A DNA stretch of 64,000 nucleotides from Cupriavidus nantongensis (GTDB lineage: Bacteria; Pseudomonadota; Gammaproteobacteria; Burkholderiales; Burkholderiaceae): positions 806,001 to 870,000 of the forward strand of contig NZ_CP014845.1 of assembly GCF_001598055.1 (NCBI RefSeq). The letters run 5' to 3'. Positions 1 through 64,000 of the stretch are shown piece after piece; positions within the stretch are counted from its first letter, which is position 1, and each line of letters opens with the position of its first letter. The notes beneath the pieces are model-generated. The model had not been told where the DNA came from. It did not search any database and saw nothing but the letters and a program-made list of their open reading frames with translations. Both the position numbers and the translations under genes were made by a program.

Positions 1-159
1 CTGAAGGAGCCGCAGCTGCGGCAGCTGGTATCGCTGCCGATGGCCAATCCCATCCTGAACAACAGCCGCATCCACATCCTGACGCGTGCCGGCCGGCACT
101 TGTCGCCGGTCGCGGATGGCCTGCTGCGGCACCTGGTCAAGGCGTTTCCGGCGGCCTGA
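1..159 (+). CDS. LysR-family regulator, C-terminal fragment (5' end outside window)
   Basis: Frame 1 is open from the first base and encodes the last 52 residues of a protein ending in TGA at 157-159. The piece (LVSLPMANPILNNSRIHILT, then SPVADGLLRHLVKAF) has the look of the end of a LysR substrate-binding domain: a strand followed by a closing helix just before the stop. No DNA-binding part is visible, so the assignment rests on resemblance of the tail alone. It reads in the same direction as the next two genes. Confidence 0.5.
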   Translation: MKEPQLRQLVSLPMANPILNNSRIHILTRAGRHLSPVADGLLRHLVKAFPAA

Positions 160-303
160 ACTGGCGCCGGCAACGGAACCTGCATGCAGCGGCGGCGAAC
201 GGAGTGTTCGGGAATGGCAGAGGCGCGCGCGCCGGATTGCGGCGATCATGCAGGTTGATCCTGTCCGCCCCTCGCCGCCCTTCGCCAGACTTCCTAGTCC
301 GCC

Positions 304-900
304 ATGCATGTCCATCTGCAGTCCTCCATGCACGCCAGCCTGCAGCAGCTGTGGCTGGCGTTTCCGTTGTCGGTGGGCGCCGAGCGCGGCCGGGTGGTGG
401 TCAGGCGACGCGGCTACGAGCGGGTGCTGCTGGCCGGCCAGCAGGCAGTCATCGATCCGTTCGAAGTGTTTGCGCTGCGCCTGGATGGCAGCAGCGCGCA
501 GCCGGCGGCATGCACGCTCGAGATGCGGGGGCTGGCTCCGGCACACCCGTCGGAATGCCTGCACCACCGCATTGCCAAGCGCGTGTTCCTGCAGCCGCAG
601 TACGCCTGGAACGCGGCGTTTATCGCGGAACGCCTCGGCATGTCTGCGGCGCAGCTGCGCCGCGCGCTGTTCGCGCAGGGCACCGCGCTGACCGACCTGT
701 GCCGCACGCAACGGCTGATGCGGCTGCTGTTCGATGTGATGGCGGGCGACGCGGCCCTTGCCGACGCGCGGCGACGGGTCGGTTGGCCGGCCAACGGTGA
801 TTTGGACAGCGCATTCTATGACCGCTTCGGCGTCTCGCTCGAGGCCGCGCGGCGGCTGGCCGGCGCGCACGCGATGCCGCGGCAGCGCTCGGTGGCATGA
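304..900 (+). CDS. AraC-like DNA-binding protein, short
   Basis: A 198-residue protein. The last 95 residues resemble an AraC-type double helix-turn-helix: the first helix pair lies around residues 101-122 (AAFIAERLGMSAAQLRRALF) and a second near 157-180 (RRVGWPANGDLDSAFYDRFG), which matches the usual pattern of a phenylalanine/tyrosine-containing second recognition region. The N-terminal 90 residues are not a recognisable sensor domain. At 198 residues it is shorter than most AraC regulators (about 280-330). The first ATG (304) has no clear ribosome-binding site, and ATG 328 is possible. The longer overlapping frames at 86-800 lack domain character. Its target is unknown. Confidence 0.55.
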   Translation: MHVHLQSSMHASLQQLWLAFPLSVGAERGRVVVRRRGYERVLLAGQQAVIDPFEVFALRLDGSSAQPAACTLEMRGLAPAHPSECLHHRIAKRVFLQPQYAWNAAFIAERLGMSAAQLRRALFAQGTALTDLCRTQRLMRLLFDVMAGDAALADARRRVGWPANGDLDSAFYDRFGVSLEAARRLAGAHAMPRQRSVA

Positions 901-925
901 CGCGCGCGGCGCGGTTTGCGAGATA

Positions 926-963
926 ATCCGGCGAAATCATCCGACGAAATAATCGACGAAACA
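926..963 (+). repeat. Three imperfect 12-13 bp tandem repeats before a LysR gene
   Basis: ATCCGGCGAAATC (926-938), ATCCGACGAAATA (939-951) and ATCGACGAAACA (952-963) follow one another directly and end 28 bp before the LysR start at 992. They sit where an operator or promoter would lie. They could be regulator half-sites or a chance short repeat. Confidence 0.5.
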
Positions 964-991
964 AGCCGCCGTTGCGCCCGGGAATGATGTC

Positions 992-1894
992 ATGCGTTTT
1001 GATCTGGTCGACCTGAAACTGTTCACGCATATCGCGGAGGCACAGAGCCTGACCGGCGGTGCGCAGCGCTCGCACCTGTCGCTGGCCGCGGCCAGCACGC
1101 GCATCAAGAACCTGGAGGAACACGTCGGCGTCAAGCTGCTGAGCCGCAGCAGCCAGGGCATGAAGGTGACCGGGGCGGGCGAGACCCTGCTGGCCCATGC
1201 GCGCCGCGTGCTGCGCCAGCTGGAGCAGCTCAGCGGCGACCTGCAGGAATACGCGGCGGGCGTCAAAGGCCACGTGCGCGTATTCGCCAACACCACCGCC
1301 ATGAGCGAGTTCCTGCCGGCGGTGCTGCGCAGCTACCTGGTCAGCCATCCGGACGTGACCATCGACATGCACGAACGGCTCAGCCCGGACATCGTGCGCG
1401 CGGTGCAGGAGGGCATCGTCGATATCGGCATCATCGCCGGCAACGTGCGCACCGAAGGGCTGGAGGTCATGCCATACCGGCGCGACCGGCTGGTGCTGGC
1501 GACCGCGCTGAGCCATCCGCTGGCCGAGCGCGGGCGCGTGGATTTCATCGATACGCTCGACTACGACTTTATCGGCCTGCCCGAAGACAGCGCCATCCAC
1601 AACTTCCTGAAGCGCGCCGCGGCGGACCTGCAGCGCACGCTGCGCTGGCGCGTGCAGGTCAGCAATTTCGAGACCGCGTGCCGCATGATCGAGGCCAACG
1701 TCGGCGTGGGCGTGTTGCCCGAGACCACCGCGCGCCGACATGCCAGGGCCATGTCGCTGCGCATCGTCCAGCTCGACGACGAATGGGCCGAGCGCCAGCT
1801 GCAGATCTGCGTGGCCGACGTCGACGCCTTGCCGCTGTTCGCGCGCAAGCTGGTGGACCTGCTGGTCGAAGACGGGCAGGGGCGCCAGGACTGA
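992..1894 (+). CDS. LysR-family transcriptional regulator
   Basis: A 300-residue protein of standard LysR length. The N-terminal winged helix-turn-helix (about residues 4-62) contains LVDLKLFTHIAEAQSLTGGA and AAASTRIKNLEEHVGVKLL. The rest is the co-inducer-binding fold, with VKGHVRVFANTT starting the first subdomain at about residue 91. It is convergent with the ligase-thiolase-CoA-transferase operon (1917-6076), with only 22 bp between the stops. It is therefore a candidate regulator of that cluster, but the sequence does not prove this. The ATG at 992 gives the full HTH. Confidence 0.9.
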   Translation: MRFDLVDLKLFTHIAEAQSLTGGAQRSHLSLAAASTRIKNLEEHVGVKLLSRSSQGMKVTGAGETLLAHARRVLRQLEQLSGDLQEYAAGVKGHVRVFANTTAMSEFLPAVLRSYLVSHPDVTIDMHERLSPDIVRAVQEGIVDIGIIAGNVRTEGLEVMPYRRDRLVLATALSHPLAERGRVDFIDTLDYDFIGLPEDSAIHNFLKRAAADLQRTLRWRVQVSNFETACRMIEANVGVGVLPETTARRHARAMSLRIVQLDDEWAERQLQICVADVDALPLFARKLVDLLVEDGQGRQD

Positions 1895-1916
1895 ACCCGC
1901 GCCCCGGCCCCGCGGG

Positions 1917-3449
1917 CTATGCCTGGTCCGCGAGCGACTGCCGCAACTGGTGCTTGAGCAGCTTGCCGCTGGCCGTGGTCGGCATCGCCGCCACGCGCAC
2001 GATGCGTTCGGGGCGCTTGTAGGGCGACAAGCGCCCGACCAGGTAGTCTTGCAGCGCCGGCGCGTCGAAGCGCTCGCCTTCGCGGAGTTCGACGAAGGCA
2101 ATCACTTCCTCGTTGCCATCCGCGGCGGGCAGGCCGATCACGGCCGACACGCGCACCGACGGATGCGTGTTGAGCACCGATTCGACTTCGATCGGGTAGA
2201 CGGTGAAGCCAGAACGGATGATCAGGTCCTTGGTGCGGCCGACGATAAACAGGGCGCCTTCGTCATCCAGCCGCCCGATATCGCCGGTGTTGAGCCAGCC
2301 ACCCGGGCGCAAGGCCTCGGCGGTCAGTTCGGGCGCGCGGTAATAGCCGCGCATCACGCCCGGCCCGCGGATCCACAGTTCGCCGGGCTGTCCCGGCGGC
2401 ACCGGCTTGCCGTCGGGCCCGACCACCTGCAGGTCGGCACCCGGGACGATCTCGCCCGCGGCGCAATCGGCGCGCGGCCGGTCCAGGCGCGTCACGAACA
2501 TCGATCCGGCGTACTCGGTCATGCCGTAGCCATGGTGCAGCGGCTGGCCGAATACTGCCTCGACATCGCGCTTGAGCGTGGGGTCGAGCGGCCCGCCGCC
2601 GGTGTAGAGATAGCGCAGGCGCGGCGATGGTTGCAAGGGCGCACCGGTCGCCCGCACGTGGGCCAGGATACGGCTGAACATGGCCGGCACGCCCTGCAGC
2701 AGCGTGATCGCGCCGTCGCGGATCGCCGCGGTCAGGTCCGCCGCGTTGAAGCGCGCGCACAGGTACAGGCTGGCGCCGGCGTGCAGCGTCGAGACCAGCA
2801 GCGTGCCCAGCCCGAACACATGCGAGATCGGCATCACCGCGTAGGCGCAGTCGTCCGGCTGCATGCGGCGCGAGGCCACGGTGACCTCGGCAAAGTGCAG
2901 CAGGCCGCGGTGGGTGACCATCACTCCCTTGGGCTGCCCGGTGGTGCCCGAGGTGTAGACCAGCGCGGCCACCTCGTGCGCAAGCGCTTCCGGCTCGCGC
3001 GTGGCGGTCGCGTCGACTGCGCTGGCCATCAGCGGGCCCAGGCCGGCCGGGGCGATTTCGCGGGCGCGGTAGCGCACGCCGTGGCGCAGCGCATCCGGCG
3101 ACGCCGCGTGGGTGAACAACATCAGGCGCGGGTGGCAGTGGGCGCGGATCACCTCGATCTCGCGCTCGGACAGGCGCGCGTTGACGACCACCGGCCATGC
3201 GCCCAGCTCCGCCAGGGCGAACACCAGCGTGATCACCGCCAGGCAGTTCTCGGCCACCACCAGCACCCGGTCGCCGGTGCCCACGCCCTGCGCCTGCAGG
3301 TAGCGCTGCGCGTCCCCGATGCCGGCCCACAGCTGCGCATAGGTGGTGCTCCGGTCTTCTTCGATGACGGCGACATGGCCGGGCGTGTGCGCGGCCCAGT
3401 GGCGCGGGATGTCGCTGATGCGGGTGAGGGGGGCTCGGTCCGGTGGCAT
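1917..3449 (-). CDS. AMP-forming acyl-CoA synthetase (acid--CoA ligase)
   Basis: A 510-residue ANL-superfamily enzyme that activates a carboxylic acid with ATP and CoA through an acyl-adenylate. The phosphate-binding motif ALVYTSGTTGQPKG lies at about residues 163-176. The adenylate-site motif YGMTEYAGSMF and the hinge/core motif GWLNTGDIGRLDDEG follow, with the C-terminal catalytic lysine in TTASGKLLKH. It is the last gene of a minus-strand operon after the CoA-transferase and thiolase genes (58 bp gap to the thiolase stop). The operon therefore carries both an ATP-dependent and a transferase route to the CoA ester. The substrate acid cannot be read from the sequence; a medium-chain or branched acid is plausible. 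Confidence 0.88.
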   Translation of the reverse strand: MPPDRAPLTRISDIPRHWAAHTPGHVAVIEEDRSTTYAQLWAGIGDAQRYLQAQGVGTGDRVLVVAENCLAVITLVFALAELGAWPVVVNARLSEREIEVIRAHCHPRLMLFTHAASPDALRHGVRYRAREIAPAGLGPLMASAVDATATREPEALAHEVAALVYTSGTTGQPKGVMVTHRGLLHFAEVTVASRRMQPDDCAYAVMPISHVFGLGTLLVSTLHAGASLYLCARFNAADLTAAIRDGAITLLQGVPAMFSRILAHVRATGAPLQPSPRLRYLYTGGGPLDPTLKRDVEAVFGQPLHHGYGMTEYAGSMFVTRLDRPRADCAAGEIVPGADLQVVGPDGKPVPPGQPGELWIRGPGVMRGYYRAPELTAEALRPGGWLNTGDIGRLDDEGALFIVGRTKDLIIRSGFTVYPIEVESVLNTHPSVRVSAVIGLPAADGNEEVIAFVELREGERFDAPALQDYLVGRLSPYKRPERIVRVAAMPTTASGKLLKHQLRQSLADQA

Positions 3450-3507
3450 GTTTCAGGCGTCCTGGTGCGGGCGAAGTGTCCGCGGCAGCGGCATCAGTAG
3501 CGTTCGA

Positions 3508-4716
3508 TCAATAGCGTTCGAACACCGCGGCAATGCCCTGGCCGCCGCCGATGCACATGGTTTCCAGGCCGTAGCGGCCGCCGCGGCGCTGCAGTTCGTG
3601 CAGCAGCGTGGCCAGGATGCGCACGCCGGTGGCGCCGATCGGATGGCCCAGCGAGATCCCCGAGCCGTTGACGTTGAGCTTCTGTTCGATCGCGTCCCGG
3701 TCCTGCCAGTCCCAGCCCTTGAGCACGGCCAGCACCTGGCAGGCGAAGGCCTCGTTCAGCTCGACCAGGTCCATCTGCTCCAGCGTCAGGTTCAGGCGCG
3801 CCAGCAGCTTCTTCACCGCCGGCACCGGGCCGATGCCCATGTGCGAGGGTTCGCAGCCGGCAGCGGCCCAGCCAACCAGCGAGGCCATCGGGGTCAGGCC
3901 GAGTTCGGCGAGCTTGTCTTTGGCGACGATCAGGCAGGCGGCCGAGGCATCGTTCTGCTGGCTCGCGTTGCCCGCGGTGACGGTGCCGTTCGGCATCAGC
4001 ACGCGCAGCTTGGCCAGGCTATCCAGCGTGGTCTGCGGACGGAAGCCTTCGTCGCGCGTGAACGCCACCGGCTCGCCCTTGCGCTGCGGCACCTGCACCG
4101 GGACGATCTCGGCGTCGAAGCGCCCGGCCTCCCACGCCGCCGCGGCGCGCTGGTGGCTGCGCACGGCAAAAGCGTCGGCGTCCTCGCGGCTGATGCCGTA
4201 GTCGCGCGCCAGGTTTTCGGCGGTCTCGATCATGCCGGAGATCTTGCCGAAGCGCTCCACCGGCTGCGAGCGTTCGCGGCCGCGATCGAGCCGGTCGAAG
4301 AAGCGCACGTTGCCGGAGCGCGCGCCCCAGCGCATATCGGTGGTGTAGTACTCGATATTGCTCATGCTCTCGACGCCGCCGGCGATCACCACGTCGGCGG
4401 CGCCGCTCTGCACCATCATCGATGCCGTGACGATGGCCTGCAGGCCACCGCCGCAGCGGCGATCCAGCTGCATGCCCGGCACTTCCACCGGCAGGCCCGC
4501 CTGCAGCGCGGCCCAGCGGCCAACGCACGGCACTTCGCTGTTGGCGTAGGACTGGGCGAAGACGACGTCGTCGATGCGCGCCGGGTCGATGCCGCTGCGC
4601 TCCACCACCGCGCGCACGGCGGTGGCGGCCAGTTCCTCGACCGGGACCGGACGCAGGCTGCCGCCAAAGGTGCCGACGGGGGTGCGAAGGGGGGTGACGA
4701 TTGCAGCTCTGCGCAT
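3508..4716 (-). CDS. Acetyl-CoA C-acyltransferase (thiolase)
   Basis: A 402-residue thiolase. MRRAAIVTPLRTPVGTFGG is the typical N-terminus. The acyl-accepting cysteine is Cys88 in LDRRCGGGLQAIVTASM, the histidine motif is NEAFACQVLA, followed by GHPIGATG, and the C-terminal cysteine motif is CIGGGQGIAAVFE. The ATG at 4714-4716 has an AAGGAGAC ribosome-binding site; the 72 codons further upstream are out-of-family and were excluded. It carries out the thiolytic (or condensing) step of a beta-oxidation-like pathway and lies 40 bp behind the CoA-transferase gene. Substrate unknown. Confidence 0.92.
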   Translation of the reverse strand: MRRAAIVTPLRTPVGTFGGSLRPVPVEELAATAVRAVVERSGIDPARIDDVVFAQSYANSEVPCVGRWAALQAGLPVEVPGMQLDRRCGGGLQAIVTASMMVQSGAADVVIAGGVESMSNIEYYTTDMRWGARSGNVRFFDRLDRGRERSQPVERFGKISGMIETAENLARDYGISREDADAFAVRSHQRAAAAWEAGRFDAEIVPVQVPQRKGEPVAFTRDEGFRPQTTLDSLAKLRVLMPNGTVTAGNASQQNDASAACLIVAKDKLAELGLTPMASLVGWAAAGCEPSHMGIGPVPAVKKLLARLNLTLEQMDLVELNEAFACQVLAVLKGWDWQDRDAIEQKLNVNGSGISLGHPIGATGVRILATLLHELQRRGGRYGLETMCIGGGQGIAAVFERY

Positions 4717-4756
4717 GGAAGTCTCCTTGGAATTCGGTATCGGGTGAACCATCAAG

Positions 4757-6076
4757 TTAGTCGGTGGGCGCCGTTCCGGGAAGGTTGGAAAGGGCGACGA
4801 AGGCCGCGCCGCACTGGCGCAGCAGCGCATGGGCCTGGCGTTCCAGGCCTGCGCGGTGTTCGGGGGCAGCGATGTCCAGCATGCGGCGCACGCGCTGCGA
4901 CAGGGTCTGGCCGCGCAGGTCGGCCACGCCATGCTCGGTCACGATCAGCCCGGCATCGGCGCGCGGCGTGCTGACCGGGCCGGACAATTGCGCGACGATG
5001 CGGCTTGCCCCTTTGGCGGTGGCTGGCAGCGCCACGATCGGCAGGCCGCCGCGGCTGCGCGCGGCGCCGCGCAGGAAATCCACCGCGCCGCCGACCGCGC
5101 CGACATAGACGCCGGCTGCCACTTCGGCATTGACCTGTCCGGTCAGGTCGACTTCGATCGCCGCATTGATCGCGGTCAGCTTGTCGACGCTGGCGAGCAC
5201 TTCGGGATGGTGCGTATAGGCGGTCTCGCGCAGCTGCAGCCGCGGGTTGCGATGCGCCCAGCGCCGCAGCCGTTCGCTGCCCATCAAAATGCCGCCAATG
5301 CCGATGCCCGTATCGATGCGCTTGCGTGCGTTGGTCAGCACACCGGCCTCGGCCAGCGCGGCAATGCCGTCGCCGACCGCGCCGCTGTGCAGCCCCAGGT
5401 CGCGGCGGTCATGCAGCGCCGCCACCACCGCCTCGGGCAGGGTGCCGATGCCCATCTGCAGGGTCGCGCCGTCTTCGACCCAGCCGGCGATATGGCGGGC
5501 GATGGCCTGTTCGGCCGGACCGGGAGCGCTGCGCTCCAGGCTGATGGGCGGGAATTCCGCCTCGACCTGCAGGGTGATCTGGTCGGCGGTGAGATACCGG
5601 CTGCCGTGGGTCCATGGCACTTCGGGGTTCACTTCGGCAATGATCACGCGGGCCCGGTCGAGCGCGGCGGGCAGGTATTCATGCACCAGGCCCAGGCTGT
5701 GGCGGCCCTGTTCGTCGGCCGGCGACACCTGCACCAGCACCACGTCGGCGCGCAGCGTGCCGTGCCGGATCAGCCCCGGCAGGTGCGAATAATGGCTCGG
5801 CACGATGTCCAGCACGCCCGCACTGGCCAGCCGGCGGTGCGGCCCGCTGGCGGCATAGCCGAAGAAGTCGATCACGTCGGCCTGCTCTGGCTGCAGCGTG
5901 TCCGACTGGCCGATGCCGACGAACACGCTGAAGCGCCCGCCGCGCGCGATGGCATGGCGGTGTGCCACCAGCGCGCGCGTCAGCGTCAGAGGCTCGGCGG
6001 TGGCTTGTCCCCACCAGAGGTGGTCGCCGGGGCGGATCAGGGTTTGCAGTCGGGAGGCCAGGTCGTGCATGTCCAC
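4757..6076 (-). CDS. Acetyl-CoA hydrolase/CoA-transferase family protein
   Basis: A 439-residue protein of the acetyl-CoA hydrolase / 4-hydroxybutyrate CoA-transferase family, first gene of the minus-strand operon. Visible family features are the N-terminal CoA-transferase fold, GATLQMGIGTLPEAVVAAL near residue 200, HSGAVGDGIAAL, and the conserved C-terminal stretch GLIVTEHGVADLRGQTLSQR. It should move CoA between acetyl-CoA (or succinyl-CoA) and an organic acid, or act as a thioesterase. MHDLASRL two codons downstream is an alternative start. The 292-bp gap to the divergent acyl-CoA dehydrogenase holds the probable shared control region. Confidence 0.82.
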   Translation of the reverse strand: MDMHDLASRLQTLIRPGDHLWWGQATAEPLTLTRALVAHRHAIARGGRFSVFVGIGQSDTLQPEQADVIDFFGYAASGPHRRLASAGVLDIVPSHYSHLPGLIRHGTLRADVVLVQVSPADEQGRHSLGLVHEYLPAALDRARVIIAEVNPEVPWTHGSRYLTADQITLQVEAEFPPISLERSAPGPAEQAIARHIAGWVEDGATLQMGIGTLPEAVVAALHDRRDLGLHSGAVGDGIAALAEAGVLTNARKRIDTGIGIGGILMGSERLRRWAHRNPRLQLRETAYTHHPEVLASVDKLTAINAAIEVDLTGQVNAEVAAGVYVGAVGGAVDFLRGAARSRGGLPIVALPATAKGASRIVAQLSGPVSTPRADAGLIVTEHGVADLRGQTLSQRVRRMLDIAAPEHRAGLERQAHALLRQCGAAFVALSNLPGTAPTD

Positions 6077-6101
6077 GGGGGGAAGCGTTCGGTCGGCACA
6101 T

Positions 6102-6129
6102 GGCCGGAAATCGGCCGGAAATCGGCCGG
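6102..6129. repeat. Tandem 11-bp repeat in divergent promoter region
   Basis: GGCCGGAAATC occurs twice head to tail (6102-6112 and 6113-6123) and is followed by a third partial GGCCGG. It lies just upstream of the CoA-transferase start (6076, minus strand), where a regulator could bind. Confidence 0.5.
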
Positions 6130-6154
6130 CCGGTGCCGGATAGCCCAGAGCATG

Positions 6155-6207
6155 TCGCCAAAGCCGCGTTTGCGCTATTCGACAATGCCAAGGGCCGGCT
6201 TTGGCGA
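6155..6207. repeat. 12-bp perfect inverted repeat between divergent genes
   Basis: TCGCCAAAGCCG (6155-6166) is the exact reverse complement of CGGCTTTGGCGA (6196-6207), with 29 bp between. It lies between the divergent CoA-transferase and acyl-CoA dehydrogenase genes. It could form a cruciform or transcript hairpin, or be a widely spaced operator pair. Confidence 0.6.
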
Positions 6208-6368
6208 TGCCGAAACACGCCGCAGGCCCCGCCTTAAGCCGCGCGGAAGGCGCGCTTTCGGAATCGCTGATTGTCCCGCCGGCCGAACGCCGCGACCATT
6301 GCGGCTATCACGCGGCGTCGGCCATCCGCCACGCCGCCACCGACACAGACCGACCGCAAGGCAGCGCC

Positions 6369-7535
6369 ATGATCGAACAGACCCTCTCGAACAATTTCCA
6401 CGAAATCCGCGATGCCATCCGTGCGCTGTGCGCCGAGTTTCCCGACGAGTATTTCCGCAAGGTCGATGAACAGCGCGCCTATCCCGAGGCCTTCGTCAAC
6501 GCGCTGACCGCCGCGGGCTGGCTGGCGGCGCTGATTCCGCAGGAATACGGCGGCTCCGGCCTGGGCCTGACCGAAGCCTCGGTGATCATGGAGGAGATCA
6601 ACCGCTGCGGCGGCAATTCCGGCGCCTGCCACGGCCAGATGTACAACATGGGCACGCTGCTGCGGCACGGCTCCACGGCGCAGAAGGAAAAGTACCTGCC
6701 CAAGATCGCCTCGGGTGAATGGCGCCTGCAGTCGATGGGCGTGACCGAGCCCACCACCGGCACCGACACCACCAAGATCAAGACCTCGGCGGTGAAGAAG
6801 GACGGCCGCTACGTCGTCAACGGCCAGAAGGTGTGGATCAGCCGCGTGCAGCACAGCGACTTCATGATCCTGCTGGCGCGCACCACGCCGCTGGCCGACG
6901 TAAAGAAGAAGAGCGAGGGCATGTCGATCTTCATGGTCGACCTGCACGAGGCGCAGAAGAAGGGCCTGACCGTGCGCCCCATCCCCAATATGGTCAACCA
7001 CGAGACCAACGAGCTGTTCTTCGAGGACCTGGAGATCCCCGAGGAAAACCTGATCGGCGAAGAGGGCAAGGGCTTCAAGTACATCCTCGACGGCCTCAAT
7101 GCCGAGCGCACGCTGATCGCCGCCGAGTGCATCGGCGACGGCTACTGGTTTATGGACCGGGTCACCAAGTACGTGAAGGAGCGTGAAGTGTTCGGCCGCC
7201 CCATCGGCCAGAACCAGGGCGTGCAGTTCCCCATCGCCGAGTCGTTCATCGAACTGGAGGCCGCCAACCTGATGCGCTGGAAGGCCTGCGAGCTGTTCGA
7301 CAAGCACGAGTCCATGGGCGCGCAGGCCAACATGGCCAAGTACCTGGCCGCCAAGGCCAGCTGGGAGGCCGGCAACGCCTGCCTGCAGTTCCACGGCGGC
7401 TTCGGCTTTGCCTGCGAATACGATGTCGAGCGCAAGTTCCGCGAGACGCGCCTGTACCAGGTGGCACCGATCTCGACCAACCTGATCTACTCCTTCGTCG
7501 CCGAACACGTGCTGGGCCTGCCGCGCTCGTTCTGA
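6369..7535 (+). CDS. Acyl-CoA dehydrogenase
   Basis: A 388-residue FAD-dependent acyl-CoA dehydrogenase. The FAD/substrate motif MGVTEPTTGTDTT lies near residue 124, and GEEGKGFKYILDGLNAERTL near 230-249. The C-terminal position that holds Glu376 in medium-chain enzymes (YEGT motif) reads LYQVAPIST, without Glu. Glu246 in LNAER instead sits where isovaleryl-CoA and long-chain enzymes carry their base, so the latter geometry is inferred. The ATG at 6369 fits the family N-terminus; the 56 codons upstream in frame were excluded. It is divergent from the CoA-transferase operon and probably supplies the first oxidation in the same pathway. Confidence 0.9.
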   Translation: MIEQTLSNNFHEIRDAIRALCAEFPDEYFRKVDEQRAYPEAFVNALTAAGWLAALIPQEYGGSGLGLTEASVIMEEINRCGGNSGACHGQMYNMGTLLRHGSTAQKEKYLPKIASGEWRLQSMGVTEPTTGTDTTKIKTSAVKKDGRYVVNGQKVWISRVQHSDFMILLARTTPLADVKKKSEGMSIFMVDLHEAQKKGLTVRPIPNMVNHETNELFFEDLEIPEENLIGEEGKGFKYILDGLNAERTLIAAECIGDGYWFMDRVTKYVKEREVFGRPIGQNQGVQFPIAESFIELEAANLMRWKACELFDKHESMGAQANMAKYLAAKASWEAGNACLQFHGGFGFACEYDVERKFRETRLYQVAPISTNLIYSFVAEHVLGLPRSF

Positions 7536-7540
7536 GGGGA

Positions 7541-7557
7541 GCCGGCCTGAGGCCGGC
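7541..7557. terminator. GC hairpin after acyl-CoA dehydrogenase
   Basis: GCCGGCC-TGA-GGCCGGC forms a 7-bp perfect stem 5 bp after the stop. No T-run follows on the plus strand (an A-run does), so it is a hairpin with only weak terminator character. Confidence 0.35.
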
Positions 7558-7771
7558 ATCTGAAAAAAATAACTTAATTGGCAGGCAAGAAACACTAACT
7601 TGATTTTCGGCATTCTTGGCGCAAGCTACAAGTGGCGAATGCGGAGCCTGGCTTCGCCGCCACTGGCCGGTTTCCGGCACCGACCCCAGAGCTGAATCGC
7701 CGGACAGGCGCGGCGCGCGCGCCGGTGCTGCCCGCTTCGGGGACGGTAGCCTCCGTCAAGGGATAAGCACT

Positions 7772-10700
7772 ATGCCGAAGGAGCAGCATCGCCCGCGTGT
7801 TGTCCGCAAGCGGGACGCCGGATTGCACTTCCGTCTGACCCCGCTCGCCGCCGTGGTGGCCGGACTGGTATATGCGGGAGGCGTGCAGGCGCAATCCAAT
7901 GCCACGCCGTCGGGCACCTACGGGCCTGGCTCCTATGCCACCGCATTCCAGTTCTTCGGCACGGACGGCGTTATCCAGGGCAGTACGACGATTTACCCCA
8001 AGCCGCCATATCCGCAAAACTTCGGCGGCGCCGGGGTGTCGGTGGCCAGGCAAGGCTTGGCCACCATCAATCCCGATCTCGGTCCGGCACCGGGCGATAT
8101 CTTCATCGACTCGGACTATCGGCAAGGCGCGCCCAACACGGCCCTCTACGTGGCAAACGGCACGCTGACCGTCGTCGGCAGCAGCGTTGCGGGCCGCCTG
8201 ACCTACGCCCGTGGCCACGGGGACTCGGTGCATGGCGTCTATGTCCCCGGCGAGACCGGCCCTTCGGTCTTTACCGGCGCGCGCATGTACATGTCGGCCG
8301 ACGGCCCCAGTGCCTACGCTATCCACGCCTACGGCGGGTTTGCATCGGTGGATGTCAGGGACTCCACGCTGGTTACCTCTGGCAGCGGGCACGGTGTGCT
8401 GGCCTGGAGCAATGCGTCGGTGAAACTGTCCAACACCGATGTCACGGTGCAGGCGGCGGACGTCTACGGCATTTATGCCACCAGCGGCGCCAGGATCGAA
8501 ACCACCGGCGGCAGTGTGAATGCCAGCCTCAACGGCGCGCGCGGGGTCGTGATCAACGGGGCGACCGGCGTGTTGAGCGGTACCAATGTGAGCACGCAAG
8601 GCACCAGCGGCTATGGGATCCAGGCCATCGGCTCGAATCTGTCCGTCACGGGCGGGACGATCCGTACGCAGGGCGATACCGCCTACGGCCTCTACCTGTA
8701 TGGCAACTCCACCACCACGCTCAACGGCGCCACGGTCACGACGGGCGGGACCACCGCCCACGGTATCTTCGTCAGCAGCGGCACGCTGAACATGCAGGGC
8801 GCGACGGTGACGGCCACAGGCCCCAGCGCCCGGGGCCTGTACGTGGCCGGCAGTGCGACCGCCGTGGCGGCCGATAGCCGGTTCGCCGCGCAGGGCACTT
8901 CCGGCATGGGCACCTGGGTCAACGGCGCCGGATCGTCGCTGACGATGACCGGCGGCGCGCTCAGCGGGGCGCTGGCCAATGGCCACGGCGCCTACGTCAC
9001 TGCGGGGGGCATCCTGCGCACCACCGATACGGCGATCTCCAGCGCCGCCGGGGTCGGCGTCTGGGCCGTCGGCACCACGGTGGAACTGACCCGCGGCACG
9101 GTGTTCGGCGGCGCCTATGGCATCTACCTGAGCGACGGTGCGATGCTGCGCGCCACCGGCACGGCGATTACCAGCGGCAGCGGCAGCGGCGCGACGCGCG
9201 GCGTGCAGGCCGTGGCATCGACGCTGGACCTGACCGATGTTTCGGTCAGCACCGCGACGGCGGAAGACCATGCCGTCTATGCGTACAACGGTTCCACTTT
9301 GCAGGCGCGCAACCTGACGCTGACCACCCAGGGCGATAACGCCTATGGCTTGCGGGTGGTCGGCGCGCCCACGGCGCAGATTGACGGCATGGTGGTGCGC
9401 ACGGCAGGCGCCGGCGCGCACGGGGCGGTGTTCGACGGCGGCGCCAGCACCTATGCCGGCAGCCATTTCGATATCGGCACCAGCGGCGGCGGCATGGGCA
9501 TCTATGCGTGGCAAGGTGCCGCGTTGCGCCTGGCGGGCGGGCGGGTCGATACCGGCAGCGCGGCCAATGCCCACGGCATCTATATCAACGATGCCACGGT
9601 CGAGCTGGCCCAAGACCCGCAGGGTGCCGGCGTCGCCGTCACTACGGGCGGCGCCGGCGCGAATGTGGTCCGGGTCAGTTCGGGCGGCCGCTTCAGCGCC
9701 ACCGGCGCATCGTTGCATGCCGCCGGTGTCGATGCGGCGGGCATCCATCTGCTTGGGGTTGCGGATGCGGCCTCGGCCACCGCCATTGCCAATGCGGCAC
9801 CGGCACCGGCTCCCGTGGCACCGCCCAACGATGACGGCTCGCCGGCACCGGTGGCGACGGCACCGCCGGTGCCGTCGCTGGGACAGGCGCTGAATACCAC
9901 CGAAACCGTGACCCTCGCCAACAGCTCGGTCGTGTCGAACGCCGGCGCGGCGATCAGCGTCGCGGGCGGTTCCGCCACCATCGCGGCGAACAACACCACC
10001 ATCCAGGGCGTGGCGGCGCTGCAGGTGCTGGGCCGGCAGGAGTCTTCCGGCGGCACGCCGGTCAATGTGCCGGGCGTGGCGACGCTGAATGCCAGTGCCT
10101 CGACCCTGACCGGCGCCGCGGTGACCGGCAACGGCAGCCAGTCGACCCTGAACCTTTCCAATGGCAGCCGCTGGAACGTGACGGCGAGTTCGGTGCTGAC
10201 CCGTCTTGGCAATGACGGCAGCGTGATCGACGTACAGGCGGCGCCCGGGTTGCCGCTGGGCCGGCGCCGTTCGCTGCTGGCAAGCCCGATCCCGGGCAAT
10301 GCCTACCGCAGCGTCAGCGTCACCGGCGACTATGCCGGCAACAACGGCGTGGTGGCGCTGAACACCTTCCTCGACGCGGGTGGCAGCCTGGCGCAGCAAT
10401 TCACCGACCGCCTGCTGATCAACGGCGCGGCCAGCGGCACCACCACGCTGCAGATCAAGCCGGTCGCCACCAGCCCGGGGGCGATCACCTCGCCCAGCGG
10501 CGTGGTCAACGCCGGCGAAGGCATCTCGGTGGTCCAGGTCGCCGGCAGCTCCACGCCGGATGCGTTCGCGCTCAGAGGCGGCTATGTCACCGCCGCCAAT
10601 TCGCCCTACGCCTACCGGCTGTATGCCTATGGCCCAGGTTCGTCGATCAGCGCGGCCGATGCCAATGCATCGCTGGTCGGCAATGCGTCCGGCTACTGGG

Positions 10701-11740
10701 ACTACCGGCTGCAAAGCGCCTATGTCGAGCCCGATGGCCCGGTGGTGCCCGATCCGGACCAGCCGCTTCCGCCCGATGTCCGTCCCGCGGTGGCGCCGCA
10801 GGTGGCGTCCTACGTCACCGCGCCGGCTGCGATGCTGCACGCCGGCATGCTCGACCTCGACAGCCTGCACCGCCGCCTGGGCGAGGTGCGCGACGACCGT
10901 GCGCTGGCGCGCGACCAGGGCCCCGGCGAGATGTTCTTCCGCGCCTATGGCGGCAATTTCCGCTACACCAGCAACCAGTCGTTCGAACGGTACGGCTACG
11001 ACGCCAATGGCGATTACGCGGCCATCCACCTCGGCGGCAACCTGTTCCGCCAGGACGGCGAGACCGGCCTGTGGCGGTTCGGCCTGGCCGGTTCGATCGG
11101 TTGGCTGCACTTTACGCCGCATGCCGTCGACGGGCCGAGCCGCACGCGTGCCACCATCTACCGCATCAGCGGCTACGGCACCTACCAGAGCCACCAGGGC
11201 TGGTATGTCGACGGCATCCTGTCGGGCGGATGGTTCGACGGCGATGTCTCGACGCAGGCGCGCGGCCGGGCCAGTTCGATGGACGGGGGCCTGTTCGCCG
11301 CGTCGATCGAAGCCGGCTACCCGTTTGCCATGCGCTACGGCCTGAACCTGGAGCCGCAGCTGCAGCTGATCGGGCAGCACGTGAGCTTCCGCAACAACAT
11401 CGACGTCGACGAGCTGGAGGTCAACATCGGCTCGCAGAACCAGCTGGTGGGCCGTGCCGGCGTGCGCCTGACCCGGCCGGTCGCCGTCGCCGGCGGCCGG
11501 CTGACGCCATACGTTGGCTTCGATCTGTTCCATGCGTTCACCGGCGGCACTAACGTGCACGTCGGCGAAGTCCAGTTCGAATCCGGCAAGCTGGGCGACG
11601 CCTTCCAGTTGTCGCTGGGGCTCAACGGGATGCCGACGGCGCGGCTGTCGCTCAATGGCCGGGTCTCGTACCAGCATGCGATGGGGCGGGGCGGGATCCA
11701 GGGTTGGCTGTTCAATGCCGGCGCCCGCTACCTGTTCTAG
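7772..11740 (+). CDS. Large autotransporter (type Va secretion), pertactin-like passenger
   Basis: A 1322-residue outer-membrane autotransporter. A long basic N-region followed by LTPLAAVVAGLVYAGGVQA gives a signal peptide with likely cleavage after residue 40. Residues about 60-960 are short, degenerate Gly/Thr/Ser-rich repeats (for example ETTGGSVNASLNGARGVVIN) typical of a right-handed beta-helix passenger. A proline-rich linker (PDGPVVPDPDQPLPPD, near 985-1000) precedes the C-terminal beta-barrel, about residues 1040-1322. The barrel ends GWLFNAGARYLF, with the terminal phenylalanine needed for BAM insertion. The ATG at 7772 is chosen because the 52 codons upstream lack signal features. 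A probable surface adhesin or virulence-type factor; ligand unknown. Confidence 0.9.
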   Translation: MPKEQHRPRVVRKRDAGLHFRLTPLAAVVAGLVYAGGVQAQSNATPSGTYGPGSYATAFQFFGTDGVIQGSTTIYPKPPYPQNFGGAGVSVARQGLATINPDLGPAPGDIFIDSDYRQGAPNTALYVANGTLTVVGSSVAGRLTYARGHGDSVHGVYVPGETGPSVFTGARMYMSADGPSAYAIHAYGGFASVDVRDSTLVTSGSGHGVLAWSNASVKLSNTDVTVQAADVYGIYATSGARIETTGGSVNASLNGARGVVINGATGVLSGTNVSTQGTSGYGIQAIGSNLSVTGGTIRTQGDTAYGLYLYGNSTTTLNGATVTTGGTTAHGIFVSSGTLNMQGATVTATGPSARGLYVAGSATAVAADSRFAAQGTSGMGTWVNGAGSSLTMTGGALSGALANGHGAYVTAGGILRTTDTAISSAAGVGVWAVGTTVELTRGTVFGGAYGIYLSDGAMLRATGTAITSGSGSGATRGVQAVASTLDLTDVSVSTATAEDHAVYAYNGSTLQARNLTLTTQGDNAYGLRVVGAPTAQIDGMVVRTAGAGAHGAVFDGGASTYAGSHFDIGTSGGGMGIYAWQGAALRLAGGRVDTGSAANAHGIYINDATVELAQDPQGAGVAVTTGGAGANVVRVSSGGRFSATGASLHAAGVDAAGIHLLGVADAASATAIANAAPAPAPVAPPNDDGSPAPVATAPPVPSLGQALNTTETVTLANSSVVSNAGAAISVAGGSATIAANNTTIQGVAALQVLGRQESSGGTPVNVPGVATLNASASTLTGAAVTGNGSQSTLNLSNGSRWNVTASSVLTRLGNDGSVIDVQAAPGLPLGRRRSLLASPIPGNAYRSVSVTGDYAGNNGVVALNTFLDAGGSLAQQFTDRLLINGAASGTTTLQIKPVATSPGAITSPSGVVNAGEGISVVQVAGSSTPDAFALRGGYVTAANSPYAYRLYAYGPGSSISAADANASLVGNASGYWDYRLQSAYVEPDGPVVPDPDQPLPPDVRPAVAPQVASYVTAPAAMLHAGMLDLDSLHRRLGEVRDDRALARDQGPGEMFFRAYGGNFRYTSNQSFERYGYDANGDYAAIHLGGNLFRQDGETGLWRFGLAGSIGWLHFTPHAVDGPSRTRATIYRISGYGTYQSHQGWYVDGILSGGWFDGDVSTQARGRASSMDGGLFAASIEAGYPFAMRYGLNLEPQLQLIGQHVSFRNNIDVDELEVNIGSQNQLVGRAGVRLTRPVAVAGGRLTPYVGFDLFHAFTGGTNVHVGEVQFESGKLGDAFQLSLGLNGMPTARLSLNGRVSYQHAMGRGGIQGWLFNAGARYLF

Positions 11741-11821
11741 GTTTCGGCCCCGGGCGGCGCTTACGGCATCCGGCGCCGCGGTCGCGCACCGGCGCCGGCA
11801 GGTCGGGTAGAATCCGGCCCT

Positions 11822-12175
11822 ATGTCGCGCATGATTGCCTTGCTCCTGATGCTGATCCTGCCGCTGCAGGCGTTGGCCGCAGCGCAGCGGCAGCTCGCGC
11901 ACGCCGCCGGCTTCCCGCCGGACCACATGGCCGCGCACGCCGGGCATATTCCGCATCACCATGATGAGGACGGCGAGATCGCCTTCGACGATTCCACCGC
12001 GTCCGCCTCGCACCAGCTCGACTTCGACTACGGCACTCAGTTGCAGGCGCCATTGCCGGCCGGCATGGTGCCGCCGCTGACGCTGCAGACGCAGCGCGAG
12101 CCGTCGTTCCTCGGCGGCCATATCCCCGACCCTGGCTGCAGTCCCCCGTTACGCCCCCCTCACGCGCCCGCCTGA
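11822..12175 (+). CDS. CzcI-like exported histidine-rich protein
   Basis: A 117-residue protein with a signal peptide (MSRMIALLLMLILPLQALAA). A histidine-rich mature part follows (PPDHMAAHAGHIPHHHDED), a plausible periplasmic metal-binding segment. It stands in front of genes for the outer-membrane factor, membrane-fusion protein and RND pump. That is the place and size of czcI in czcICBA loci, where CzcI affects regulation of the efflux system. Sequence identity to CzcI could not be tested, so the assignment is by position, size and metal-binding character. Confidence 0.6.
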   Translation: MSRMIALLLMLILPLQALAAAQRQLAHAAGFPPDHMAAHAGHIPHHHDEDGEIAFDDSTASASHQLDFDYGTQLQAPLPAGMVPPLTLQTQREPSFLGGHIPDPGCSPPLRPPHAPA

Positions 12176-12275
12176 CGGCGGGGCACTGATCTGCTGATTG
12201 CCTGCCGTGGCGCAATGTCTTTGTGCCGCGCCCCGCCGCATTGCCTGTGTTGTCGCAATCTGCGTTGGGGATTCC

Positions 12276-13493
12276 ATGCACAAGTTCTTCATCTCCGTGA
12301 TGGCGTCGGCGTTGCTGATGCCGGCGGCCCATGGCCAGTCCGCGCCGGCCGACCTGCGCGCGCTGTTCGATGCCGCCTGGGAGCGCTCCGTCGCCTTCCA
12401 GGCGACCGAGGGGCGGCGCCTGGAGGCTGCCGCCAGCCGGGTCCAGGCCGACTCGCTGATCGCCGGGCCGCCCACGCTCGGCCTGCTGCACCGTGACGAC
12501 CGCTGGACCGAACGGCGCGGCCTGCGCGAGAGCGAGGTCCAGCTCGGCGTGCCGGTGTGGCTGCCGGGCCAGCGCGCGGCACGCGGCGACCTCGCCGACG
12601 CCCAGGCGGCCGAGGCCGAGGCCGGCGCCGCGCTGGCGCGGCTGAATCTGGCCGCGGAAGTGCGCGAGCGCGTCTGGCAGCTGGCGGCCGTGGAAGGCGA
12701 GCGCGAGGTGATGCGGCGCCGCGCCGGCATCGCCGCGTCGCTGCGCGACGATGTGCGCCGGCGCGTCAACGCCGGTGACCTGGCGCGTACCGACCTGCTG
12801 CTGGCGCAGCAGGACGACCTGGCGGCGCAGGGCCTGCTCGCCGACAGCGAGGCCCGCGTGGTCGAGGCGAAGGCGCGGCTGCTGCAAGCCACCGGCGTCT
12901 CCGCACTGCCGTCGCGGTACGACGAAACGGCTGCGCCGGCGGCAGACCCGGCAGCCCATGCCGCGAGTCATCCGCGACTGCAAGCGGTGCAGCAAGCCGT
13001 GCTGCGCAGCGAACGCCAGCTGGGGTACCTGCGCAAATCGCGCCGCGACCCGCCCGAAGTCGGTGTGATGTACCGCAACGACCGGGCCGGCGGCGGCATG
13101 CCCGGCGACCAGACCGTCGGCCTGTTCGTCAGGATCCCGTTCGCCACGGATGCGCGCAACCTGCCGCGCGAAGCCGCCGCGCAGAGCGAGCTGATGACAG
13201 CGCGGGCCGAACTCGAGCGCACCGAACGCATCGTCCGCGCAGAGATCGACGCGGCGCAGGCCGCGCTGCGGCTGGCCGAGCAGCAACTCGGCCTGACGCA
13301 AGAACGCAGCGCCGCGCTGTCCGAACGGGCATCGCTGCTGCGCAAGACCTTCAACGCCGGCGAGATCGGCTTGCCGGAAGTGCTGCGTGCACAAAACCAG
13401 GCGCTCGAAGCCGAGGCCGACCTCGCGCGCCAGCGTGCCCGCCGCGGCATCGCCATTGCCACCCTGAACCAGGCGCTCGGAGTCCTGCCATGA
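12276..13493 (+). CDS. CzcC-like outer-membrane efflux protein (TolC family)
   Basis: A 405-residue outer-membrane factor of a tripartite metal efflux pump. A signal peptide (MHKFFISVMASALLMPAAHG) is followed by two alpha-helical coiled-coil repeats rich in Ala, Glu and Arg (for example AEAGAALARLNLAAEVRERV and RAELERTERIVRAEIDAAQA), typical of the TolC fold. The ATG at 12276 gives an intact signal peptide; the 26 codons before it do not. Its stop overlaps the next start by 4 bp (ATGA), so the genes are translationally coupled. Expected to form the exit duct for the RND pump encoded downstream. Confidence 0.87.
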   Translation: MHKFFISVMASALLMPAAHGQSAPADLRALFDAAWERSVAFQATEGRRLEAAASRVQADSLIAGPPTLGLLHRDDRWTERRGLRESEVQLGVPVWLPGQRAARGDLADAQAAEAEAGAALARLNLAAEVRERVWQLAAVEGEREVMRRRAGIAASLRDDVRRRVNAGDLARTDLLLAQQDDLAAQGLLADSEARVVEAKARLLQATGVSALPSRYDETAAPAADPAAHAASHPRLQAVQQAVLRSERQLGYLRKSRRDPPEVGVMYRNDRAGGGMPGDQTVGLFVRIPFATDARNLPREAAAQSELMTARAELERTERIVRAEIDAAQAALRLAEQQLGLTQERSAALSERASLLRKTFNAGEIGLPEVLRAQNQALEAEADLARQRARRGIAIATLNQALGVLP

Positions 13494-14059
13494 TCCGCCA
13501 GTTGTTTCTTGTCCTGTCCCTGTCGCTAGCGCTCGCTGTGCCGGCAGCGCACGCCGGCCCCGGTGCCCACGGCCCCAATGGCGAGCATTTGGACGCGCCC
13601 CCCGACGCCGGCGCGGCAGCGCACGCCCAGCCGGTCATCGAAGCCCATACGGAATCATTCGAACTGGTGGGCACCCTCGCCACGGACGAGCTCTCCGTCA
13701 TGGTCGACCGTTACGTCACCAACGAGCCGGTGCTCGACGGCACGCTCGAGGTCGAGTTCGACGGCATCAAGACCCAGGGCAAGCTGCACGCCGATGCCGG
13801 CGACTATGCCTTTACCGACGAGAAGCTCCTGCAGGCCTTGCGCCGGCCCGGCCGGCATGCGCTGGTATTTACGCTGGTCACCGGCAACGAGTCGGACCTG
13901 ATCGAAGGCACGCTGAACGTTGCCGCGGACGAACACGACCACGGCAACGCGTGGTGGCAGGCGCGCTGGCCGTGGCTGGTGCTGCTTGCGGCGGTGGTGG
14001 CAGCAGGCGCCTGGGGCGTGAAGCGCCGCGTTGGCAAAAGGAACGGAGGCACGGCGTGA
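13490..14059 (+). CDS. Exported, C-terminally anchored accessory protein of the metal efflux operon
   Basis: A 189-residue protein with a 22-residue signal peptide (MIRQLFLVLSLSLALAVPAAHA). After it the mature protein starts GPGAHGPNGEHLDAP. A C-terminal membrane segment (WPWLVLLAAVVAAGAW) is followed by KRRVGKRN, so the bulk lies in the periplasm and the tail in the cytoplasm. The middle part (residues about 55-145) looks like a beta-sandwich. The membrane-fusion protein encoded next begins its mature chain with the same 15 residues. It overlaps both neighbours (4 bp and 1 bp) and is part of the efflux operon. Function unknown; a periplasmic metal-handling partner is inferred. Confidence 0.75.
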   Translation: MIRQLFLVLSLSLALAVPAAHAGPGAHGPNGEHLDAPPDAGAAAHAQPVIEAHTESFELVGTLATDELSVMVDRYVTNEPVLDGTLEVEFDGIKTQGKLHADAGDYAFTDEKLLQALRRPGRHALVFTLVTGNESDLIEGTLNVAADEHDHGNAWWQARWPWLVLLAAVVAAGAWGVKRRVGKRNGGTA

Positions 14060-15177
14060 TGAAGACCACCAAAGTCGCAATCCTGGCCGTCGCACTGGCC
14101 GCGTGGACCACCATTCCGGCGCTGGCCGGGCCCGGCGCGCACGGCCCGAACGGCGAACACCTCGATGCGCCGGCCGCGGTGTCGGGCAGTGGCCTGGCCC
14201 GGCTGCCAGACGGCAGCGTCCAGGTGCCCAAGCTGGCCCAGCGCCGCATGGGCATACGGACCGCGATGGCGCAGCAAGCCGCGCACCCCGTCACCGTCGA
14301 ACTGAACGCCGTGGTGGCGATCGATCCGAACGCGGGCGGACGCCTGCAGGCGGGCCACCCAGGCTGGATCGAACCGCCGCCGGGCGGCTTCCCGGTGCTG
14401 GGGCAGCGCGTCAGCAAGGGCCAGGTGCTGGCCGTGCTGCGCCACAAGAGCGAGCCCTTCGATATCGGCAACCAGCAGGCGCAGTTCGCCAACCTCAGCG
14501 CCAGCCTGAAGCTGGCGCGGCAGCGGCTGCAGCGGCTGGAGTCGCTGACGGACAGCATCCCGCGCAAGGAAATCGAAGCGGCCCGCGCCGAGGTCCAGAG
14601 CCTGTCCGGCCAGCGCGATGCGGTCGGCAAGAGCCTGCACCAGACCGATACGCTGACCGCGCCGGCCAGCGGCGTGATCGCCAGCGCCAATGTGCTGGCG
14701 GGACAGGTGGTTGCCGCCGGGGACGTGCTGTACGAGGTGGTCGATCCGGCCCGCTTGCTGATCGAGGCCAGCAGCGCGGACAGTTCGCTGGCCAACCGCA
14801 TCCGGGGCGGTGCGCTGGCCAGCGGCACCGGCGGCAAGCTGGAATTCGTCGGCGCCGGCCGAAGCCTGAAGAACGGCGCGGTGCCGCTGACGTTCCGTCT
14901 GAGCGGCAACGACGTGCCGCTGGCCGTCGGCCAGCCCGTGACGGTGGTGGCTACGCTGAGCGATACCGTCCAGGGCATCGCGCTGCCGAGCGAGGCGCTG
15001 GTGCGCAACGCCAGCAACCTGCCGGTGGTGTGGATCAAGTCCGGCACGCAGCGTTTTATCGCGCAGCCGGTCGAGGCGCGCGTGCTCGATGCACGCACCG
15101 TGGTCGTGGTGCGCGGACTGTCGCCGGAGAACCGGGTGGTGGTGTCCGGCGCGGCGCTGATCAACCAGGTCCGCTGA
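14059..15177 (+). CDS. CzcB-like membrane-fusion protein of heavy-metal RND pump
   Basis: A 372-residue periplasmic adaptor. The signal peptide (MKTTKVAILAVALAAWTTIPALA) is followed from residue 24 by GPGAHGPNGEHLDAP, a His/Asp/Glu-bearing N-terminal extension. A split lipoyl-like domain comes next (GWIEPPPGGFPVLGQRVSKG and TLTAPASGVIASANVLAG), with a helical hairpin between (residues about 140-185) and a beta-barrel domain after it. The chosen ATG overlaps the upstream stop by 1 bp; longer in-frame starts lie inside the previous gene. It should bridge the CzcC-like duct and the RND pump. Confidence 0.88.
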   Translation: MKTTKVAILAVALAAWTTIPALAGPGAHGPNGEHLDAPAAVSGSGLARLPDGSVQVPKLAQRRMGIRTAMAQQAAHPVTVELNAVVAIDPNAGGRLQAGHPGWIEPPPGGFPVLGQRVSKGQVLAVLRHKSEPFDIGNQQAQFANLSASLKLARQRLQRLESLTDSIPRKEIEAARAEVQSLSGQRDAVGKSLHQTDTLTAPASGVIASANVLAGQVVAAGDVLYEVVDPARLLIEASSADSSLANRIRGGALASGTGGKLEFVGAGRSLKNGAVPLTFRLSGNDVPLAVGQPVTVVATLSDTVQGIALPSEALVRNASNLPVVWIKSGTQRFIAQPVEARVLDARTVVVVRGLSPENRVVVSGAALINQVR

Positions 15178-15186
15178 GGGGCGCGC

Positions 15187-18100
15187 ATGTTCAACTGGAT
15201 CGTTCGCGCCAGCCTCGGCAACCGGCTGCTGGTACTGGCCTTCGCCCTGATCCTGATGGTCTACGGCGGCCTCACCGCCTGGCGCACGCCGGTCGATGTA
15301 TTCCCGGACCTGAACAAGCCGCTGGTGACCGTGATCACCGAAGCGGGCGGCATGGCGCCGCAGGAAGTCGAGCTGCTGGTGTCGTTCCCGATCGAGACCG
15401 CGCTGAACGGCATGCCCGGCGTTACGCGGGTTCGCTCGGTGTCGGGGGTCGGCCTGTCCATCGTCTATGCCGAGTTCGACTGGGGCAGCGATATCTACCG
15501 CAACCGCCAGCTCGTGTCGGAACGGCTGGCCCTGGTGAAGGAGCAGTTGCCGGGCGGGCTCACGCCCATCCTCGGGCCGGTCTCGTCGATCATGGGTGAG
15601 ATCATGCTGATCGCGTTGCCGATCGATCCGGCCCGCGCCAGCCCGATGCAGGCGCGCGAGTATGCCGACTTCGTGCTGCGCCCGCGCCTGCTGTCGGTGC
15701 CCGGCGTGTCGCAAGTGATCCCGATCGGCGGCGAGGTGCGGCAGTTGCGGGTCGAGCCCGATACTGTGCGCATGGCCCAGTTTGGCGTGAGGCTGGCACA
15801 GGTGCAGGGCGCCTTGCAGGACTTCGCCGCCAATACCAGCGGCGGCTTTATCGACCTGAACGGCCGCGAATACCTGATCCGCAATCTCGGTCGCACCAAC
15901 CGGATCGACGACCTCAAGGGCGTTGCGGTCGCCTACAAGGACGGCGCGCCGGTGCTGCTGGAGCAGGTGGCCGGCGTGCGCTATGCCGCGGCGCTCAAGC
16001 GCGGCGACGCCGGCTTCAACGGCAAGCCCGCGGTGATCGTCAGCGTGCAGAAGCAGCCCGCTGCCGACACCGTGCGCCTGACGCGCGACCTGGAAGCCGC
16101 GCTTGGCGAACTGAAGCAGGGGCTGCCGCAGGGCTTGTCCGCGCCGCAGGTGCTGTTCCGCCAGGCCGACTTTATCGAGGCCTCGATCGGCAACGTGGTC
16201 GAGGCGCTGCGCGACGGCGCCATCATGGTGACGGTGATCCTGTTCGCCTTCCTGCTGAGCGCGCGCACCACCGCGATCTCGCTGGTGGCGATACCGCTGT
16301 CGCTGGCGGTGTCGGCGCTGGCCTTCCACCTGCTCGGCCAGTCGATTAACGTGATGACGCTGGGCGGCCTGGCCATCGCCATCGGCGAACTGGTCGACGA
16401 TGCCATCGTCGACGTCGAGAACATCCAGCGCCGGCTGCGGCAGCGCGCCGCGATGGACGACCCGCCATCGGTGCTGGAGACAATCTGGCGCGCCTCGGTC
16501 GAAGTGCGCTCCGGCATCGTCTATGCCACGCTGGTGGTGGTGCTGGTGTTCATGCCGCTGTTTGCGCTGCCGGGCATCGAAGGGCGGCTGTTTGCGCCGC
16601 TGGGGATCGCCTACATCGTGTCGATCCTGGCGTCGATGCTGGTGTCGATGACGGTGACGCCGGTGCTGTCGTACTACCTGCTGCCGCGGATGAAGCGGCT
16701 CGAACATCCCGACAGCCCGCTGGTCGCGTGGCTCAAGCGGGTCGATGCCCGCATCCTGGACTGGTCGTTCCCGCGTGCGCGGGCAGTGCTATCAGTGGCC
16801 GCGGTCGCCGTCGTGCTGGCGGCCGCGACCGTGCCGTGGCTGCCGCGGGCCTTCCTGCCGGGCTTCAACGAGGGCTCGATGGTGATGTCGCTGATGCTCA
16901 ATCCCGGCACTTCGCTGACCGAAGCCAACCGCATCGGCGCGCTGGCGGAAACGCTGATCCGGCAGGTGCCCGAAGTAACCCGGGTGGGCCGCCGCACCGG
17001 CCGCGCCGAACTGGACGAACATGCCGAGGGCGTGCATGCCTCCGAGATCGACATCGACCTGAAGCCCTCCGCCCGCAGCCGCGAGCAGGTGATGGCCGCG
17101 ATCCGCGCGCAGCTTGCCGGGCTGCCGGCGTCGGTGGCGATCGGCCAGCCGATTTCTCATCGGCTCGATCACCTGCTGTCCGGCGTACGGGCGCAGATCG
17201 CGCTGAAGATCTATGGCGACGATCTCGATACGCTGCGCGGCCTGGCGGAGAACGTGCGCGGGCACCTGGCCTCGATCCCGGGCCTGGTCGATATCACGGT
17301 CGAGCGCCAGGTGCTGATTCCGCAGGTCAATGTGCGGCTCGATTATCGCAAGGCCGCGCAGTACGGCATCCCGGCCGGCGAGGCGCTGAAGGCGCTGCAG
17401 ACCTTGTCCGACGGCACGCGCGTCACGCAGTTGATCGACGGCGTGCGCCGCCACGACCTGGTGGTGCGCCTGCCCGATAGCGGCCGTACGCCGCAGGACC
17501 TGTCCCGGGTCATGCTGGATTCGCCGCGCGGCGCGGTTCCGTTGTCCGCCATCGCCAGCGTCGAGGAGGGCGACGGCCCCAACCAGATCGGGCGCGAGAA
17601 CGGCCGGCGCCGCATCGTGGTCTACGCCAATACCGACGGCTCCGATATGTCGCAGATCGTCGGCGCGGTGCGCGAAGCGGCGGCGCGTGCGGGACTACCC
17701 GGTGGCTATTTCGTCAGCATCGAAGGCCAGTTCCAGGCGCAGGAGCACGCCACGCGCCGCATCGTGCTGCTGTCGCTGGTGTCGCTGGCGCTGATCTACC
17801 TGGTGCTCTACTCGCGCTACCGCTCCGCGACGCTGACGCTGGTGATCATGGCCAATATCCCGTTCGCCCTGATCGGCAGCGTGATCGCGATGTGGCTGGC
17901 GGGGCTGAGCCTGTCGGTGGCGTCGATGGTCGGCTTTATCACGCTGACCGGCATTGCCACGCGCAACGGCATCCTCAAGGTCAGCCACTACATCAACCTG
18001 TGCCGCTTCGAAGGCGAAACCTTCGGCATCCCGATGATCGTGCGCGGTTCGCTCGAGCGGCTGACGCCAGTGCTGATGACCGCGCTGGTCGCGGCGTTCG

Positions 18101-18291
18101 CGCTGGTGCCCTTGCTGGTATCGGCCGACGCGCCCGGCAAGGAAATCCTGCATCCGGTGGCGGTGGTGATCTTCGGCGGGCTGGTCAGTTCGACGCTGCT
18201 CGATTCCATGCTGACGCCGCTGGCGTTCTGGTTGTTCGGGCGCCGCCCGCTGCAGCGGATCCTGTCGCAGCAGCCGGAGGATACGTATTGA
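15187..18291 (+). CDS. CzcA-like heavy-metal efflux RND permease
   Basis: A 1034-residue inner-membrane proton/metal antiporter of the HME-RND family, of usual length. The first transmembrane helix ([20 protein letters not shown]) and two large periplasmic loops are present, and the membrane helices fall in two groups (about 337-540 and 855-1020). TM4 reads [18 protein letters not shown] (about residues 396-413). The paired Asp (DD) and the trailing Asp are proton-relay candidates, but this differs from the DG(A/T)V pattern of classical CzcA. Co/Zn/Cd specificity therefore cannot be assumed. It lies 9 bp behind the adaptor gene. Confidence 0.9.
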
Positions 18292-18343
18292 TTGAGGGCT
18301 TGGGCGGCGGCGCCCGCAAGCCGCTGCAGCAACGGAGTAAGCG

Positions 18344-18730
18344 ATGAAGAAACAGATCTCGGCCATGGTGCTGGCCGCCAGTCTCGCACTGTCAGGGGTT
18401 TCCGGCGTGGCCATGGCGCACGGCGCCAAGCCTGCGCAATATGGCGGCATCGTGCAGGTCGCCGGCGACCTGCAGTTCGAACTGGTCAACCGGGATGGCG
18501 CGGTGACGATTTATGTCGACGACCATGACAGGAAGCTGCCGGTGGCCGGCGCCAGCGGCAAGCTGACGGTGCTGACCGGCACCCGCAAGACCGAAACGGC
18601 GCTGAACCCGGGCGCGGACAATGCGCTGGTCGCGGCAGATAAGCTGCAACTGCAGGCCGGCTCCAAGCTGGTGGCGACGATCCGGTTTGCGGACGGCAAG
18701 ACCGTGACGGCGCGCTTTGTGGCGAAATGA
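18344..18730 (+). CDS. Exported small protein, end of metal efflux operon
   Basis: A 128-residue protein with a clear signal peptide (MKKQISAMVLAASLALSGVSGVAMA as the exported leader, likely cleavage before HGAKPAQYGG). The mature part is about 100 residues and predicted all-beta, with HDRKLPVAGASGKLTV and a Lys-rich end. It follows the RND pump by 52 bp on the same strand with an AAGCG/GGAG-type ribosome site. The histidine at the mature N-terminus echoes the metal-binding style of the operon, and a periplasmic metal chaperone is a guess. No domain family recognised. Confidence 0.7.
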   Translation: MKKQISAMVLAASLALSGVSGVAMAHGAKPAQYGGIVQVAGDLQFELVNRDGAVTIYVDDHDRKLPVAGASGKLTVLTGTRKTETALNPGADNALVAADKLQLQAGSKLVATIRFADGKTVTARFVAK

Positions 18731-18799
18731 CGGGCGTTCCCTTGACTCTCTGCATTACCAGGCAACACTTGAAAGAATCGCTGCTGAGCAGGAGGCGCC

Positions 18800-19684
18800 A
18801 TGGACCGCCGCAAACTCATTCTGAACGGTGTGCAACTGGGCGCCAGCCTGGTCATGGCGCCGCTGCTGACCGTCGCTGCTGCGACGGCGCAACCAGCGTC
18901 CAGTCCCGCGGCGAGGCCCGCCGTAACGCCCGCCCAACGAAGCCGCGGACGTAAGTCCCGCATCTTCATCACTGGTTCGTCCGACGGTCTCGGCCATGCG
19001 GCGGCGCGGACGCTGCTCGGCGACGGGCATGAGGTCGTGGTGCACGTCCGCTCCCAGGCGCGGCTGCCCGCCGTCAGGGAGCTTGTGGAGCGGGGTGCCA
19101 TCGCGACCATCGGCGATCTTTCCGACCTGGAGCAGACACGGGACCTGGCCCGGCAGGTCAACGCCATTGGCACGATGGACGCGGTGATCCACAACGCGGG
19201 GATACTGTCGGGGCCCCAGGTCCTGATGGTCAACGTCGTCGCGCCGTACCTGCTGACGGCGCTGATCCGGCGCCCCAGGCGGCTGATCTACCTGAGCAGC
19301 AGCATGCACAAAGGTGGCCGGGTCAGTCTTGACGGCATCGACTGGTCCGGGCGTACCGGGACAGCCGGCTATTCGGAAAGCAAGCTTTTCATCACGACCC
19401 TGTCGGCAGCCGTGGCGCGGCTGTGGCCCGACGTGTACAGCAACGCAGTCGATCCTGGCTGGGTTCCCACCAAGATGGGTGGCGCGAATGCGCCGGACGA
19501 CCTTCGCCAGGGACATCTGACCCAGGAGTGGCTGGCGGCCAGCAACGATCCGCGGGCGCTGACCAGCGGCGGGTATTGGTACCACCAGCGGTTGCAGGAG
19601 CCGCACGCCGTCGTCCGCGACCCGAAATATCAAAATCGGTTGCTGGGCGAGCTGGCCCGCGTGACAGGAACAAGACTGGTCTGA
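18800..19684 (+). CDS. Short-chain dehydrogenase with an export-type N-terminus
   Basis: A 294-residue SDR. After about 50 N-terminal residues it shows FITGSSDGLGHAAA (cofactor loop), HNAG (about residues 132-135), the active-site serine region IYLSSSM and the YSESK catalytic Tyr/Lys pair. The N-terminus is odd: MDRRKLILNGVQLGASLVMA with an Ala-rich tail looks like a twin-arginine signal peptide, which cytoplasmic SDRs lack. The ATG at 18800 has a GGAGGCGCC ribosome site. Tat export of a folded NAD(P)-bound enzyme is inferred. Substrate unknown, and the gene is not obviously tied to the metal operon upstream. Confidence 0.8.
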   Translation: MDRRKLILNGVQLGASLVMAPLLTVAAATAQPASSPAARPAVTPAQRSRGRKSRIFITGSSDGLGHAAARTLLGDGHEVVVHVRSQARLPAVRELVERGAIATIGDLSDLEQTRDLARQVNAIGTMDAVIHNAGILSGPQVLMVNVVAPYLLTALIRRPRRLIYLSSSMHKGGRVSLDGIDWSGRTGTAGYSESKLFITTLSAAVARLWPDVYSNAVDPGWVPTKMGGANAPDDLRQGHLTQEWLAASNDPRALTSGGYWYHQRLQEPHAVVRDPKYQNRLLGELARVTGTRLV

Positions 19685-19819
19685 TGCCGGAGATCCGGCG
19701 AGAGCGTTCGGACTACGCCTTAATCGACACACAACTTACGGAGAAGTAGTTCATACGGCACAGCTTGCGGCGGCCCAGCATACGTACTTTCACCTAATGC
19801 TGCATTGCGACAATTCTTT

Positions 19820-19828
19820 TGCTACAAT
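19820..19828 (+). promoter_or_regulatory. Extended -10 promoter before the 61-residue gene
   Basis: TGCTACAAT is a TGn-extended -10 (TACAAT, 19823-19828), 42 bp before the start codon at 19871. The -35 region is weak (TGCATT at 19801-19806, 16 bp spacing), as is usual with an extended -10. Confidence 0.55.
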
Positions 19829-19870
19829 CAGGGAAAACCCCATAAGGGTAATCCCGAAAGGAAGGACGCC

Positions 19871-20056
19871 ATGAACACCCAATCCGATATCAAGCTGACC
19901 GATCAACTGGAACGCCAACTCATCGAGCGCGAGCTCGGCACGCAAAGCCTGGGCTTCGCCCACGACGTCAAGCGCGCCATCGCCACCGTGCAGTCGGTGA
20001 TCGAGCGCCTGCAAAGCCAGGCCCGCAAGGCCAAGGTGGTTTACGCCAACGGCTGA
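19871..20056 (+). CDS. Small uncharacterised protein (61 residues)
   Basis: MNTQSDIKLTDQLERQLIER opens a mostly helical, charged, soluble 61-residue protein with no Cys and no membrane segment. It has its own AT-rich leader, extended -10 promoter, a GAAAGGAAGG ribosome site 6-10 bp before ATG, and a terminator hairpin after the stop. It is therefore a convincing independent gene despite its size. No family recognised; the helical heptad-like pattern in the second half (VKRAIATVQSVIERLQSQAR) suggests self-association. Confidence 0.7.
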   Translation: MNTQSDIKLTDQLERQLIERELGTQSLGFAHDVKRAIATVQSVIERLQSQARKAKVVYANG

Positions 20057-20107
20057 TCGCTGGCTCCAGCAGTACGGTAGTTGCGGCCCGTCCGGGCTGC
20101 GTTGAAG

Positions 20108-20157
20108 AACCGGCCATACGTGCGCCCGCCCGGGTGAAACGCGGCCGGTTTTGTTTT
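20108..20157 (+). terminator. Rho-independent-type terminator
   Basis: AACCGGCC (20108-20115) pairs with GGCCGGTT (20143-20150), followed by TTGTTTTG. The inner loop can pair further (GCCCGCCCGGG). It closes the 61-residue gene's transcript. Confidence 0.65.
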
Positions 20158-20282
20158 GCCTGTGGCACTGGAGCGCTTTGTGAGCAACCTTCACAAGGCT
20201 TGCCAGCGCTTTTCGTTTTGCCGCGGCGGCGGGCACGGCTATCTTGGATGCCTTTCCTGAACCTGATCCGCCCGACCGCCCC

Positions 20283-21158
20283 ATGTCCCCGCTTGTGCTG
20301 CTGTGCCTGTTGATCACCTATGTGGTCTGGGGCACCACCTACCTGGCGATCCGCTTTACGCTGGAGAGCTTTCCGCCGCTGTTCATGATGGGCACGCGCT
20401 TCCTGTGCGCGGGCCTGCTGCTGGCCGCGTGGCTGGCGTGGCGCGGCACGCCGATGCCATCGGCGCGGCAATTGCGTCATTGCGCGGTGCCGGCTTTGTT
20501 TCTGCTGGTGGGCGGCATGGGTCTCACTGCCATTGCCGAGCAGACCATTTCCTCGGGCGCCACCACGGTAATGATCGGGTCGATGCCGATCTTCGCGCTG
20601 ATCTGGGGCGCGTGCTTCGGCAACCGGCCGAAGTGGTATGAGTATGTGGCGATCGCCATCGGCAGCGCCGGCATCCTGGTGCTGACCGCGGGCGCGGAGT
20701 TCCAGGTCAGTGCCGGTGGCGTGGTGGCGTTGCTGCTGGCGGTGGCGAGCTGGTCCTTCGGCTCGCAGCTGGCGCGCCGGCTGGACCTGCCGCCGGGGGC
20801 GGCGGCGTTTGCCGCGGAGATGGTGATCGGCGGCGCGGTGCTGATGGCGCTGTCGCTGCTGCGGCAGGAGCCGTGGCCGCCTTCCGTCAGCGCGCAGGCC
20901 GGCTGGGCCTGGGTCTACCTGGTAGTGGCGGGGTCGCTGGTGGCTTTCTCCGCCTACATGTACCTGGTCTCGACGGTCAGCCAGACGCTGGCGGCGAGCT
21001 ATGTCTACGTGAATCCGCCGGTGGCACTGGCCATGGGCGCGTGGCTGGGCGGCGAGCAGATCGCGCCGCAGACGCTGGGCGCGGTGGTGCTGATCCTGGC
21101 GGCGCTGCTGGTGCTGAGCCTGGGTACGCTACGGACGGCGCGGGCCCAGGCGGCCTGA
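20283..21158 (+). CDS. EamA/DMT-family permease
   Basis: A 291-residue inner-membrane transporter of the drug/metabolite superfamily. It has ten predicted membrane helices in two EamA repeats; the first begins LLITYVVWGTTYLAIRFTLE and the second WSFGSQLARR. TYVVWGTTYLAIRF is the usual N-terminal signature of YedA-like members. The ATG at 20283 removes a 13-residue proline-rich lead-in that would begin with TTG. Such permeases export amino acids or metabolites; the substrate is not readable. It is convergent with the GntR gene (22 bp between stops). Confidence 0.85.
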   Translation: MSPLVLLCLLITYVVWGTTYLAIRFTLESFPPLFMMGTRFLCAGLLLAAWLAWRGTPMPSARQLRHCAVPALFLLVGGMGLTAIAEQTISSGATTVMIGSMPIFALIWGACFGNRPKWYEYVAIAIGSAGILVLTAGAEFQVSAGGVVALLLAVASWSFGSQLARRLDLPPGAAAFAAEMVIGGAVLMALSLLRQEPWPPSVSAQAGWAWVYLVVAGSLVAFSAYMYLVSTVSQTLAASYVYVNPPVALAMGAWLGGEQIAPQTLGAVVLILAALLVLSLGTLRTARAQAA

Positions 21159-21180
21159 TGGCGCAGTGCGGGCGGGGGCC

Positions 21181-21873
21181 TCAGCTACCCGACTGCTCCT
21201 GGATCCACAGCGACAGCCGCACCTTGTAGGCCTGCTGGATATGCCGGCGCGCAATCTGCTCGGCCAGCGTCGGATCGCGCTGTTCCAGCGCTTCGACCAG
21301 CGAGATGTGCTCTTCGTACGAGCTGCGCGCGCGCCCCGGCACCGCCAGCGTGGTGCGGCCCAGCAGCGCCATCGACTCATGCAGCGAGCGCAGTGTCTTC
21401 AGCAGGTAGCGGTTGTGGGCGCAGCGGTGCAGGGTTTCATGGAACAGCCGGTTGTTCAGCGCGAGCCGGTCGGGATCGTCGGCGATGGCGAGATCGCGCT
21501 CGACGATATCGCGCAGCAGCGAGATCTCGACGTCGGTGGCGTGGCGCGCGGCCAGCGCGGCAGCGGTGCCCTCCAGCACTTCGCGCATCACGTACAGCTC
21601 GCTGACCATGCTGGCGTCGAGCTGCGTCACCATCATGCCGCGGTTGGGCTCGTTGACGACCAGGCCCTCGGATTCCAGCCTGGACAGCGCTTCGCGCACC
21701 GGCGTGCGCGACAGTCCCAGCGATTCGGCGAGTTCCACCTCGCGCAGCCGGGTGCCGGGGGAAAGCTGGCCGGCCTGGATGGCGGCGCGTAGCTGCTGGT
21801 AGGCGCGCTCCGAGCGCGGGAGCGATGCAGCCTGGCCGCTCTCGGCGGCGCCGGCGAACTCTTGAGAAATCAT
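21181..21873 (-). CDS. GntR-family (FadR subfamily) transcriptional regulator
   Basis: A 230-residue regulator with an N-terminal winged helix (RLREVELAESLGLSRTPVRE, about residues 41-60) and a C-terminal all-helical FCD ligand-binding domain. In the FCD domain the pattern LFHETLHRCAHN and a later EEHISLVEALEQRD supply the His/Asp metal or ligand residues. The target is not evident: the neighbours are a DMT permease and opgD, and no copy of the oxalate-regulon operator lies near it. It is distinct from the GntR at 25956. Confidence 0.87.
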   Translation of the reverse strand: MISQEFAGAAESGQAASLPRSERAYQQLRAAIQAGQLSPGTRLREVELAESLGLSRTPVREALSRLESEGLVVNEPNRGMMVTQLDASMVSELYVMREVLEGTAAALAARHATDVEISLLRDIVERDLAIADDPDRLALNNRLFHETLHRCAHNRYLLKTLRSLHESMALLGRTTLAVPGRARSSYEEHISLVEALEQRDPTLAEQIARRHIQQAYKVRLSLWIQEQSGS

Positions 21874-22013
21874 GTGAGGCTGGCGGATGCAGTGGAACTG
21901 TCGTAGCCAGCCATCATACCCGCTCGCGCACGCCTGACATCACGCTGACGCAATAAGGTGTAAAGGGGCCGGCGCGGCGCCAGCCCGGCGCGGCGCGGTG
22001 ACCGAAAAGGGCG

Positions 22014-23627
22014 TCAGCCCGCCGGCGACTGGAACGGGTGGTACTGGTACAGCCAGGTTTCCGACAGCGGCTTGCCGTTCAGGCGCAGGAACAGCCGCAG
22101 GTCGACCGGCTGGGTGCCGTCGGTGGTCAGGTCGAACTGGGCGCGCCAGTGGCCGGCCACGCCATTGGGCACGGCTTCGGTGAAGACGTAGGAGAAGGTG
22201 CCGCGCGAGGCGGTCAGCACCGCTTCGGGCTTGACGCCGAAAGGCAGTTTCTCCAGCGGCGCGCCCTTGAACTCGACCATGAACTTGCGCACGCCCTTGG
22301 GCCGCGGCTGGCCGGGCTGGCCGCCGTTGCCGAGGCGTGTGGCCACGCAGCGCGCCAGCGGGGTCGGGTAGGGCTCGTCGGCGGCCCAGTGCAGCCGGTA
22401 GCGCAGCCGGTAGGTGTTGCCGGCCTTGGCCGGCGCCTTGGGCACCCACATGGCGACGATGTTGTCGTGGATCTCGTCGTCGGTGCGCAGCTCCACCAGC
22501 TGCACCGAGCCGGCACCCCAGCCATCGCGGGGCTCCACCCACAGGCTCGGGCGGCGGTCGTAGTTGACGCCGTCCTGGTAATGGTCGAACAGGCGGTCGC
22601 GCTGCAGCAGGCCGAAGCCCTTCGGGTTGTCGTCCGAGAAGGCCGACGCCGTGGTCTGCGGCGGGTTGTTGAGCGGGCGCCAGATATGCTCGCCGGCGCC
22701 GTTCCACAGCGCGAGGCCGTCGGAGTCATGCACTTCGGGGCGCCAGTCGACCGCGGTGCCCTTGATGCTTTCGGAGAACCAGTACATCGAGGTCAGCGGC
22801 GCCAGCCCCAGTCGGGCCACGTCCTTGCGCAGGAACAGCACGCATTCGACGTCCATAATCACGGCCTTGGCGCGCTGCATGACGAAGCGGTAGGCGCCGG
22901 AGATGCTGGGCCCATCGAGTAGCGCGTAGACCGTGACGGTGTCGCTGTTGCCCTCGGGAGTCTCGAACCAGAAGTGGGTAAAGGCTGGGAATTCTTCCTG
23001 CTTGCCGGCTTCGGCCACGTCGATGGCGATGCCGCGCGCGGACAGGCCGTACTGGTACAGCTCGCCGATGGCGCGGAAATACGAGGCGCCGAGGAAGGCG
23101 ACCCAGTCGTTCTTGCGCCAGTCGCGGGTCTTCTGGTCGCCCAGGCGGCTTTCCTGGAAGCGGAAGCCGGCAAAGCCGCTGCCCGGCGGCAGCTTGTGCG
23201 CGGGGCTGTCGGCCGGCATGTCGAAGTAGGCATCGTCATAGACGATCTCGCGGGCCTTGCCGGGACCGCCTTTGGCGCGCTCGATCACATGCATGCGCAC
23301 CGGGCTGCGGAAGTAGGTGCCGAGATGGAAGAACGTGACCGGGAACTGGCCGGGGCCGCTGGCAAAGAGCGCGTCCTCGGTGCGGAAGCGGATCTTGCCG
23401 TGGGCGTCGTAGTCGATGCGGGACAGCACGTCCGCGGGCGGCGCGGGCGGCGGTGCGTAGGGCTTGCCGGCCAGCGCGCGGGCGCGCTCGATCAGGGCGT
23501 CGAAGCCGAACGGCTGGGCCTCGCCCAGCTTGATCCGGCTGGCTGCCAGCACCGATGGGGTAATGCCGAGGGCGGCAAGCGCGGCGGAGGCGGTGGCGGA
23601 GACCAGCAGGGTTCGGCGGTTCATCAT
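22014..23627 (-). CDS. opgD: Glucan biosynthesis protein D (periplasmic)
   Basis: A 537-residue MdoG/OpgD-family protein that shapes the backbone of osmoregulated periplasmic glucans. The N-terminus MMNRRTLLVSATASAALAAL is a twin-arginine signal peptide, the feature that separates OpgD from Sec-exported OpgG. Family stretches include FPVTFFHLGTYFRSPVRMHV, VLFLRKDVARLGLAPLTSMY and RDGWGAGSVQLVEL. The start at 23627 is chosen at the signal peptide; 26 further upstream codons were excluded. It is a lone gene on the minus strand. Confidence 0.9.
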   Translation of the reverse strand: MMNRRTLLVSATASAALAALGITPSVLAASRIKLGEAQPFGFDALIERARALAGKPYAPPPAPPADVLSRIDYDAHGKIRFRTEDALFASGPGQFPVTFFHLGTYFRSPVRMHVIERAKGGPGKAREIVYDDAYFDMPADSPAHKLPPGSGFAGFRFQESRLGDQKTRDWRKNDWVAFLGASYFRAIGELYQYGLSARGIAIDVAEAGKQEEFPAFTHFWFETPEGNSDTVTVYALLDGPSISGAYRFVMQRAKAVIMDVECVLFLRKDVARLGLAPLTSMYWFSESIKGTAVDWRPEVHDSDGLALWNGAGEHIWRPLNNPPQTTASAFSDDNPKGFGLLQRDRLFDHYQDGVNYDRRPSLWVEPRDGWGAGSVQLVELRTDDEIHDNIVAMWVPKAPAKAGNTYRLRYRLHWAADEPYPTPLARCVATRLGNGGQPGQPRPKGVRKFMVEFKGAPLEKLPFGVKPEAVLTASRGTFSYVFTEAVPNGVAGHWRAQFDLTTDGTQPVDLRLFLRLNGKPLSETWLYQYHPFQSPAG

Positions 23628-23734
23628 GTGGTGAAAGCGTCCTTTTATTGTCCGGGATTGTGCAGAACTGTAAAAGACGCCGGCGCCGCGGAAAAGTTCG
23701 GACACCCTCTGTTACAGCGGGTGGCGCCGGCGCC

Positions 23735-24517
23735 TCACCGTATTTCGCGCACCTCGCTTGCCTCGCCTGCCTCGCGCGCGGCGCGGCGCTGCCGGCGCCG
23801 TTGCCGTGCCAGCATGTTCAGCCCCTCGACCGCGGCCGAGAACGCCATCGCCGTATAGATGTAGCCCTTGGGCACGTGCGTGCCGAGCCCTTCGGCGATC
23901 AGCGTCATGCCGATCATCATCAGGAAGGCCAGCGCCAGCATCACGATGGTCGGGTTGCGGTTGATGAAGTTGGCCAGCGGCGTCGCCGCGAACAGCATCG
24001 CCATCACCGCCGCGATCACGGCGACGAACATGATCTGCACGTGTTCGGTCATGCCGACCGCGGTGATGATGCTGTCGATCGAAAACACCAGGTCCAGCAC
24101 CAGGATCTGGCCGATGGCCGCGGCAAAGCTGTGCACCGCCTTGGTGGTGCCGCCTTCCTCGCCCTCCTCGGCGGCGGTGACGTGCTGGTGGATTTCACGC
24201 GTGGCCTTCCACACCAGGAAGCCGCCGCCCGCGATCAGGATCAGGTCGCGCCACGACAGGCCATGGCCCAGCACGGTGAAGAGCGGCTGGGTCAGCGTGA
24301 CGATGAAGGCGATGGTCGCCAGCAGGCCCAGGCGCATCAGCAGCGCCAGGCTGATGCCGATCTTGCGGGCTTTTTCCCGCATTTCGATCGGCAGCTTGTT
24401 GGTCAGGATCGAGATGAAGATCAGGTTGTCGATCCCCAGCACGATTTCCATGGCCACCAGCGTGGCCAGTGCCGCCCAGGCGGCGGGATCCTGCAGCAAT
24501 GCCAACGTCGCTTCCAT
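23735..24517 (-). CDS. TerC-family integral membrane protein
   Basis: A 260-residue protein with seven to nine membrane helices. The TerC signatures are [12 protein letters not shown] (residues about 28-39) and [16 protein letters not shown] (about 140-155), whose membrane Asp residues are expected to bind metal ions. The family has been linked to Mn export and to metalation of exoenzymes. The cytoplasmic tail is short and Arg/Ala-rich ([16 protein letters not shown]). Monocistronic on the minus strand and divergent from the panE-like gene. Confidence 0.87.
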
Positions 24518-24658
24518 GAGGGCTCCGGAATGATGGGAGGGCGCATGCAGGCTTCATGTTAGCGCAGCGTCGCTTGGCCGCGCAGCTTGTCACAGAAAGA
24601 TAAAAGCGGGTTAGACGGAGTTGCGGCGCAGGTTGCCATGCGCCGGCATGGAATATAG

Positions 24659-24672
24659 TATGTGATATATCA
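24659..24672 (+). promoter_or_regulatory. Oxalate-regulon operator A (before panE-like gene)
   Basis: TATGTGATATATCA contains the palindromic core TGATATATCA (24663-24672), 33 bp before the panE-like start. It follows a possible TATAGT -10 (24654-24659; TTGCCA at 24633, 15 bp spacing), so it would cover the transcription start. One of eight copies in the window. Confidence 0.75.
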
Positions 24673-24705
24673 AAAGATCCAATCGAGCCATCAAGGAGGC
24701 AGCAT

Positions 24706-25683
24706 ATGAAAGTCTGTATCTACGGCGCCGGTGCCATCGGCGGCTATGTCGGGGCGCAGCTGGCGCGCGCGGGGGCCGAGGTCAGCTTCGTCGCGCGCGG
24801 ACCCCATCTCGCGGCGATGCAGGAGCACGGCGTCAAGCTGCTGATCGATGGCGAGGAGCGGGTCGCGCAGGTGCGCTGCACCAGCGATCCGCGTGAACTC
24901 GGGCCGCAGGACTACGTGTTCATCACCCTCAAGGCGCATTCGGTGCCCGGCGTGGTGGACCAGATGCAGCCGCTGCTGGGGCCGGATACCGCGATCGTGA
25001 CCGGCGTCAACGGCATTCCTTACTGGTACTTCTACAAGCACGGCGGCGAGCTGGCCGGCCGCACGCTGGAAAGCGTGGATCCCGGCGGGCGCCAGTGGCA
25101 GCGCCTGGGGCCGGAGCGGGCCATCGGTTGCGTGGTCTATCCGGCCGCCGAAATCATCGCGCCGGGCGTGATCAAGCATGTCTACGGCAAGAAATTCCCG
25201 CTAGGCGAGCCCGACGGCAGCCGCTCCGCGCGCGTGACCCGGCTCAGCGAAATGATGATGGCGGCCGACCTCGACGCCCCGGTGCGCGACAACATCCGCG
25301 ACGAGATCTGGCTCAAGCTGTGGGGCAACCTGTGCTTCAACCCGATCAGCGCGCTGACCCACGCGACGCTCGACGTCATCACCGCCGACCCCGCCACGCG
25401 CGCGCTGTCGCGCCAGATGATGGTGGAGGCGCAGGGCATCGCCGAGCGCTTCGGGGTGAAGTTCCGGGTCGACGTGGAGCGGCGCATCGACGGCGCCGGC
25501 GCCGTCGGCGCGCACAAGACCTCGATGCTGCAGGACCTGGAGGCGGGGCGGGCCATGGAAATCGACCCGCTGCTGACGGTGGTGCAGGAAATGGGGCGGC
25601 TGGTGGGCGCACCGACGCCGATGTGCGACGCGGTGCTGGGCCTGATCAAGCAGCGCGACGCGATGGCGAAGCTGGCCGCCTGA
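24706..25683 (+). CDS. panE2: PanE-family 2-ketoacid reductase; probable oxalyl-CoA reductase
   Basis: A 325-residue ketopantoate reductase-family protein. The NADPH loop is YGAGAIGGYVGAQLARAGAE (residues 5-24); the catalytic-lysine region KLWGNLCFNPISALTH (about 205-220) is typical. An AAGGAGG ribosome site precedes the ATG. It carries an oxalate-regulon operator in front and neighbours gntR, frc and pntAB. In Methylorubrum extorquens a PanE paralogue (PanE2) is the NADPH-linked oxalyl-CoA reductase that turns oxalyl-CoA into glyoxylate. Context makes that role more likely here than pantothenate synthesis. Family is certain; the specific reaction is inference. Confidence 0.8.
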   Translation: MKVCIYGAGAIGGYVGAQLARAGAEVSFVARGPHLAAMQEHGVKLLIDGEERVAQVRCTSDPRELGPQDYVFITLKAHSVPGVVDQMQPLLGPDTAIVTGVNGIPYWYFYKHGGELAGRTLESVDPGGRQWQRLGPERAIGCVVYPAAEIIAPGVIKHVYGKKFPLGEPDGSRSARVTRLSEMMMAADLDAPVRDNIRDEIWLKLWGNLCFNPISALTHATLDVITADPATRALSRQMMVEAQGIAERFGVKFRVDVERRIDGAGAVGAHKTSMLQDLEAGRAMEIDPLLTVVQEMGRLVGAPTPMCDAVLGLIKQRDAMAKLAA

Positions 25684-25726
25684 GGAGCAGAGCAGGGGAC
25701 GCCGACGGGTCAGGCGTCCTCCGCGG

Positions 25727-25765
25727 CGCGAGCCGGCACGCAACGTGACGCTTGCCCGGCTCGCG
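25727..25765 (+). terminator. Hairpins downstream of panE-like gene
   Basis: A 10-bp perfect stem (CGCGAGCCGG at 25727-25736 with CCGGCTCGCG at 25756-25765) follows a smaller one (GGACGCC 25697-25703 with GGCGTCC 25713-25719). There is no T-run, so termination is likely but not of the classic form. Confidence 0.45.
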
Positions 25766-25785
25766 AAGTCGTAAGGCGGGGCGAT

Positions 25786-25800
25786 TGTGATATACCATAT
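25786..25800 (+). promoter_or_regulatory. Oxalate-regulon operator B (before gntR)
   Basis: The core TGATATACCA (25788-25797) differs from the consensus at one base and is followed by TATACGAC. It lies 156 bp before the GntR start, suggesting autoregulation. Confidence 0.6.
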
Positions 25801-25955
25801 ACGACAGGCCGCGCACCGCTTTTGTGCCGATGCATATGGAGCGCGCATCGTTTGATGCGTTTTCATAATGGGTCAGGCGTTTTTGCTAAGCTGTGCAGCA
25901 ATGCGGCGGGCAGCCATTCCGGCGGCCCGGCTGCCGGTCTCACACGAGCACATTC

Positions 25956-26675
25956 ATGTCTGCGCAAAGCCAATCCATCGTCCAGCCCAACGGGCTGTCC
26001 CTGTCGGTACAACCGATCAACGCCGGCGCCAGCCTGCGCGACCAGGCCTACGCCATGCTGCGCCAGGCCATCGCCGACGCCGACATCTACCAGTCGCGCG
26101 ACGAGATCCGGCTGGATGAGCGGGTGCTGAGCGAGGCCATGGGCGTGAGCCGCACGCCGATCCGCGAGGCCATGACGCTGCTGGAGCAGGAAGGCTTCCT
26201 GCGCACCGTGCCGCGGCGCGGCATCTACATCATGCGCAAGACCAAGCGCGAGATCGTCGAGATGATCCAGATGTGGGCCGCGCTCGAAAGCATGGCGGCC
26301 CGGCTGGCCACCGAGAATGCCACCGATGCCGAGATCGCGCAGCTGCGCAGCATGTTCGACAGCTTCCGCGACTCGACGCCAGCCGAGCATATCGAAGAGT
26401 ATTCCGACGCCAATATCGCGTTCCACCAGGCGATCGTGCAACTGTCCAAGTCGCAGATCATCATGGACACGATCCGCAACATCTTTATCCACGTGCGCGC
26501 GATCCGGAAGATGACGATCTCGCAGAGCGACCGCGCGGCAAGGTCGATCGTCGACCATCTGCGCATCATCGAGGCGCTGGAGAGGCGGGACACAGAACTG
26601 GCCGAGCGGCTGGTGCGGCAGCATTCGCTGGACCTCGCCGACTACGTGGAGAAGCACTGCGATTTCCTGGACTGA
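25956..26675 (+). CDS. GntR-family regulator, probable controller of the oxalate regulon
   Basis: A 239-residue FadR-subfamily GntR protein. The winged helix (EIRLDERVLSEAMGVSRTPI, then GFLRTVPRRGIYI) occupies about residues 48-95. The helical FCD ligand domain follows, with NIAFHQAIVQLSKSQI and ARSIVDHLRIIEALERRDTE carrying the usual His/Asp positions. Its own gene is preceded by operator B and followed by operators C and D before frc. No other DNA-binding protein lies inside the 24.6-38 kb block. It is the simplest candidate to bind the eight TGATATATCA sites; ligand probably an oxalate-derived acid or CoA ester (inference). The ATG at 25956 is preferred over upstream in-frame ATG 25893. 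Confidence 0.88.
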   Translation: MSAQSQSIVQPNGLSLSVQPINAGASLRDQAYAMLRQAIADADIYQSRDEIRLDERVLSEAMGVSRTPIREAMTLLEQEGFLRTVPRRGIYIMRKTKREIVEMIQMWAALESMAARLATENATDAEIAQLRSMFDSFRDSTPAEHIEEYSDANIAFHQAIVQLSKSQIIMDTIRNIFIHVRAIRKMTISQSDRAARSIVDHLRIIEALERRDTELAERLVRQHSLDLADYVEKHCDFLD

Positions 26676-26701
26676 AGCAGCCAGGACAAGGTTATGGAAA
26701 G

Positions 26702-26725
26702 CGGCGGACTTCGGTCCGCCGTTTT
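26702..26725 (+). terminator. Rho-independent terminator of gntR
   Basis: CGGCGGAC-TTCG-GTCCGCCG is a perfect 8-bp stem with a UUCG tetraloop, followed by TTTTGCTTTT. It separates gntR from the frc operon. Confidence 0.85.
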
Positions 26726-26772
26726 GCTTTTGGGCTCGTCAGTGCATGCCAACGCCATTTCGCTAAATGGTG

Positions 26773-26784
26773 TGTGATATATCA
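26773..26784 (+). promoter_or_regulatory. Oxalate-regulon operator C (distal, before frc)
   Basis: TGTGATATATCA with perfect core TGATATATCA (26775-26784). It is in the opposite polarity to operator D, whose core centre is 152 bp downstream. Together they form a distal/proximal pair in the 313-bp gntR-frc gap. Confidence 0.7.
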
Positions 26785-26915
26785 ATGTGAAAAGCGATTG
26801 GGCCTTTATGCCACCACAGCGCTGAAAACGGCCGCTCTTATGCCTTCCTTGACTGGATCGCTCGCGCGTGTTGCGTCGCATCGTCGATATTTGCCTCGGA
26901 AGCGCCAAACTCCTC

Positions 26916-26953
26916 TTGCTCTCTTCTGATATATCACATACCGTATGTCATCA
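26916..26953 (+). promoter_or_regulatory. Oxalate-regulon operator D overlapping the frc promoter
   Basis: A 29-bp stretch (26925-26953) is identical to operator F before oxc. It joins palindrome TGATATATCA (26927-26936) to ACATACCGTATGT. A fitting promoter is TTGCTC (26916-26921), 17 bp, TACCGT (26939-26944), so the core lies between -35 and -10. The start codon is 36 bp after the element, with GAGGAGAC as ribosome site. Confidence 0.75.
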
Positions 26954-26988
26954 GAGACTACAAATAGCGGAAGAGGAGACCCTTCGCA

Positions 26989-28221
26989 ATGGAAACCAAA
27001 GCCCTGCAAGGAGTGCGCATCCTGGACATGACCCACGTCCAGGCGGGACCGTCGGCGACGCAGTTGATGGCGTGGCTGGGCGCGGACGTGATCAAGGTGG
27101 AGATGCCGGGGCGCGGCGACATCACGCGCAGCCAGCTGCGCGACGTGCCGAACGCCGACAGCCTGTACTTCACCATGCTCAACTCGAACAAGCGCAGCCT
27201 GACGCTGAACATGAAGACGCCCGAAGGCAAGGCGCTGCTCGAGGACCTGATCCAGCGCAGCGACGTGCTGATCGAGAACTTCGGCCCCGGCGTGCTGGCG
27301 CGCGCAGGCTTCGACTGGGACCACATGCAAGACCTGAACCCGCGCCTGGTCTATGCCTCGATCAAGGGCTTCGGCCCGGGGCCGTACGCGGACTGCAAGG
27401 CTTACGAGAATGTGGCGCAGTGCATGGGCGGCTCGGCTTCGACCACCGGCGAGGCCGACGGCGTGCCCACGGTGACGGGCGCCCAGATCGGCGATTCCGG
27501 CACCGGCGTGCATGCCGTGGTCGGCATCCTTGCCGCGCTGCTGCATCGCGAACACACCGGCCGCGGCCAGCGCGTGGAAGTGGCGATGCAGGACGCGGTG
27601 CTGAACCTGTGCCGGGTCAAGCTGCGCGACCAGCAGCGCCTGGCCAACGGGCCGCTGCGTGAATATCCCAACGAGGAATTCGGCGACCACGTGCCGCGCG
27701 CGGGCAACGCCTCGGGCGGCGGGCAGCCGGGCGCGGCGCTGCGCTGCGCGCCGGGTGGCCCCAACGACTATGTCTACGTCATCATCCAGCCGCAGGGCTG
27801 GGAGCCGCTGATGCGCCTGTGCGGGCGCGAGGACCTGATCACCAACCCGGACTACGCCACGCCCGAAGCGCGCCTCAAGCACCTGGCCGACTGCTTCGCC
27901 GTGATCGAGAAATGGACCCGCGGCATCAGCAAGTTCGAGGTGATGGCGGCGCTGAACGAGGTCGATGTGCCGTGCGGCCCGATCCTGTCGATGAAGGACC
28001 TGATCGAGGACGAGTCGCTGTACCAGCGCGGCTACCTGGTCGAGCTGGAGCATCCGCAGCGCGGCAACTACGTGCAGCTGGGTTGCCCGATCACGCTGTC
28101 GGCCTCGCCGGTGCAGGTGGAACGCTCGCCGCTGCTGGGCGAGCACACCGAGGAGATCCTCGAGTGGCTGGGCCGCACGCCCGCGCAGATCGCCGCGATG
28201 AAGCTGGCCGGCGCGGTATGA
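26989..28221 (+). CDS. frc: Formyl-CoA:oxalate CoA-transferase, copy 1 (family III)
   Basis: A 410-residue class III CoA-transferase that moves CoA from formyl-CoA (or another donor) to oxalate. The catalytic aspartate is Asp169 (QIGDSGTG), exactly the position of the Oxalobacter enzyme. [20 protein letters not shown] and [12 protein letters not shown] are family motifs. The mobile glycine loop reads SGGGQP rather than GGGGQP as in copy 2, which may alter donor preference. First gene of an apparent operon with the FAH gene and pntAB, under operators C and D. Alternative: a donor other than formyl-CoA (acetyl-CoA or succinyl-CoA). Confidence 0.85.
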
Positions 28222-28369
28222 GGCTCGCCTGATGCGATGGCCGCCGTCATTCCCGCCCGCGCGGGATTGACGAGCGCGCCGCGCCGTCCTGCCTTCCCTC
28301 CCTTTCCACGATCCCTGCAACCGACATCGGCGCAGGCGGGCGTTCCTTTGCCTGCGCAAGGAGCATGCT

Positions 28370-29152
28370 GTGCAAACCTGGATTCGTTTTTGCCGCGCCG
28401 ACGGCAGCATCGGCCATGGCCGCATCGATCAGGCTGACCCCAACCGCGTGGTCGAATATGACCGCGACGGCTTCGACAATCCCAGCCCCACCGGCGCCGT
28501 GCATGACCGCGCCGCGCTGACCGTGGTGGCGCCGTGCGCGCCGGGCAAGGTGGTGGCGCTGTGGAACAACTTCCACGCGCTCGCGCGCAAGCTGGAGAAG
28601 CCGGTGCCGACGCACCCGTTGTTCCTGATCAAGCCGGCGACCTCGCTGGCCGGTCCCAACGACGCCGTGCAGCGCCCCAAGAGCTACGACGGCAAGATCG
28701 TCTACGAGGGCGAGCTGGGCATCGTCATCGGCAAGAAGGCGCGCAACGTGACGGTGGCGGAGGCCGGCGCCCATATCTTCGGCTACACCATCGTCAACGA
28801 CGTGACCGCGGCCGAGCTGATCACGGCCGATCCCAATTTCCCGCAATGGACCCGCGCCAAGGGCTTCGACACCTTCGGCTGCATCGGCCCGGCCATCGTC
28901 ACCGGCTTCCCCTGGAAGAGCGCCAGCGTGGTCACGCGGCTGGATGGGGTGGAGCGGCAGAACTACCCGCTGTCCGACATGATCTTCTCGCCCGAGGAGC
29001 AGGTCAGCCGGATCTCGCAGGACCTGACGCTGATGCCGGGCGACGTGATTGCCGTGGGCACCTCGCTGGGCGTGGGTTCGATGAAGGACGGCGCCGTGGT
29101 CGAGGTGTCGATCGCCGGCATCGGCTCGCTGGTCAACCACGTGCGCGGCTGA
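28370..29152 (+). CDS. Fumarylacetoacetate hydrolase (FAH)-family protein
   Basis: A 260-residue FAH-fold protein. The metal-binding residues lie in [16 protein letters not shown] (the E.E pattern near residues 113-118) and [10 protein letters not shown]. The domain ends in the usual [15 protein letters not shown]. It begins with GTG at 28370 behind an AAGGAG site; a nearby ATG (28365) is out of frame. It lies between frc and pntA in the oxalate operon. Members cleave or tautomerise 2-oxo acids (for example oxaloacetate decarboxylase/tautomerase). Its role in oxalate metabolism is not established, and removing an off-pathway oxo acid is one possibility. Confidence 0.75.
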
Positions 29153-29189
29153 GCCGGCGCCAGATCCCTTTCCTGAAACGGTGAATGCC

Positions 29190-30749
29190 ATGCCAATGAC
29201 GATCGGTGTGCCGCGCGAGGTCCATCCGGGCGAGCGGCGCGTTGCCGCGACCCCGGACTCGGTCAAAGAACTGCTCAAGCTCGGCTATCAGGTAGTGGTG
29301 GAGACCGGTGCCGGGCTGGAAGCGTCGTTCTCGGACGACGACTACCGCGCCGCGGGCGCGGCCATTGTCGATGCGGCCAGCCTGTGGGCCTCGGTCGACG
29401 TGGTGGTCAAGGTGCGCCCGCCGCAGGTCCATCCCAGCCTGGGGGTGGAAGAGGCGGCGCTGCTGAAGAAGCATGCCACGCTCATCGGCTTTGTCTGGCC
29501 GGCACAGCAGATGCCGATGCTCGAGCGCCTGGCGCAGCGCGGTGCCACGGTGCTGGCGATGGACTGCGTGCCCCGCATCTCGCGCGCGCAGAAGCTGGAT
29601 GCGCTCAGCTCGATGGCGAACATGGCCGGCTACCGCGCGGTGATCGAAGCCGCGCATGCCTTCGGCCGGCCCTTCGCCGGGCAGATCACCGCCGCGGGCA
29701 AGATCCCGCCGGCGCGCGTGCTGGTGATCGGCGCAGGCGTGGCGGGGCTGGCGGCGATCGGCGCGGCGCGCAGCCTGGGCGCGGTGGTGCGCGCCTTCGA
29801 CACGCGGCCGGTGGTGCGCCAGCAGATCGAAAGCCTGGGCGCGGAATTCCTCACCGTCGAGATCGAAGAGGACGGCAGCGGCAGCGGCGGCTACGCCAGG
29901 GAGATGAGCCCGGCCTTTATCGAAGCGGAGATGCGGCTCTTTGCCGAGCAGGCGCGCGAGGTCGACATCATCATCACCACCGCGCTGATTCCCGGCAAGC
30001 CGGCGCCCAGGCTGCTGGAGGCCGGGACCGTCGCGCTGATGCGCGCCGGCAGCGTGGTGGTCGACCTGGCCGCCGAGCAGGGCGGCAACTGCGTGCTGAC
30101 CGTGCCGGGCGAAAGCGTGCGCCGCGACGGCGTCACCATCATCGGCTATACCGACCTGCCCAGCCGCATGGCGGCGCAGGCGAGCCAGCTCTATGCCACC
30201 AATATCCGCCACCTGCTGAGCGAGCTGACGCCGGGCAAGGACGGCCAGCTGGTGGTGGACATGGACGACGAGATGATCCGCGGCGCGACGGTGCTGCACC
30301 AGGGCGCGGTGACCTGGCCGCCACCGCCGCTGACGGTGGCGGTGCCGCAGCAGCAGGCGCCGGCGGAGGTGCCGGTGCCGGCCGAAGCCGCGCCGCCGCG
30401 CAGCCGCACCGGCACCATGCTGATTGCCCTGGCACTGGCGGCCGCTGCGCTGCTGGGACTGGGGGCGGTCGCGCCACCTGCCTTCATGGCGCATTTCACG
30501 GTGTTCGTGCTGGCGATCTTCGTCGGCTACCAGGTGGTGTGGAACGTCACCGCGGCGCTGCACACGCCGCTGATGAGCGTGACCAACGCCATCAGCGGGA
30601 TCATCGTGGTGGGGGCGCTGGTGCAGCTGGGCAAGCCGTCGCTGCTGACGGCGGTGATCGCGGGCTGCGCGGTGCTGGTGGCCACCATCAATATCGCCGG
30701 GGGCTTCCTGGTGACGCAGCGCATGCTGAAGATGTTCCAGCGCGACTAA
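29190..30749 (+). CDS. pntA: Proton-translocating NAD(P) transhydrogenase alpha subunit
   Basis: A 519-residue subunit joining the NAD-binding domain I ([20 protein letters not shown] at the start; [17 protein letters not shown] near residue 175) with a C-terminal block of four membrane helices (from [14 protein letters not shown] to MLKMFQRD). Some bacteria split this protein into PntAA and PntAB; here it is fused, as in E. coli. With PntB it uses the proton gradient to reduce NADP with NADH. In this operon it would supply NADPH for oxalyl-CoA reduction (inference). Start ambiguous: GTG 29181, ATG 29190 and ATG 29196 are in frame. Confidence 0.9.
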
Positions 30750-30765
30750 GGCCAGGGAGAGAACC

Positions 30766-32163
30766 ATGCCATCCGGAATCAGCAATATCGCTTACCTCGC
30801 CGCCAGCGCGCTGTTTATCCTCAGCTTGAGCGGACTAAGCCATCCCGCCACCGCGCGGCGCGGCAACCTGCTCGGCATCGCCGGCATGGTGATCGCGGTC
30901 ATGACCACGGTGCTGGCGGGCAGTCCCGACGGCATCGCCATCATCATCGTGGCGATGGTGGTGGGGGGCATTGCCGGCGCCATGCTGGCCAGGCGCGTCG
31001 AGATGACGCAGATGCCGCAGCTGGTGGCGGTGCTGCACAGCTTCGTCGGCCTGGCCGCGGTGCTGGTCGGCTATGCCAACTACCTGGAGCCGACCACGCT
31101 CGGCGGCGTCGAGAAGGCGATCCATGAGGTCGAGACCTACCTCGGCATCCTGATCGGCGCGGTCACCTTCACCGGCTCGATCATCGCCTTCCTCAAGCTG
31201 CAAGGGACCATGGGCGGCAAGCCGATGCTGCTGCCGGGGCGCCACGTGCTCAACGCCGGCGCGCTGCTGGTGTGCGTGTGGCTGGGCTATGCCTTCCTGG
31301 CCGCGCCGAATCCGCAGCAGGGGCTGGTGCCGCTGGCGGCGATGACGGTGATCGCGCTGCTGGTCGGCGCGCACCTGGTGCTGGCCATCGGCGGTGCCGA
31401 TATGCCGGTGGTGGTATCGATGCTGAACAGCTACTCCGGCTGGGCGGCGGCGGCAACCGGCTTCATGCTGGGCAACGACCTGCTGATCATCACCGGCGCG
31501 CTGGTGGGGTCGAGCGGCGCCATCCTCAGCTACATCATGTGCAAGGCGATGAACCGCAAGTTCCTGGCGGTGATCCTGGGAGGCTTCGGCGCGGTGCAGG
31601 CGCAGGGCGCGGCGACCGAGCAGGGCGAGGTGCTGCCGGTGTCGAGCGAGGAAGTCAGCAGCCTGCTGAAGGACGCCAACGAGGTCATCATCGTGCCGGG
31701 CTACGGCATGGCGGTGGCGCAGGCGCAGGGCACTATCAGCGAGATCGCTCGGCGCCTGCGGGCGCAGGGCGTCAACGTGCGCTTCGGCATCCACCCGGTG
31801 GCCGGCCGCCTGCCCGGGCATATGAACGTGCTGCTGGCCGAGGCGCGGGTGCCGTACGACATCGTGCTGGAAATGGAAGAGATCAACGACGACTTCGAGA
31901 AGGCCGACGTGGTGCTGGTGGTCGGCGCCAACGACATCGTCAACCCGGGGGCGCTGGAGGACCCCGCCAGCCCGATTGCCGGCATGCCGGTGCTGGAGGT
32001 GTGGAAGGCCAAGACCGTGGTGGTGTCCAAGCGCAGCATGGCGGCGGGCTACGCAGGCGTCGACAACCCGCTGTTCTACAAGGACAACACGCGCATGTGG
32101 TTTGGCGATGCCAAGGGCAGCGTCGATGCGCTGCTGCGGCAGTTGGAGGAGGCGCCGGCCTGA
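30766..32163 (+). CDS. pntB: NAD(P) transhydrogenase beta subunit
   Basis: A 465-residue subunit. About nine membrane helices come first ([20 protein letters not shown]; conserved His in [20 protein letters not shown]). The NADP-binding domain III follows, with [15 protein letters not shown] near 304-318, [14 protein letters not shown] and [11 protein letters not shown]. It lies 16 bp after pntA and is the last gene of the frc-FAH-pntAB operon, completing the NADPH-forming transhydrogenase. Confidence 0.93.
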
Positions 32164-32193
32164 TCGCCTGTCGAGGCGCGGTATCGATTCATG

Positions 32194-32235
32194 CAAGCCA
32201 CCAAGGCCCGCTTTCCGGCGGGCCGCGGTGGCTTG
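32194..32235 (+). terminator. Long hairpin after pntB
   Basis: CAAGCCACC (32194-32202) pairs with GGTGGCTTG (32227-32235), and GGCCCGC (32205-32211) with GCGGGCC (32218-32224) inside it. There is no clean T-run. It is the likely end of the frc-pntB transcript. The rest of the 320-bp gap holds the shared element and the next promoter region. Confidence 0.6.
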
Positions 32236-32316
32236 TTGCATTGGCAAAGCCGCAGCCATGACCGGCGGAGGCGGCGATTCATGCCAGTTCCGCTTTATAT
32301 AAAGGGTCGTGAATAG

Positions 32317-32369
32317 AAACGATAAAAAACTTTAAGACTAGTCAAATTAAGCTTCAGGTAGCATCAATC
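32317..32369 (+). promoter_or_regulatory. 53-bp element shared with the LysR intergenic region, copy 1
   Basis: AAACGATAAAAAACTTTA (32317-32334), 18 unconserved bp, then TTCAGGTAGCATCAATC (32353-32369). The first block is identical, the spacing is identical, and the second block differs at one base in the copy at 46970-47022. TAAA-N4-TTTA inside block 1 resembles a LysR-type T-N10/11-A box, and TAGCAT in block 2 could be a weak -10. It ends 114 bp before the antiporter start. Confidence 0.7.
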
Positions 32370-32483
32370 CACGACTTCATGTGCCGCAATGCCAGGCGCC
32401 GGTCCAACTGCGAACAGGGCAATCCGACAAAGCCCTGATGTGCCCGCCGGGCACAAACAAGAACGTACCAAGAGACAACACAG

Positions 32484-33830
32484 ATGGCGCAATGGGAAGC
32501 ATCGGCCCCCGCCGGTCGCGATGATGTGAACGGGCGCGGGCTGCAGAACCGCTGGATGCAACTGGCAATCGGCGTAGTGTGCATGGGGCTGGTGGCGAAT
32601 CTGCAGTACGGCTGGACCCTTTTCGTGTCCCCGATGGACGCCAGGCATCACTGGGGCGCGTCCGCGATCCAGGTGGCATTTTCTATCTTCATCGTCACCG
32701 AGACCTGGCTGGTGCCGCTGGAAGGCTGGCTGGTCGACAAGTTCGGTCCGCGCCCGGTAGTGGCCGGCGGGGCGATCTGCGCCGGACTGGCATGGGTGAT
32801 GAACGCGTATGCGACCACGCTGCCGGAGCTGTATGTGGCCGCGGTGATCGCCGGTATCGGCGCCGGCGGCGTCTATGGAACCTGCGTCGGCAACGCGCTG
32901 AAGTGGTTCCCGGACAAGCGCGGCCTGGCCGCCGGCCTGACCGCGGCGGGTTTCGGCGCGGGCGCGGCCATCACCGTGATTCCGATCGCCAACATGATCC
33001 AGAGCGCGGGCTATGAGAAGGCCTTCCTGTTCTTCGGCATCCTGCAAGGGGTGAGCATCTTCGTGCTGGCGCTGCTGCTGGTGAAGCCCAGGCCGCCCAA
33101 GGGGGCGGTGGCGGCCAAGGCGGTGCTGACCAACCCGGTCGAGTACACGCCGGGGCAGATGGTGAAGACGCCGGTGTTCTGGCTGATCTATGCCAGCTTT
33201 GTCGCGGTGGCGGCGGGCGGCATCATGGCGACGGCGCAACTGGGGCCGATCGCCAAGGACTACGGCTTTGCGTCGATGCCGGTGACGCTGCTGGGGCTGA
33301 CCTTGCCGCTGCTGACGATGACGCTGTCGATCGACAACCTGTGCAATGGCTTCACGCGCCCGCTGTGCGGCTTCCTGTCGGACCGGTTCGGTCGCGAGAA
33401 CACGATGTTCGTGATCTTCATCGGCGAGGGGCTGGCGCTGCTGGGGCTGATGCAGCTGGGGCACAACCCGTACTGGTTCATGTTCTTCGCGGCGCTGACC
33501 TTCCTGTTCTGGGGCGAGATCTTCTCGATCTTCCCGGCGCTGTGCGCGGATACCTTCGGCAGCAAGTTCGCGGCGGCGAACGCGGGCACGCTGTACACCG
33601 CCAAGGGGACTGCGGCGATGCTGGTGCCGCTGGCCTCGGTCCTGTCCGCACGCGGGGGCTGGGAAGCGGTATTCACCGTGGCAGCGGTGGTGACGATCGC
33701 CGCGGGGCTGTCGGCGAAACTGGTGCTGGCACCCATGCGCAAGAGGTTCATCACCGGCCACCCGGCATCGGCGCTGCCAGTGCCCGACAGCGGCCTGGTG
33801 GCGAACCCATCGGCCAGCCGCGTTGAATAG
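32484..33830 (+). CDS. oxlT: Oxalate:formate antiporter, copy 1 (OFA family, MFS)
   Basis: A 448-residue major-facilitator protein with 12 predicted helices. The OFA-family features are NLQYGWTLFVSPMDARH in TM1, VYGTCVGNALKWFP in TM4-5 and LYTAKGTAAMLVPLASVL in TM11. The lysine of the last matches OxlT Lys355, which binds the substrate dicarboxylate. It should bring in oxalate in exchange for formate. It is monocistronic, between the pntB hairpin and two hairpins at 33845-33898. It has the LysR-like element upstream rather than a TGATATATCA operator, unlike copy 2. A hairpin (TGTGCCC/GGGCACA, 32439-32455) lies in its leader. Confidence 0.9.
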   Translation: MAQWEASAPAGRDDVNGRGLQNRWMQLAIGVVCMGLVANLQYGWTLFVSPMDARHHWGASAIQVAFSIFIVTETWLVPLEGWLVDKFGPRPVVAGGAICAGLAWVMNAYATTLPELYVAAVIAGIGAGGVYGTCVGNALKWFPDKRGLAAGLTAAGFGAGAAITVIPIANMIQSAGYEKAFLFFGILQGVSIFVLALLLVKPRPPKGAVAAKAVLTNPVEYTPGQMVKTPVFWLIYASFVAVAAGGIMATAQLGPIAKDYGFASMPVTLLGLTLPLLTMTLSIDNLCNGFTRPLCGFLSDRFGRENTMFVIFIGEGLALLGLMQLGHNPYWFMFFAALTFLFWGEIFSIFPALCADTFGSKFAAANAGTLYTAKGTAAMLVPLASVLSARGGWEAVFTVAAVVTIAAGLSAKLVLAPMRKRFITGHPASALPVPDSGLVANPSASRVE

Positions 33831-33844
33831 GCTGGGCCGCGCAG

Positions 33845-33898
33845 TGCGGGCGTGATGCCCGCAAGCCGGTGACGGCCAGGCGCTTGCGCCAGGCCGTC
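33845..33898 (+). terminator. Two tandem hairpins after the first antiporter gene
   Basis: TGCGGGC/GCCCGCA (33845-33851 with 33857-33863) is perfect. GACGGCCAGGCGC (33871-33883) pairs with 33886-33898 with a single mismatch. No T-run follows. They probably end or attenuate the antiporter transcript. Confidence 0.5.
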
Positions 33899-33985
33899 CC
33901 TCACAGCCGGCTAACGCGGCACACGGGGACGTTATGACAGGCTCGGCAGGGGCAGCCCGATGTATCTTCGTCTCCAGAAACGTTG

Positions 33986-33999
33986 TATGTGATATATCT
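33986..33999 (+). promoter_or_regulatory. Oxalate-regulon operator E (distal, before oxc)
   Basis: TATGTGATATATCT with core TGATATATCT (33990-33999, one change). It has opposite polarity to operator F, whose core centre is 185 bp downstream, repeating the arrangement of C and D. Confidence 0.7.
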
Positions 34000-34163
34000 G
34001 AATGCCAGCTTGGCGGTCTGCGCCTTTGTCGGGTTACAGCTCGCACCTGTGCAAAACACGAATGAATCGTCGTGCATTGAGGATTTACGCTGCTTTGAGC
34101 GCAGATCCAGACAGGTTTGCTGCAGTGCACTGACGAAAGTTGGTCGCAGAGATGGAAAATAGC

Positions 34164-34201
34164 TTGCCGTTCTCTGATATATCACATACCGTATGTCATC
34201 A
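34164..34201 (+). promoter_or_regulatory. Oxalate-regulon operator F overlapping the oxc promoter
   Basis: The 29 bp at 34173-34201 are identical to those before frc (26925-26953). TTGCCG (34164-34169), 17 bp, TACCGT (34187-34192) is a possible promoter with the core TGATATATCA (34175-34184) between the two hexamers. It lies in the 553-bp gap before oxc, which also holds operator E and the short ORF at 34286. Confidence 0.78.
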
Positions 34202-34285
34202 AGACCGGTCGAACAAACCGGCACCGACCGCAGCAGGGCAGCAACGCCCGCGCACCACGAACACAAGTTCAAAAGGAGACCAAGC

Positions 34286-34336
34286 ATGTCGGAAGTCGTA
34301 GCGAAGCGGGCCCAGAGCACTCCCGCGGCAGCCTGA
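34286..34336 (+). CDS. Possible 16-residue leader peptide before oxc
   Basis: MSEVVAKRAQSTPAAA is encoded from an ATG placed 5 bp after a strong AAAAGGAGAC ribosome site, stops at 34334-34336, and is 47 bp before the oxc start. Position (between promoter and oxc) and ribosome site support translation, but coding evidence is thin at this length. It could be a regulatory leader or the remnant of an older oxc start (oxc itself begins MAEVGNEL). Confidence 0.4.
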   Translation: MSEVVAKRAQSTPAAA

Positions 34337-34383
34337 GTCACAAAAATTCCCACCCCAGTCAATTTGCATAGAAGGAAGCAACC

Positions 34384-36123
34384 ATGGCAGAAGTCGGAAA
34401 CGAGCTGCAGCGTCACGCCGCGCAAGAACATCAGGCACAAACCGATGGTTTTCATCTGGTCATCGACGCGCTGAAGCTGAACGGCATCGAAAACATCTAC
34501 GGCCTGCCCGGCATTCCGGTCACCGATCTGGCCCGTCTGGCGCAGGCCAACGGCATGCGCGTCATCAGCTTCCGCCATGAGCAGAACGCCGGCAACGCCG
34601 CGGCGATTGCGGGCTTCCTGACGCAGAAGCCGGGCGTCTGCCTGACCGTCTCCGCGCCGGGTTTCCTGAACGGGCTGACGGCGCTGGCGCATGCCACCAC
34701 CAACTGCTTCCCGATGATCCTGATCAGCGGCTCGAGCGAGCGCGAGATCGTTGACCTGCAGCAGGGTGACTACGAAGAGATGGACCAGCTCGCCATCGCG
34801 CGTCCGCACGCCAAGGCTGCGTTCCGCGTGCTGCATGCCGAAGACATCGGCGTCGGCGTCGCGCGTGCCATCCGCGCCGCGGTGTCGGGCCGCCCGGGCG
34901 GCGTGTACCTGGACCTGCCGGCCAAGCTGCTGGGCCAGTCGCTGGAAGCCGAGAAGGGCAAGCAGTCGCTGATCAAGGTAGTGGACCCGGCGCCGCGCCA
35001 GCTGCCCGCACCGGATTCGGTCGACCGCGCCGTCGCGCTGCTGAAGACCGCCAAGCGTCCGCTGATCCTGATCGGCAAGGGCGCCGCGTATGCACGCGCC
35101 GAGGCGGACCTGCGCAAGCTGGTCGAGAAGACCGGCATCCCGTACCTGCCGATGTCGATGGCCAAGGGCCTGCTGCCCGATACGCATCCGCAATCGGCCT
35201 CGGCCGCGCGCTCCTATGTGCTGGCGGAGGCCGACGTGGTGCTGCTGGTCGGCGCCCGCCTGAACTGGCTGCTGTCGCACGGCAAGGGCAAGACCTGGGG
35301 CAAGCCCAAGCAATTCATCCAGGTCGACATCGCGCCGACCGAGATGGACAGCAACGTTGCCATCGCCGCGCCGGTGGTCGGCGACATCGGCTCGTGCGTC
35401 ACGGCGCTGCTCGACAAGATCGGCAATGACTTCGCCCGGCCGGGCGCCGACTGGCTGAACGCGGTGGCCGACCGCCGCGACACCAACCTCGCCAAGATGG
35501 CCGAAACCCTGGCCAGGGCCAAAGATGCCGCGCCGATGAACTTCCACGGCGCGCTGGCCGTGCTCAAGGACGTGGTCAAGGCCAACCCGGGCATCTCGTT
35601 CGTCAACGAAGGCGCCAACACGCTGGACTATGCCCGTGCCGTGATCGACATGTACGAGCCGCGCAAGCGCCTGGACGTGGGCACCTGGGGCGTGATGGGC
35701 GTGGGCATGGGCTACGCGGTGGCCGCGGCGGTCGAGACCGGCAAGCCGGTGCTGGCGCTGTGCGGCGACAGCGCCTTCGGTTTCTCGGGCATGGAAGTCG
35801 AGACCATCTGCCGCTACAACCTGCCGGTCTGCATCGTCATCTTCAACAACAACGGCGTCTACAAGGGCATCGACAAGAACCCCACCGGCGGCACTGATCC
35901 GGCGGTCACGACCTTCGTCCCGGGTGCGCGCTACGACAAGATGATGGAAGCGTTCGGCGGTGTCGGCGCCAATGTCACCACGCCGGCAGAACTCGAGGCC
36001 GCGGTCAACGAAGCGCTGCGCTCGGGCAGGCCGACGCTGGTCAACGCCGTCATCGATCCGGCGGCCGGCACCGAAAGCGGCCGCCTGACCAACCTCAATC
36101 CGCAAAGCTCGGCCAAGAAGTAA
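34384..36123 (+). CDS. oxc: Oxalyl-CoA decarboxylase (thiamine diphosphate)
   Basis: A 579-residue ThDP enzyme that splits oxalyl-CoA into formyl-CoA and CO2. The activating glutamate is Glu66 in [32 protein letters not shown] is the family-specific N-terminal region. The ThDP/Mg motif runs from [20 protein letters not shown] to the NNN that follows (residues about 460-492). Length matches the Oxalobacter enzyme (about 568). First gene of the oxc-frc pair, under operators E and F. Formyl-CoA produced here feeds back to Frc, so the pair forms a catalytic cycle releasing formate. Confidence 0.95.
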
Positions 36124-36163
36124 TCCACGCGAATTTCACCCCCTAATCCAATAGGAGACGAAC

Positions 36164-37414
36164 GTGAACCTCCCACTCAACGGCATCAAGATCATCGACT
36201 TCACGCACGTCCAGGCGGGTCCCGCCTGCACCCAACTGCTGGCATGGTTCGGCGCCGACGTGATCAAGGTCGAGCGCCCGGGTTCCGGCGACGTGACGCG
36301 GACCCAGCTGCGCGACATCCCGGATGTCGACGCGCTGTACTTCACCATGCTCAACAGCAACAAGCGTTCGCTGACGCTGGACACGAAGAAGCCGGAAGGC
36401 AAGAAGATCCTGGAGCAGCTGATCCGCGAGTCGGACGTGCTGGTCGAGAACTTCGGCCCGGGCGCGCTGGACCGCATGGGCTTCTCGTGGGAGCGCATCA
36501 ACGAGCTCAACCCGAAGATGATCGTGGCTTCGGTCAAGGGCTTCAGCGACGGCCACCACTATGAAGACCTGAAGGTCTACGAGAACGTGGCGCAGTGCGC
36601 CGGCGGCGCGGCCTCGACCACCGGCTTCTGGGACGGCCCGCCCACGGTTTCCGCTGCGGCGCTGGGCGATTCCAACACCGGCATGCACCTGGCGATCGGC
36701 ATCCTGACCGCGCTGATTGGCCGCGACAAGACCGGCAAGGGCCAGAAGGTGGCGGTGTCGATGCAGGATGCGGTGCTGAACCTGTGCCGCGTCAAGCTGC
36801 GCGACCAGCAGCGCCTGGACCGCCTGGGCTACCTGGAAGAGTATCCGCAGTACCCGCACGGCACCTTCAGCGACGTGGTGCCGCGTGGCGGCAACGCGGG
36901 CGGCGGCGGCCAGCCGGGCTGGGTGCTGAAGTGCAAGGGCTGGGAGACCGATCCCAACGCCTATATCTACTTCACCATCCAGGGCCATGCCTGGGAGCCG
37001 ATCTGCAAGGCGCTGGGCAAGCCGGAATGGATCGACGACCCCAACTACGCCACCGCCAAGGCGCGCCAGCCGCATATCTTCGATATCTTCAACACCATCG
37101 AGGAATGGCTGGCCGACAAGACCAAGTACGAGGCGGTCGACATCCTGCGCAAGTTCGACATCCCGTGCTCGCCGGTGCTGTCGATGAAGGAAATCGCCAA
37201 CGATCCGTCGCTGCGTGCCAGCGGCAGCATCACCGAGGTGCCGCACAAGGAGCGCGGCAGCTACCTGACGGTGGGCAGCCCGATCAAGTTCTCCGACCTG
37301 AAGCCGGAGATCACGGGTTCGCCGCTGCTGGGCGAGCATAGCGAAGAGGTGCTGGCCGGCCTGGGCTACGGTGCCGAAGACATCAAGCGCCTGCGCGAGT
37401 CCCAGGTGATCTGA
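36164..37414 (+). CDS. frc: Formyl-CoA:oxalate CoA-transferase, copy 2
   Basis: A 416-residue class III CoA-transferase, 40 bp after oxc. It starts with GTG (36164) behind AGGAGA. Catalytic Asp169 is present (ALGDSNTG), as is the full glycine loop GGGGQPG, as in the characterised Oxalobacter Frc (428 residues). [20 protein letters not shown] is family-typical. It exchanges CoA between formyl-CoA and oxalate and works directly with Oxc. It is the better match to canonical Frc of the two copies. A strong terminator follows. Confidence 0.93.
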
Positions 37415-37444
37415 CGCCGACCGCCGGCACCCGTGCCGGCGCCG

Positions 37445-37482
37445 ACGCCGGGGCCGTGCGTACAGCGGGCTCCGGCGTTTTT
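37445..37482 (+). terminator. Rho-independent terminator of the oxc-frc operon
   Basis: ACGCCGG (37445-37451) pairs with CCGGCGT (37472-37478), with GGCC/GGCT inside, followed by TTTTT (37478-37482). Confidence 0.8.
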
Positions 37483-37570
37483 GCTTGTGGCGCCGCGATG
37501 TGGCACGCTACCTTGATGGCACCGGCGCGCCCCGGCCGGTGCCGCTTGCAGATGACGAGAGGGAATCCCC

Positions 37571-38008
37571 ATGACAGAACAGATCGACTACGCGCAACTG
37601 GTGTCCGCCATCGGCGACGCCATCATCATCTCCGACGCCAAGGGCGCCATCACGCTGTGGAATCCCGCGGCCGAGCGCATGTTCGGCTTCACCCAGGCCG
37701 AGGCCATGGGCCAGTCCCTCGACCTGATCATCCCCGAGCGGCTGCGGGGGCGGCACTGGGAGGGCTACGACAAGACCATGGCGACCGGCATCACGCGCTA
37801 CGGCCATGACCTGCTCAAGGTGCCGGCGGTCGACAAGGACGGCAAGGCGATGTCGATCGCCTTCACCGTGGCGCTGCTCAAGGACGCAGCCGGCGCCATC
37901 ACCGGCATCGTCGCGGTGATCCGCGACGAGACCGCGCGTTTCCAGGAGGAGCGGGCGCTGAAGAAGCGGCTGGTGGAGCTGGAGAGCCAGGTCAAGGAGC
38001 AGGCCTGA
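37571..38008 (+). CDS. Stand-alone PAS-domain protein
   Basis: A 145-residue cytoplasmic protein consisting of one PAS domain: IGDAIIISDAKGAITLWNPA, then AAERMFGFTQAEAMGQSLDL, a RGRHWEGYDKTMATGITRYG turn and a final beta-strand GIVAVIRDETARF. A C-terminal helix (LKKRLVELESQVKEQ) is suited to dimer or signal transmission. No kinase, cyclase or HTH output domain is attached. It lies after the oxc-frc terminator with its own GAGGGAAT-type leader. It could sense redox or a small ligand for a partner encoded elsewhere. PAS fold sure; role unknown. Confidence 0.82.
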   Translation: MTEQIDYAQLVSAIGDAIIISDAKGAITLWNPAAERMFGFTQAEAMGQSLDLIIPERLRGRHWEGYDKTMATGITRYGHDLLKVPAVDKDGKAMSIAFTVALLKDAAGAITGIVAVIRDETARFQEERALKKRLVELESQVKEQA

Positions 38009-38069
38009 GTAGCTTGCTGTCGGAGTGTCTCCCGGACACCGCTTCGCCCTGTATTAACCCGGCCTTCTC

Positions 38070-38111
38070 GGTACCAAAAGCGTTGACGTGGTACCGGGCG
38101 GCCCCTACATT
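38070..38111 (+). promoter_or_regulatory. Promoter with paired GGTACC sites before the acyl-CoA ligase
   Basis: TTGACG (38083-38088), 17 bp, TACATT (38106-38111) is a good sigma-70 promoter. Two GGTACC palindromes (38070-38075 and 38090-38095) are spaced exactly 20 bp and flank the -35, as an operator pair would. The TetR gene nearby is a candidate binder. Confidence 0.6.
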
Positions 38112-38145
38112 GGGAGCCTGACCAGAACCATTCCAGGGAGACAAC

Positions 38146-39723
38146 ATGGTCCGTCAGGCTTCGGCGGCTGCGCTCGTCCACGGCGGCGCGACCGTCGGCC
38201 AGCTCTATACCGCGGCGCTGCGCGCGCGGCCTGGCGTACCCGCCGTGGTCGGCGACGATGTCACGCTGAGCTATGAGGCGCTGGCCCGGCACTGCGCGCG
38301 CATCGCGCGGCTGTTTGCCGCGCGCGGCCTGGCGCGCCAGGACGTGGTGGCCTTCCTGGTAGGCAATCGCGCCGAGGCGGTCGCTGCCATCATCGCCGCG
38401 CAACTGGCCGGACTGAAGGCCGTGTCGCTGCACCCGATGGCCGCAGAGGCCGACCATGCCTTCGTGCTGCAAGACGCGGGCGTGCAGGCGCTGGTGGTCG
38501 ACAATGCCCGCTTCGCGGAGCGGGCGCGCGCGCTCAGCGCCAGCTCGCGGCTACAGGTGCTGCCGCTCGACGACGGCGAGTTCGGCCCCGGCCTCGCCAG
38601 CGCCGCGGCGGCCTTCGATGACGCGCCCGTGGTCCCCGGCGACGATCCGACCGAGATCAGCAAGCTGTCGTACACCGGCGGCACCACCGGACGTTCCAAG
38701 GGCATCCTGCATACCCACCGGACCTCGGTGACGATGCTGCAGTACATGCTGGCCACCTACGAATGGCCGGCGCAGATGCGGTACCTGGTGACCACGCCGA
38801 TCTCGCACGCGTCCGGCAGCCTGTTCCTGCCGACGCTGCTGCGCGGCGGCACCATCTACCTGTGCGACAAGTTCAGCCCGGCCGATTTCCTGCGCCGCGT
38901 GGCCGAGCACCGCATCAACCTGACCTTCCTGGTGCCCACGCAGATCTACGGGCTGCTCGATTGCGACGGCCTCGACACGGCCGACCTGTCCAGCCTGGAA
39001 CTGGTGCTCTACGGCGCGGCGCCGATCGCGCCGGTGCGGCTGGCCGACGCGCTGCGCCGCATTGGCCCGGTGTTCGGGCAGATCTACGGCCAGGCCGAAG
39101 CGCCGATGTGCATCAGCTACCTGAGCCCGCGCGACCACGATCCGGACCATCCCGAGCGCCTGCGCTCGTGCGGCAAGGTGATCCCCGGCAACCAGGTCAG
39201 GCTGCTCGACGCGCAGATGCGTGAAGTCGCGCCGGGCGAGGTGGGCGAGCTGTGCGTGCGCGGCCCGCTGGTGATGGAAGGCTACCTGAACCGACCGGAA
39301 GAAAACGCCAGGGTCTTTGCCGGCGACTGGCTGCACACCGGCGACATGGCCCGCTGCGACAGCGAAGGATTCCTGTACCTGGTCGACCGCGCCAAGGACA
39401 TGATCATCAGCGGCGGCTTCAACGTGTACCCGAGCGAAGTCGAGCACTGCCTGGCGCTGCATCCGGCCATCGCCATGTCGGCGGTGATCGGCGTGCCGGA
39501 TCCCAAATGGGGCGAAGCCGTGACCGCCGTGGTGGTGGCCCGACCCGGCACTGACCTGACCGAGGCCGACGTGATCGCCCACGTGACCCGGCACAAGGGC
39601 GTGGTCAACGCGCCCAAGCAGGTAGTGTTTGCCGATGCGCTGCCGCTGACGGCGCTGGGCAAGATCGACCGCAAGGCCATCCGGGGGCGCTACTGGGGCG
39701 GACAGGAGCGGCAGGTGGCCTGA
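38146..39723 (+). CDS. AMP-forming acyl-CoA synthetase
   Basis: A 525-residue ANL enzyme. The phosphate loop is KLSYTGGTTGRSKGILHTHR (about residues 178-197), with IYGQAEAPMCISYL in the adenylate pocket. The hinge motif DWLHTGDMARCDSEG and GGFNVYPSEVEHC follow, then the catalytic lysine in LTALGKIDRK. It has its own promoter and a CCAGGGAGAC ribosome site. It follows the oxalate block by two terminators' distance. A role in activating oxalate itself (oxalyl-CoA synthetase) is possible but not supported by any specific residue. Its 3' end overlaps the convergent TetR gene by 34 bp. Confidence 0.85.
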   Translation: MVRQASAAALVHGGATVGQLYTAALRARPGVPAVVGDDVTLSYEALARHCARIARLFAARGLARQDVVAFLVGNRAEAVAAIIAAQLAGLKAVSLHPMAAEADHAFVLQDAGVQALVVDNARFAERARALSASSRLQVLPLDDGEFGPGLASAAAAFDDAPVVPGDDPTEISKLSYTGGTTGRSKGILHTHRTSVTMLQYMLATYEWPAQMRYLVTTPISHASGSLFLPTLLRGGTIYLCDKFSPADFLRRVAEHRINLTFLVPTQIYGLLDCDGLDTADLSSLELVLYGAAPIAPVRLADALRRIGPVFGQIYGQAEAPMCISYLSPRDHDPDHPERLRSCGKVIPGNQVRLLDAQMREVAPGEVGELCVRGPLVMEGYLNRPEENARVFAGDWLHTGDMARCDSEGFLYLVDRAKDMIISGGFNVYPSEVEHCLALHPAIAMSAVIGVPDPKWGEAVTAVVVARPGTDLTEADVIAHVTRHKGVVNAPKQVVFADALPLTALGKIDRKAIRGRYWGGQERQVA

Positions 39724-40304
39724 GTGGGGTCGTCGGGTTCAGGCCGGCACAGCAGGCCGTTCAGGATGATCTCGTAGAACTCGCTGAAGGCATCGCCCAT
39801 CTTCATCCCGGTGTCCTTCAGGAACTGCTGGCTGCGCAGTCGGTGCGCGGCGCCGAGGATCGCTTCGGACACCAGCCGCGGGTTGTGCGGCGCCATCAGT
39901 CCTTGCCGCATGCCGGCCTCGAGCAGGCTTTCCAGCCCGCGCACGCGCGCCAGCTGGTACGCGTCGAACACCGCCCGGCCGCTGTCGATGGCATCGAGGT
40001 CGGCCAGCGCAGCCTTGCTTAGTCCCGACATATTCAGCGCGGCGTGCAGGTAGGCCGACACGGCGCGCGCGGCATCGCGCTCGCCGCGCGCAGCGGCGAA
40101 GCCCCGTTCCAGGTTGGCCGCCAGAACATCGCGGCAGATGCCGACGAACAACGCCTCCTTGGTCGGCGCGATCTCGTACAGCCGCCGCCGCGAGCAGCGC
40201 ATGCGCTGCGCGATCTCGCCGATGGTCAGCGACGAGACGCCTTCGCTGCACAGCAGGCGCGTCAGGTCCCGGATAAAGTCTTGGTCGGTGCGTCGCGTGG
40301 CCAT
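39690..40304 (-). CDS. TetR-family transcriptional regulator
   Basis: A 204-residue TetR-type repressor. The N-terminal HTH is SSLTIGEIAQRMRCSRRRLY (about residues 24-43) followed by EIAPTKEALF. The C-terminal helical ligand domain is of ordinary length. The ATG at 40304 is chosen because 43 upstream residues are not TetR-like. It converges on and overlaps the end of the acyl-CoA ligase gene by 34 bp, a sign of close association, and may control that ligase through the GGTACC pair at 38070-38095 (inference). Confidence 0.85.
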   Translation of the reverse strand: MATRRTDQDFIRDLTRLLCSEGVSSLTIGEIAQRMRCSRRRLYEIAPTKEALFVGICRDVLAANLERGFAAARGERDAARAVSAYLHAALNMSGLSKAALADLDAIDSGRAVFDAYQLARVRGLESLLEAGMRQGLMAPHNPRLVSEAILGAAHRLRSQQFLKDTGMKMGDAFSEFYEIILNGLLCRPEPDDPTQATCRSCPPQ

Positions 40305-40576
40305 CAAGCGGGCGGGGTGTGCGTCCGGCTGCCGCCGGCGGTGTCGAGCAAGGGCTGGGAGCGGTATGTTACGACGATTTCCCGCCCGTGCAGCTGGCTG
40401 GCACGGGCGCGCGTAAAGCTTGCAAGCCGGCATGCATGCCGCCGCGCCTGAATTACCACGCGGCCCGGCGCGTGCGCCGCAGCGAGCGCGTGGCCAGCTT
40501 TGCCACGCGGGAACGATCCTTGCGCTACGCCAAGTCTGCCGGCACCGCGGTGGTCCGGCCCATCGGGAGAATGGCG

Positions 40577-40702
40577 ATGGATCGAGACGGCTGGTTCTGG
40601 CGGCGCTGGCGCTGCCATCCCGTGCGCATGACCGTGGGCCTGTTCATCGTCGCGGCAGGTGCCGCCTCCATGCTGGCGCGTCTCATGCCGCCCCCGGTGT
40701 AG
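40577..40702 (+). CDS. Small membrane protein (41 residues), possible
   Basis: MDRDGWFWRRWRCHPVRMTV starts a 41-residue protein with one membrane helix (VGLFIVAAGAASMLARLM) and a basic, Trp-rich N-terminus. A GGGAGA site lies 6 bp before this ATG. It sits 19 bp before mntH. The codons upstream in the same frame (from 40319) look like noise. Size limits confidence. The 272-bp gap before it holds nothing else recognisable. Confidence 0.4.
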   Translation: MDRDGWFWRRWRCHPVRMTVGLFIVAAGAASMLARLMPPPV

Positions 40703-40721
40703 CGGTGTCTGCCGTGTCCTG

Positions 40722-42002
40722 ATGCCTCCCGAACTAACCGCCGCGCCGCCCGCCTATGCCTGGCGCGACTTCGCGCGCTTCGCCGGACCCGGCTACCTGG
40801 TCGCGGTCGGCTATATGGACCCCGGCAACTGGGCCACCGATCTCGCCGGCGGCTCGGCCTACGGCTATCGCCTGCTGTGGGTGGTGGCGATGGCGAGCGC
40901 CATGGCGATGCTGCTGCAAGTCATGGCCAGCCGCCTCGGCCTGGTCAGCGGGCTGGACCTGGCGCAGGCGTGCCGCCGGCATGCATCGCCATTGTCGGCT
41001 TGGTCGCAATGGGTGCTGTGCGAAGTGGCGATCTGCGCCGCCGACCTGGCCGAAGTGATCGGCACCGCAATTGCGCTGAACCTGCTGTTCGGACTGCCGC
41101 TGCCCTGGGGGGTGGCGCTGACGGTGCTCGACGTGCTGCTGGTGCTGGTGTTGCAGCAGCGCGGCTATCGGCGGCTGGAAGTCTTCGTCATCAGCATGGT
41201 GGTGCTGGTGCTGGGCTGCTTCCTGCTGATGCTGGCGCTGGCGCAGCCCGCGTGGCCGGATCTGGCCGCGGGCCTGGTGCCGCGCATGGCGGTGCTGGGC
41301 GATGCCGGTGCGCTGTATATCGCTACCGGCATCATCGGCGCCACGGTGATGCCGCACAACCTGTACCTGCACTCCGCCGTGGTCAAGACGCGCCTGCCGC
41401 ACGCGGACCGGCAGGGCACCGAACGCGCGCTGCGCTATATCGCCTTCGATACGGTCACCGCGCTGGCGGTTGCCTTCGTCATCAACAGCGCGATCCTGGT
41501 CACCGCCGCCGGGGTATTCCATGCGGCCGGGCGCACCGATGTGGCGGAGATCCAGGACGCCTATCGCCTGCTCAGTCCGCTCACCGGCGCCACCTGGGCC
41601 AGCGTCGTGTTTGGCATCGCGCTGCTGGCGTCGGGGCAGTGCTCGGCCGTGACCGCCACGCTGGCGGGGCAGGTGGTAATGGAAGGCTTTATCCGCACCC
41701 GGCTGCCGCCGTGGGCGCGCCGCCTGCTGACGCGCTGCGTGGCGATCGTGCCGGCGCTGGTGGTGGCCATCCTGTTTGCCGAGCGCGGCATGGCGCAGCT
41801 GCTGCTGGTCAGCCAGGTGATCCTGAGCCTGCAGCTTCCGTTCGCCGCGATCCCGCTGCTGCGCTTTACCAGCGACCGCAGGCTGATGGGCCGCTACGCC
41901 AACTCGCGCACGGTGTTCGTGCTGGCCACGCTGGCCGTCGGCATCATCGTCGCCATGAACGTGGCGATGGTGGCGATGACGCTGACGGCGTGGCGGCCGT
42001 AG
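40722..42002 (+). CDS. mntH: Mn2+/divalent-metal importer, Nramp family
   Basis: A 426-residue proton-coupled Mn2+ transporter with 11 predicted helices. The metal-binding DPGN of TM1 is present (VAVGYMDPGNWATDLAGGSA) as is the TM6 motif MPHNLYLHS, both Nramp hallmarks. The ATG at 40722 gives the family N-terminus; 21 in-frame codons upstream overlap the small ORF and were excluded. It is convergent with a manganese-catalase gene (55 bp between stops), so the two form an Mn-based peroxide-defence pair. No MntR or OxyR site was identified. Confidence 0.9.
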   Translation: MPPELTAAPPAYAWRDFARFAGPGYLVAVGYMDPGNWATDLAGGSAYGYRLLWVVAMASAMAMLLQVMASRLGLVSGLDLAQACRRHASPLSAWSQWVLCEVAICAADLAEVIGTAIALNLLFGLPLPWGVALTVLDVLLVLVLQQRGYRRLEVFVISMVVLVLGCFLLMLALAQPAWPDLAAGLVPRMAVLGDAGALYIATGIIGATVMPHNLYLHSAVVKTRLPHADRQGTERALRYIAFDTVTALAVAFVINSAILVTAAGVFHAAGRTDVAEIQDAYRLLSPLTGATWASVVFGIALLASGQCSAVTATLAGQVVMEGFIRTRLPPWARRLLTRCVAIVPALVVAILFAERGMAQLLLVSQVILSLQLPFAAIPLLRFTSDRRLMGRYANSRTVFVLATLAVGIIVAMNVAMVAMTLTAWRP

Positions 42003-42057
42003 GGCGGACGCAGTGCGGACGCAGGGCGCCCCTAGCGTTCCGCACCCGCCGCGCATG

Positions 42058-42957
42058 TCAGGGCTGCGGGTTCTGCTGCGGGTCGTCGGCTTCGGCCTCG
42101 CCCGATCCCAGTTCGGCTCCGGTCACCGGGTCGCTCTGCGGGTCGGAGGCGCCGCGCATCGCAAACGCTTCCAGCGTGCCCTGCTGCTCCGCGGGCAGGT
42201 CGACCTGCGCGGTGCCGTCGCCGCCATCCACCGCGGGTGTGGGGCTTTCGACGAAAACGAAGCTGCGGTCGCCGTTCCATGGCCCGCGCATCGCCTCGCC
42301 CTGCGACATCTTGAAGTAGACGTTGGCGAACTGCGGGTCGCCCGGCGTCTTGCCCGGCGGGAAGTTGGGCGTGATCGAATACAGCGCCTTCTCGAACGAC
42401 TTCTGGTGCGAGATCTCGCGCGTCATCAGGAAGCCCAGCGCCTCCTGCACGCTTGGGTCGTCGGTCACGTTCATCAGGCGCTCGTAGATGATCTTGGCGC
42501 GCGCCTCGGCGGCAATGTTGGAGCGCAGGTCGGCCGTGGGCTCGCCGATGGTGTCGACATAGGCTGCCGTCCACGGCACGCCGGCCGAGTTGACCAGCGC
42601 CGGCCCGCCGCCGAACAGCACCTGCGTCACGTGGCTGTCGTTCCCGGCGCCCTGCAGCGAGCGGTAGAGCTCGGCCTCCTGGTCCAGGCCTTCGGCCAGC
42701 TCGCCCTTGGCGCCGCGGTTGAGCATGGCGATGATCGAGCCGATCACCTCCAGGTGGCTCAGTTCCTCCGTGGCGATATCGAGCAGCATGTCCTTGCGGC
42801 CGGGATCTTCCTCGGCCAGGGCCTGCGTGAAATAGCGGCATGCCGCGGCCAGCTCGCCCTGCGGGCCGCCGAACTGCTCCAGCAGCAGGTTGGCCAGGCC
42901 GGGATCGGGACGCGATACGCGCACGGTGTACTGCAGTCGCTTGTTGTGCATGAACAT
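42058..42957 (-). CDS. Manganese (non-haem) catalase
   Basis: A 299-residue di-manganese catalase that splits H2O2. The four-helix-bundle ligands are visible as paired Glu/His motifs: DIATEELSHLEVIGSIIAML and FLMTREISHQKSFEKALYSI, with NIAAEARAKIIYERLMNV between. FGGPQGELAAACRYF provides the first Glu. The C-terminal 50 residues are acidic and variable. The start at 42957 (MFMHNKRLQY) follows a GGAGAG site. It pairs with mntH on the facing strand. The 286 bp before it hold its promoter region and nothing else recognised. Confidence 0.92.
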   Translation of the reverse strand: MFMHNKRLQYTVRVSRPDPGLANLLLEQFGGPQGELAAACRYFTQALAEEDPGRKDMLLDIATEELSHLEVIGSIIAMLNRGAKGELAEGLDQEAELYRSLQGAGNDSHVTQVLFGGGPALVNSAGVPWTAAYVDTIGEPTADLRSNIAAEARAKIIYERLMNVTDDPSVQEALGFLMTREISHQKSFEKALYSITPNFPPGKTPGDPQFANVYFKMSQGEAMRGPWNGDRSFVFVESPTPAVDGGDGTAQVDLPAEQQGTLEAFAMRGASDPQSDPVTGAELGSGEAEADDPQQNPQP

Positions 42958-43243
42958 GGTGGTCTCTCCGGTTGAGGTGAGCGGGGCGCGGCCGCTGCGG
43001 TGAGCAGGCGGTGAAGGAACGACGGCCCGGCCGGGCGCTCGCCGCCGCAACGATCATGCCCGGCTGGCACCAGCGCCAGGGCGCGCGGTGGCGTGGAGCT
43101 TGCACGGCTGGTGCTGGGCGTTGCCCGGCGCAACGCAAAGGCCCGCCCGGGCGCGGCGGAAACGGTAAAAGCGGGAGAGCCGTGTGAAATTTACTGGCGC
43201 TGCGTGCAGCAGGACGGACACAGACCGCGGGCGGCGGCCGGAC

Positions 43244-43798
43244 TCAAGCCCGTTTGCCGGCGTGCCGCAGCAGCATCGCGCCCAGCGGCAGCGCCAGCCC
43301 GAAGGCCACGTAGACCAGTGCCAGCATGCCGGGCGACAGCCGGCGCTCGAAGCCAGGGGTAAGGCGATGGGGCGTGCACTTCAGGTCGACGAAGCACGCA
43401 ATGCCGGCAATCACCAGGCCGCCGAGCACGCGCGTCGGCGTCGTTGGGTATGCAGCAGGGCGCGCGCCGGGATGGGCATCGCCATGGGTGGCGCTGACGG
43501 CCATCGCGCCTTCGTAGAACGCCGCCCAGAACACCGACATCGCATGGTGGATGACATAGCCCAGCACGGTATGCCGCACCGACGGCCGGTTGGTGTGAAT
43601 GGCCCGGTCGCCCCAGATCCAGTGGCTGACGGCGTTGACGGGCGCGAACGCGCTGCCGCAGTCGACGCTGCCGCCGCAGGCGAGCATGCCGGTGGACAAC
43701 AGGCTGGCGCAAGTGCCCGAGACCGCGGCGCGGCGCAGCACCGTGGCCGCATCCAGCGCGTGCTGGTGCTCGGCGCCAGCGGCTTTATCGGCCGGCAT
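43244..43798 (-). CDS. Membrane protein of unknown function
   Basis: A 184-residue protein with about four membrane helices (AAVSGTCASLLSTGMLACGG; HTVLGYVIHHAMSVFWAAFY; RVLGGLVIAGIACFVDLKC; GMLALVYVAFGLALPLGAML). The pattern of His in the second helix and a conserved-looking CTPHRLTPGFE loop resembles small DUF-type inner-membrane proteins, but no family is certain. From ATG 43798 it overlaps the divergent epimerase gene. A GTG at 43741 would avoid the overlap and still keep the first helix. Confidence 0.65.
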   Translation of the reverse strand: MPADKAAGAEHQHALDAATVLRRAAVSGTCASLLSTGMLACGGSVDCGSAFAPVNAVSHWIWGDRAIHTNRPSVRHTVLGYVIHHAMSVFWAAFYEGAMAVSATHGDAHPGARPAAYPTTPTRVLGGLVIAGIACFVDLKCTPHRLTPGFERRLSPGMLALVYVAFGLALPLGAMLLRHAGKRA

Positions 43799-45091
43799 GC
43801 GTGTGCCGCCATGCTGGATGTAGGATTCCATGTGATAGCGGGGGTGCGGCGCGTGCCTGCGCACGATGCACCCGAAGCGCCGCACAGCGGCCATGCCTGC
43901 CCGGCAAGCGAATTTCGTGCCGTCGATTTCGCGCGGATGACCGCGGCGGCGGACTGGGCACCGTTGCTGGCCGATGTCGATGCGGTGGTCAATCTCATCG
44001 GCATCTTCCGCGAGACCGCGACGCAGCGCTTCGACGTACTGCACCGCGCCGCGCCGCAGGCGCTGTTCGACGCCTGTCTACAGCAGCGCGTGCGGCTGGT
44101 GGTGCAGATGTCGGCGCTGGGTGCCGACGAACACGCGCTGACCTGTTTCCACCGCAGCAAGCGCACGGCCGACCAGCACCTGCTAAGCCTCGGCATCGAT
44201 GCCGTGGTGCTGCAGCCATCGCTGGTGTTCGGTGCCGACGGCACCAGTGCGCAGCTGTTCTGCGCGCTGGCGACGCTGCCCTGCCTGGCGCTGCCGGGCG
44301 GCGGCAGGCAGCCGGTGCAGCCGGTCCATGTCGACGACGTGGCGCAGGCCATCGTGGCGTTGCTGACCGAGTGGGGCGGCGCAGCGCCCTGGCGCTCGGG
44401 CCGGCTTGCGCTGGTGGGCCCGGCGCCGATGCCGCTGGCCGGCTACCTGGACGCGTTGCGCCATGGCCTGGGTTTGCGCGGCAAGGCGTGGCTGTTGCCG
44501 CTGCCGCGCGCGCTGGCGCGGGCGGTGATGCCGCTGGCCGAACGCGCCACCGGCGGCGTGCTGGGGCGCGAGGCGCTGACCATGCTGGACCAGGGCAGCG
44601 TGGCCGACCCGGCCGGCCTCGCGCGGGTGCTAGGGCGGCCGCCGCGGGCGGTGCCCGCATTCATCCCGCCGGGACTGCGCGGCGCGTTGCGCGCGCAGGC
44701 GCTGCAGCGCTGGATCCATCCGCTGCTGCGCTGGAGCCTGGCCTTTGTGTGGATCGTCACCGCCTTGGTTTCGCTGGGGCTGTACCCGGTGGCCGACAGC
44801 TACGCGCTGCTGGCGCGCGCGGGCGTGCCGGCGGCGCTGCAGCCGCTGGCGCTGTATGGCGCCGCGCTGCTCGACCTGGCCTTCGGCGTGCTGTGCGTGC
44901 TGCCGCGGCGCCCGCGCTGGCTGTGGCTGGCGCAGATCGCGCTGATCCTGGGCTACACAGTAATCATCAGCGTGCGCCTGCCGGAATACTGGCTGCATCC
45001 GTATGGCCCGCTCAGCAAGAACGTGCCGATGCTGGCGGTGCTGTGGTGGCTGCACCTGACCGAGGAGCGGACATGGACTACGTCACGCTGA
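43760..45091 (+). CDS. NAD(P)-binding epimerase-like protein with DoxX-like membrane domain
   Basis: About 443 residues. The N-terminal atypical SDR domain has VLVLGASGFIGRHACAAM at the start, VDAVVNLIGIF and a VHVDDVAQAIVALL strand (complex-I NDUFA9-like family). It is fused to a C-terminal domain of four membrane helices (LLRWSLAFVWIVTALVSLGL to MLAVLWWLHL) resembling DoxX/DUF4281-type domains. No ATG precedes the Rossmann motif, so GTG 43760 is the best start. The open frame from 43184 upstream is a shadow of the opposite gene. The next gene starts inside its last codons. Substrate unknown. Confidence 0.72.
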   Translation: MLVLGASGFIGRHACAAMLDVGFHVIAGVRRVPAHDAPEAPHSGHACPASEFRAVDFARMTAAADWAPLLADVDAVVNLIGIFRETATQRFDVLHRAAPQALFDACLQQRVRLVVQMSALGADEHALTCFHRSKRTADQHLLSLGIDAVVLQPSLVFGADGTSAQLFCALATLPCLALPGGGRQPVQPVHVDDVAQAIVALLTEWGGAAPWRSGRLALVGPAPMPLAGYLDALRHGLGLRGKAWLLPLPRALARAVMPLAERATGGVLGREALTMLDQGSVADPAGLARVLGRPPRAVPAFIPPGLRGALRAQALQRWIHPLLRWSLAFVWIVTALVSLGLYPVADSYALLARAGVPAALQPLALYGAALLDLAFGVLCVLPRRPRWLWLAQIALILGYTVIISVRLPEYWLHPYGPLSKNVPMLAVLWWLHLTEERTWTTSR

Positions 45092-45531
45092 AATGGCTGC
45101 ATATCCTGTCGGCCACCTTCCTGTTCGGCACCGGCGTGGGCAGCGCCTTCTACCTGGTCGGCGCGACGCTGACGCGCAATGTCCGCACGGTTGGCGCGAC
45201 CGCGCGCATGGTGGTGATCGCCGACTGGATCTTCACCGCTTCCACTGCCATCCTGCAGCCGCTGACCGGCTATGCGCTGGTGAAGATGGCTGGGTTCTCG
45301 TGGACGGTGCCGTGGCTGAAGTGGTCGGTGGTGCTTTACGCCGTCGCCATTGCCTGCTGGCTGCCGGTGGTCTGGCTGCAGAAGCGCATGCGCGACGTGG
45401 CGCTGGACTGCACCGGGCCGCAGCTGCCGCGCGTCTACTGGCGCCTGTTCTGGTGGTGGTTCGGGCTGGGCTTTCCGGCGCTGTTCTCGTTCCTGGCCAT
45501 CTTCTACCTGATGGTGGCCAAGGTCAGCTGA
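45073..45531 (+). CDS. DUF2269-type integral membrane protein
   Basis: A 152-residue protein with four membrane helices (MDYVTLKWLHILSATFLFGT; VVIADWIFTASTAILQPLTG; WSVVLYAVAIACWLPVVWLQ; WWWFGLGFPALFSFLAIFYL). The N-terminal KWLHILSATFLFGTG with its membrane His is typical of the DUF2269 family, often found with DoxX-like proteins. It overlaps the epimerase gene by 19 bp and is surely coexpressed. The pair may be a quinone- or redox-linked membrane module (inference). Confidence 0.8.
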   Translation: MDYVTLKWLHILSATFLFGTGVGSAFYLVGATLTRNVRTVGATARMVVIADWIFTASTAILQPLTGYALVKMAGFSWTVPWLKWSVVLYAVAIACWLPVVWLQKRMRDVALDCTGPQLPRVYWRLFWWWFGLGFPALFSFLAIFYLMVAKVS

Positions 45532-45538
45532 ACAAAAA

Positions 45539-45569
45539 ACGGCGAGGCCGCTGTCGCGCGCCTCGCCGT
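45539..45569. terminator. Bidirectional terminator between convergent genes
   Basis: ACGGCGAGGC (45539-45548) and GCCTCGCCGT (45560-45569) form a perfect 10-bp stem. On the minus strand it is followed by GTTTTTTGTT, so it is a strong terminator for the 45586-45891 gene and a hairpin for the plus-strand operon. Confidence 0.85.
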
Positions 45570-45585
45570 GAACCGATCGGGCCGC

Positions 45586-45891
45586 TCAGTTGAGATGGCC
45601 GACCGCGCGCAGGTACTCGTTCTTTTTCTCGAAGATCAGCCCGCTCAGGAACGCGGCGTCGTAGGCGGCCAGCAGGTGAGGGTGGTGTTCCTCGATATAG
45701 CGGGCCACGCGACCCTTTTCGCATTCGATGCCGCACAGCCATTCATACATGGCGGCGTCCCAGCGAAAGCGCAGCCCCAGTTCGATAAAGGCCGCGTTAT
45801 ACGCCGCGAGCTGGGTCTCGCGCGGGATCGGCTGGTTGTCGGCACCGACCGTGATGGCGGCGTGGCGGCTTTCCTGCTGGGCGGGGTTCAT
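45586..45891 (-). CDS. Uncharacterised small protein (101 residues)
   Basis: MNPAQQESRHAAITVGADNQ starts a soluble, helical 101-residue protein rich in aromatic residues (FRWDAAMYEWLCGIECEKG, EEHHPHLLAAYDAAFLSGLI). A GGAGACCAGC site precedes the chosen ATG, and a strong terminator follows the stop, so it is a real independent gene. Cys/Glu/His clusters could bind a metal, but no family is recognised. It is divergent in effect from the LysR gene downstream on the same strand. Confidence 0.65.
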   Translation of the reverse strand: MNPAQQESRHAAITVGADNQPIPRETQLAAYNAAFIELGLRFRWDAAMYEWLCGIECEKGRVARYIEEHHPHLLAAYDAAFLSGLIFEKKNEYLRAVGHLN

Positions 45892-45995
45892 GCTGGTCTC
45901 CTCGGGTGCGCGCTGGCAGTTGGGTTGAGACAAGCATAGGGAGGGCGAACGATTTACGATAATTAAACTTTCATAGGAAAACCATAAGTCATTAT

Positions 45996-46937
45996 TTATG
46001 CATCGTGCCGAACCAGGCCGGTGACCCCGGTGATGGTCTGGATCAGGTCCGCGCCTTCTTCCATCAGAAACTGCTTGAACGCCAGCGCCACCGGCGGCAG
46101 CCGCTTGTTCTTGCGGTGCACCACGTACCAGTTGAGCATCACCGGGAAGCCTTCGATATCGAGCACGGCGAGCTTGCCGGCCTGCAGCTCCAGGCCCACG
46201 GTATGCGCCGACAGGAAGGCAAGGCCCATGTTGGCGATCACCGCCTGCTTGATGGTTTCGGTGCTCTTGATCTCCATGGCGATGCGCAGGTTCGACAGCC
46301 GGCCGGCAAAGCCCTCCTGCATCGAGTTCCAGGTGTCCGAGCCTTTCTCGCGCGAGACAAAGGCCTCGTCGGCGAGTTCGGCCAGCGGGATATTGCGCTT
46401 GCCCACCAGCGGATGGCTGGGCGCGGCGACGATCACGTAAGGGTGGGGGGCGAAGGCCTCGTTGATGGTGTCCATACCTTCGGGCGGGCGCACCATTACC
46501 GCGAGGTCGGTCAGGTTGCCGGCCAGCTGGTGCAGCAGTTCCTCGCGGTTGTGCACGGCCAGGTTCAGCGTCACGCCCTCGTGGCGGTCCATGAATTCCG
46601 CCAGCAGCCGCGGAAAGAAATAATCGCCGGCGCTGATCACCGCGACATTGAGGCGGCCGCCGGAGATGCCCTTGAGCTGCGACATGGCGTCTTCGGCCTC
46701 GCGGAACTGCTGGATGATGCTGCGGCTGTAATGCAGCATTTCATGGCCCGCCGGCGTCAGGTAGATCTTCTTGCCGAGCTGCTCGAACAGCGGCAGCCCG
46801 ACGTGGTGCTCGAGTTGCCGCACCTGGGTCGATACCGCGGGCTGGGTCAGGTGCAGTTCCTCGGCGGCGCGAGAAAAGCTCATATGGCGGGCAACGGTCT
46901 CGAAGACCTTCAGCTGCCGCAGCGTGGCGTTCTTCAT
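45996..46937 (-). CDS. CbbR-like LysR-family regulator
   Basis: A 313-residue LysR protein. The HTH region LRQLKVFETVARHMSFSRAA followed by EELHLTQPAVSTQVRQLEHH (residues 6-45) and the effector domain (LMVRPPEG-like AVMVRPPEGMDT; IKQAVIANMGLAFLSAHTVG) match the CbbR subgroup. That subgroup regulates CO2 fixation and some formate/oxalate genes in autotrophs. No cbb genes are in the window. It is divergently placed from the 53-bp element at 46970, a copy of which precedes the first oxalate antiporter, so that antiporter is a candidate target. Subfamily from memory of CbbR sequence; target inferred. Confidence 0.85.
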   Translation of the reverse strand: MKNATLRQLKVFETVARHMSFSRAAEELHLTQPAVSTQVRQLEHHVGLPLFEQLGKKIYLTPAGHEMLHYSRSIIQQFREAEDAMSQLKGISGGRLNVAVISAGDYFFPRLLAEFMDRHEGVTLNLAVHNREELLHQLAGNLTDLAVMVRPPEGMDTINEAFAPHPYVIVAAPSHPLVGKRNIPLAELADEAFVSREKGSDTWNSMQEGFAGRLSNLRIAMEIKSTETIKQAVIANMGLAFLSAHTVGLELQAGKLAVLDIEGFPVMLNWYVVHRKNKRLPPVALAFKQFLMEEGADLIQTITGVTGLVRHDA

Positions 46938-46969
46938 CCTGCTCCCGTCCTATAAACGATCGGCTATAT

Positions 46970-47022
46970 AAACGATAAAAAACTTTATGCAGTGCTGATC
47001 TTAGATTCAAGTAGCATCAATC
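46970..47022 (+). promoter_or_regulatory. 53-bp element shared with the antiporter leader, copy 2
   Basis: AAACGATAAAAAACTTTA (46970-46987) and TTCAAGTAGCATCAATC (47006-47022) repeat the blocks at 32317 and 32353 with the same 18-bp spacing. Here TATAAACGAT also occurs twice (46951-46960 and 46967-46976). The element starts 32 bp before the CbbR-like gene's start on the other strand, a typical place for LysR autoregulation, and reads toward the second LysR gene. It lies in the 306-bp inter-LysR gap. Confidence 0.7.
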
Positions 47023-47142
47023 GTCCGTTCAACATTTCCCCCGAGAATCCGGCACTCCGGCAGCGCAGGAGCCAGCCGCCGGCCATCATCATGGCCGACA
47101 ACAACGATGGCTGCCCACAGCCACGCAAACCAGGAGACAACC

Positions 47143-47247
47143 GTGACCGGATTGAACGCAACCGTGCGTGCACCACGGCGCCATGCCGTGCCTGAAGACA
47201 GGCTTCGCCTAGGCCATGCCGGCGCGGGGCAGGGGGGCAGGCCATGA
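47143..47247 (+). CDS. Possible 34-residue ORF coupled to the second LysR gene
   Basis: GTG at 47143 lies 5 bp after an AGGAGA site (47132-47137) and opens a 34-codon frame (MTGLNATVRAPRRHAVPEDR first). Its TGA (47245-47247) overlaps the ATG of the LysR gene (47244), the ATGA arrangement of translational coupling. The composition is basic and low in hydrophobics and no family is recognised. It may be a leader peptide or chance. Confidence 0.33.
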   Translation: MTGLNATVRAPRRHAVPEDRLRLGHAGAGQGGRP

Positions 47248-48167
47248 ATATCTCGCTCCCGCAACTGAAGGCCTTTGCCGCGGTGGCCCGGCACAAGAGC
47301 TTTACCCGCGCCGCGGTGGAACTGGGCCTGACGCAATCCGCGGTCAGCCGCAGCGTGCGCGAGCTGGAAGAAGAGATCGACCAGCGCCTGTTCGACCGCA
47401 CCACGCGCCAGGTGGAGCTGACCGACGCCGGCCAGCACCTGTCGCAGCGCATCTGCCACCTGATCGAGGAAGTGGAGCAGACCCTGCGCGACAGCCAGAG
47501 CGCCAGCCGCCCCTGCCAGGGCCTGGTGCAGATCGCGTCGGACCCGGTGCTGAGTTCGATGTCGCTGCCGACCTGGCTGGCCGGTTGCAGGCAGGCGTGG
47601 CCGGCGATCGCCATCCACCTGAAGGACCGCTCGCAGGAATCGGTGCTGCAGAGCGTGCGCAGCGGCGAGGTCGACTTCGGCATCGCCACCGATCCGCGTG
47701 CCGGCGACGACCTGTATTGCGAGCCCTTGTGCGTCGACCCGTATCACGCCGTGCTGCCCGCCAAGCACCCGCTGGCCCAGCACGACACCGTAGGGTGGGA
47801 CGACCTGTGCGATGCCAGCGTGCTGACGCTGGACCAGCAATGCGGCGTGCAGCCCGTGGTGGAAAAGGCGCTCAGCAGCTATCACGTGCGCGCCGGCTCG
47901 CTGCAGTTGCTGGGCCATTTCGCCGCGGTGTTCGGCATGGTGGCGCTGGGGCTGGGCATCGGCGTGGTGCCTTCGCGGGCCCAGGCCGGCGGCATGCATC
48001 CCGCCGCCGTGATGCGGCCGCTGCGGCCACAGGTGACATCGACGGTGATGCTGGTGCGGCGCAAGAGCCGGTCGCTCAAGCCCAACGCTGCGGCGATCTG
48101 GGACGCGTTGCGCGGCCAGGAGTACCAGGAGCCTCCGGTCCGCAAGCGCGAACCGACGACGGTCTGA
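47244..48167 (+). CDS. LysR-family transcriptional regulator
   Basis: A 307-residue LysR protein. The HTH is LPQLKAFAAVARHKSFTRAA followed by VELGLTQSAVSRSVRELEEE (residues 5-45). The effector domain contains EVDFGIATDPRAG and FGMVALGLGIGVVPSRAQ. It lies between the CbbR-like regulator and the second oxalate block, reading toward the small membrane-protein gene and antiporter 2. It may regulate those genes along with the GntR protein. The start overlaps the stop of the 34-codon ORF. Confidence 0.87.
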   Translation: MNISLPQLKAFAAVARHKSFTRAAVELGLTQSAVSRSVRELEEEIDQRLFDRTTRQVELTDAGQHLSQRICHLIEEVEQTLRDSQSASRPCQGLVQIASDPVLSSMSLPTWLAGCRQAWPAIAIHLKDRSQESVLQSVRSGEVDFGIATDPRAGDDLYCEPLCVDPYHAVLPAKHPLAQHDTVGWDDLCDASVLTLDQQCGVQPVVEKALSSYHVRAGSLQLLGHFAAVFGMVALGLGIGVVPSRAQAGGMHPAAVMRPLRPQVTSTVMLVRRKSRSLKPNAAAIWDALRGQEYQEPPVRKREPTTV

Positions 48168-48206
48168 CAGGGCGTGGGCGTGTGTTGGATTAGTGCATCA
48201 CCTCTA

Positions 48207-48224
48207 TTGATATATTACATACAG
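48207..48224 (+). promoter_or_regulatory. Oxalate-regulon operator G (before a small membrane-protein gene)
   Basis: TTGATATATTACATACAG with core TGATATATTA (48208-48217, one change from consensus) and the following CATAC shared with operators D, F and H. It ends 5 bp before the -35 of a strong promoter, so binding here would sit upstream of RNA polymerase, unlike sites D and F. Confidence 0.65.
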
Positions 48225-48228
48225 GATA

Positions 48229-48290
48229 TTTACACATAGTGCGGCGCAGCATATAATGAAAACTCCTGATCACAACGCTACTGGAGTTTT
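48229..48290 (+). promoter_or_regulatory. Strong promoter and inverted repeat before the small membrane-protein gene
   Basis: TTTACA (48229-48234), exactly 17 bp, TATAAT (48252-48257) is a near-consensus sigma-70 promoter. AAAACTCC (48259-48266) and GGAGTTTT (48283-48290) form a perfect 8-bp inverted repeat around the expected transcription start. The right arm contains the GGAG ribosome site of the gene at 48294. It could be an operator, or, if transcription starts at its left arm, a hairpin hiding the ribosome site. Confidence 0.65.
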
Positions 48291-48293
48291 CAA

Positions 48294-48512
48294 ATGGAAG
48301 TCGCTCTTCTCGTCGCCCTTGGCCTGGCCCTGATTGCTGTCGGTGTGGGCGTGACCACGCTGCTGGCCACGCGCCTGCCCATGGATGTGCTGGTCACCGC
48401 GCAGGACCACGGCCGCTTCGCTGGCCTGGGCTCGGACCAGCACAGCGACGGCGTGGGCCGCGCCAGCGCGTCGCGCATCGTGCCTGCGGCTGGCGAACTC
48501 GCCTATGCCTGA
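48294..48512 (+). CDS. Small single-pass membrane protein in the oxalate regulon
   Basis: A 72-residue protein. MEVALLVALGLALIAVGVGV forms one N-terminal membrane helix, and a short polar tail of about 45 residues contains QDHGRFAGLGSDQHSDGVGR with two His and three Asp. It has a near-consensus promoter, a GGAG site 7 bp before ATG and a regulon operator upstream, so it is convincingly a gene expressed with oxalate functions. No family recognised. Possible roles are a small partner of the antiporter or of another membrane complex. Confidence 0.65.
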   Translation: MEVALLVALGLALIAVGVGVTTLLATRLPMDVLVTAQDHGRFAGLGSDQHSDGVGRASASRIVPAAGELAYA

Positions 48513-49011
48513 AGCCGCCAGGCGCGCGGCGCGTTCGCGCTGAAGCGCTGAAGGCAAGGGCTGTAGCGGCCGGCATCCCTTGCGACCATCACGGCGAGCA
48601 CGGCCGCCCATTCCCTCTTCACAGCCTCCTCTTTCTCCCTGTTCGCAATAGCGAACGCCTTGGCGCCTCCTTGCGCGCTGTCCACCATCGGCACCGAGCG
48701 TGCCAGGCCCCGCGTGGATTCCCCGACATTCCATATCGATACGGACACGGCCGGACATCCATGTCTGCATCTAGGGACTTTCCCCAACCGATCGTTTTCC
48801 CGGTTTTTCGATGGCGCGATCCCCGGCATGCTTGCGGATGCCGTGCGCTGGCCGATTTATCACCAACCGCAAGGCAACTGCTTGATTTTCAAGGACTCTT
48901 GATGCTGCCGGAACAGCCATTGATGCAGCTTGCGCACCAGTCGCAGGCGCTCCGTGGCGGCTACGGCACCAGGTAACGCGGCTGCATGCTGCACAGCCGC
49001 GACGAATACGC
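48513..49011. other. Intergenic stretch with no convincing gene
   Basis: About 500 bp between the small membrane-protein gene and operator H. It has a perfect short inverted repeat, GTTCGC-AATA-GCGAAC (48641-48656). Open frames of 80-101 codons (48660-48902, 48671-48976) lack ribosome sites and domain features. The part from about 48700 to 48910 is visibly less GC-rich than neighbouring genes and may be a decayed remnant. Confidence 0.5.
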
Positions 49012-49042
49012 TTGACTTACCTGATATATCACATACCGTATA
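49012..49042 (+). promoter_or_regulatory. Oxalate-regulon operator H overlapping the antiporter 2 promoter
   Basis: CTGATATATCACATACCGTA (49021-49040) repeats the core and second palindrome of D and F. TTGACT (49012-49017), 16 bp, TACCGT (49034-49039) is the matching promoter, with the core TGATATATCA (49022-49031) between the hexamers. It lies 101 bp before the antiporter start. Confidence 0.78.
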
Positions 49043-49142
49043 GCACTAGAACGGCTCAGCTGTTCTTCAACCGAGAGTCACGCAGAGGCGTCTGAAGGCG
49101 CCCATCTTCCACCTTGGCGGTTCGCCGCTATAAGGAGACATC

Positions 49143-50462
49143 ATGGAATTGCAGCAGAGGGAGTCCACGTCGCGCTTTGCGTCGCCGTGGGTGCAACTGG
49201 TATTCGGCGTGATCTGCATGGCGATGATCGCCAACATGCAGTACGGCTGGACCCTGTTCGTCAACCCGATCGACGACAAATACGGCTGGGGCCGTACCGC
49301 GATCCAGGTCGCATTCACCATCTTCGTCGTTACCGAAACCTGGCTGGTGCCGATCGAGGGCTACCTGGTCGACAAGTATGGCCCGCGCCCGGTGGTGGTG
49401 GGCGGCGGCCTGCTGTGCGCAGTGGCCTGGGCGCTGAACTCGGTGGCGTCATCGCTGCCCATGCTTTACGTCGCGGCGGCCATCGGCGGCCTGGGCGCGG
49501 GCGCGGTGTATGGCACCTGCGTGGGCAATGCGCTGAAGTGGTTCCCGAATCGCCGCGGCCTAGCGGCGGGGATCACCGCGGCGGGCTTCGGCGCCGGCTC
49601 GGCACTGACCGTGGTGCCGATCGCCAACATGATCAAGACCTCGGGCTATGAAGCGGCCTTCCTGTGGTTTGGGCTGGGCCAGGGGCTGGTGGTGTTCATC
49701 CTCGGCATGGCCCTGTACCCGCCGTCGGCCAAGATCCTGAGCGAGGTCAAGACCACGCTGAAGACTGCCGCCACCTACAACGCATCGCCGCGCGAGGTGC
49801 TGAAGTCGCCGATCTTCTGGGTCATGTACGCGATGTTCGTGATGATGGCCGCCGGCGGCCTGATGGCGACCGCGCAGCTGGGCCCGATCGCCAAGGACTT
49901 CGGCCTGCACGAGGCGCCGATCTCCATCCTCGGCCTGACGCTGCCGGCGCTGACCTTCGCACTGACCATCGACCGCGTGCTCAATGGCCTGACGCGTCCG
50001 TTCTTCGGCTGGATCTCCGACCATATCGGCCGTGAACGCACCATGTTCTTCGCCTTCGCGGTCGAGGCCGTCGGCATCCTGCTGCTGTCGAAGTACGGGC
50101 ACCATCCGGTCGCGTTCGTGATCCTGACGGGGGTGGTGTTCTTCGCCTGGGGCGAGATCTACAGCCTGTTCCCGGCCACCTGCGGCGACACCTTCGGGCC
50201 CAAGTTTGCCGCCACCAACGCCGGCCTGCTGTACACCGCCAAGGGCACGGCGGCGTTGCTGGTGCCGTTCTCCAGCGTGATCACCGCCGCCACCGGCAGC
50301 TGGCATGCGGTCTTCATGGTGGCCGCGGGCATGGCGGCACTGACCGCGGCGATGGCGCTGTTCGTGCTCAAGCCGATGCGCGAAGCCCATGCCCGCAAGT
50401 ACGTGCATGCCAACACCGCTGCGCCGATGGGTTACCGTACCGTGCCCGAAGACCTGACCTGA
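49143..50462 (+). CDS. oxlT: Oxalate:formate antiporter, copy 2 (OFA family, MFS)
   Basis: A 439-residue MFS transporter closely like copy 1 (32484). It shares NMQYGWTLFVNPIDDKYGWG, VYGTCVGNALKWFPNRRGLA and LYTAKGTAALLVPFSSVI, the last holding the OxlT-type TM11 lysine. An AAGGAGA site precedes the ATG. It is under operator H and is followed by the formate dehydrogenase genes 194 bp on. This pairs oxalate uptake/formate export with formate oxidation. The two copies have different upstream control, suggesting different conditions of use. Confidence 0.9.
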   Translation: MELQQRESTSRFASPWVQLVFGVICMAMIANMQYGWTLFVNPIDDKYGWGRTAIQVAFTIFVVTETWLVPIEGYLVDKYGPRPVVVGGGLLCAVAWALNSVASSLPMLYVAAAIGGLGAGAVYGTCVGNALKWFPNRRGLAAGITAAGFGAGSALTVVPIANMIKTSGYEAAFLWFGLGQGLVVFILGMALYPPSAKILSEVKTTLKTAATYNASPREVLKSPIFWVMYAMFVMMAAGGLMATAQLGPIAKDFGLHEAPISILGLTLPALTFALTIDRVLNGLTRPFFGWISDHIGRERTMFFAFAVEAVGILLLSKYGHHPVAFVILTGVVFFAWGEIYSLFPATCGDTFGPKFAATNAGLLYTAKGTAALLVPFSSVITAATGSWHAVFMVAAGMAALTAAMALFVLKPMREAHARKYVHANTAAPMGYRTVPEDLT

Positions 50463-50477
50463 TGAAGAAAGCAGTAC

Positions 50478-50507
50478 GGCGCCGATAGGCGCCGACAGGC
50501 GCCAGCA
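50478..50507. repeat. Three phased 10-bp repeats in the antiporter-FDH spacer
   Basis: GGCGCCGATA, GGCGCCGACA and GGCGCCAGCA follow head to tail. The palindrome GGCGCC recurs at 50478, 50488 and 50498, exactly one helical turn apart, 16 bp after the antiporter stop. Confidence 0.6.
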
Positions 50508-50656
50508 GTACCCGGGCGCGTGCGGCTGCGATGCCTGCACAGCCGCCGCGCGCGATAGAGCACAATACGACAACAACAAGGCACGACAGGAGGGCGGCCC
50601 GCCGGGCGCCTTCCTGATCGCGCAGCGCAACCCCACAAACAACATCCAGGCACGCC

Positions 50657-52366
50657 ATGAACCAGGTTGTCATTCCCCTCGAGGCCACCGGCCTCAGCCG
50701 GCAGCGCAAGCGCCGCCAGCCCAAGGGCCGGCAGGTCGACGCGGCCGCGCTGGCCGAAGTGCGCGTGGCGCTGGGCGACATGCCCCGCCGGCGCGACCTG
50801 CTGATCGAACACCTGCACTGCATCAACGACCGCTACGGCCAGCTTGCCATGCCGCACCTGGTGGCGCTGGCCAGCGAGCTGCGGCTGTCGATGACCGAGG
50901 TCTACGAGGTCGCCACCTTCTACCACCACTTCGACGTGGTGCGCGAGGATGCCGACGGCCAGATCGCGCCGCCGCCGGCGCTGACCGTGCGCGTATGCGA
51001 GGGCATTGCCTGCGAGCTGGCCGGCGCGCAGGCGCTGATCGACAAGCTGCCGGCGCTGCTCGGCACCGAGGTGCGCGTGATCGCCGCCCCCTGCATCGGC
51101 CGCTGCGAGAAGGCGCCCGCCGCGCTGGTCGGGCAGAACCCGGTCGACCATGCTACCGCCGAGGCCATCGGCACCGCGGTGCAGGCCAAGGCGGTGCGCC
51201 ATGCGCCCGAACCCCATATCGACTACGACGCCTACCGGCGCGACGGCGGCTATGCCTTGCTGAAGGACCTGGCCGGCGGCGGGCTCGACCCGGCCGCGGT
51301 GCTGGCCACGATGGAAGATTCCGGCCTGCGCGGCCTGGGCGGAGCGGGCTTCCCGACCGGGCGCAAATGGCGCATCGTGCGTGGCGAAGCCGCGCCGCGG
51401 CTGATGGCGGTCAATATCGACGAGGGCGAGCCCGGCACCTTCAAGGACCGGGTCTACCTGGAACGCGATCCGCACCGCTTCCTCGAAGGCATGCTGATCG
51501 CGGCGCACGTGGTCGACGTGGCGGCGATCTACATCTACCTGCGCGACGAATATGCCGGCTGCCGCGCGCTGCTGGCCGAAGCCTTGCAGCAGCTGCAGCA
51601 GGACCCGCCGGTCCCCGGCCTGCCGCGCATCGAGCTGCGCCGCGGCGCGGGCGCGTATATCTGCGGCGAAGAATCGGCCATGATCGAATCGATCGAAGGC
51701 AAGCGCGGCATGCCGCGGCTGCGCCCGCCCTATGTGGCGCAGGTGGGGCTGTTCGGCCGGCCCACGCTGGAGCACAACTTCGAAACCCTGTACTGGGTGC
51801 GCGACATCATCGAGAAGGGCGCCGAGTGGTTTGCCTCGCAAGGGCGCAACGGGCGCAAGGGCCTGCGTTCGTTCTCGGTCTCGGGCCGGGTCAAGCGCCC
51901 CGGCGTGCACCTGGCGCCGGCCGGGATCACGGTGCGCGAGCTGATCGACGAATACTGCGGCGGCATGCTCGACGGCCATGCGTTCTACGGCTACCTGCCC
52001 GGCGGCGCGTCGGGCGGCATCCTGCCGGCGGCGCTGGGCAATATCCCGCTCGACTTCGACACGCTGCAGCCCTACGGCTGCTTTATCGGCTCGGCCGCGA
52101 TCGTGATCCTGTCCGACCACGACAGCGCCACGCAGGCGGCGCGCAACCTGATGCATTTCTTCAAGCACGAGTCGTGCGGCCAATGCACGCCGTGCCGCAC
52201 CGGCACGGCCAAGACGCTCGACCTGATCCGCCAGCCGAAGTGGGACCTGGCGGCGCTGGACGACCTGTCCGCGGTGATGCGCGATGCCTCGATCTGCGGC
52301 CTGGGACAGGCCGCGCCGAATCCCGTCGACTGCGTGATCAAGTACTTCCCGCACGAACTGGCCTGA
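50657..52366 (+). CDS. fdwB: NAD-dependent formate dehydrogenase, fused gamma-beta (diaphorase) subunit
   Basis: A 569-residue fusion of a NuoE-like and a NuoF-like domain that passes electrons from formate to NAD+. The N-terminal part (to about residue 160) has the 2Fe-2S cysteines CEGIACELAG and CIGRCEKAP. The C-terminal part has the FMN/NADH loops GLRGLGGAGFPTGRKW and GAYICGEESAMIESIEGKRG, and the 4Fe-4S motif ESCGQCTPCRTG with a distal ICGLG. Soluble FdsGBA enzymes keep these two as separate genes. The fused form matches two-subunit enzymes such as tungsten FDH1 of Methylorubrum (572-residue beta), hence the fdw symbol, which is tentative. Confidence 0.85.
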   Translation: MNQVVIPLEATGLSRQRKRRQPKGRQVDAAALAEVRVALGDMPRRRDLLIEHLHCINDRYGQLAMPHLVALASELRLSMTEVYEVATFYHHFDVVREDADGQIAPPPALTVRVCEGIACELAGAQALIDKLPALLGTEVRVIAAPCIGRCEKAPAALVGQNPVDHATAEAIGTAVQAKAVRHAPEPHIDYDAYRRDGGYALLKDLAGGGLDPAAVLATMEDSGLRGLGGAGFPTGRKWRIVRGEAAPRLMAVNIDEGEPGTFKDRVYLERDPHRFLEGMLIAAHVVDVAAIYIYLRDEYAGCRALLAEALQQLQQDPPVPGLPRIELRRGAGAYICGEESAMIESIEGKRGMPRLRPPYVAQVGLFGRPTLEHNFETLYWVRDIIEKGAEWFASQGRNGRKGLRSFSVSGRVKRPGVHLAPAGITVRELIDEYCGGMLDGHAFYGYLPGGASGGILPAALGNIPLDFDTLQPYGCFIGSAAIVILSDHDSATQAARNLMHFFKHESCGQCTPCRTGTAKTLDLIRQPKWDLAALDDLSAVMRDASICGLGQAAPNPVDCVIKYFPHELA

Positions 52367-52391
52367 TGCCGGCCGAGCCTGAGAGACAGAC

Positions 52392-55214
52392 ATGAATGCA
52401 CTGACCCGCGCCGAACGCGCGCTAGTCGAATCCGCCGAGCCAGCCGTTACCTTTACCCTCAACGGCCGTGAAGTCAGCGCGCAGCCCGGCGAAAGCCTGC
52501 TGAAGGTGGCGCAGCGCGAAGGCTTCGACGTGCCGCACCTGTGCTACAAGGACGGCCTCGAGCCCGCCGGCAATTGCCGCGCCTGCATGGTCGAGATCCA
52601 GGGCGAGCGCGTGCTGGCGCCGTCCTGCTGCCGCTATCCCACTGCAGGCATGCAGGTGCAGACCGAATCCGAGCGCGCCCGCCGCGCCCAGCGCACCGTG
52701 CTGGAACTGCTGCAGTCGGACATGCCGGAAGCGGAATACACGCGCAACAACGAGCTTGACCAATGGGCCGCCCGGCTGGAAGTCGGCAAGCCGCGCTTCG
52801 CCCCGCGCGAACGCGTGGCGGCGGACCTGTCGCACCCGGCCATCGCGGTCAACCTCGATGCCTGCATCCAGTGCACCCGCTGCCTGCGCGCCTGCCGCGA
52901 CGAACAGGTCAACGACGTGATCGGCCTGGCGCTGCGCGGCGACGATGCGCGTATCGTGTTCGACATGGACGACCCGATGGGCGCGTCCACCTGCGTCGCC
53001 TGCGGCGAATGCGTGCAGGCCTGCCCGACCGGCGCGCTGATGCCCGCGCGCGATGCCGCGCTGGCGGTGCCCGACAAGCAGGTGGAATCGGTGTGCCCGT
53101 ATTGCGGCGTCGGTTGCCAGCTGACCTACAACGTCAAGGACAACCGCATCCTGTTCGTCGAAGGGCGCGATGGCCCGGCCAACCACCGGCGCCTGTGCGT
53201 GAAGGGCCGCTACGGCTTCGACTATGTCCAGCATCCGCAGCGGCTGACGGTGCCGCTGGTGCGCCGCGACGGCGTGCCGAAGCAGGGCGATTTCGTCATG
53301 GACCCGGACCACGTCATGGACGTGTTCCGCGAGGCCAGCTGGGAAGAAGCGCTGGCGCTGGCCGGCGGCAAGCTCGCGCAGATCCGCGATACGCATGGCA
53401 AGCGCGCGCTGGCCGGGTTTGGCTCGGCCAAGGGCAGCAATGAAGAGGCCTACCTGTTCCAGAAGCTGGTGCGCACCGGCTTCGGCAGCAACAACGTCGA
53501 CCACTGCACGCGGCTGTGCCACGCCTCGTCGGTGGCGGCGCTGCTGGAAGGGATCGGCTCGGGCGCGGTGTCGAACCCCGTAATGGATGTCGACAAGGCC
53601 GAGGTGGTGATCGTGATCGGCGCCAACCCGACCGTGAACCACCCGGTCGCGGCCAGCTGGATCAAGAATGCAGTGAAGAACGGCACCAAGCTGATCGTGG
53701 CCGATCCGCGCCGCTCCGACCTGGCGCGCTTCGCCTGGTGCTTCCTGCAGTTCAAGCCCGATGCCGACGTGGCGCTGCTCAACGCGATGATGCATGTGAT
53801 CGTCAACGAGGGGCTGGTCGACCAGGACTTCATCGACAGCCGCACCATCGGCTTCGACGAACTGCAGCGCAACGTGGCCGCGTACAGCCCCGAGCTGATG
53901 GCGCCGATCTGCGGCATCGACGCCGAAACCATCCGCGAGGTCGCGCGCGTCTATGCCACCGCCAAGAGTTCGATGATCCTGTGGGGCATGGGCGTGTCGC
54001 AGCACGTGCACGGCACCGACAACGCGCGCTGCCTGATCGCGCTGGCGCTGATGACGGGCCAGATCGGCCGGCCCGGCACCGGGCTGCATCCGCTGCGCGG
54101 GCAGAACAACGTGCAGGGCGCTTCCGACGCGGGGCTGATCCCGATGATGTATCCGGACTACCGGCGCGTCGACGATCCGCTGGCGATCGCCAGCTTCGAG
54201 GCGCTGTGGGGCATGCCGCTGGACCGCCAGCCCGGGCTGACCGTGGTCGAGGTGATGCAGGCGATCGAGCGCGGCGAAGTGCGCGGCATGTACATCATGG
54301 GCGAGAACCCGGCGATGTCCGATCCCGACGCCGAGCATGCGCGCGCAGCACTGGCCTCGCTCGACCACCTGGTGGTGCAGGACATCTTCCTGACCGAGAC
54401 CGCATACCTGGCCGATGTGGTGCTGCCGGCCTCGGCCTTCCCCGAAAAGACCGGCACCTTCACCAACACCGACCGCACCGTGCAGCTCGGCCGGCAGGCG
54501 CTGAATCCGCCGGGGCAGGCGCGCCAGGACCTGTGGATCGTCCAGCAGATGGCGGCGCAGCTGGGGCTGGACTGGCGCTACGACAGCGTCGAGGACGTGT
54601 TCAACGAGATGCGGCAGGCGATGCCGAGCATCGGAGGCGTGACCTGGGAGCGGCTGGAGCGCGAACACGCGGTGACGTATCCGTGCAAGGAAGAGGGCGA
54701 TCCGGGCGAGCCGGTGATCTTCACCGACAGCTTCCCGACCGCGACCGGGCGGGGCCGTTTTGTGCCGGCCGATATCATCCCGGCGGCGGAGCGGCCGGAT
54801 GCCGACTACCCGATGGTGCTGATCACCGGGCGCCAGCTCGAGCACTGGCACACCGGCAGCATGACACGGCGCGCCGGCGTGCTCGACGCGATCGAACCCG
54901 ATCCGGTGGCGCTGGTGCATCCGCTGGACCTCGACGCGCTCGGCGGCACGCCGGGCGGCGTGGTCACGCTGTCGTCGCGGCGCGGCGAAGTCAGGCTCTA
55001 TGCCCGCGCCGATGCCGGCACGCCGCGCGGCGCCGTGTTCGTGCCGTTCTGCTACTACGAGGCGGCGATCAACAAGCTGACCAACCCGGCGCTGGACCCG
55101 TTCGGCAAGATTCCCGAGTTCAAGTATTGCGCGATCAGGATGACGGCGGGCGGAGCGGTGCCGGTGCAGTCCAGCTATGGCGGCGGGCAGATCCTCGAGC
55201 CCGCTTCGGCCTAG
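52392..55214 (+). CDS. fdwA: NAD-dependent formate dehydrogenase, catalytic alpha subunit (Mo/W-bis-MGD)
   Basis: A 940-residue molybdenum/tungsten enzyme oxidising formate to CO2. Cofactor sites in order: N-terminal 2Fe-2S (CYKDGLEPAGNCRACMVEIQ); 4Fe-4S motifs CIQCTRCLRACRDEQ and CVACGECVQACPTGA; the cluster next to the pterin, CPYCGVGCQLTYNV with LCVKGRYGFD; and the metal-ligand Cys376-His377 in DHCTRLCHASSVAAL (Cys, not selenocysteine). A molybdopterin-dinucleotide domain ends the protein. It lies 25 bp after fdwB. No chaperone (fdsC/fdhD) or fdsD follows, so maturation genes must lie elsewhere. Metal identity (W or Mo) is not readable from sequence. Confidence 0.92.
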   Translation: MNALTRAERALVESAEPAVTFTLNGREVSAQPGESLLKVAQREGFDVPHLCYKDGLEPAGNCRACMVEIQGERVLAPSCCRYPTAGMQVQTESERARRAQRTVLELLQSDMPEAEYTRNNELDQWAARLEVGKPRFAPRERVAADLSHPAIAVNLDACIQCTRCLRACRDEQVNDVIGLALRGDDARIVFDMDDPMGASTCVACGECVQACPTGALMPARDAALAVPDKQVESVCPYCGVGCQLTYNVKDNRILFVEGRDGPANHRRLCVKGRYGFDYVQHPQRLTVPLVRRDGVPKQGDFVMDPDHVMDVFREASWEEALALAGGKLAQIRDTHGKRALAGFGSAKGSNEEAYLFQKLVRTGFGSNNVDHCTRLCHASSVAALLEGIGSGAVSNPVMDVDKAEVVIVIGANPTVNHPVAASWIKNAVKNGTKLIVADPRRSDLARFAWCFLQFKPDADVALLNAMMHVIVNEGLVDQDFIDSRTIGFDELQRNVAAYSPELMAPICGIDAETIREVARVYATAKSSMILWGMGVSQHVHGTDNARCLIALALMTGQIGRPGTGLHPLRGQNNVQGASDAGLIPMMYPDYRRVDDPLAIASFEALWGMPLDRQPGLTVVEVMQAIERGEVRGMYIMGENPAMSDPDAEHARAALASLDHLVVQDIFLTETAYLADVVLPASAFPEKTGTFTNTDRTVQLGRQALNPPGQARQDLWIVQQMAAQLGLDWRYDSVEDVFNEMRQAMPSIGGVTWERLEREHAVTYPCKEEGDPGEPVIFTDSFPTATGRGRFVPADIIPAAERPDADYPMVLITGRQLEHWHTGSMTRRAGVLDAIEPDPVALVHPLDLDALGGTPGGVVTLSSRRGEVRLYARADAGTPRGAVFVPFCYYEAAINKLTNPALDPFGKIPEFKYCAIRMTAGGAVPVQSSYGGGQILEPASA

Positions 55215-55225
55215 CCGCGAGGAAC

Positions 55226-55258
55226 GGTGGTGTTTCGCATTGCCAGCGGGACACCACC
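55226..55258. terminator. Hairpin between convergent fdwA and TonB receptor genes
   Basis: GGTGGTGT (55226-55233) pairs with ACACCACC (55251-55258) in the 50-bp space between the two stop codons. No T-run on either side; probably a bidirectional transcription barrier. Confidence 0.5.
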
Positions 55259-55264
55259 CCTGCC

Positions 55265-57364
55265 TCAATAATTCATGGTCACATTGAGCATGGCGACGCG
55301 CGGATTGCCCACCGGCAGCACGTTGTTGTTCAGGCCGCCGGCGTAGTACATCTTGTCGAACACGTTCTTGACGTTGAATGCCGCGCGCCAGTGCGAGGCC
55401 ACGTAGCCGACGGCAACATCGGCGACGGCGTAGCCCGGCACGGTGTAGTTGAAGCTGTAGCCGCGCTTGGCGCTCTCGCCGCGCATCCCGGCCCCGACAT
55501 ACCAGCCGGCCAGCGCGCCACGCAGGCGATACTGGCTCCACACCGAGAAGCTGTGCCGCGGCACGCTGTTCAGCGGCTTGCCGACGTTGGCGGCGGTGGT
55601 GTCCTCGGTAACTTCGCTGGCGATATAGGCATACGCCGCCGACACGCTGAGGCCATTGCCGAGATCCTGCGTCAGTTCCAGTTCCAGCCCGCGCGAGCGC
55701 TGTTCGCCGACGGCCACGCTGAAGCCCGTATTGACCGGGTCGCTGCTGAGCACGTTGGTGCGCGTCAGGTCGAATGCGGCCAGCGTCAGCAGGCCGGTCT
55801 TGCCTGGCATGTCGAACTTGACGCCCACCTCGTACTGGCGGCCCTTCTCGGGCTTGAAGGTGGCGCCGCTGGCATCGGTGCCGGCGTTCGGCAAAAACGA
55901 CGTGGCGAAGCTCGCGTACGGCCGTGCCCAGTTGGTCAGGTCGTACATCACGCCCGCGCTGCCGGTGACGGCGTTGCTGTCGTTGGTGAAGCGCGATGAT
56001 GCCAGCCGGTCGGTGGTGCCGGTCCGCGCGGATTCGTAGCGCACGCCGCCGGTCACGGTCCAGCGCTCGCCCAGGCGAACCTGGTCGCGCAGGTAGAGGC
56101 CGAGCGCGTCCAGCGTATCGGTCGCATCCAGGTTATAGGCGGACGGGCAGTTGATGCTGGCGCCATAGACCGGGTTGTAGACGTTCAGCGCGGCGACGCG
56201 GCAGGTCTTCTGCAGGCGGGCTTCCCTGGTATGCCGGTAGTCGATGCCGAAGGTCACGCTGTGGGCTTGTCCCGTGAACGCAAAGGTCCGCTGCACGTTG
56301 GTGTCGACGCCGAACGAATTGCCCGAAAAATTCTGCTGCGTGCCGCTGCGGTTCATCGACTGGCTGTTGAGTGCCATGGTGCCGGCCGATACCAGCGTGC
56401 CGGTCAGCGACGAGGTCTGGTAGCGCAGGTTCTGGTTCAGGGTCCAGCCCGAGTCGAAGCGGTGCGTCAGCGCGTAGCCGATGCGGTTCTGCTCGCCGTC
56501 ATAGGACGGCGCATTCGGTTCGCCGATAAAGCGGTTGGCCGGGACCACGCCATTGCGGTTCGGCACCAGCGTGCCATTGACGGGCAGGCCCTGCTGGCGC
56601 ACGTAGTTGCGCTGGTTGTGGCTGGCCAGGATGGTGAAGTCGGTGCGGGCGCCAAGGTCGAGCGTCAGCGACGGCGCGAGCCACCGGTTGCGATACCAGA
56701 CGAAGTCGGTCGGATCGTCGCTGTTCATCATCAGCCCGTTCAGGCGGAACGCGGCCTTGCTGTCCTTGGCCAGAGGCGTGCCCACGTCGACCGTCATCTG
56801 CCGGAAGCCATAGTTGCCGACGGTCAGGCCCAGCTCGCCGAACAGTTCCGCGCGCGGGCGCTTGCTGACCATGTTGACCAGACCGCCGGGCTGCACCGCG
56901 CCGAACAGTATCGAGGCCGGCCCCTTGAGCACTTCCACGCGCTCCACGCCGAACAGCTCCTGCGCCACGCGGTTGTTGCTGTCGACCAGCAGTCCGTCGG
57001 CAAAGATCGATTCCGAGGCACGCTGGCCGCGGATGATGAAGTCGTCCCAGCCGCGCCGGCCATAGGTGTTGGTGACCACGCCGGCCGAGTTCTGCAGCGC
57101 GTCGCTGAGGTTCTGTGCCTGCTGGCTGTCGAGCAGGTCGCGCGTGATCACGGTGATCGATTGCGCGGCGTCGGCCGCCGATTCCCCCGACTTGGTCACG
57201 CCGGCCGCGCGCCGCGTGGCGAAACCGAGGTCAGTCTGGCCGTCATCGGCGGCGCTGACCGTTACGGCTGGCAGCGTGGCAACGTCTTCGGCGGCATGGG
57301 AGGCAACGGCAGGCAGCAGCAGGGAACTGGCGGCGGCAGGGATGGCAAGACGGCGGAAAAGCAT
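55265..57364 (-). CDS. TonB-dependent siderophore receptor
   Basis: A 699-residue outer-membrane receptor. The signal peptide is MLFRRLAIPAAASSLLLPAV followed by ASHA. The plug domain has QSITVITRDLLDSQQAQNLS and DDFIIRGQRASESIFADGLL. GVERVEVLKGPASILFGAVQ precedes a 22-strand barrel that ends in NPRVAMLNVTMNY with the terminal aromatic residue. The plug style is that of ferri-siderophore receptors (FpvA/FhuE-like). The start at 57364 (ATG) is preferred to an in-frame TTG at 57385. A Fur-like box lies 37 bp upstream. Ligand unknown; no synthesis genes adjoin it. Confidence 0.9.
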   Translation of the reverse strand: MLFRRLAIPAAASSLLLPAVASHAAEDVATLPAVTVSAADDGQTDLGFATRRAAGVTKSGESAADAAQSITVITRDLLDSQQAQNLSDALQNSAGVVTNTYGRRGWDDFIIRGQRASESIFADGLLVDSNNRVAQELFGVERVEVLKGPASILFGAVQPGGLVNMVSKRPRAELFGELGLTVGNYGFRQMTVDVGTPLAKDSKAAFRLNGLMMNSDDPTDFVWYRNRWLAPSLTLDLGARTDFTILASHNQRNYVRQQGLPVNGTLVPNRNGVVPANRFIGEPNAPSYDGEQNRIGYALTHRFDSGWTLNQNLRYQTSSLTGTLVSAGTMALNSQSMNRSGTQQNFSGNSFGVDTNVQRTFAFTGQAHSVTFGIDYRHTREARLQKTCRVAALNVYNPVYGASINCPSAYNLDATDTLDALGLYLRDQVRLGERWTVTGGVRYESARTGTTDRLASSRFTNDSNAVTGSAGVMYDLTNWARPYASFATSFLPNAGTDASGATFKPEKGRQYEVGVKFDMPGKTGLLTLAAFDLTRTNVLSSDPVNTGFSVAVGEQRSRGLELELTQDLGNGLSVSAAYAYIASEVTEDTTAANVGKPLNSVPRHSFSVWSQYRLRGALAGWYVGAGMRGESAKRGYSFNYTVPGYAVADVAVGYVASHWRAAFNVKNVFDKMYYAGGLNNNVLPVGNPRVAMLNVTMNY

Positions 57365-57400
57365 GACGGCCCGGGGCGAAAGCAAAGGCCGAATAATAAA

Positions 57401-57415
57401 TGAGAATAATTCTTG
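57401..57415 (-). promoter_or_regulatory. Fur-box-like site before the TonB receptor gene
   Basis: TGAGAATAATTCTTG contains the perfect palindrome AGAAT-A-ATTCT and agrees with 10 of 15 positions of the 7-1-7 Fur consensus. It is in an AT-rich patch directly upstream of the receptor start. Iron-responsive repression is inferred. Confidence 0.5.
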
Positions 57416-57492
57416 TTTCTAGGGATTTTATCGACCCGTTGCCGGTTGCTTCGTCAACATGCGGGCACGGCGAGATGGCAGCGTGACCCCGG

Positions 57493-58563
57493 TCACATGG
57501 TGTCGTCGCGATCCTCGATCACCGACATATGCCAGCACGACATAAACAGCGCGGCAATCAGCGGACCTATGACAAAGCCGTTGATGCCGAACACCGACAT
57601 GCCGCCCAGGGTCGAGATCAGCACGACCCAGTCCGGCAGCTTGGTGTCCTTGCCGACCAGGATGGGGCGCAGCACGTTGTCCACCGCGCCAATCACCAGA
57701 GTGCCGATGGCAATCAGTGCGATGCCTTTCCAGACCGGGCCGGCCAGCAGGAAGTAAATCGCGGCGGGGCCCCAGACCAGCGCGGCGCCGACGGCCGGCA
57801 GCAGTGACAGGAACGCCATCAGCGTGCCCCACAGCAACGCGCCGTTGATGCCCAGCAGCAGGAACATCAGGCCGCCCAGTATCCCCTGCACAGCAGCTAC
57901 CACCACGTTGCCCTTGACCGTGGCGCGGACCACGGTGGTGAAGCGGCCGACCAGCCGGCGGGTGTGCGCGTCGCTCAGCGGCATGGCCTCGCGGAAGCGA
58001 TGGGAAATCACCGCACCGTCACGCAGCAGGAAAAACACCAGGTACAGCATCACGCCCAGGCCGACGGCGAATTGCAGCGTGTTCTGGCCAATGGCTACGG
58101 CCTGGGCCGCCATGAACTGGCTGATGCGGGCGGCACCTTCGGTCAGCTTCGCCTGCAACCCGGCTACGTCGGCGAGTCCGATCTCGTTCAGCCAGGCTTC
58201 GACCGAAGCCGGCAGAGCCTGCACGGCGGTCTGGAAGTATTGCCCGAAGTCCCATTTGCCGGTCTTGATCTGCTGGTAGGCAAAGGCCGCTTCCTGCGCC
58301 AGCGTGGCGATCATCAGGAATACCGGGACAATCGCCATCAGCACGCAGACCAGCAGCGTGGTCAGCGCGGCGAGATTTTCCCGGTTGCGGAATCGCACCG
58401 TCAGCTTGCGGTGCATGGGGTGAAACAGGATGGCCAGTATCGTGCCCCACAGGATCGCGCTGTAGAAGGGCAACAATATCCAGATAAACGCAATGGTGAC
58501 GGCGGCCAGAAGGATGTAAAAACCTTTCAAATTGCGCATCGGGTAGTCCGCGATTAGAGTCAT
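57493..58563 (-). CDS. AI-2E/PerM-family inner-membrane permease
   Basis: About 356 residues with seven to eight membrane helices (FYILLAAVTIAFIWILLPFY near the start; LLGINGALLWGTLMAFLSLL; NGFVIGPLIAALFMSCWHMS at the end). A central soluble region of about 70 residues lies between helices 3 and 4. LPAVGAALVWGPAAIYFLLA and VIGAVDNVLRPILVG are family signatures. Members have been proposed to export autoinducer-2 or act as Na+/H+ antiporters; neither can be assigned here. Start uncertain (ATG 58563, 58539 or 58623; no clear ribosome site). Confidence 0.82.
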   Translation of the reverse strand: MTLIADYPMRNLKGFYILLAAVTIAFIWILLPFYSAILWGTILAILFHPMHRKLTVRFRNRENLAALTTLLVCVLMAIVPVFLMIATLAQEAAFAYQQIKTGKWDFGQYFQTAVQALPASVEAWLNEIGLADVAGLQAKLTEGAARISQFMAAQAVAIGQNTLQFAVGLGVMLYLVFFLLRDGAVISHRFREAMPLSDAHTRRLVGRFTTVVRATVKGNVVVAAVQGILGGLMFLLLGINGALLWGTLMAFLSLLPAVGAALVWGPAAIYFLLAGPVWKGIALIAIGTLVIGAVDNVLRPILVGKDTKLPDWVVLISTLGGMSVFGINGFVIGPLIAALFMSCWHMSVIEDRDDTM

Positions 58564-58622
58564 CCAGGCACGATGCCGATGGTGCCCTGCACGATGGTAC
58601 CCTGCTCGGGGTTTCCCTTCCA

Positions 58623-58847
58623 TTACCCGTCGCTGTCACCGGGAGCGTTGCCGAAGGAATTGCGCTCCATGATCTGGTGATCTTTCCCATGGATCAGCAA
58701 CTCGACCTTTGCGCGCCGGGCTTTTTCCATGCCGGTAGCGATCGCATGGTCCATCGACGTGAATCGCTGCTGGTTGCCGGAGCGGCCTTCCGCTTCGACG
58801 GCCCAGCCGTTATGGGTCGGCACGACATGGATGTTCTTGCCTGGCAT
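58623..58847 (-). CDS. DUF2188-family small protein
   Basis: A 74-residue soluble protein. MPGKNIHVVPTHNGWAVEAE and the later FTSMDHAIATGMEKARRA and LLIHGKDHQIMERNSFG match the DUF2188 pattern (an alpha/beta fold of unknown function, where the phrase HVVP..GWAV is typical). Preceded by a GGAGAGCGCC site. It lies in front of the AI-2E permease gene on the same strand. The two may be cotranscribed. Confidence 0.8.
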   Translation of the reverse strand: MPGKNIHVVPTHNGWAVEAEGRSGNQQRFTSMDHAIATGMEKARRAKVELLIHGKDHQIMERNSFGNAPGDSDG

Positions 58848-58960
58848 GGCGCTCTCCGGAAGTTGGCAGTATGAGTGTCAGCGCTGTGCCGCGGCCGAGG
58901 TATCGGGCGCCGTCTGACAAGGCCGTCGGATATCCGGAAAGCGCACGAGCCAGCAGCAAC

Positions 58961-58989
58961 AACGCCCGCCAGGCGCCATGGCGGGCGTT
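58961..58989. terminator. Strong bidirectional terminator hairpin
   Basis: AACGCCCGCCA (58961-58971) and TGGCGGGCGTT (58979-58989) form an 11-bp perfect stem with a 7-nt loop, and TTTTC follows on the plus strand. It lies 32 bp past the stop of the GYD-domain gene (minus strand), for which it is the likely terminator. Confidence 0.75.
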
Positions 58990-59021
58990 TTTCATGACAA
59001 GGACAGGGTGCCAGGGGCGGC

Positions 59022-59315
59022 TCAGCTGATCTTGTCGATAATCCCCTGCATCTCGTCGACGTTGAAGGCGCGCAGCGTTTGCGTGCGCACGTTGCCCAGC
59101 GCGCCGACCGCGAGGCCGAATGCGGTCATGCTGGCGTCATCCTGGGCCTCGACGGTCAGCACGATGTCGTATTTGCCCAGGGTCCAGTAGATGTCTTTCA
59201 TCTGCACCCCGAAGCGCGCGCCCATCTCGCGCACCGCGGCGGCGCGCCTGGTGGTGTCCTTGACGGCGCGGATGCCCTGGTCGGTGAAGCTGGCTAGCAC
59301 GATATAGCGGGTCAT
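59022..59315 (-). CDS. GYD-domain protein
   Basis: A 97-residue protein of the GYD family. MTRYIVLASFTDQGIRAVKD opens it, and the naming tripeptide-like region appears as YWTLGKYDIVLTVEAQDDAS (here GKYD). It ends with LRAFNVDEMQGIIDKI. It is a ferredoxin-like alpha/beta fold of unknown function, often near transport or stress genes. ATG 59315 follows a CCGGAGATC site; 69 upstream codons in frame were excluded. An 18-bp palindrome lies 212 bp upstream and may control it. Confidence 0.85.
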   Translation of the reverse strand: MTRYIVLASFTDQGIRAVKDTTRRAAAVREMGARFGVQMKDIYWTLGKYDIVLTVEAQDDASMTAFGLAVGALGNVRTQTLRAFNVDEMQGIIDKIS

Positions 59316-59526
59316 GGCGGGATCTCCGGTAAGGATCGATCGAACGCCGTCCCGGCTGCGCGCACGCGACCGATCGCAGCAGCCAGCCGGGGCAGTGGTC
59401 CAGGGCATCCCGGCGCAGCGCCGGGGCCTGAGCAACCCCACACCGATGCATATCGCGCGCCAGCCGGTGTGGCACGCCGCGCAGCGGCGGATGCCGGGGT
59501 GCATGCCATTGCGCTGCAGCACGCTT

Positions 59527-59544
59527 TGTATCAGTTCTGATACA
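59527..59544. promoter_or_regulatory. Perfect 8-2-8 palindrome upstream of the GYD gene
   Basis: TGTATCAG-TT-CTGATACA is an exact inverted repeat of operator size, in the gap between the badR stop (59555) and the GYD gene start (59315). Its right edge is 11 bp from the badR stop codon. Binder unknown; the form suits a GntR, TetR or MarR dimer. Confidence 0.6.
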
Positions 59545-59554
59545 GCGATCCGCC

Positions 59555-60076
59555 TTAGTCCTGTGCCGGCCCGCTGTCGCCAACCTCCGGCGCGTCAAGC
59601 GCGCGCATGTTGTCCAGCAGCTTCAGCAGGTAATGCAGCGTGTGCGTCAGGTCATTGGTGGAAAAGCCGTCCAGCGCCTGCTCGTAGTACTGCCGGATCT
59701 TCGGCTGCGCCTGGTGCAGCCACACCTCGCGGCCCGGCTCGCTCATCCGCACCAGCCGCGAGCGGCGGTCGCGCCCGTCGGGCGCCAGCGTGACGTGGCC
59801 GTCCCGTTCCATCCGGCTGACCAGTCCGGACAGGTTCTGGCGGCTCACCATCAGGTAGCGGGCGAGGTCGCCGACGCTCATGCCATCGGCGGCTTCTGGC
59901 CGCGACAGCGCGCCCAGCACCGCCCACTGCTGTGTCGTCAAGCCTTCCGCTTCGACGGCTCGCGAGCCGGTTTTATGCAACATGTTTGCGCATTGGTACA
60001 GGCGGAAGAACAGCCGGTTGGCCAGTTCCATGCGCGCGTTGGTCGGGAGTTCGCCTACCTGGTCGGGGTTAACCAT
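59555..60076 (-). CDS. badR: MarR-family regulator of the cyclohexanecarboxylate cluster
   Basis: A 173-residue MarR protein. The central winged helix is GMSVGDLARYLMVSRQNLSG (about residues 76-95) followed by the wing DGRDRRSRLVRMS, flanked by dimerisation helices. It is divergent from the badH-badI-aliB-aliA genes with a 20-bp palindrome between. This mirrors Rhodopseudomonas palustris, where the MarR protein BadR controls badHI and ali genes in response to cyclohexene carboxylates. ATG 60076 is chosen because the upstream 167 in-frame codons run over the promoter and badH. Symbol by gene order and family. Confidence 0.8.
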   Translation of the reverse strand: MVNPDQVGELPTNARMELANRLFFRLYQCANMLHKTGSRAVEAEGLTTQQWAVLGALSRPEAADGMSVGDLARYLMVSRQNLSGLVSRMERDGHVTLAPDGRDRRSRLVRMSEPGREVWLHQAQPKIRQYYEQALDGFSTNDLTHTLHYLLKLLDNMRALDAPEVGDSGPAQD

Positions 60077-60128
60077 AGTGATTTCCAAAGGATAGCGGCC
60101 TTGCACACGGGGTCGGTCGCACCTAGTA

Positions 60129-60148
60129 TACGTCAATATATTTACGTA
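60129..60148. promoter_or_regulatory. Probable BadR operator between badR and badH
   Basis: TACGTCAATATATTTACGTA is a 20-bp palindrome imperfect at only one symmetric pair. It lies 52 bp from the badR start and 67 bp from the badH start, where a MarR dimer would block both promoters. Confidence 0.7.
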
Positions 60149-60215
60149 AATGAAGGCGCATGTGGCGGCGGCACCGCCGGCACGATAGCACCGGAACCTT
60201 GAAAGGAGAACGGCT

Positions 60216-60983
60216 GTGCAAGGACTCGAAGGCAAGACGGTCATCGTGACCGGCGGCGGTGGCGGTATCGGTAGCGCAACCTGTTTGCGCTTTGCGCGTG
60301 CGGGCGCGGGGGTGGGAGTGCTCGACCTGAACCCGGAGGCGGGCGAACGCGTGGCGGCGCAGATCCGCGAAGCCGGCGGCCGCGCGCTGGCGGTGCGCTG
60401 CGACATTACCGATCGCGCCAGCGTCGATGCGGCAGTGGCGGCGGTGGAGCAGGACCTGGGCCCTGTCGACGTGCTGGTCAACAACGCCGGATGGGATGTG
60501 TTCCGGCCGTTCGTCAAGACCGAGCCGGCGCAGTGGGAGCGGCTGATCGCGATCAACCTGACCGGCGCGCTGCACATGCATCACGCGGTGCTGCCGGGCA
60601 TGGTGGCGCGCCGGCGCGGACGCATCGTCAATATCGCCTCGGATGCCGCGCGCGTTGGCTCGTCCGGCGAGGCGGTGTACGCCGCGTGCAAGGGCGGGCT
60701 GGTGTCGTTCTCGAAGACCATCGCGCGCGAGCATGCGCGCCACGGCATCACCGTGAACGTGGTGTGCCCGGGGCCGACCGAGACCGCGCTGTTCGAAGAC
60801 TACAAGCAGGGCGCGGGCAACCCCGACAAGCTGGTCGAAGCCTTTACCCGCTCGATCCCGCTGGGCCGCATCGGCCAGCCCGACGACCTGCCCGGCGCGG
60901 TGCTGTTCTTTGCCGGCGACGACGCGGCCTTCATCACCGGACAAGTGCTGAGCGTGTCGGGCGGCCTGACCATGAACGGCTGA
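60216..60983 (+). CDS. badH: 2-hydroxycyclohexanecarboxyl-CoA dehydrogenase (SDR)
   Basis: A 255-residue short-chain dehydrogenase, the same length as R. palustris BadH. Cofactor loop VIVTGGGGGIGSATC (residues 10-24), NNAG (about 88-91), serine in NIASDAARVG and the YAACK active-site pair (about 152-156) are present. It oxidises 2-hydroxycyclohexane-1-carboxyl-CoA to the 2-keto ester with NAD+. The start is GTG at 60216 with AAAGGAG 7 bp before it. Function by gene order with badI and aliB; the SDR family itself is certain. Confidence 0.82.
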   Translation: MQGLEGKTVIVTGGGGGIGSATCLRFARAGAGVGVLDLNPEAGERVAAQIREAGGRALAVRCDITDRASVDAAVAAVEQDLGPVDVLVNNAGWDVFRPFVKTEPAQWERLIAINLTGALHMHHAVLPGMVARRRGRIVNIASDAARVGSSGEAVYAACKGGLVSFSKTIAREHARHGITVNVVCPGPTETALFEDYKQGAGNPDKLVEAFTRSIPLGRIGQPDDLPGAVLFFAGDDAAFITGQVLSVSGGLTMNG

Positions 60984-61018
60984 GCGCCAGCTGTCACAAC
61001 CAGATCACGGAGACCACC

Positions 61019-61801
61019 ATGCAATACGAAGACATCCGCTATGACGTGCGCAACGGCGCGGCCTGGATCCTTATCAACCGCCCGGAAAAGATGAATGCCT
61101 TCCGCGGCCGCACCTGCGACGAACTGATCCACGCCATCAACCGCGCTGGCTATGACCGCGAGATCGGCGCGATCGTGCTGGCCGGCGCCGGCGACAAGGC
61201 TTTCTGCACCGGCGGCGACCAGTCCGCGCACGAAGGCCAGTACGACGGCCGCGGCACCATCGGCCTGCCGATGGAAGAGCTGCACAACGCCATCCGCGAC
61301 GTGCCCAAGCCGGTGATCGCGCGCGTGCAGGGCTATGCCATCGGCGGCGGCAACGTGCTGTGCACCATCTGCGATTTCACCATCGCCTCGGACAAGGCCG
61401 TGTTCGGGCAGGTCGGGCCCAGGGTCGGCTCGGTCGATCCCGGCTATGGCACCGCCTTTCTCGCGCGCGTCGTCGGCGAAAAAAAGGCGCGCGAGATCTG
61501 GTACCTGTGCCGCCGCTACACCGCCGCCGAAGCGCTGGCGATGGGGCTGGTCAACGCCGTGGTGCCGCACGAGCAGCTCGACGCCGAAGTGCAGAAGTGG
61601 TGCGACGAGATCCTGGACAAGAGCCCGACCGCGATCGCCATCGCCAAGCGCTCGTTCAACATGGACACCGCGCACCAGAGCGGCATCGCCGGCATGGGCA
61701 TGTACGCCCTCAAGCTCTACTACGACACCGAGGAATCGCGCGAAGGCGTGCGCGCGTTCCAGGAAAAGCGCAAGCCCGAGTTCCGCAAGTACGCGAAGTG
61801 A
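61019..61801 (+). CDS. badI: 2-ketocyclohexanecarboxyl-CoA hydrolase (crotonase fold)
   Basis: A 260-residue crotonase-superfamily enzyme, the same length as R. palustris BadI, opening the ring of 2-ketocyclohexane-1-carboxyl-CoA to pimeloyl-CoA. It shares MenB-like features: INRPEKMNAFRGRTCDELIH, the oxyanion-hole phrase GDKAFCTGGDQSAHEGQYDG and FGQVGPRVGSVDPGYGTAFL. DLVP-type hydratase glutamates of ordinary enoyl-CoA hydratases are replaced, fitting a Dieckmann-type hydrolase. It lies 35 bp after badH. Confidence comes from the combination of length, MenB-like motifs and neighbours. Confidence 0.86.
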   Translation: MQYEDIRYDVRNGAAWILINRPEKMNAFRGRTCDELIHAINRAGYDREIGAIVLAGAGDKAFCTGGDQSAHEGQYDGRGTIGLPMEELHNAIRDVPKPVIARVQGYAIGGGNVLCTICDFTIASDKAVFGQVGPRVGSVDPGYGTAFLARVVGEKKAREIWYLCRRYTAAEALAMGLVNAVVPHEQLDAEVQKWCDEILDKSPTAIAIAKRSFNMDTAHQSGIAGMGMYALKLYYDTEESREGVRAFQEKRKPEFRKYAK

Positions 61802-61822
61802 TCGGAGCCAGCGGAGACAGCC

Positions 61823-62974
61823 ATGAATCCCTACCTTGACGAAGACCTGTCGGCGCTGGCCGAACACGCGCGCCGCTTTGCCGACGCGCGCGTGGCGCCC
61901 GGCTGCCTGGAGCGGGACCGTACCCGCGTGCTGGACCGCGCGCTGATGCGCGAGATGGGCGAGATGGGCTTTATCGCGCCCGAGCTGCCGGAGCCGTATG
62001 GCGGGCAGGGCATGGGCTCGCTCGCGGCGGGCGTGATCCACGAAGCGGTCGCGCGCGCCGACCTGAGCCTGTCGTATATCAACCTGCTGGCTTCGCTGAA
62101 CGGGCAGATCCTGGCGCACCACGCGCGGCCCGAGATCGCCGGCCCGTGGCTGCAGCGCCTGACGCGCGGCGAAGCGCTGCTGGCGATCGCGCTGACCGAG
62201 CCGCGCGGCGGCTCCGACGCCGCCAACCTGCGCCTGCGCATGGAACGCGACGGCGACGCCTATGTGCTGAACGGCGAGAAGACCTCGATCTCCGCCGCCG
62301 ACCAGGCCGACGCCGCGGTGGTATTTGCGCGCAGCGGCCCGGTCGCGGCGGGCGCGCGCGGCGTGTCGGCGCTGCTGGTGCCGATGGACCTGCCGGGCAT
62401 CACCCGCAACCGCTTCGACTGCCACGGCCAGCGTGCCATCGGGCGCGGCTCGATCTTTTTCGAGAACGTGCGCGTGCCGGCCAGCCACCTGCTGGGCCGG
62501 GAAGGCGAGGGCTTCGTGCAGGTGATGCAGGGCTTCGATTTCTCGCGCGCGCTGATCGGGCTGCAGGTGCTGGCGGTGGCCCAGGCAGCGCTGGACGAGG
62601 CCTGGACCTATGTGGCGGAACGCCAGGCCTTCGGCAAGCCGCTGGCGGCGTTCCAGGGCGTGTCGCATCCGCTGGCCGACTTCGAGACCCAGGTGCAGGG
62701 CGCGCGGCTGCTGTGCCTGCAGACGCTGTGGCTGAAGGACCGCGGCCTGCCGCATACCGCCGAAGCGGCGATGTGCAAGTGGTGGGCCCCCAGGCTGGCG
62801 TACGACGCGGTGCACCAGTGCCTGCTGTCGTTCGGGCACGGCGGCTACGACCGCGGCGTGATGGAGCAGCGCCTGCGCGACGTGCTCGGCTTCCAGATTG
62901 GCGACGGCACCGCGCAGATCATGAAGACCATCATCGCGCGCACCCGCGCGGGGCGCGAGGCGGTACCGGCCTGA
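61823..62974 (+). CDS. aliB: Cyclohexanecarboxyl-CoA dehydrogenase (acyl-CoA dehydrogenase family)
   Basis: A 383-residue FAD acyl-CoA dehydrogenase. The flavin motifs are AIALTEPRGGSDAANLRLRM and LGREGEGFVQVMQGFDFSRA; the C-terminal helix GHGGYDRGVMEQRLRDVLGF is followed by GDGTAQI. At the position of the usual catalytic Glu (YEGT) there is Asp361 (GDGT). The other possible base position reads FDFSRA without Glu. An Asp base has been described in acyl-CoA dehydrogenases acting on cyclohexane or cyclohexene carboxyl-CoA, supporting the assignment (from memory). It makes cyclohex-1-ene-1-carboxyl-CoA. It lies 21 bp after badI. Confidence 0.84.
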   Translation: MNPYLDEDLSALAEHARRFADARVAPGCLERDRTRVLDRALMREMGEMGFIAPELPEPYGGQGMGSLAAGVIHEAVARADLSLSYINLLASLNGQILAHHARPEIAGPWLQRLTRGEALLAIALTEPRGGSDAANLRLRMERDGDAYVLNGEKTSISAADQADAAVVFARSGPVAAGARGVSALLVPMDLPGITRNRFDCHGQRAIGRGSIFFENVRVPASHLLGREGEGFVQVMQGFDFSRALIGLQVLAVAQAALDEAWTYVAERQAFGKPLAAFQGVSHPLADFETQVQGARLLCLQTLWLKDRGLPHTAEAAMCKWWAPRLAYDAVHQCLLSFGHGGYDRGVMEQRLRDVLGFQIGDGTAQIMKTIIARTRAGREAVPA

Positions 62975-63023
62975 GCCGCCGTCCGCGCCACGACTGGCAG
63001 CACACAACAACGAGGAGACCGCC

Positions 63024-64000
63024 TTGGATTTCGACGCCGTACTGATCGCGCCGCGCCGCGCCGCCAGCGTTGCCGCCGGGCACTGGCAGGACCGTACCAT
63101 CAACGACTATCTTGCCGCATGCGTGCGGGAGCGGCCCGACGCGACCGCGCTGACGGCGCTCAGCATCGACCGTCAACACGTGACGCGCTTCACCTGGCGG
63201 GAGCTGGCGCGCATGGCCGATCGCGTGGCGCTGGGGCTTTCCCGCCTCGGCATCGTTGCCGGCGACGTGGTCTCATGCCAGCTGCCCAACGGCTGGCACC
63301 TGAGCGTGCTGTACCTGGCCTGCGCGCGGCTGGGCGCGGTGCTCAACCCGGTCATGCCGATCTTCCGCGAGCGCGAGCTGTCGTTCATGCTGGCGCACGC
63401 GCAAAGCAAGGTGGTGGTGGTGCCGAAGGCGTTCCGCGGCTTCGATCATGCGCAGATGCTGCGGGGTTTGCGCGATGTGCTGCCCGCGCTGCGCCATGTC
63501 GTGGTGGTCGATGGCGATGGCGACGACAGCTTCGAGGCGCTGCTGAGCGGCCCGCACTGGGAAGACGACGCCGATGCCGCCGCCGTCCTGCTGCGCAGCC
63601 GGCCCGGTCCGGATGACGTCACGCAGCTGATCTACACCTCCGGTACCACCGGCGAACCCAAGGGCGTGATGCATACCGCCAACACGCTGTTCTCCAACAT
63701 CGTCGCCTATGCCGGCCGCTTGCATCTCACCGGCGACGACGTGGTGCTGATGGCCTCGCCGATGGCGCACCAGACTGGCTTCATGTATGGCCTGATGATG
63801 CCGGTGATGCTGGGCGCGCATGCGGTGCTGCAGGACATCTGGGATCCCGCGCGCGCCTCAGCACTGATCCGCGACGAGGGCGTGACCTTTACCATGGGTT
63901 CCACGCCATTCCTGACCGACCTGGCGCGCGTGGTGGCCGAGTCCGGCGTGCCGGTGCCGAGCCTGCGGATCTTCCTGTGCGCGGGCGCGCCGATTCCCGG
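63024..64000 (+). CDS. aliA: Cyclohexanecarboxylate-CoA ligase, 5' part (runs off the window)
   Basis: The frame is open from a TTG start at 63024 to the window end (325 codons, no stop), so only the N-terminal half or so is present. A GAGGAG site lies 6 bp before TTG, and no in-frame ATG occurs until about 63213, inside conserved sequence. ANL-family motifs are TFTWRELARMADRVALGLSR-like start (RFTWRELARMADR) and the phosphate loop QLIYTSGTTGEPKGVMHTAN (about residues 210-229), then SPMAHQTGFMYG. It would activate cyclohexanecarboxylate for AliB. Assigned from position in the bad/ali cluster. Confidence 0.8.
   Translation, partial: MDFDAVLIAPRRAASVAAGHWQDRTINDYLAACVRERPDATALTALSIDRQHVTRFTWRELARMADRVALGLSRLGIVAGDVVSCQLPNGWHLSVLYLACARLGAVLNPVMPIFRERELSFMLAHAQSKVVVVPKAFRGFDHAQMLRGLRDVLPALRHVVVVDGDGDDSFEALLSGPHWEDDADAAAVLLRSRPGPDDVTQLIYTSGTTGEPKGVMHTANTLFSNIVAYAGRLHLTGDDVVLMASPMAHQTGFMYGLMMPVMLGAHAVLQDIWDPARASALIRDEGVTFTMGSTPFLTDLARVVAESGVPVPSLRIFLCAGAPIP

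Follow-up and report, generated by a model that had tools for sequence, protein, structure and literature searches.

What controls the genes for oxalate and formate use in Cupriavidus nantongensis, and whether genes that lie apart from one another answer to a single regulator, is the question raised by the 64-kb stretch of DNA analysed here (the window). On its forward strand, a panE-like gene (24706..25683; NF005089, 543.7 bits) is followed by gntR (25956..26675), coding for a putative FCD-type GntR regulator of 239 aa (P0001) with PF00392 and PF07729 domains, by the formyl-CoA transferase gene frc1 (26989..28221; TIGR03253, 636.6 bits) with a fah-like gene and the NAD(P) transhydrogenase genes pntA and pntB downstream (28370..32163), and by the oxalate/formate antiporter gene oxlT1 (32484..33830; TIGR04259, 657.6 bits). 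Next come oxc, for oxalyl-CoA decarboxylase (34384..36123; TIGR03254, 1041.9 bits), and a second formyl-CoA transferase gene, frc2 (36164..37414; TIGR03253, 736 bits). The distal part carries genes for two LysR-type regulators, LysR1 (45996..46937, reverse strand) and LysR2 (47244..48167, forward strand), and, all on the forward strand, a gene for a small hydrophobic protein of 72 aa without a Pfam match (48294..48512), a second antiporter gene, oxlT2 (49143..50462; TIGR04259, 632 bits), and formate dehydrogenase beta and alpha genes (50657..55214; NuoF-like, 362.8 bits, and TIGR01591, 757.5 bits), which a preliminary description of this DNA had labelled fdwBA. In C. necator a protein encoded near frc-oxc, ApbA2, appears to act as CoA-acylating glyoxylate dehydrogenase (PMC7486775), and the panE-like gene is presumably its counterpart.

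A shared element upstream of the oxalate and formate genes

The palindromic 10-mer TGATATATCA occurs eight times in the window with at most one change, compared with a mean of 0.15 and a maximum of 2 in 100 dinucleotide shuffles. The preliminary description had placed these copies at 24663, 25788, 26775, 26927, 33990, 34175, 48208 and 49022, all in intergenic DNA and with no other copy in the window, and this is borne out: each has 0-1 mismatch, each lies outside the mapped genes in a stretch that is 87.5% coding, and no further copy was found in the 64 kb at one mismatch or fewer. The 10-mer proposed there as the operator is present, but it is only the symmetric part of a longer, asymmetric element, TGATATATCACATAC, which adds five bases (CATAC) common to the sites. 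No Rfam family matches the window at gathering score.

Read on TGATATATCACATAC, sites A, C and E share one orientation, and B, D, F, G and H have the opposite one. Site A (24658..24672, reverse strand; no mismatch) lies before panE and comes after a promoter-like pair, TTGCCA-17-TAGTAT, picked out by eye. Site B (25788..25802, forward; TGATATACCATATAC, two mismatches) lies before gntR, and this variant recurs in other Cupriavidus genomes among the matches listed. The perfect site D (26927..26941, forward), before frc1, is flanked by TTGCTC (26916-26921) and TACCGT (26939-26944), and the equally perfect site F (34175..34189, forward), before oxc-frc2, by TTGCCG (34164-34169) and TACCGT (34187-34192); each has a reversed site upstream, namely site C (26770..26784, reverse; TGATATATCACACAC, one mismatch), with cores 152 bp apart, and site E (33985..33999, reverse; AGATATATCACATAC, one mismatch), with cores 185 bp apart. 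Site G (48208..48222, forward; TGATATATTACATAC, one mismatch) falls just 3' of LysR2 and before the small membrane-protein gene, with a promoter-like pair, TTTACA-17-TATAAT (48229-48257), just downstream. The perfect site H (49022..49036, forward), before oxlT2 and the formate dehydrogenase genes, is preceded by TTGACT (49012-49017), with a 16-nt gap from TTGACT to TACCGT, and a similar TTGACTTAC-site arrangement is found at oxlT2 orthologs of other genera. The 29-bp identity reported before frc and oxc was recovered around D and F (TCTGATATATCACATACCGTATGTCATCA). The second palindrome described at D, F and H is perfect at D and F only; it has two mismatches at H, and is also found, with three, at G.

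The eight sites are not the whole set. Across the genome, TGATATATCACATAC occurs in nine places at up to two mismatches, the ninth being a perfect site 190 kb outside the window (G000:C2:1060774-1060788), before a third oxalate/formate antiporter gene. The scan thus gave no excess of unrelated matches, since eight of the nine places are at gntR or oxalate/formate genes and one (G) is at the small membrane-protein gene. At three mismatches the scan yields 13 further matches, of which three are sites B, F and H read on the opposite strand; the reversed pattern yields 3.

Conservation of the element and of gntR

Relatives that carry the same genes have kept the sites, which there precede panE, gntR, frc, oxc or a substitute, and antiporter genes. 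Sixty genomes of the genus were scanned. Those with the GntR gene, 56 in all, have 2-12 matches each (504 in total), and the four without it have 1, 1, 1 and 0; the reversed-pattern control gives 21 matches across all 60, and chance expectation at two mismatches is about 0.35 per genome. Every listed site was mapped in 17 genomes; for G035, G046 and G058 the mapping was confined to the main locus, single matches were inspected in G003, G006 and G016, and the remaining genomes of the genus were counted, unmapped. In the mapped genomes 134 of 146 matches are close to where a gene of the set begins; these include 12 matches at a succinyl-CoA-ligase-like gene and 6 at hdac/abhydrolase. An opposite-oriented site stands 39-91 bp upstream of panE in all 17, a site precedes gntR in 16, and the small membrane-protein gene keeps a site spacing of 78-80 bp in 13. 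A similar element within two mismatches is found at the hdac promoters of 5/8 close orthologs and at the abhydrolase-AAA promoters of 5/12, the other seven having three to four mismatches; the four GntR-free genomes of the genus lack both orthologs and are therefore uninformative as to the regulator of these genes.

At one mismatch or fewer, sites are present in 166 of the 398 genomes of the family. Outside the genus, 106 genomes have both the GntR gene and a site, 8 the GntR gene only, 5 a site only and 220 neither (Fisher p 4e-71), at a GntR cut-off (E<=1e-110) that was set after the list had been inspected and that leaves 28 genomes of one genus (E ~1e-102 to 1e-105) as GntR-negative. With those 28 as GntR-positive the table reads 106/36/5/192, that is, 142 GntR-bearing and 111 site-bearing genomes. 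The surroundings of gntR were read at two of these 28 loci: the ortholog there has 69-71% identity, and the matching oxalate locus has drifted sites. At a third, L276, the stretch ends at the contig end. The eight GntR-only genomes, which lack a site at one mismatch, all come from one genus, and the three of them searched at two mismatches all gave matches. One of the five site-only genomes, G265, has panE and a site on a contig of only 5.3 kb, so its gntR may be missing from the assembly. The best 80 of 195 named loci, which are largely from the same species as the other genomes and not independent of them, hold 312 matches against 0 for the reversed pattern, with at least one in 78/80; in L231 and L244, of the same 80, the GntR gene is present and no site was found at two mismatches or fewer. 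When 10-mers were counted de novo in the 450 bp 5' of gntR at 44 non-Cupriavidus loci, TGATATATCA was found in 21/44, against 3 counts among as many as 440 random pieces (drawn with a process-dependent seed), and a promoter-like GCATATGATTGAGT stretch outranked it at up to 33/44; we regard this result as supportive, not decisive.

That all these matches are chance, or a structural AT-rich motif without a regulator, might be suggested by the AT-rich and palindromic core, but the near-zero shuffle and reversed-pattern controls refute a chance motif, conservation among non-redundant sites is largely limited to the element, a few adjoining bases and the -35 position, and we consider the probability of such an origin negligible.

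Position of the sites and probable mode of action

Non-redundant sites give the consensus TGATATA(T/C)CACATACn(A/G)TATnT. A TTG stands at exactly -11 in 43/85 non-redundant forward sites, and no other offset from -28 to -5 has it in more than 7; among reversed sites it is at -11 in 8/101 and at -10 in 9. Before frc and oxc, the site occupies the gap from the -35 box to a -10-like box, which points to repression. A single 20-bp palindrome, GTATGTGATATATCACATAC, was rejected as the general operator because its left arm is not conserved across all sites; both-strand matches of this type number 29, in 27/80 loci (best 80 of 195). BioR, of the FadR subfamily, controls other genes. Its site, TTATMKATAA, differs in sequence but is likewise an AT-rich palindrome of 10 bp that falls outside the common GntR box, and the element does not fit the TKGT/ACMA palindrome given as the common FadR-subfamily operator box (PMC4494728).

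The reversed sites C and E could be looping partners of D and F, or else leftovers of, or operators for, a divergent gene. We lean somewhat away from the latter, though it is a serious contender: in relatives a succinyl-CoA-ligase-like gene diverges from a decarboxylase-like gene and has a same-oriented site in 10/17 mapped genomes (13-46 bp inside the alignment-estimated start), and reversed sites lack the TTG at -11 as a feature. Spacing lends looping no support either, since the 32 distinct core-centre spacings (110-272 bp) share no helical phase; looping inferred from phased spacing was accordingly rejected, and looping itself was kept as possible. However, the stretches read in the window and in six relatives (G002, G010, G014, G015, G018 and G019) contain no such divergent gene, and in all seven both frc1 and oxc still have an upstream reversed site; the cores are separated by 110-191 bp at frc1 and 184-186 bp at oxc. 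Adjacent pairs 30-350 bp apart are, moreover, 53 '-+' and 11 '--', with no '++' and no '+-'.

Probable identity of the regulator

By its domain matches (PF00392, 46.5 bits against a cut-off of 27; PF07729, 95.2 bits against 24.3), the GntR protein is assigned to the FCD subfamily of the GntR superfamily. In its predicted model the winged helix is followed by six helices (H97-121 to H213-234; mean pLDDT 82.0), a number that we take to mark the VanR group, where the model would place it. The VanR group is described as lacking the extra effector-domain helix of the FadR group (PMC7797058). Residues N153, H157, H201 and H223 are invariant in 33/33 aligned sequences and align with Asn137, His141, His192 and His214 of Atu1419, the Agrobacterium fabrum FCD-GntR regulator of the VanR group (PDB 6z74, 6za0, 6za3, 6za7, 6zab), in which the Asn and three His are zinc ligands. 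The protein thus fits the metal-binding FCD regulators (Asn/Asp plus three His), and a bound metal is predicted. The operators of Atu1419 are palindromes of 10 bp that overlap the -10 box or fall between -35 and -10, comparable to the sites here; two of them are separated by 190 bp, and DNA looping was seen (PMC7797058). Its palindrome differs, however (ATGTATACAT as against TGATATATCA), as do ligand and pathway, and identity is 22-24%. Atu1419 represents looping repressors that are tetrameric in solution and bind two distant sites at once, behaviour that is a possibility for the GntR protein. The best solved match by sequence profile and Foldseek E-value is Pseudomonas aeruginosa PmiR (PDB 7xp0, 7xp1; 28% identity), a different protein with a different role; by TM-score the model is closer to E. 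coli McbR (4p9f). A parallel for the logic of control is Paracoccus denitrificans GlcR, a GntR-family repressor of C2-acid oxidation genes released by its substrate (PMC11323563), although GlcR controls glycolate oxidase and responds to glycolate, not oxalate genes as proposed here.

We consider it likely that the sites are operators of this GntR protein, a repressor that would also control its own gene and would let go in response to oxalate or a CoA derivative. A single dimeric GntR regulator had been proposed; that proposal is supported, presence of the GntR gene predicting the sites, but repression, possibly by a tetramer, would take the place of a simple dimer. The main competitors are LysR1 and, less strongly, LysR2, either of which might bind the sites and activate the genes with an oxalate-derived co-inducer. 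Among 60 chosen genomes, LysR1 was found at E<=1e-80 in 21/22 GntR-bearing genomes (E<=1e-110), one of the 21 genes having an internal stop, and in 8/38 others. LysR1 co-occurs almost as well as GntR and is hardly separated from it on that ground, nor do four genomes with LysR1 at 74-76% identity and no site at one mismatch help, since GntR has diverged there too. LysR2 reached E<=1e-80 in 4/60, a cut-off that understates it because weaker LysR2-like genes (41-62% identity) lie in several mapped loci, so its candidacy is weakened only. Because LysR genes co-occur as well, the assignment to GntR rests on the site at gntR, on Cupriavidus G058 (n=1), which has GntR and two perfect sites with no LysR1 or LysR2 match at E<=1e-80 among the first-look candidates scored (38/155 and 38/157), and on the LysR genes being free of sites, none standing before either in the window while gntR has one in 16/17 mapped genomes. 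LysR2-like proteins are, besides, far more diverged than the sites. LysR activators usually bind upstream of the promoter, unlike sites lying inside promoters, and we regard control by either LysR protein as improbable.

GntR might bind the sites yet activate, or repress inside the frc, oxc and oxlT promoters and activate just upstream of -35 at the small membrane-protein gene and perhaps gntR. Activation at G and B is possible because these sites are upstream of presumed -35 boxes or unplaced, the element at G stopping just before the TTTACA-17-TATAAT pair, and among FadR-subfamily regulators, GlcC of E. coli is an activator, acting on the glc genes (PMC11323563). The overlap with the -35/-10 gap at fixed spacing in about half of non-redundant forward sites is nevertheless a repressor position, the second dyad at G, judged by eye, reaches the -35 box, and we hold an activating role to be unlikely.

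Under the repressor reading, the GntR protein, which is probably a VanR-group oligomer with a bound metal, would occupy the sites when substrate is absent and, between -35 and -10 of the frc, oxc and oxlT promoters, would exclude RNA polymerase; at frc1 and oxc it may in addition bind the reversed site lying 152 or 185 bp further upstream and perhaps draw the DNA into a loop. Oxalate, or else oxalyl-CoA or formyl-CoA, would bind the FCD pocket, probably on the metal held by Asn153, His157, His201 and His223, and release of the protein would turn on exchange, CoA transfer, decarboxylation, reduction to glyoxylate and formate oxidation together, with the variant site B, through presumed autoregulation, keeping the regulator level in step. 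It is a more doubtful proposal that this is a family-wide switch of a new type, in which a VanR-type tetramer reads two overlapping dyads one helical turn apart within the promoter, bridges to the reversed site and senses oxalate directly as a metal chelate. Counting against a joint oxalate switch, the oxalate cluster of the sugarcane-associated Burkholderia Q208 is reported as strongly up with almost no reads on its oxlT (PMC5116747).

The literature found on bacterial oxalate use deals with enzymes, mutants and transcripts, as far as these sources go, without a regulator or operator, and no published regulator or operator of frc, oxc or oxlT was seen in searches confined to an open-access library. 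Many soil bacteria that are associated with plants and fungi use oxalate, and a named gene with nine exact sites makes its control directly testable. Sensors could draw on a candidate oxalate-responsive promoter-operator from this set, and the operator may serve as a tag for finding further genes of the pathway, such as the Oxc substitute. If the tetramer reading is true, finding this regulon where canonical Oxc is missing would suggest that those species cleave oxalyl-CoA with a ThDP enzyme that has so far escaped recognition.

The element and its setting in the C. nantongensis genome

The preliminary description placed eight copies of the core TGATATATCA at 24663, 25788, 26775, 26927, 33990, 34175, 48208 and 49022 (sites A to H), and we find all eight there with at most one change each, against 0.15 expected from shuffling. 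All eight lie between mapped genes of the window, as claimed: A by the panE-like gene, B by gntR, C and D by the formyl-CoA transferase gene frc1, E and F by the oxalyl-CoA decarboxylase operon oxc-frc2, G by a small membrane-protein gene and H by the oxalate/formate antiporter gene oxlT2. The 29 bp that the promoters of frc1 and oxc have in common, and the second palindrome beside the core, also agree with that description. The element is longer than the core, the oriented site alignment revealing five further common bases. The proposed full-genome scan (7.14 Mb) with TGATATATCACATAC at up to two mismatches returned nine matches: the window's eight and a perfect copy beyond it (C2:1060774, on the contig designated C2). 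This ninth site lies some 190-220 bp 5' of a third oxalate/formate antiporter gene (TIGR04259, 577.8 bits) and is an independent confirmation, because that gene was unknown when the pattern was chosen. The useful limit is two mismatches, since a third added thirteen matches, three of which were sites B, F and H read on the opposite strand, while the reversed pattern gave three.

The consensus from 182 non-redundant sites, TGATATA(T/C)CACATACn(A/G)TATnT, holds two overlapping dyads, TGATATATCA and ACATACnGTATGT, the latter with a weak right half, whose centres are 10.5 bp, or about one helical turn, apart. Of 85 non-redundant forward sites, 43 have TTG at exactly -11, and no other offset between -28 and -5 has it in more than seven; among reversed sites it is at -11 in 8 of 101 and at -10 in 9. 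The TTG at -11 gives a -35 box, separated by a 17-base gap from a TAC(C/T)GT -10-like box belonging to the element itself. This spacing is 17 bases at sites D and F, and 16 at H and, by eye, at the ninth site. Neighbouring sites 30-350 bp apart are arranged '-+' in 53 pairs and '--' in 11, with zero '++' and zero '+-', and frc1 and oxc keep their reversed partners (C and E in the window) in the window and in six relatives that have no divergent gene there. A possible leader peptide is encoded between site F and oxc by a reading frame of 16 codons (34286-34336; MSEVVAKRAQSTPAAA), which follows a ribosome-binding-like AAAGGAGA.

Genes downstream of the sites

All 146 matches listed for 17 mapped genomes were placed, 134 of them no more than about 500 bp from where a gene of the set begins: panE (17), frc1 (17), oxc (17), gntR (16), oxlT2 (15), the small membrane-protein gene (13), oxlT3 (12), a ThDP enzyme (6) and the formate dehydrogenase gene fdwB (3), together with a succinyl-CoA-ligase-like gene (12), a histone-deacetylase-family gene, hdac (3), and an abhydrolase gene (3), these last three groups (18 matches) being no obvious oxalate genes. 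Among the other 12, three (G009, G011 and G012; 0-1 mismatch) lie just past a LysR2-like gene, the usual position of the small membrane-protein gene, one (G008, one mismatch) sits on a small contig, and eight, with two mismatches each, look like chance. The gene set spans oxalate/formate exchange, CoA transfer, decarboxylation, oxalyl-CoA reduction (the apparent reaction of ApbA2 in C. necator, from an excerpt of PMC7486775), transhydrogenase and formate dehydrogenase.

Where a genome has GntR and sites but lacks canonical Oxc, a site precedes the ThDP enzyme, which is 25-28% identical to Oxc and adjoins frc (locus L090:11173-12927; likewise L093, L095, L102, L108, L112, L116, L125, L141, L137/L275, L177, L178 and L187). 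Its best NCBIfam matches, below cut-off, are PRK05858 and 2-hydroxyacyl-CoA lyase; it is a possible replacement for Oxc. The succinyl-CoA-ligase-like gene (L090:9406-10734) and that of the ThDP enzyme diverge from each other at a site. Downstream of frc lies an ADP-forming CoA-ligase-like gene (L090:14311-16440), and both ligase-like genes are candidates for CoA-activating enzymes of the regulon. Elements resembling TGATATATTACATAY or TTGTATATTACATAC precede hdac (L086, L106, L130) and abhydrolase plus AAA ATPase genes (L084, L121, L124, L314). The hdac element recurs within two mismatches in 5/8 close orthologs and the abhydrolase element within four in 12/12, own genome included, and these genes are perhaps targets of GntR or a related regulator.

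Co-occurrence of sites and GntR in the genus and family

At least one match occurs in 59 of 60 genus genomes (59 relatives and our own), and the GntR protein is present in 56 (85-100% identity). These 56 hold 2 to 12 matches each (504 in total), the four GntR-free genomes 1, 1, 1 and 0; the reversed pattern yields 21 in the 60 together, or some 0.35 per genome. At E<=1e-200, 41 of the 60 have a canonical oxc, 40 exceeding the family's cut-off. In G049 oxc seems incomplete, its match spanning profile positions 2-382 of 554. Fifteen genomes without such an oxc match nonetheless hold GntR and 2-9 site matches. Ten of the 11 read among these (one of the other four is only 54% complete) carry the ThDP enzyme at the oxc place, and in G046, also among the fifteen, oxc is in two adjacent pieces (L142).

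The family set comprises 398 genomes, of which 197 carry the GntR gene and 166 a site (at most one mismatch). Outside the genus (339 genomes), 106 have both, 8 GntR only, 5 the site only and 220 neither at a GntR cut-off of E<=1e-110, which was set after the list was viewed and makes 28 genomes of one genus negative, the counts otherwise being 106, 36, 5 and 192. Within one genus (g20), sites occur in 53/53 GntR-positive genomes and 0/6 negative ones. A search with the GntR protein retrieved 195 named loci, of which the best 80 (1.56 Mb; mostly Cupriavidus and Paraburkholderia, with few records of Ralstonia, Burkholderia, Pandoraea, Candidimonas, Paralcaligenes and Thiomonas) contain 312 site matches against zero for the reversed pattern, with at least one in 78 of the 80.

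Of nine remote sites read in other genera, seven precede an oxlT2 ortholog (L173, L174, L175, L176, L181, L183, L186), six of these sharing the lead-in TTGACTTAC. Another, L179:3740 (G127), reads TGATATATCACGTAC and lies 5' of formate-dehydrogenase-like genes that share 38% identity with fdwB and fdwA; G104 and G265 carry this variant as well. At L184 none of the query genes is nearby. A further genus, its GntR 69-71% identical, has two loci with oxlT2-oxc-frc-pas-frc-fah and panE-gntR and drifted sites (e.g. AGATATACCACATAC, TGATATACGATATAC).

Candidate regulator and mode of action

That the product of gntR (25956-26675) is the regulator, as the preliminary description proposed, is well supported by this comparative evidence. 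Its own gene is preceded by a site in 16/17 mapped genomes, and it has GntR and FCD domains; both its sequence and its fold match PmiR and Atu1419. The model predicts six effector-domain helices (mean pLDDT 82.0; residues 1-21 below 50). Asn153, His157, His201 and His223, which line up with the residues that bind zinc in Atu1419, are invariant among 33 sequences, and the recognition helix GVSRTPxREAMTLLE is identical in nine orthologs compared. The sites could instead answer to a LysR protein. LysR1 (45996-46937) remains a rival because it co-occurs almost completely with GntR (21/22 GntR-bearing genomes in a chosen set of 60). LysR2 (47244-48167) has matches at E<=1e-80 in only 4/60 chosen genomes, but diverged LysR2-like genes occur in several of the same loci. 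Against both count the lack of sites at the LysR genes of the window and genome G058, which has GntR and two perfect sites but lacks matches to both LysR1 and LysR2 at E<=1e-80.

Published expression data on relatives are cited here from excerpts. Burkholderia terrae BS001 has two oxalate clusters apart from one another, both containing an antiporter gene and frc; genes of the two were up early when it faced a fungus (PMC5209427), which fits co-control. The proposed regulon is not simply matched by Burkholderia Q208, where one oxalate cluster is strongly up with its oxlT almost without reads (PMC5116747), or by Paraburkholderia phymatum nodules, where oxc and frc showed no difference between wild type and nifA mutant even though oxalate was higher in nodules of the mutant (PMC8305402). 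The excerpts of these three papers contain no test of this regulator. In the open-access literature covered, RegPrecise apart, we recognised no description of a regulator or operator for frc, oxc or oxlT. A putative oxalotrophy operon appears in the consulted part of the genome note on C. oxalaticus, which does not use the word regulator (PMC9476978), and a GntR motif survey drawing on RegPrecise does not name Cupriavidus, Ralstonia or Burkholderia in the main text covered (PMC4494728).

Atu1419 is described, in the portion of PMC7797058 consulted, as a tetrameric repressor whose 10-bp palindromes lie on promoter boxes or between them, with two palindromes 190 bp apart and DNA looping observed. 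The present sites are alike in having a 10-bp core, inside the promoter, and a second copy at 152 and 185 bp. By this analogy the best reading is that the GntR protein would repress until oxalate or a CoA derivative releases it. Looping between paired sites is possible, though the spacing lends it no support. The sites and GntR appear to form a new regulon; the regulator is of a known kind, and the operator departs from the usual GntR box.
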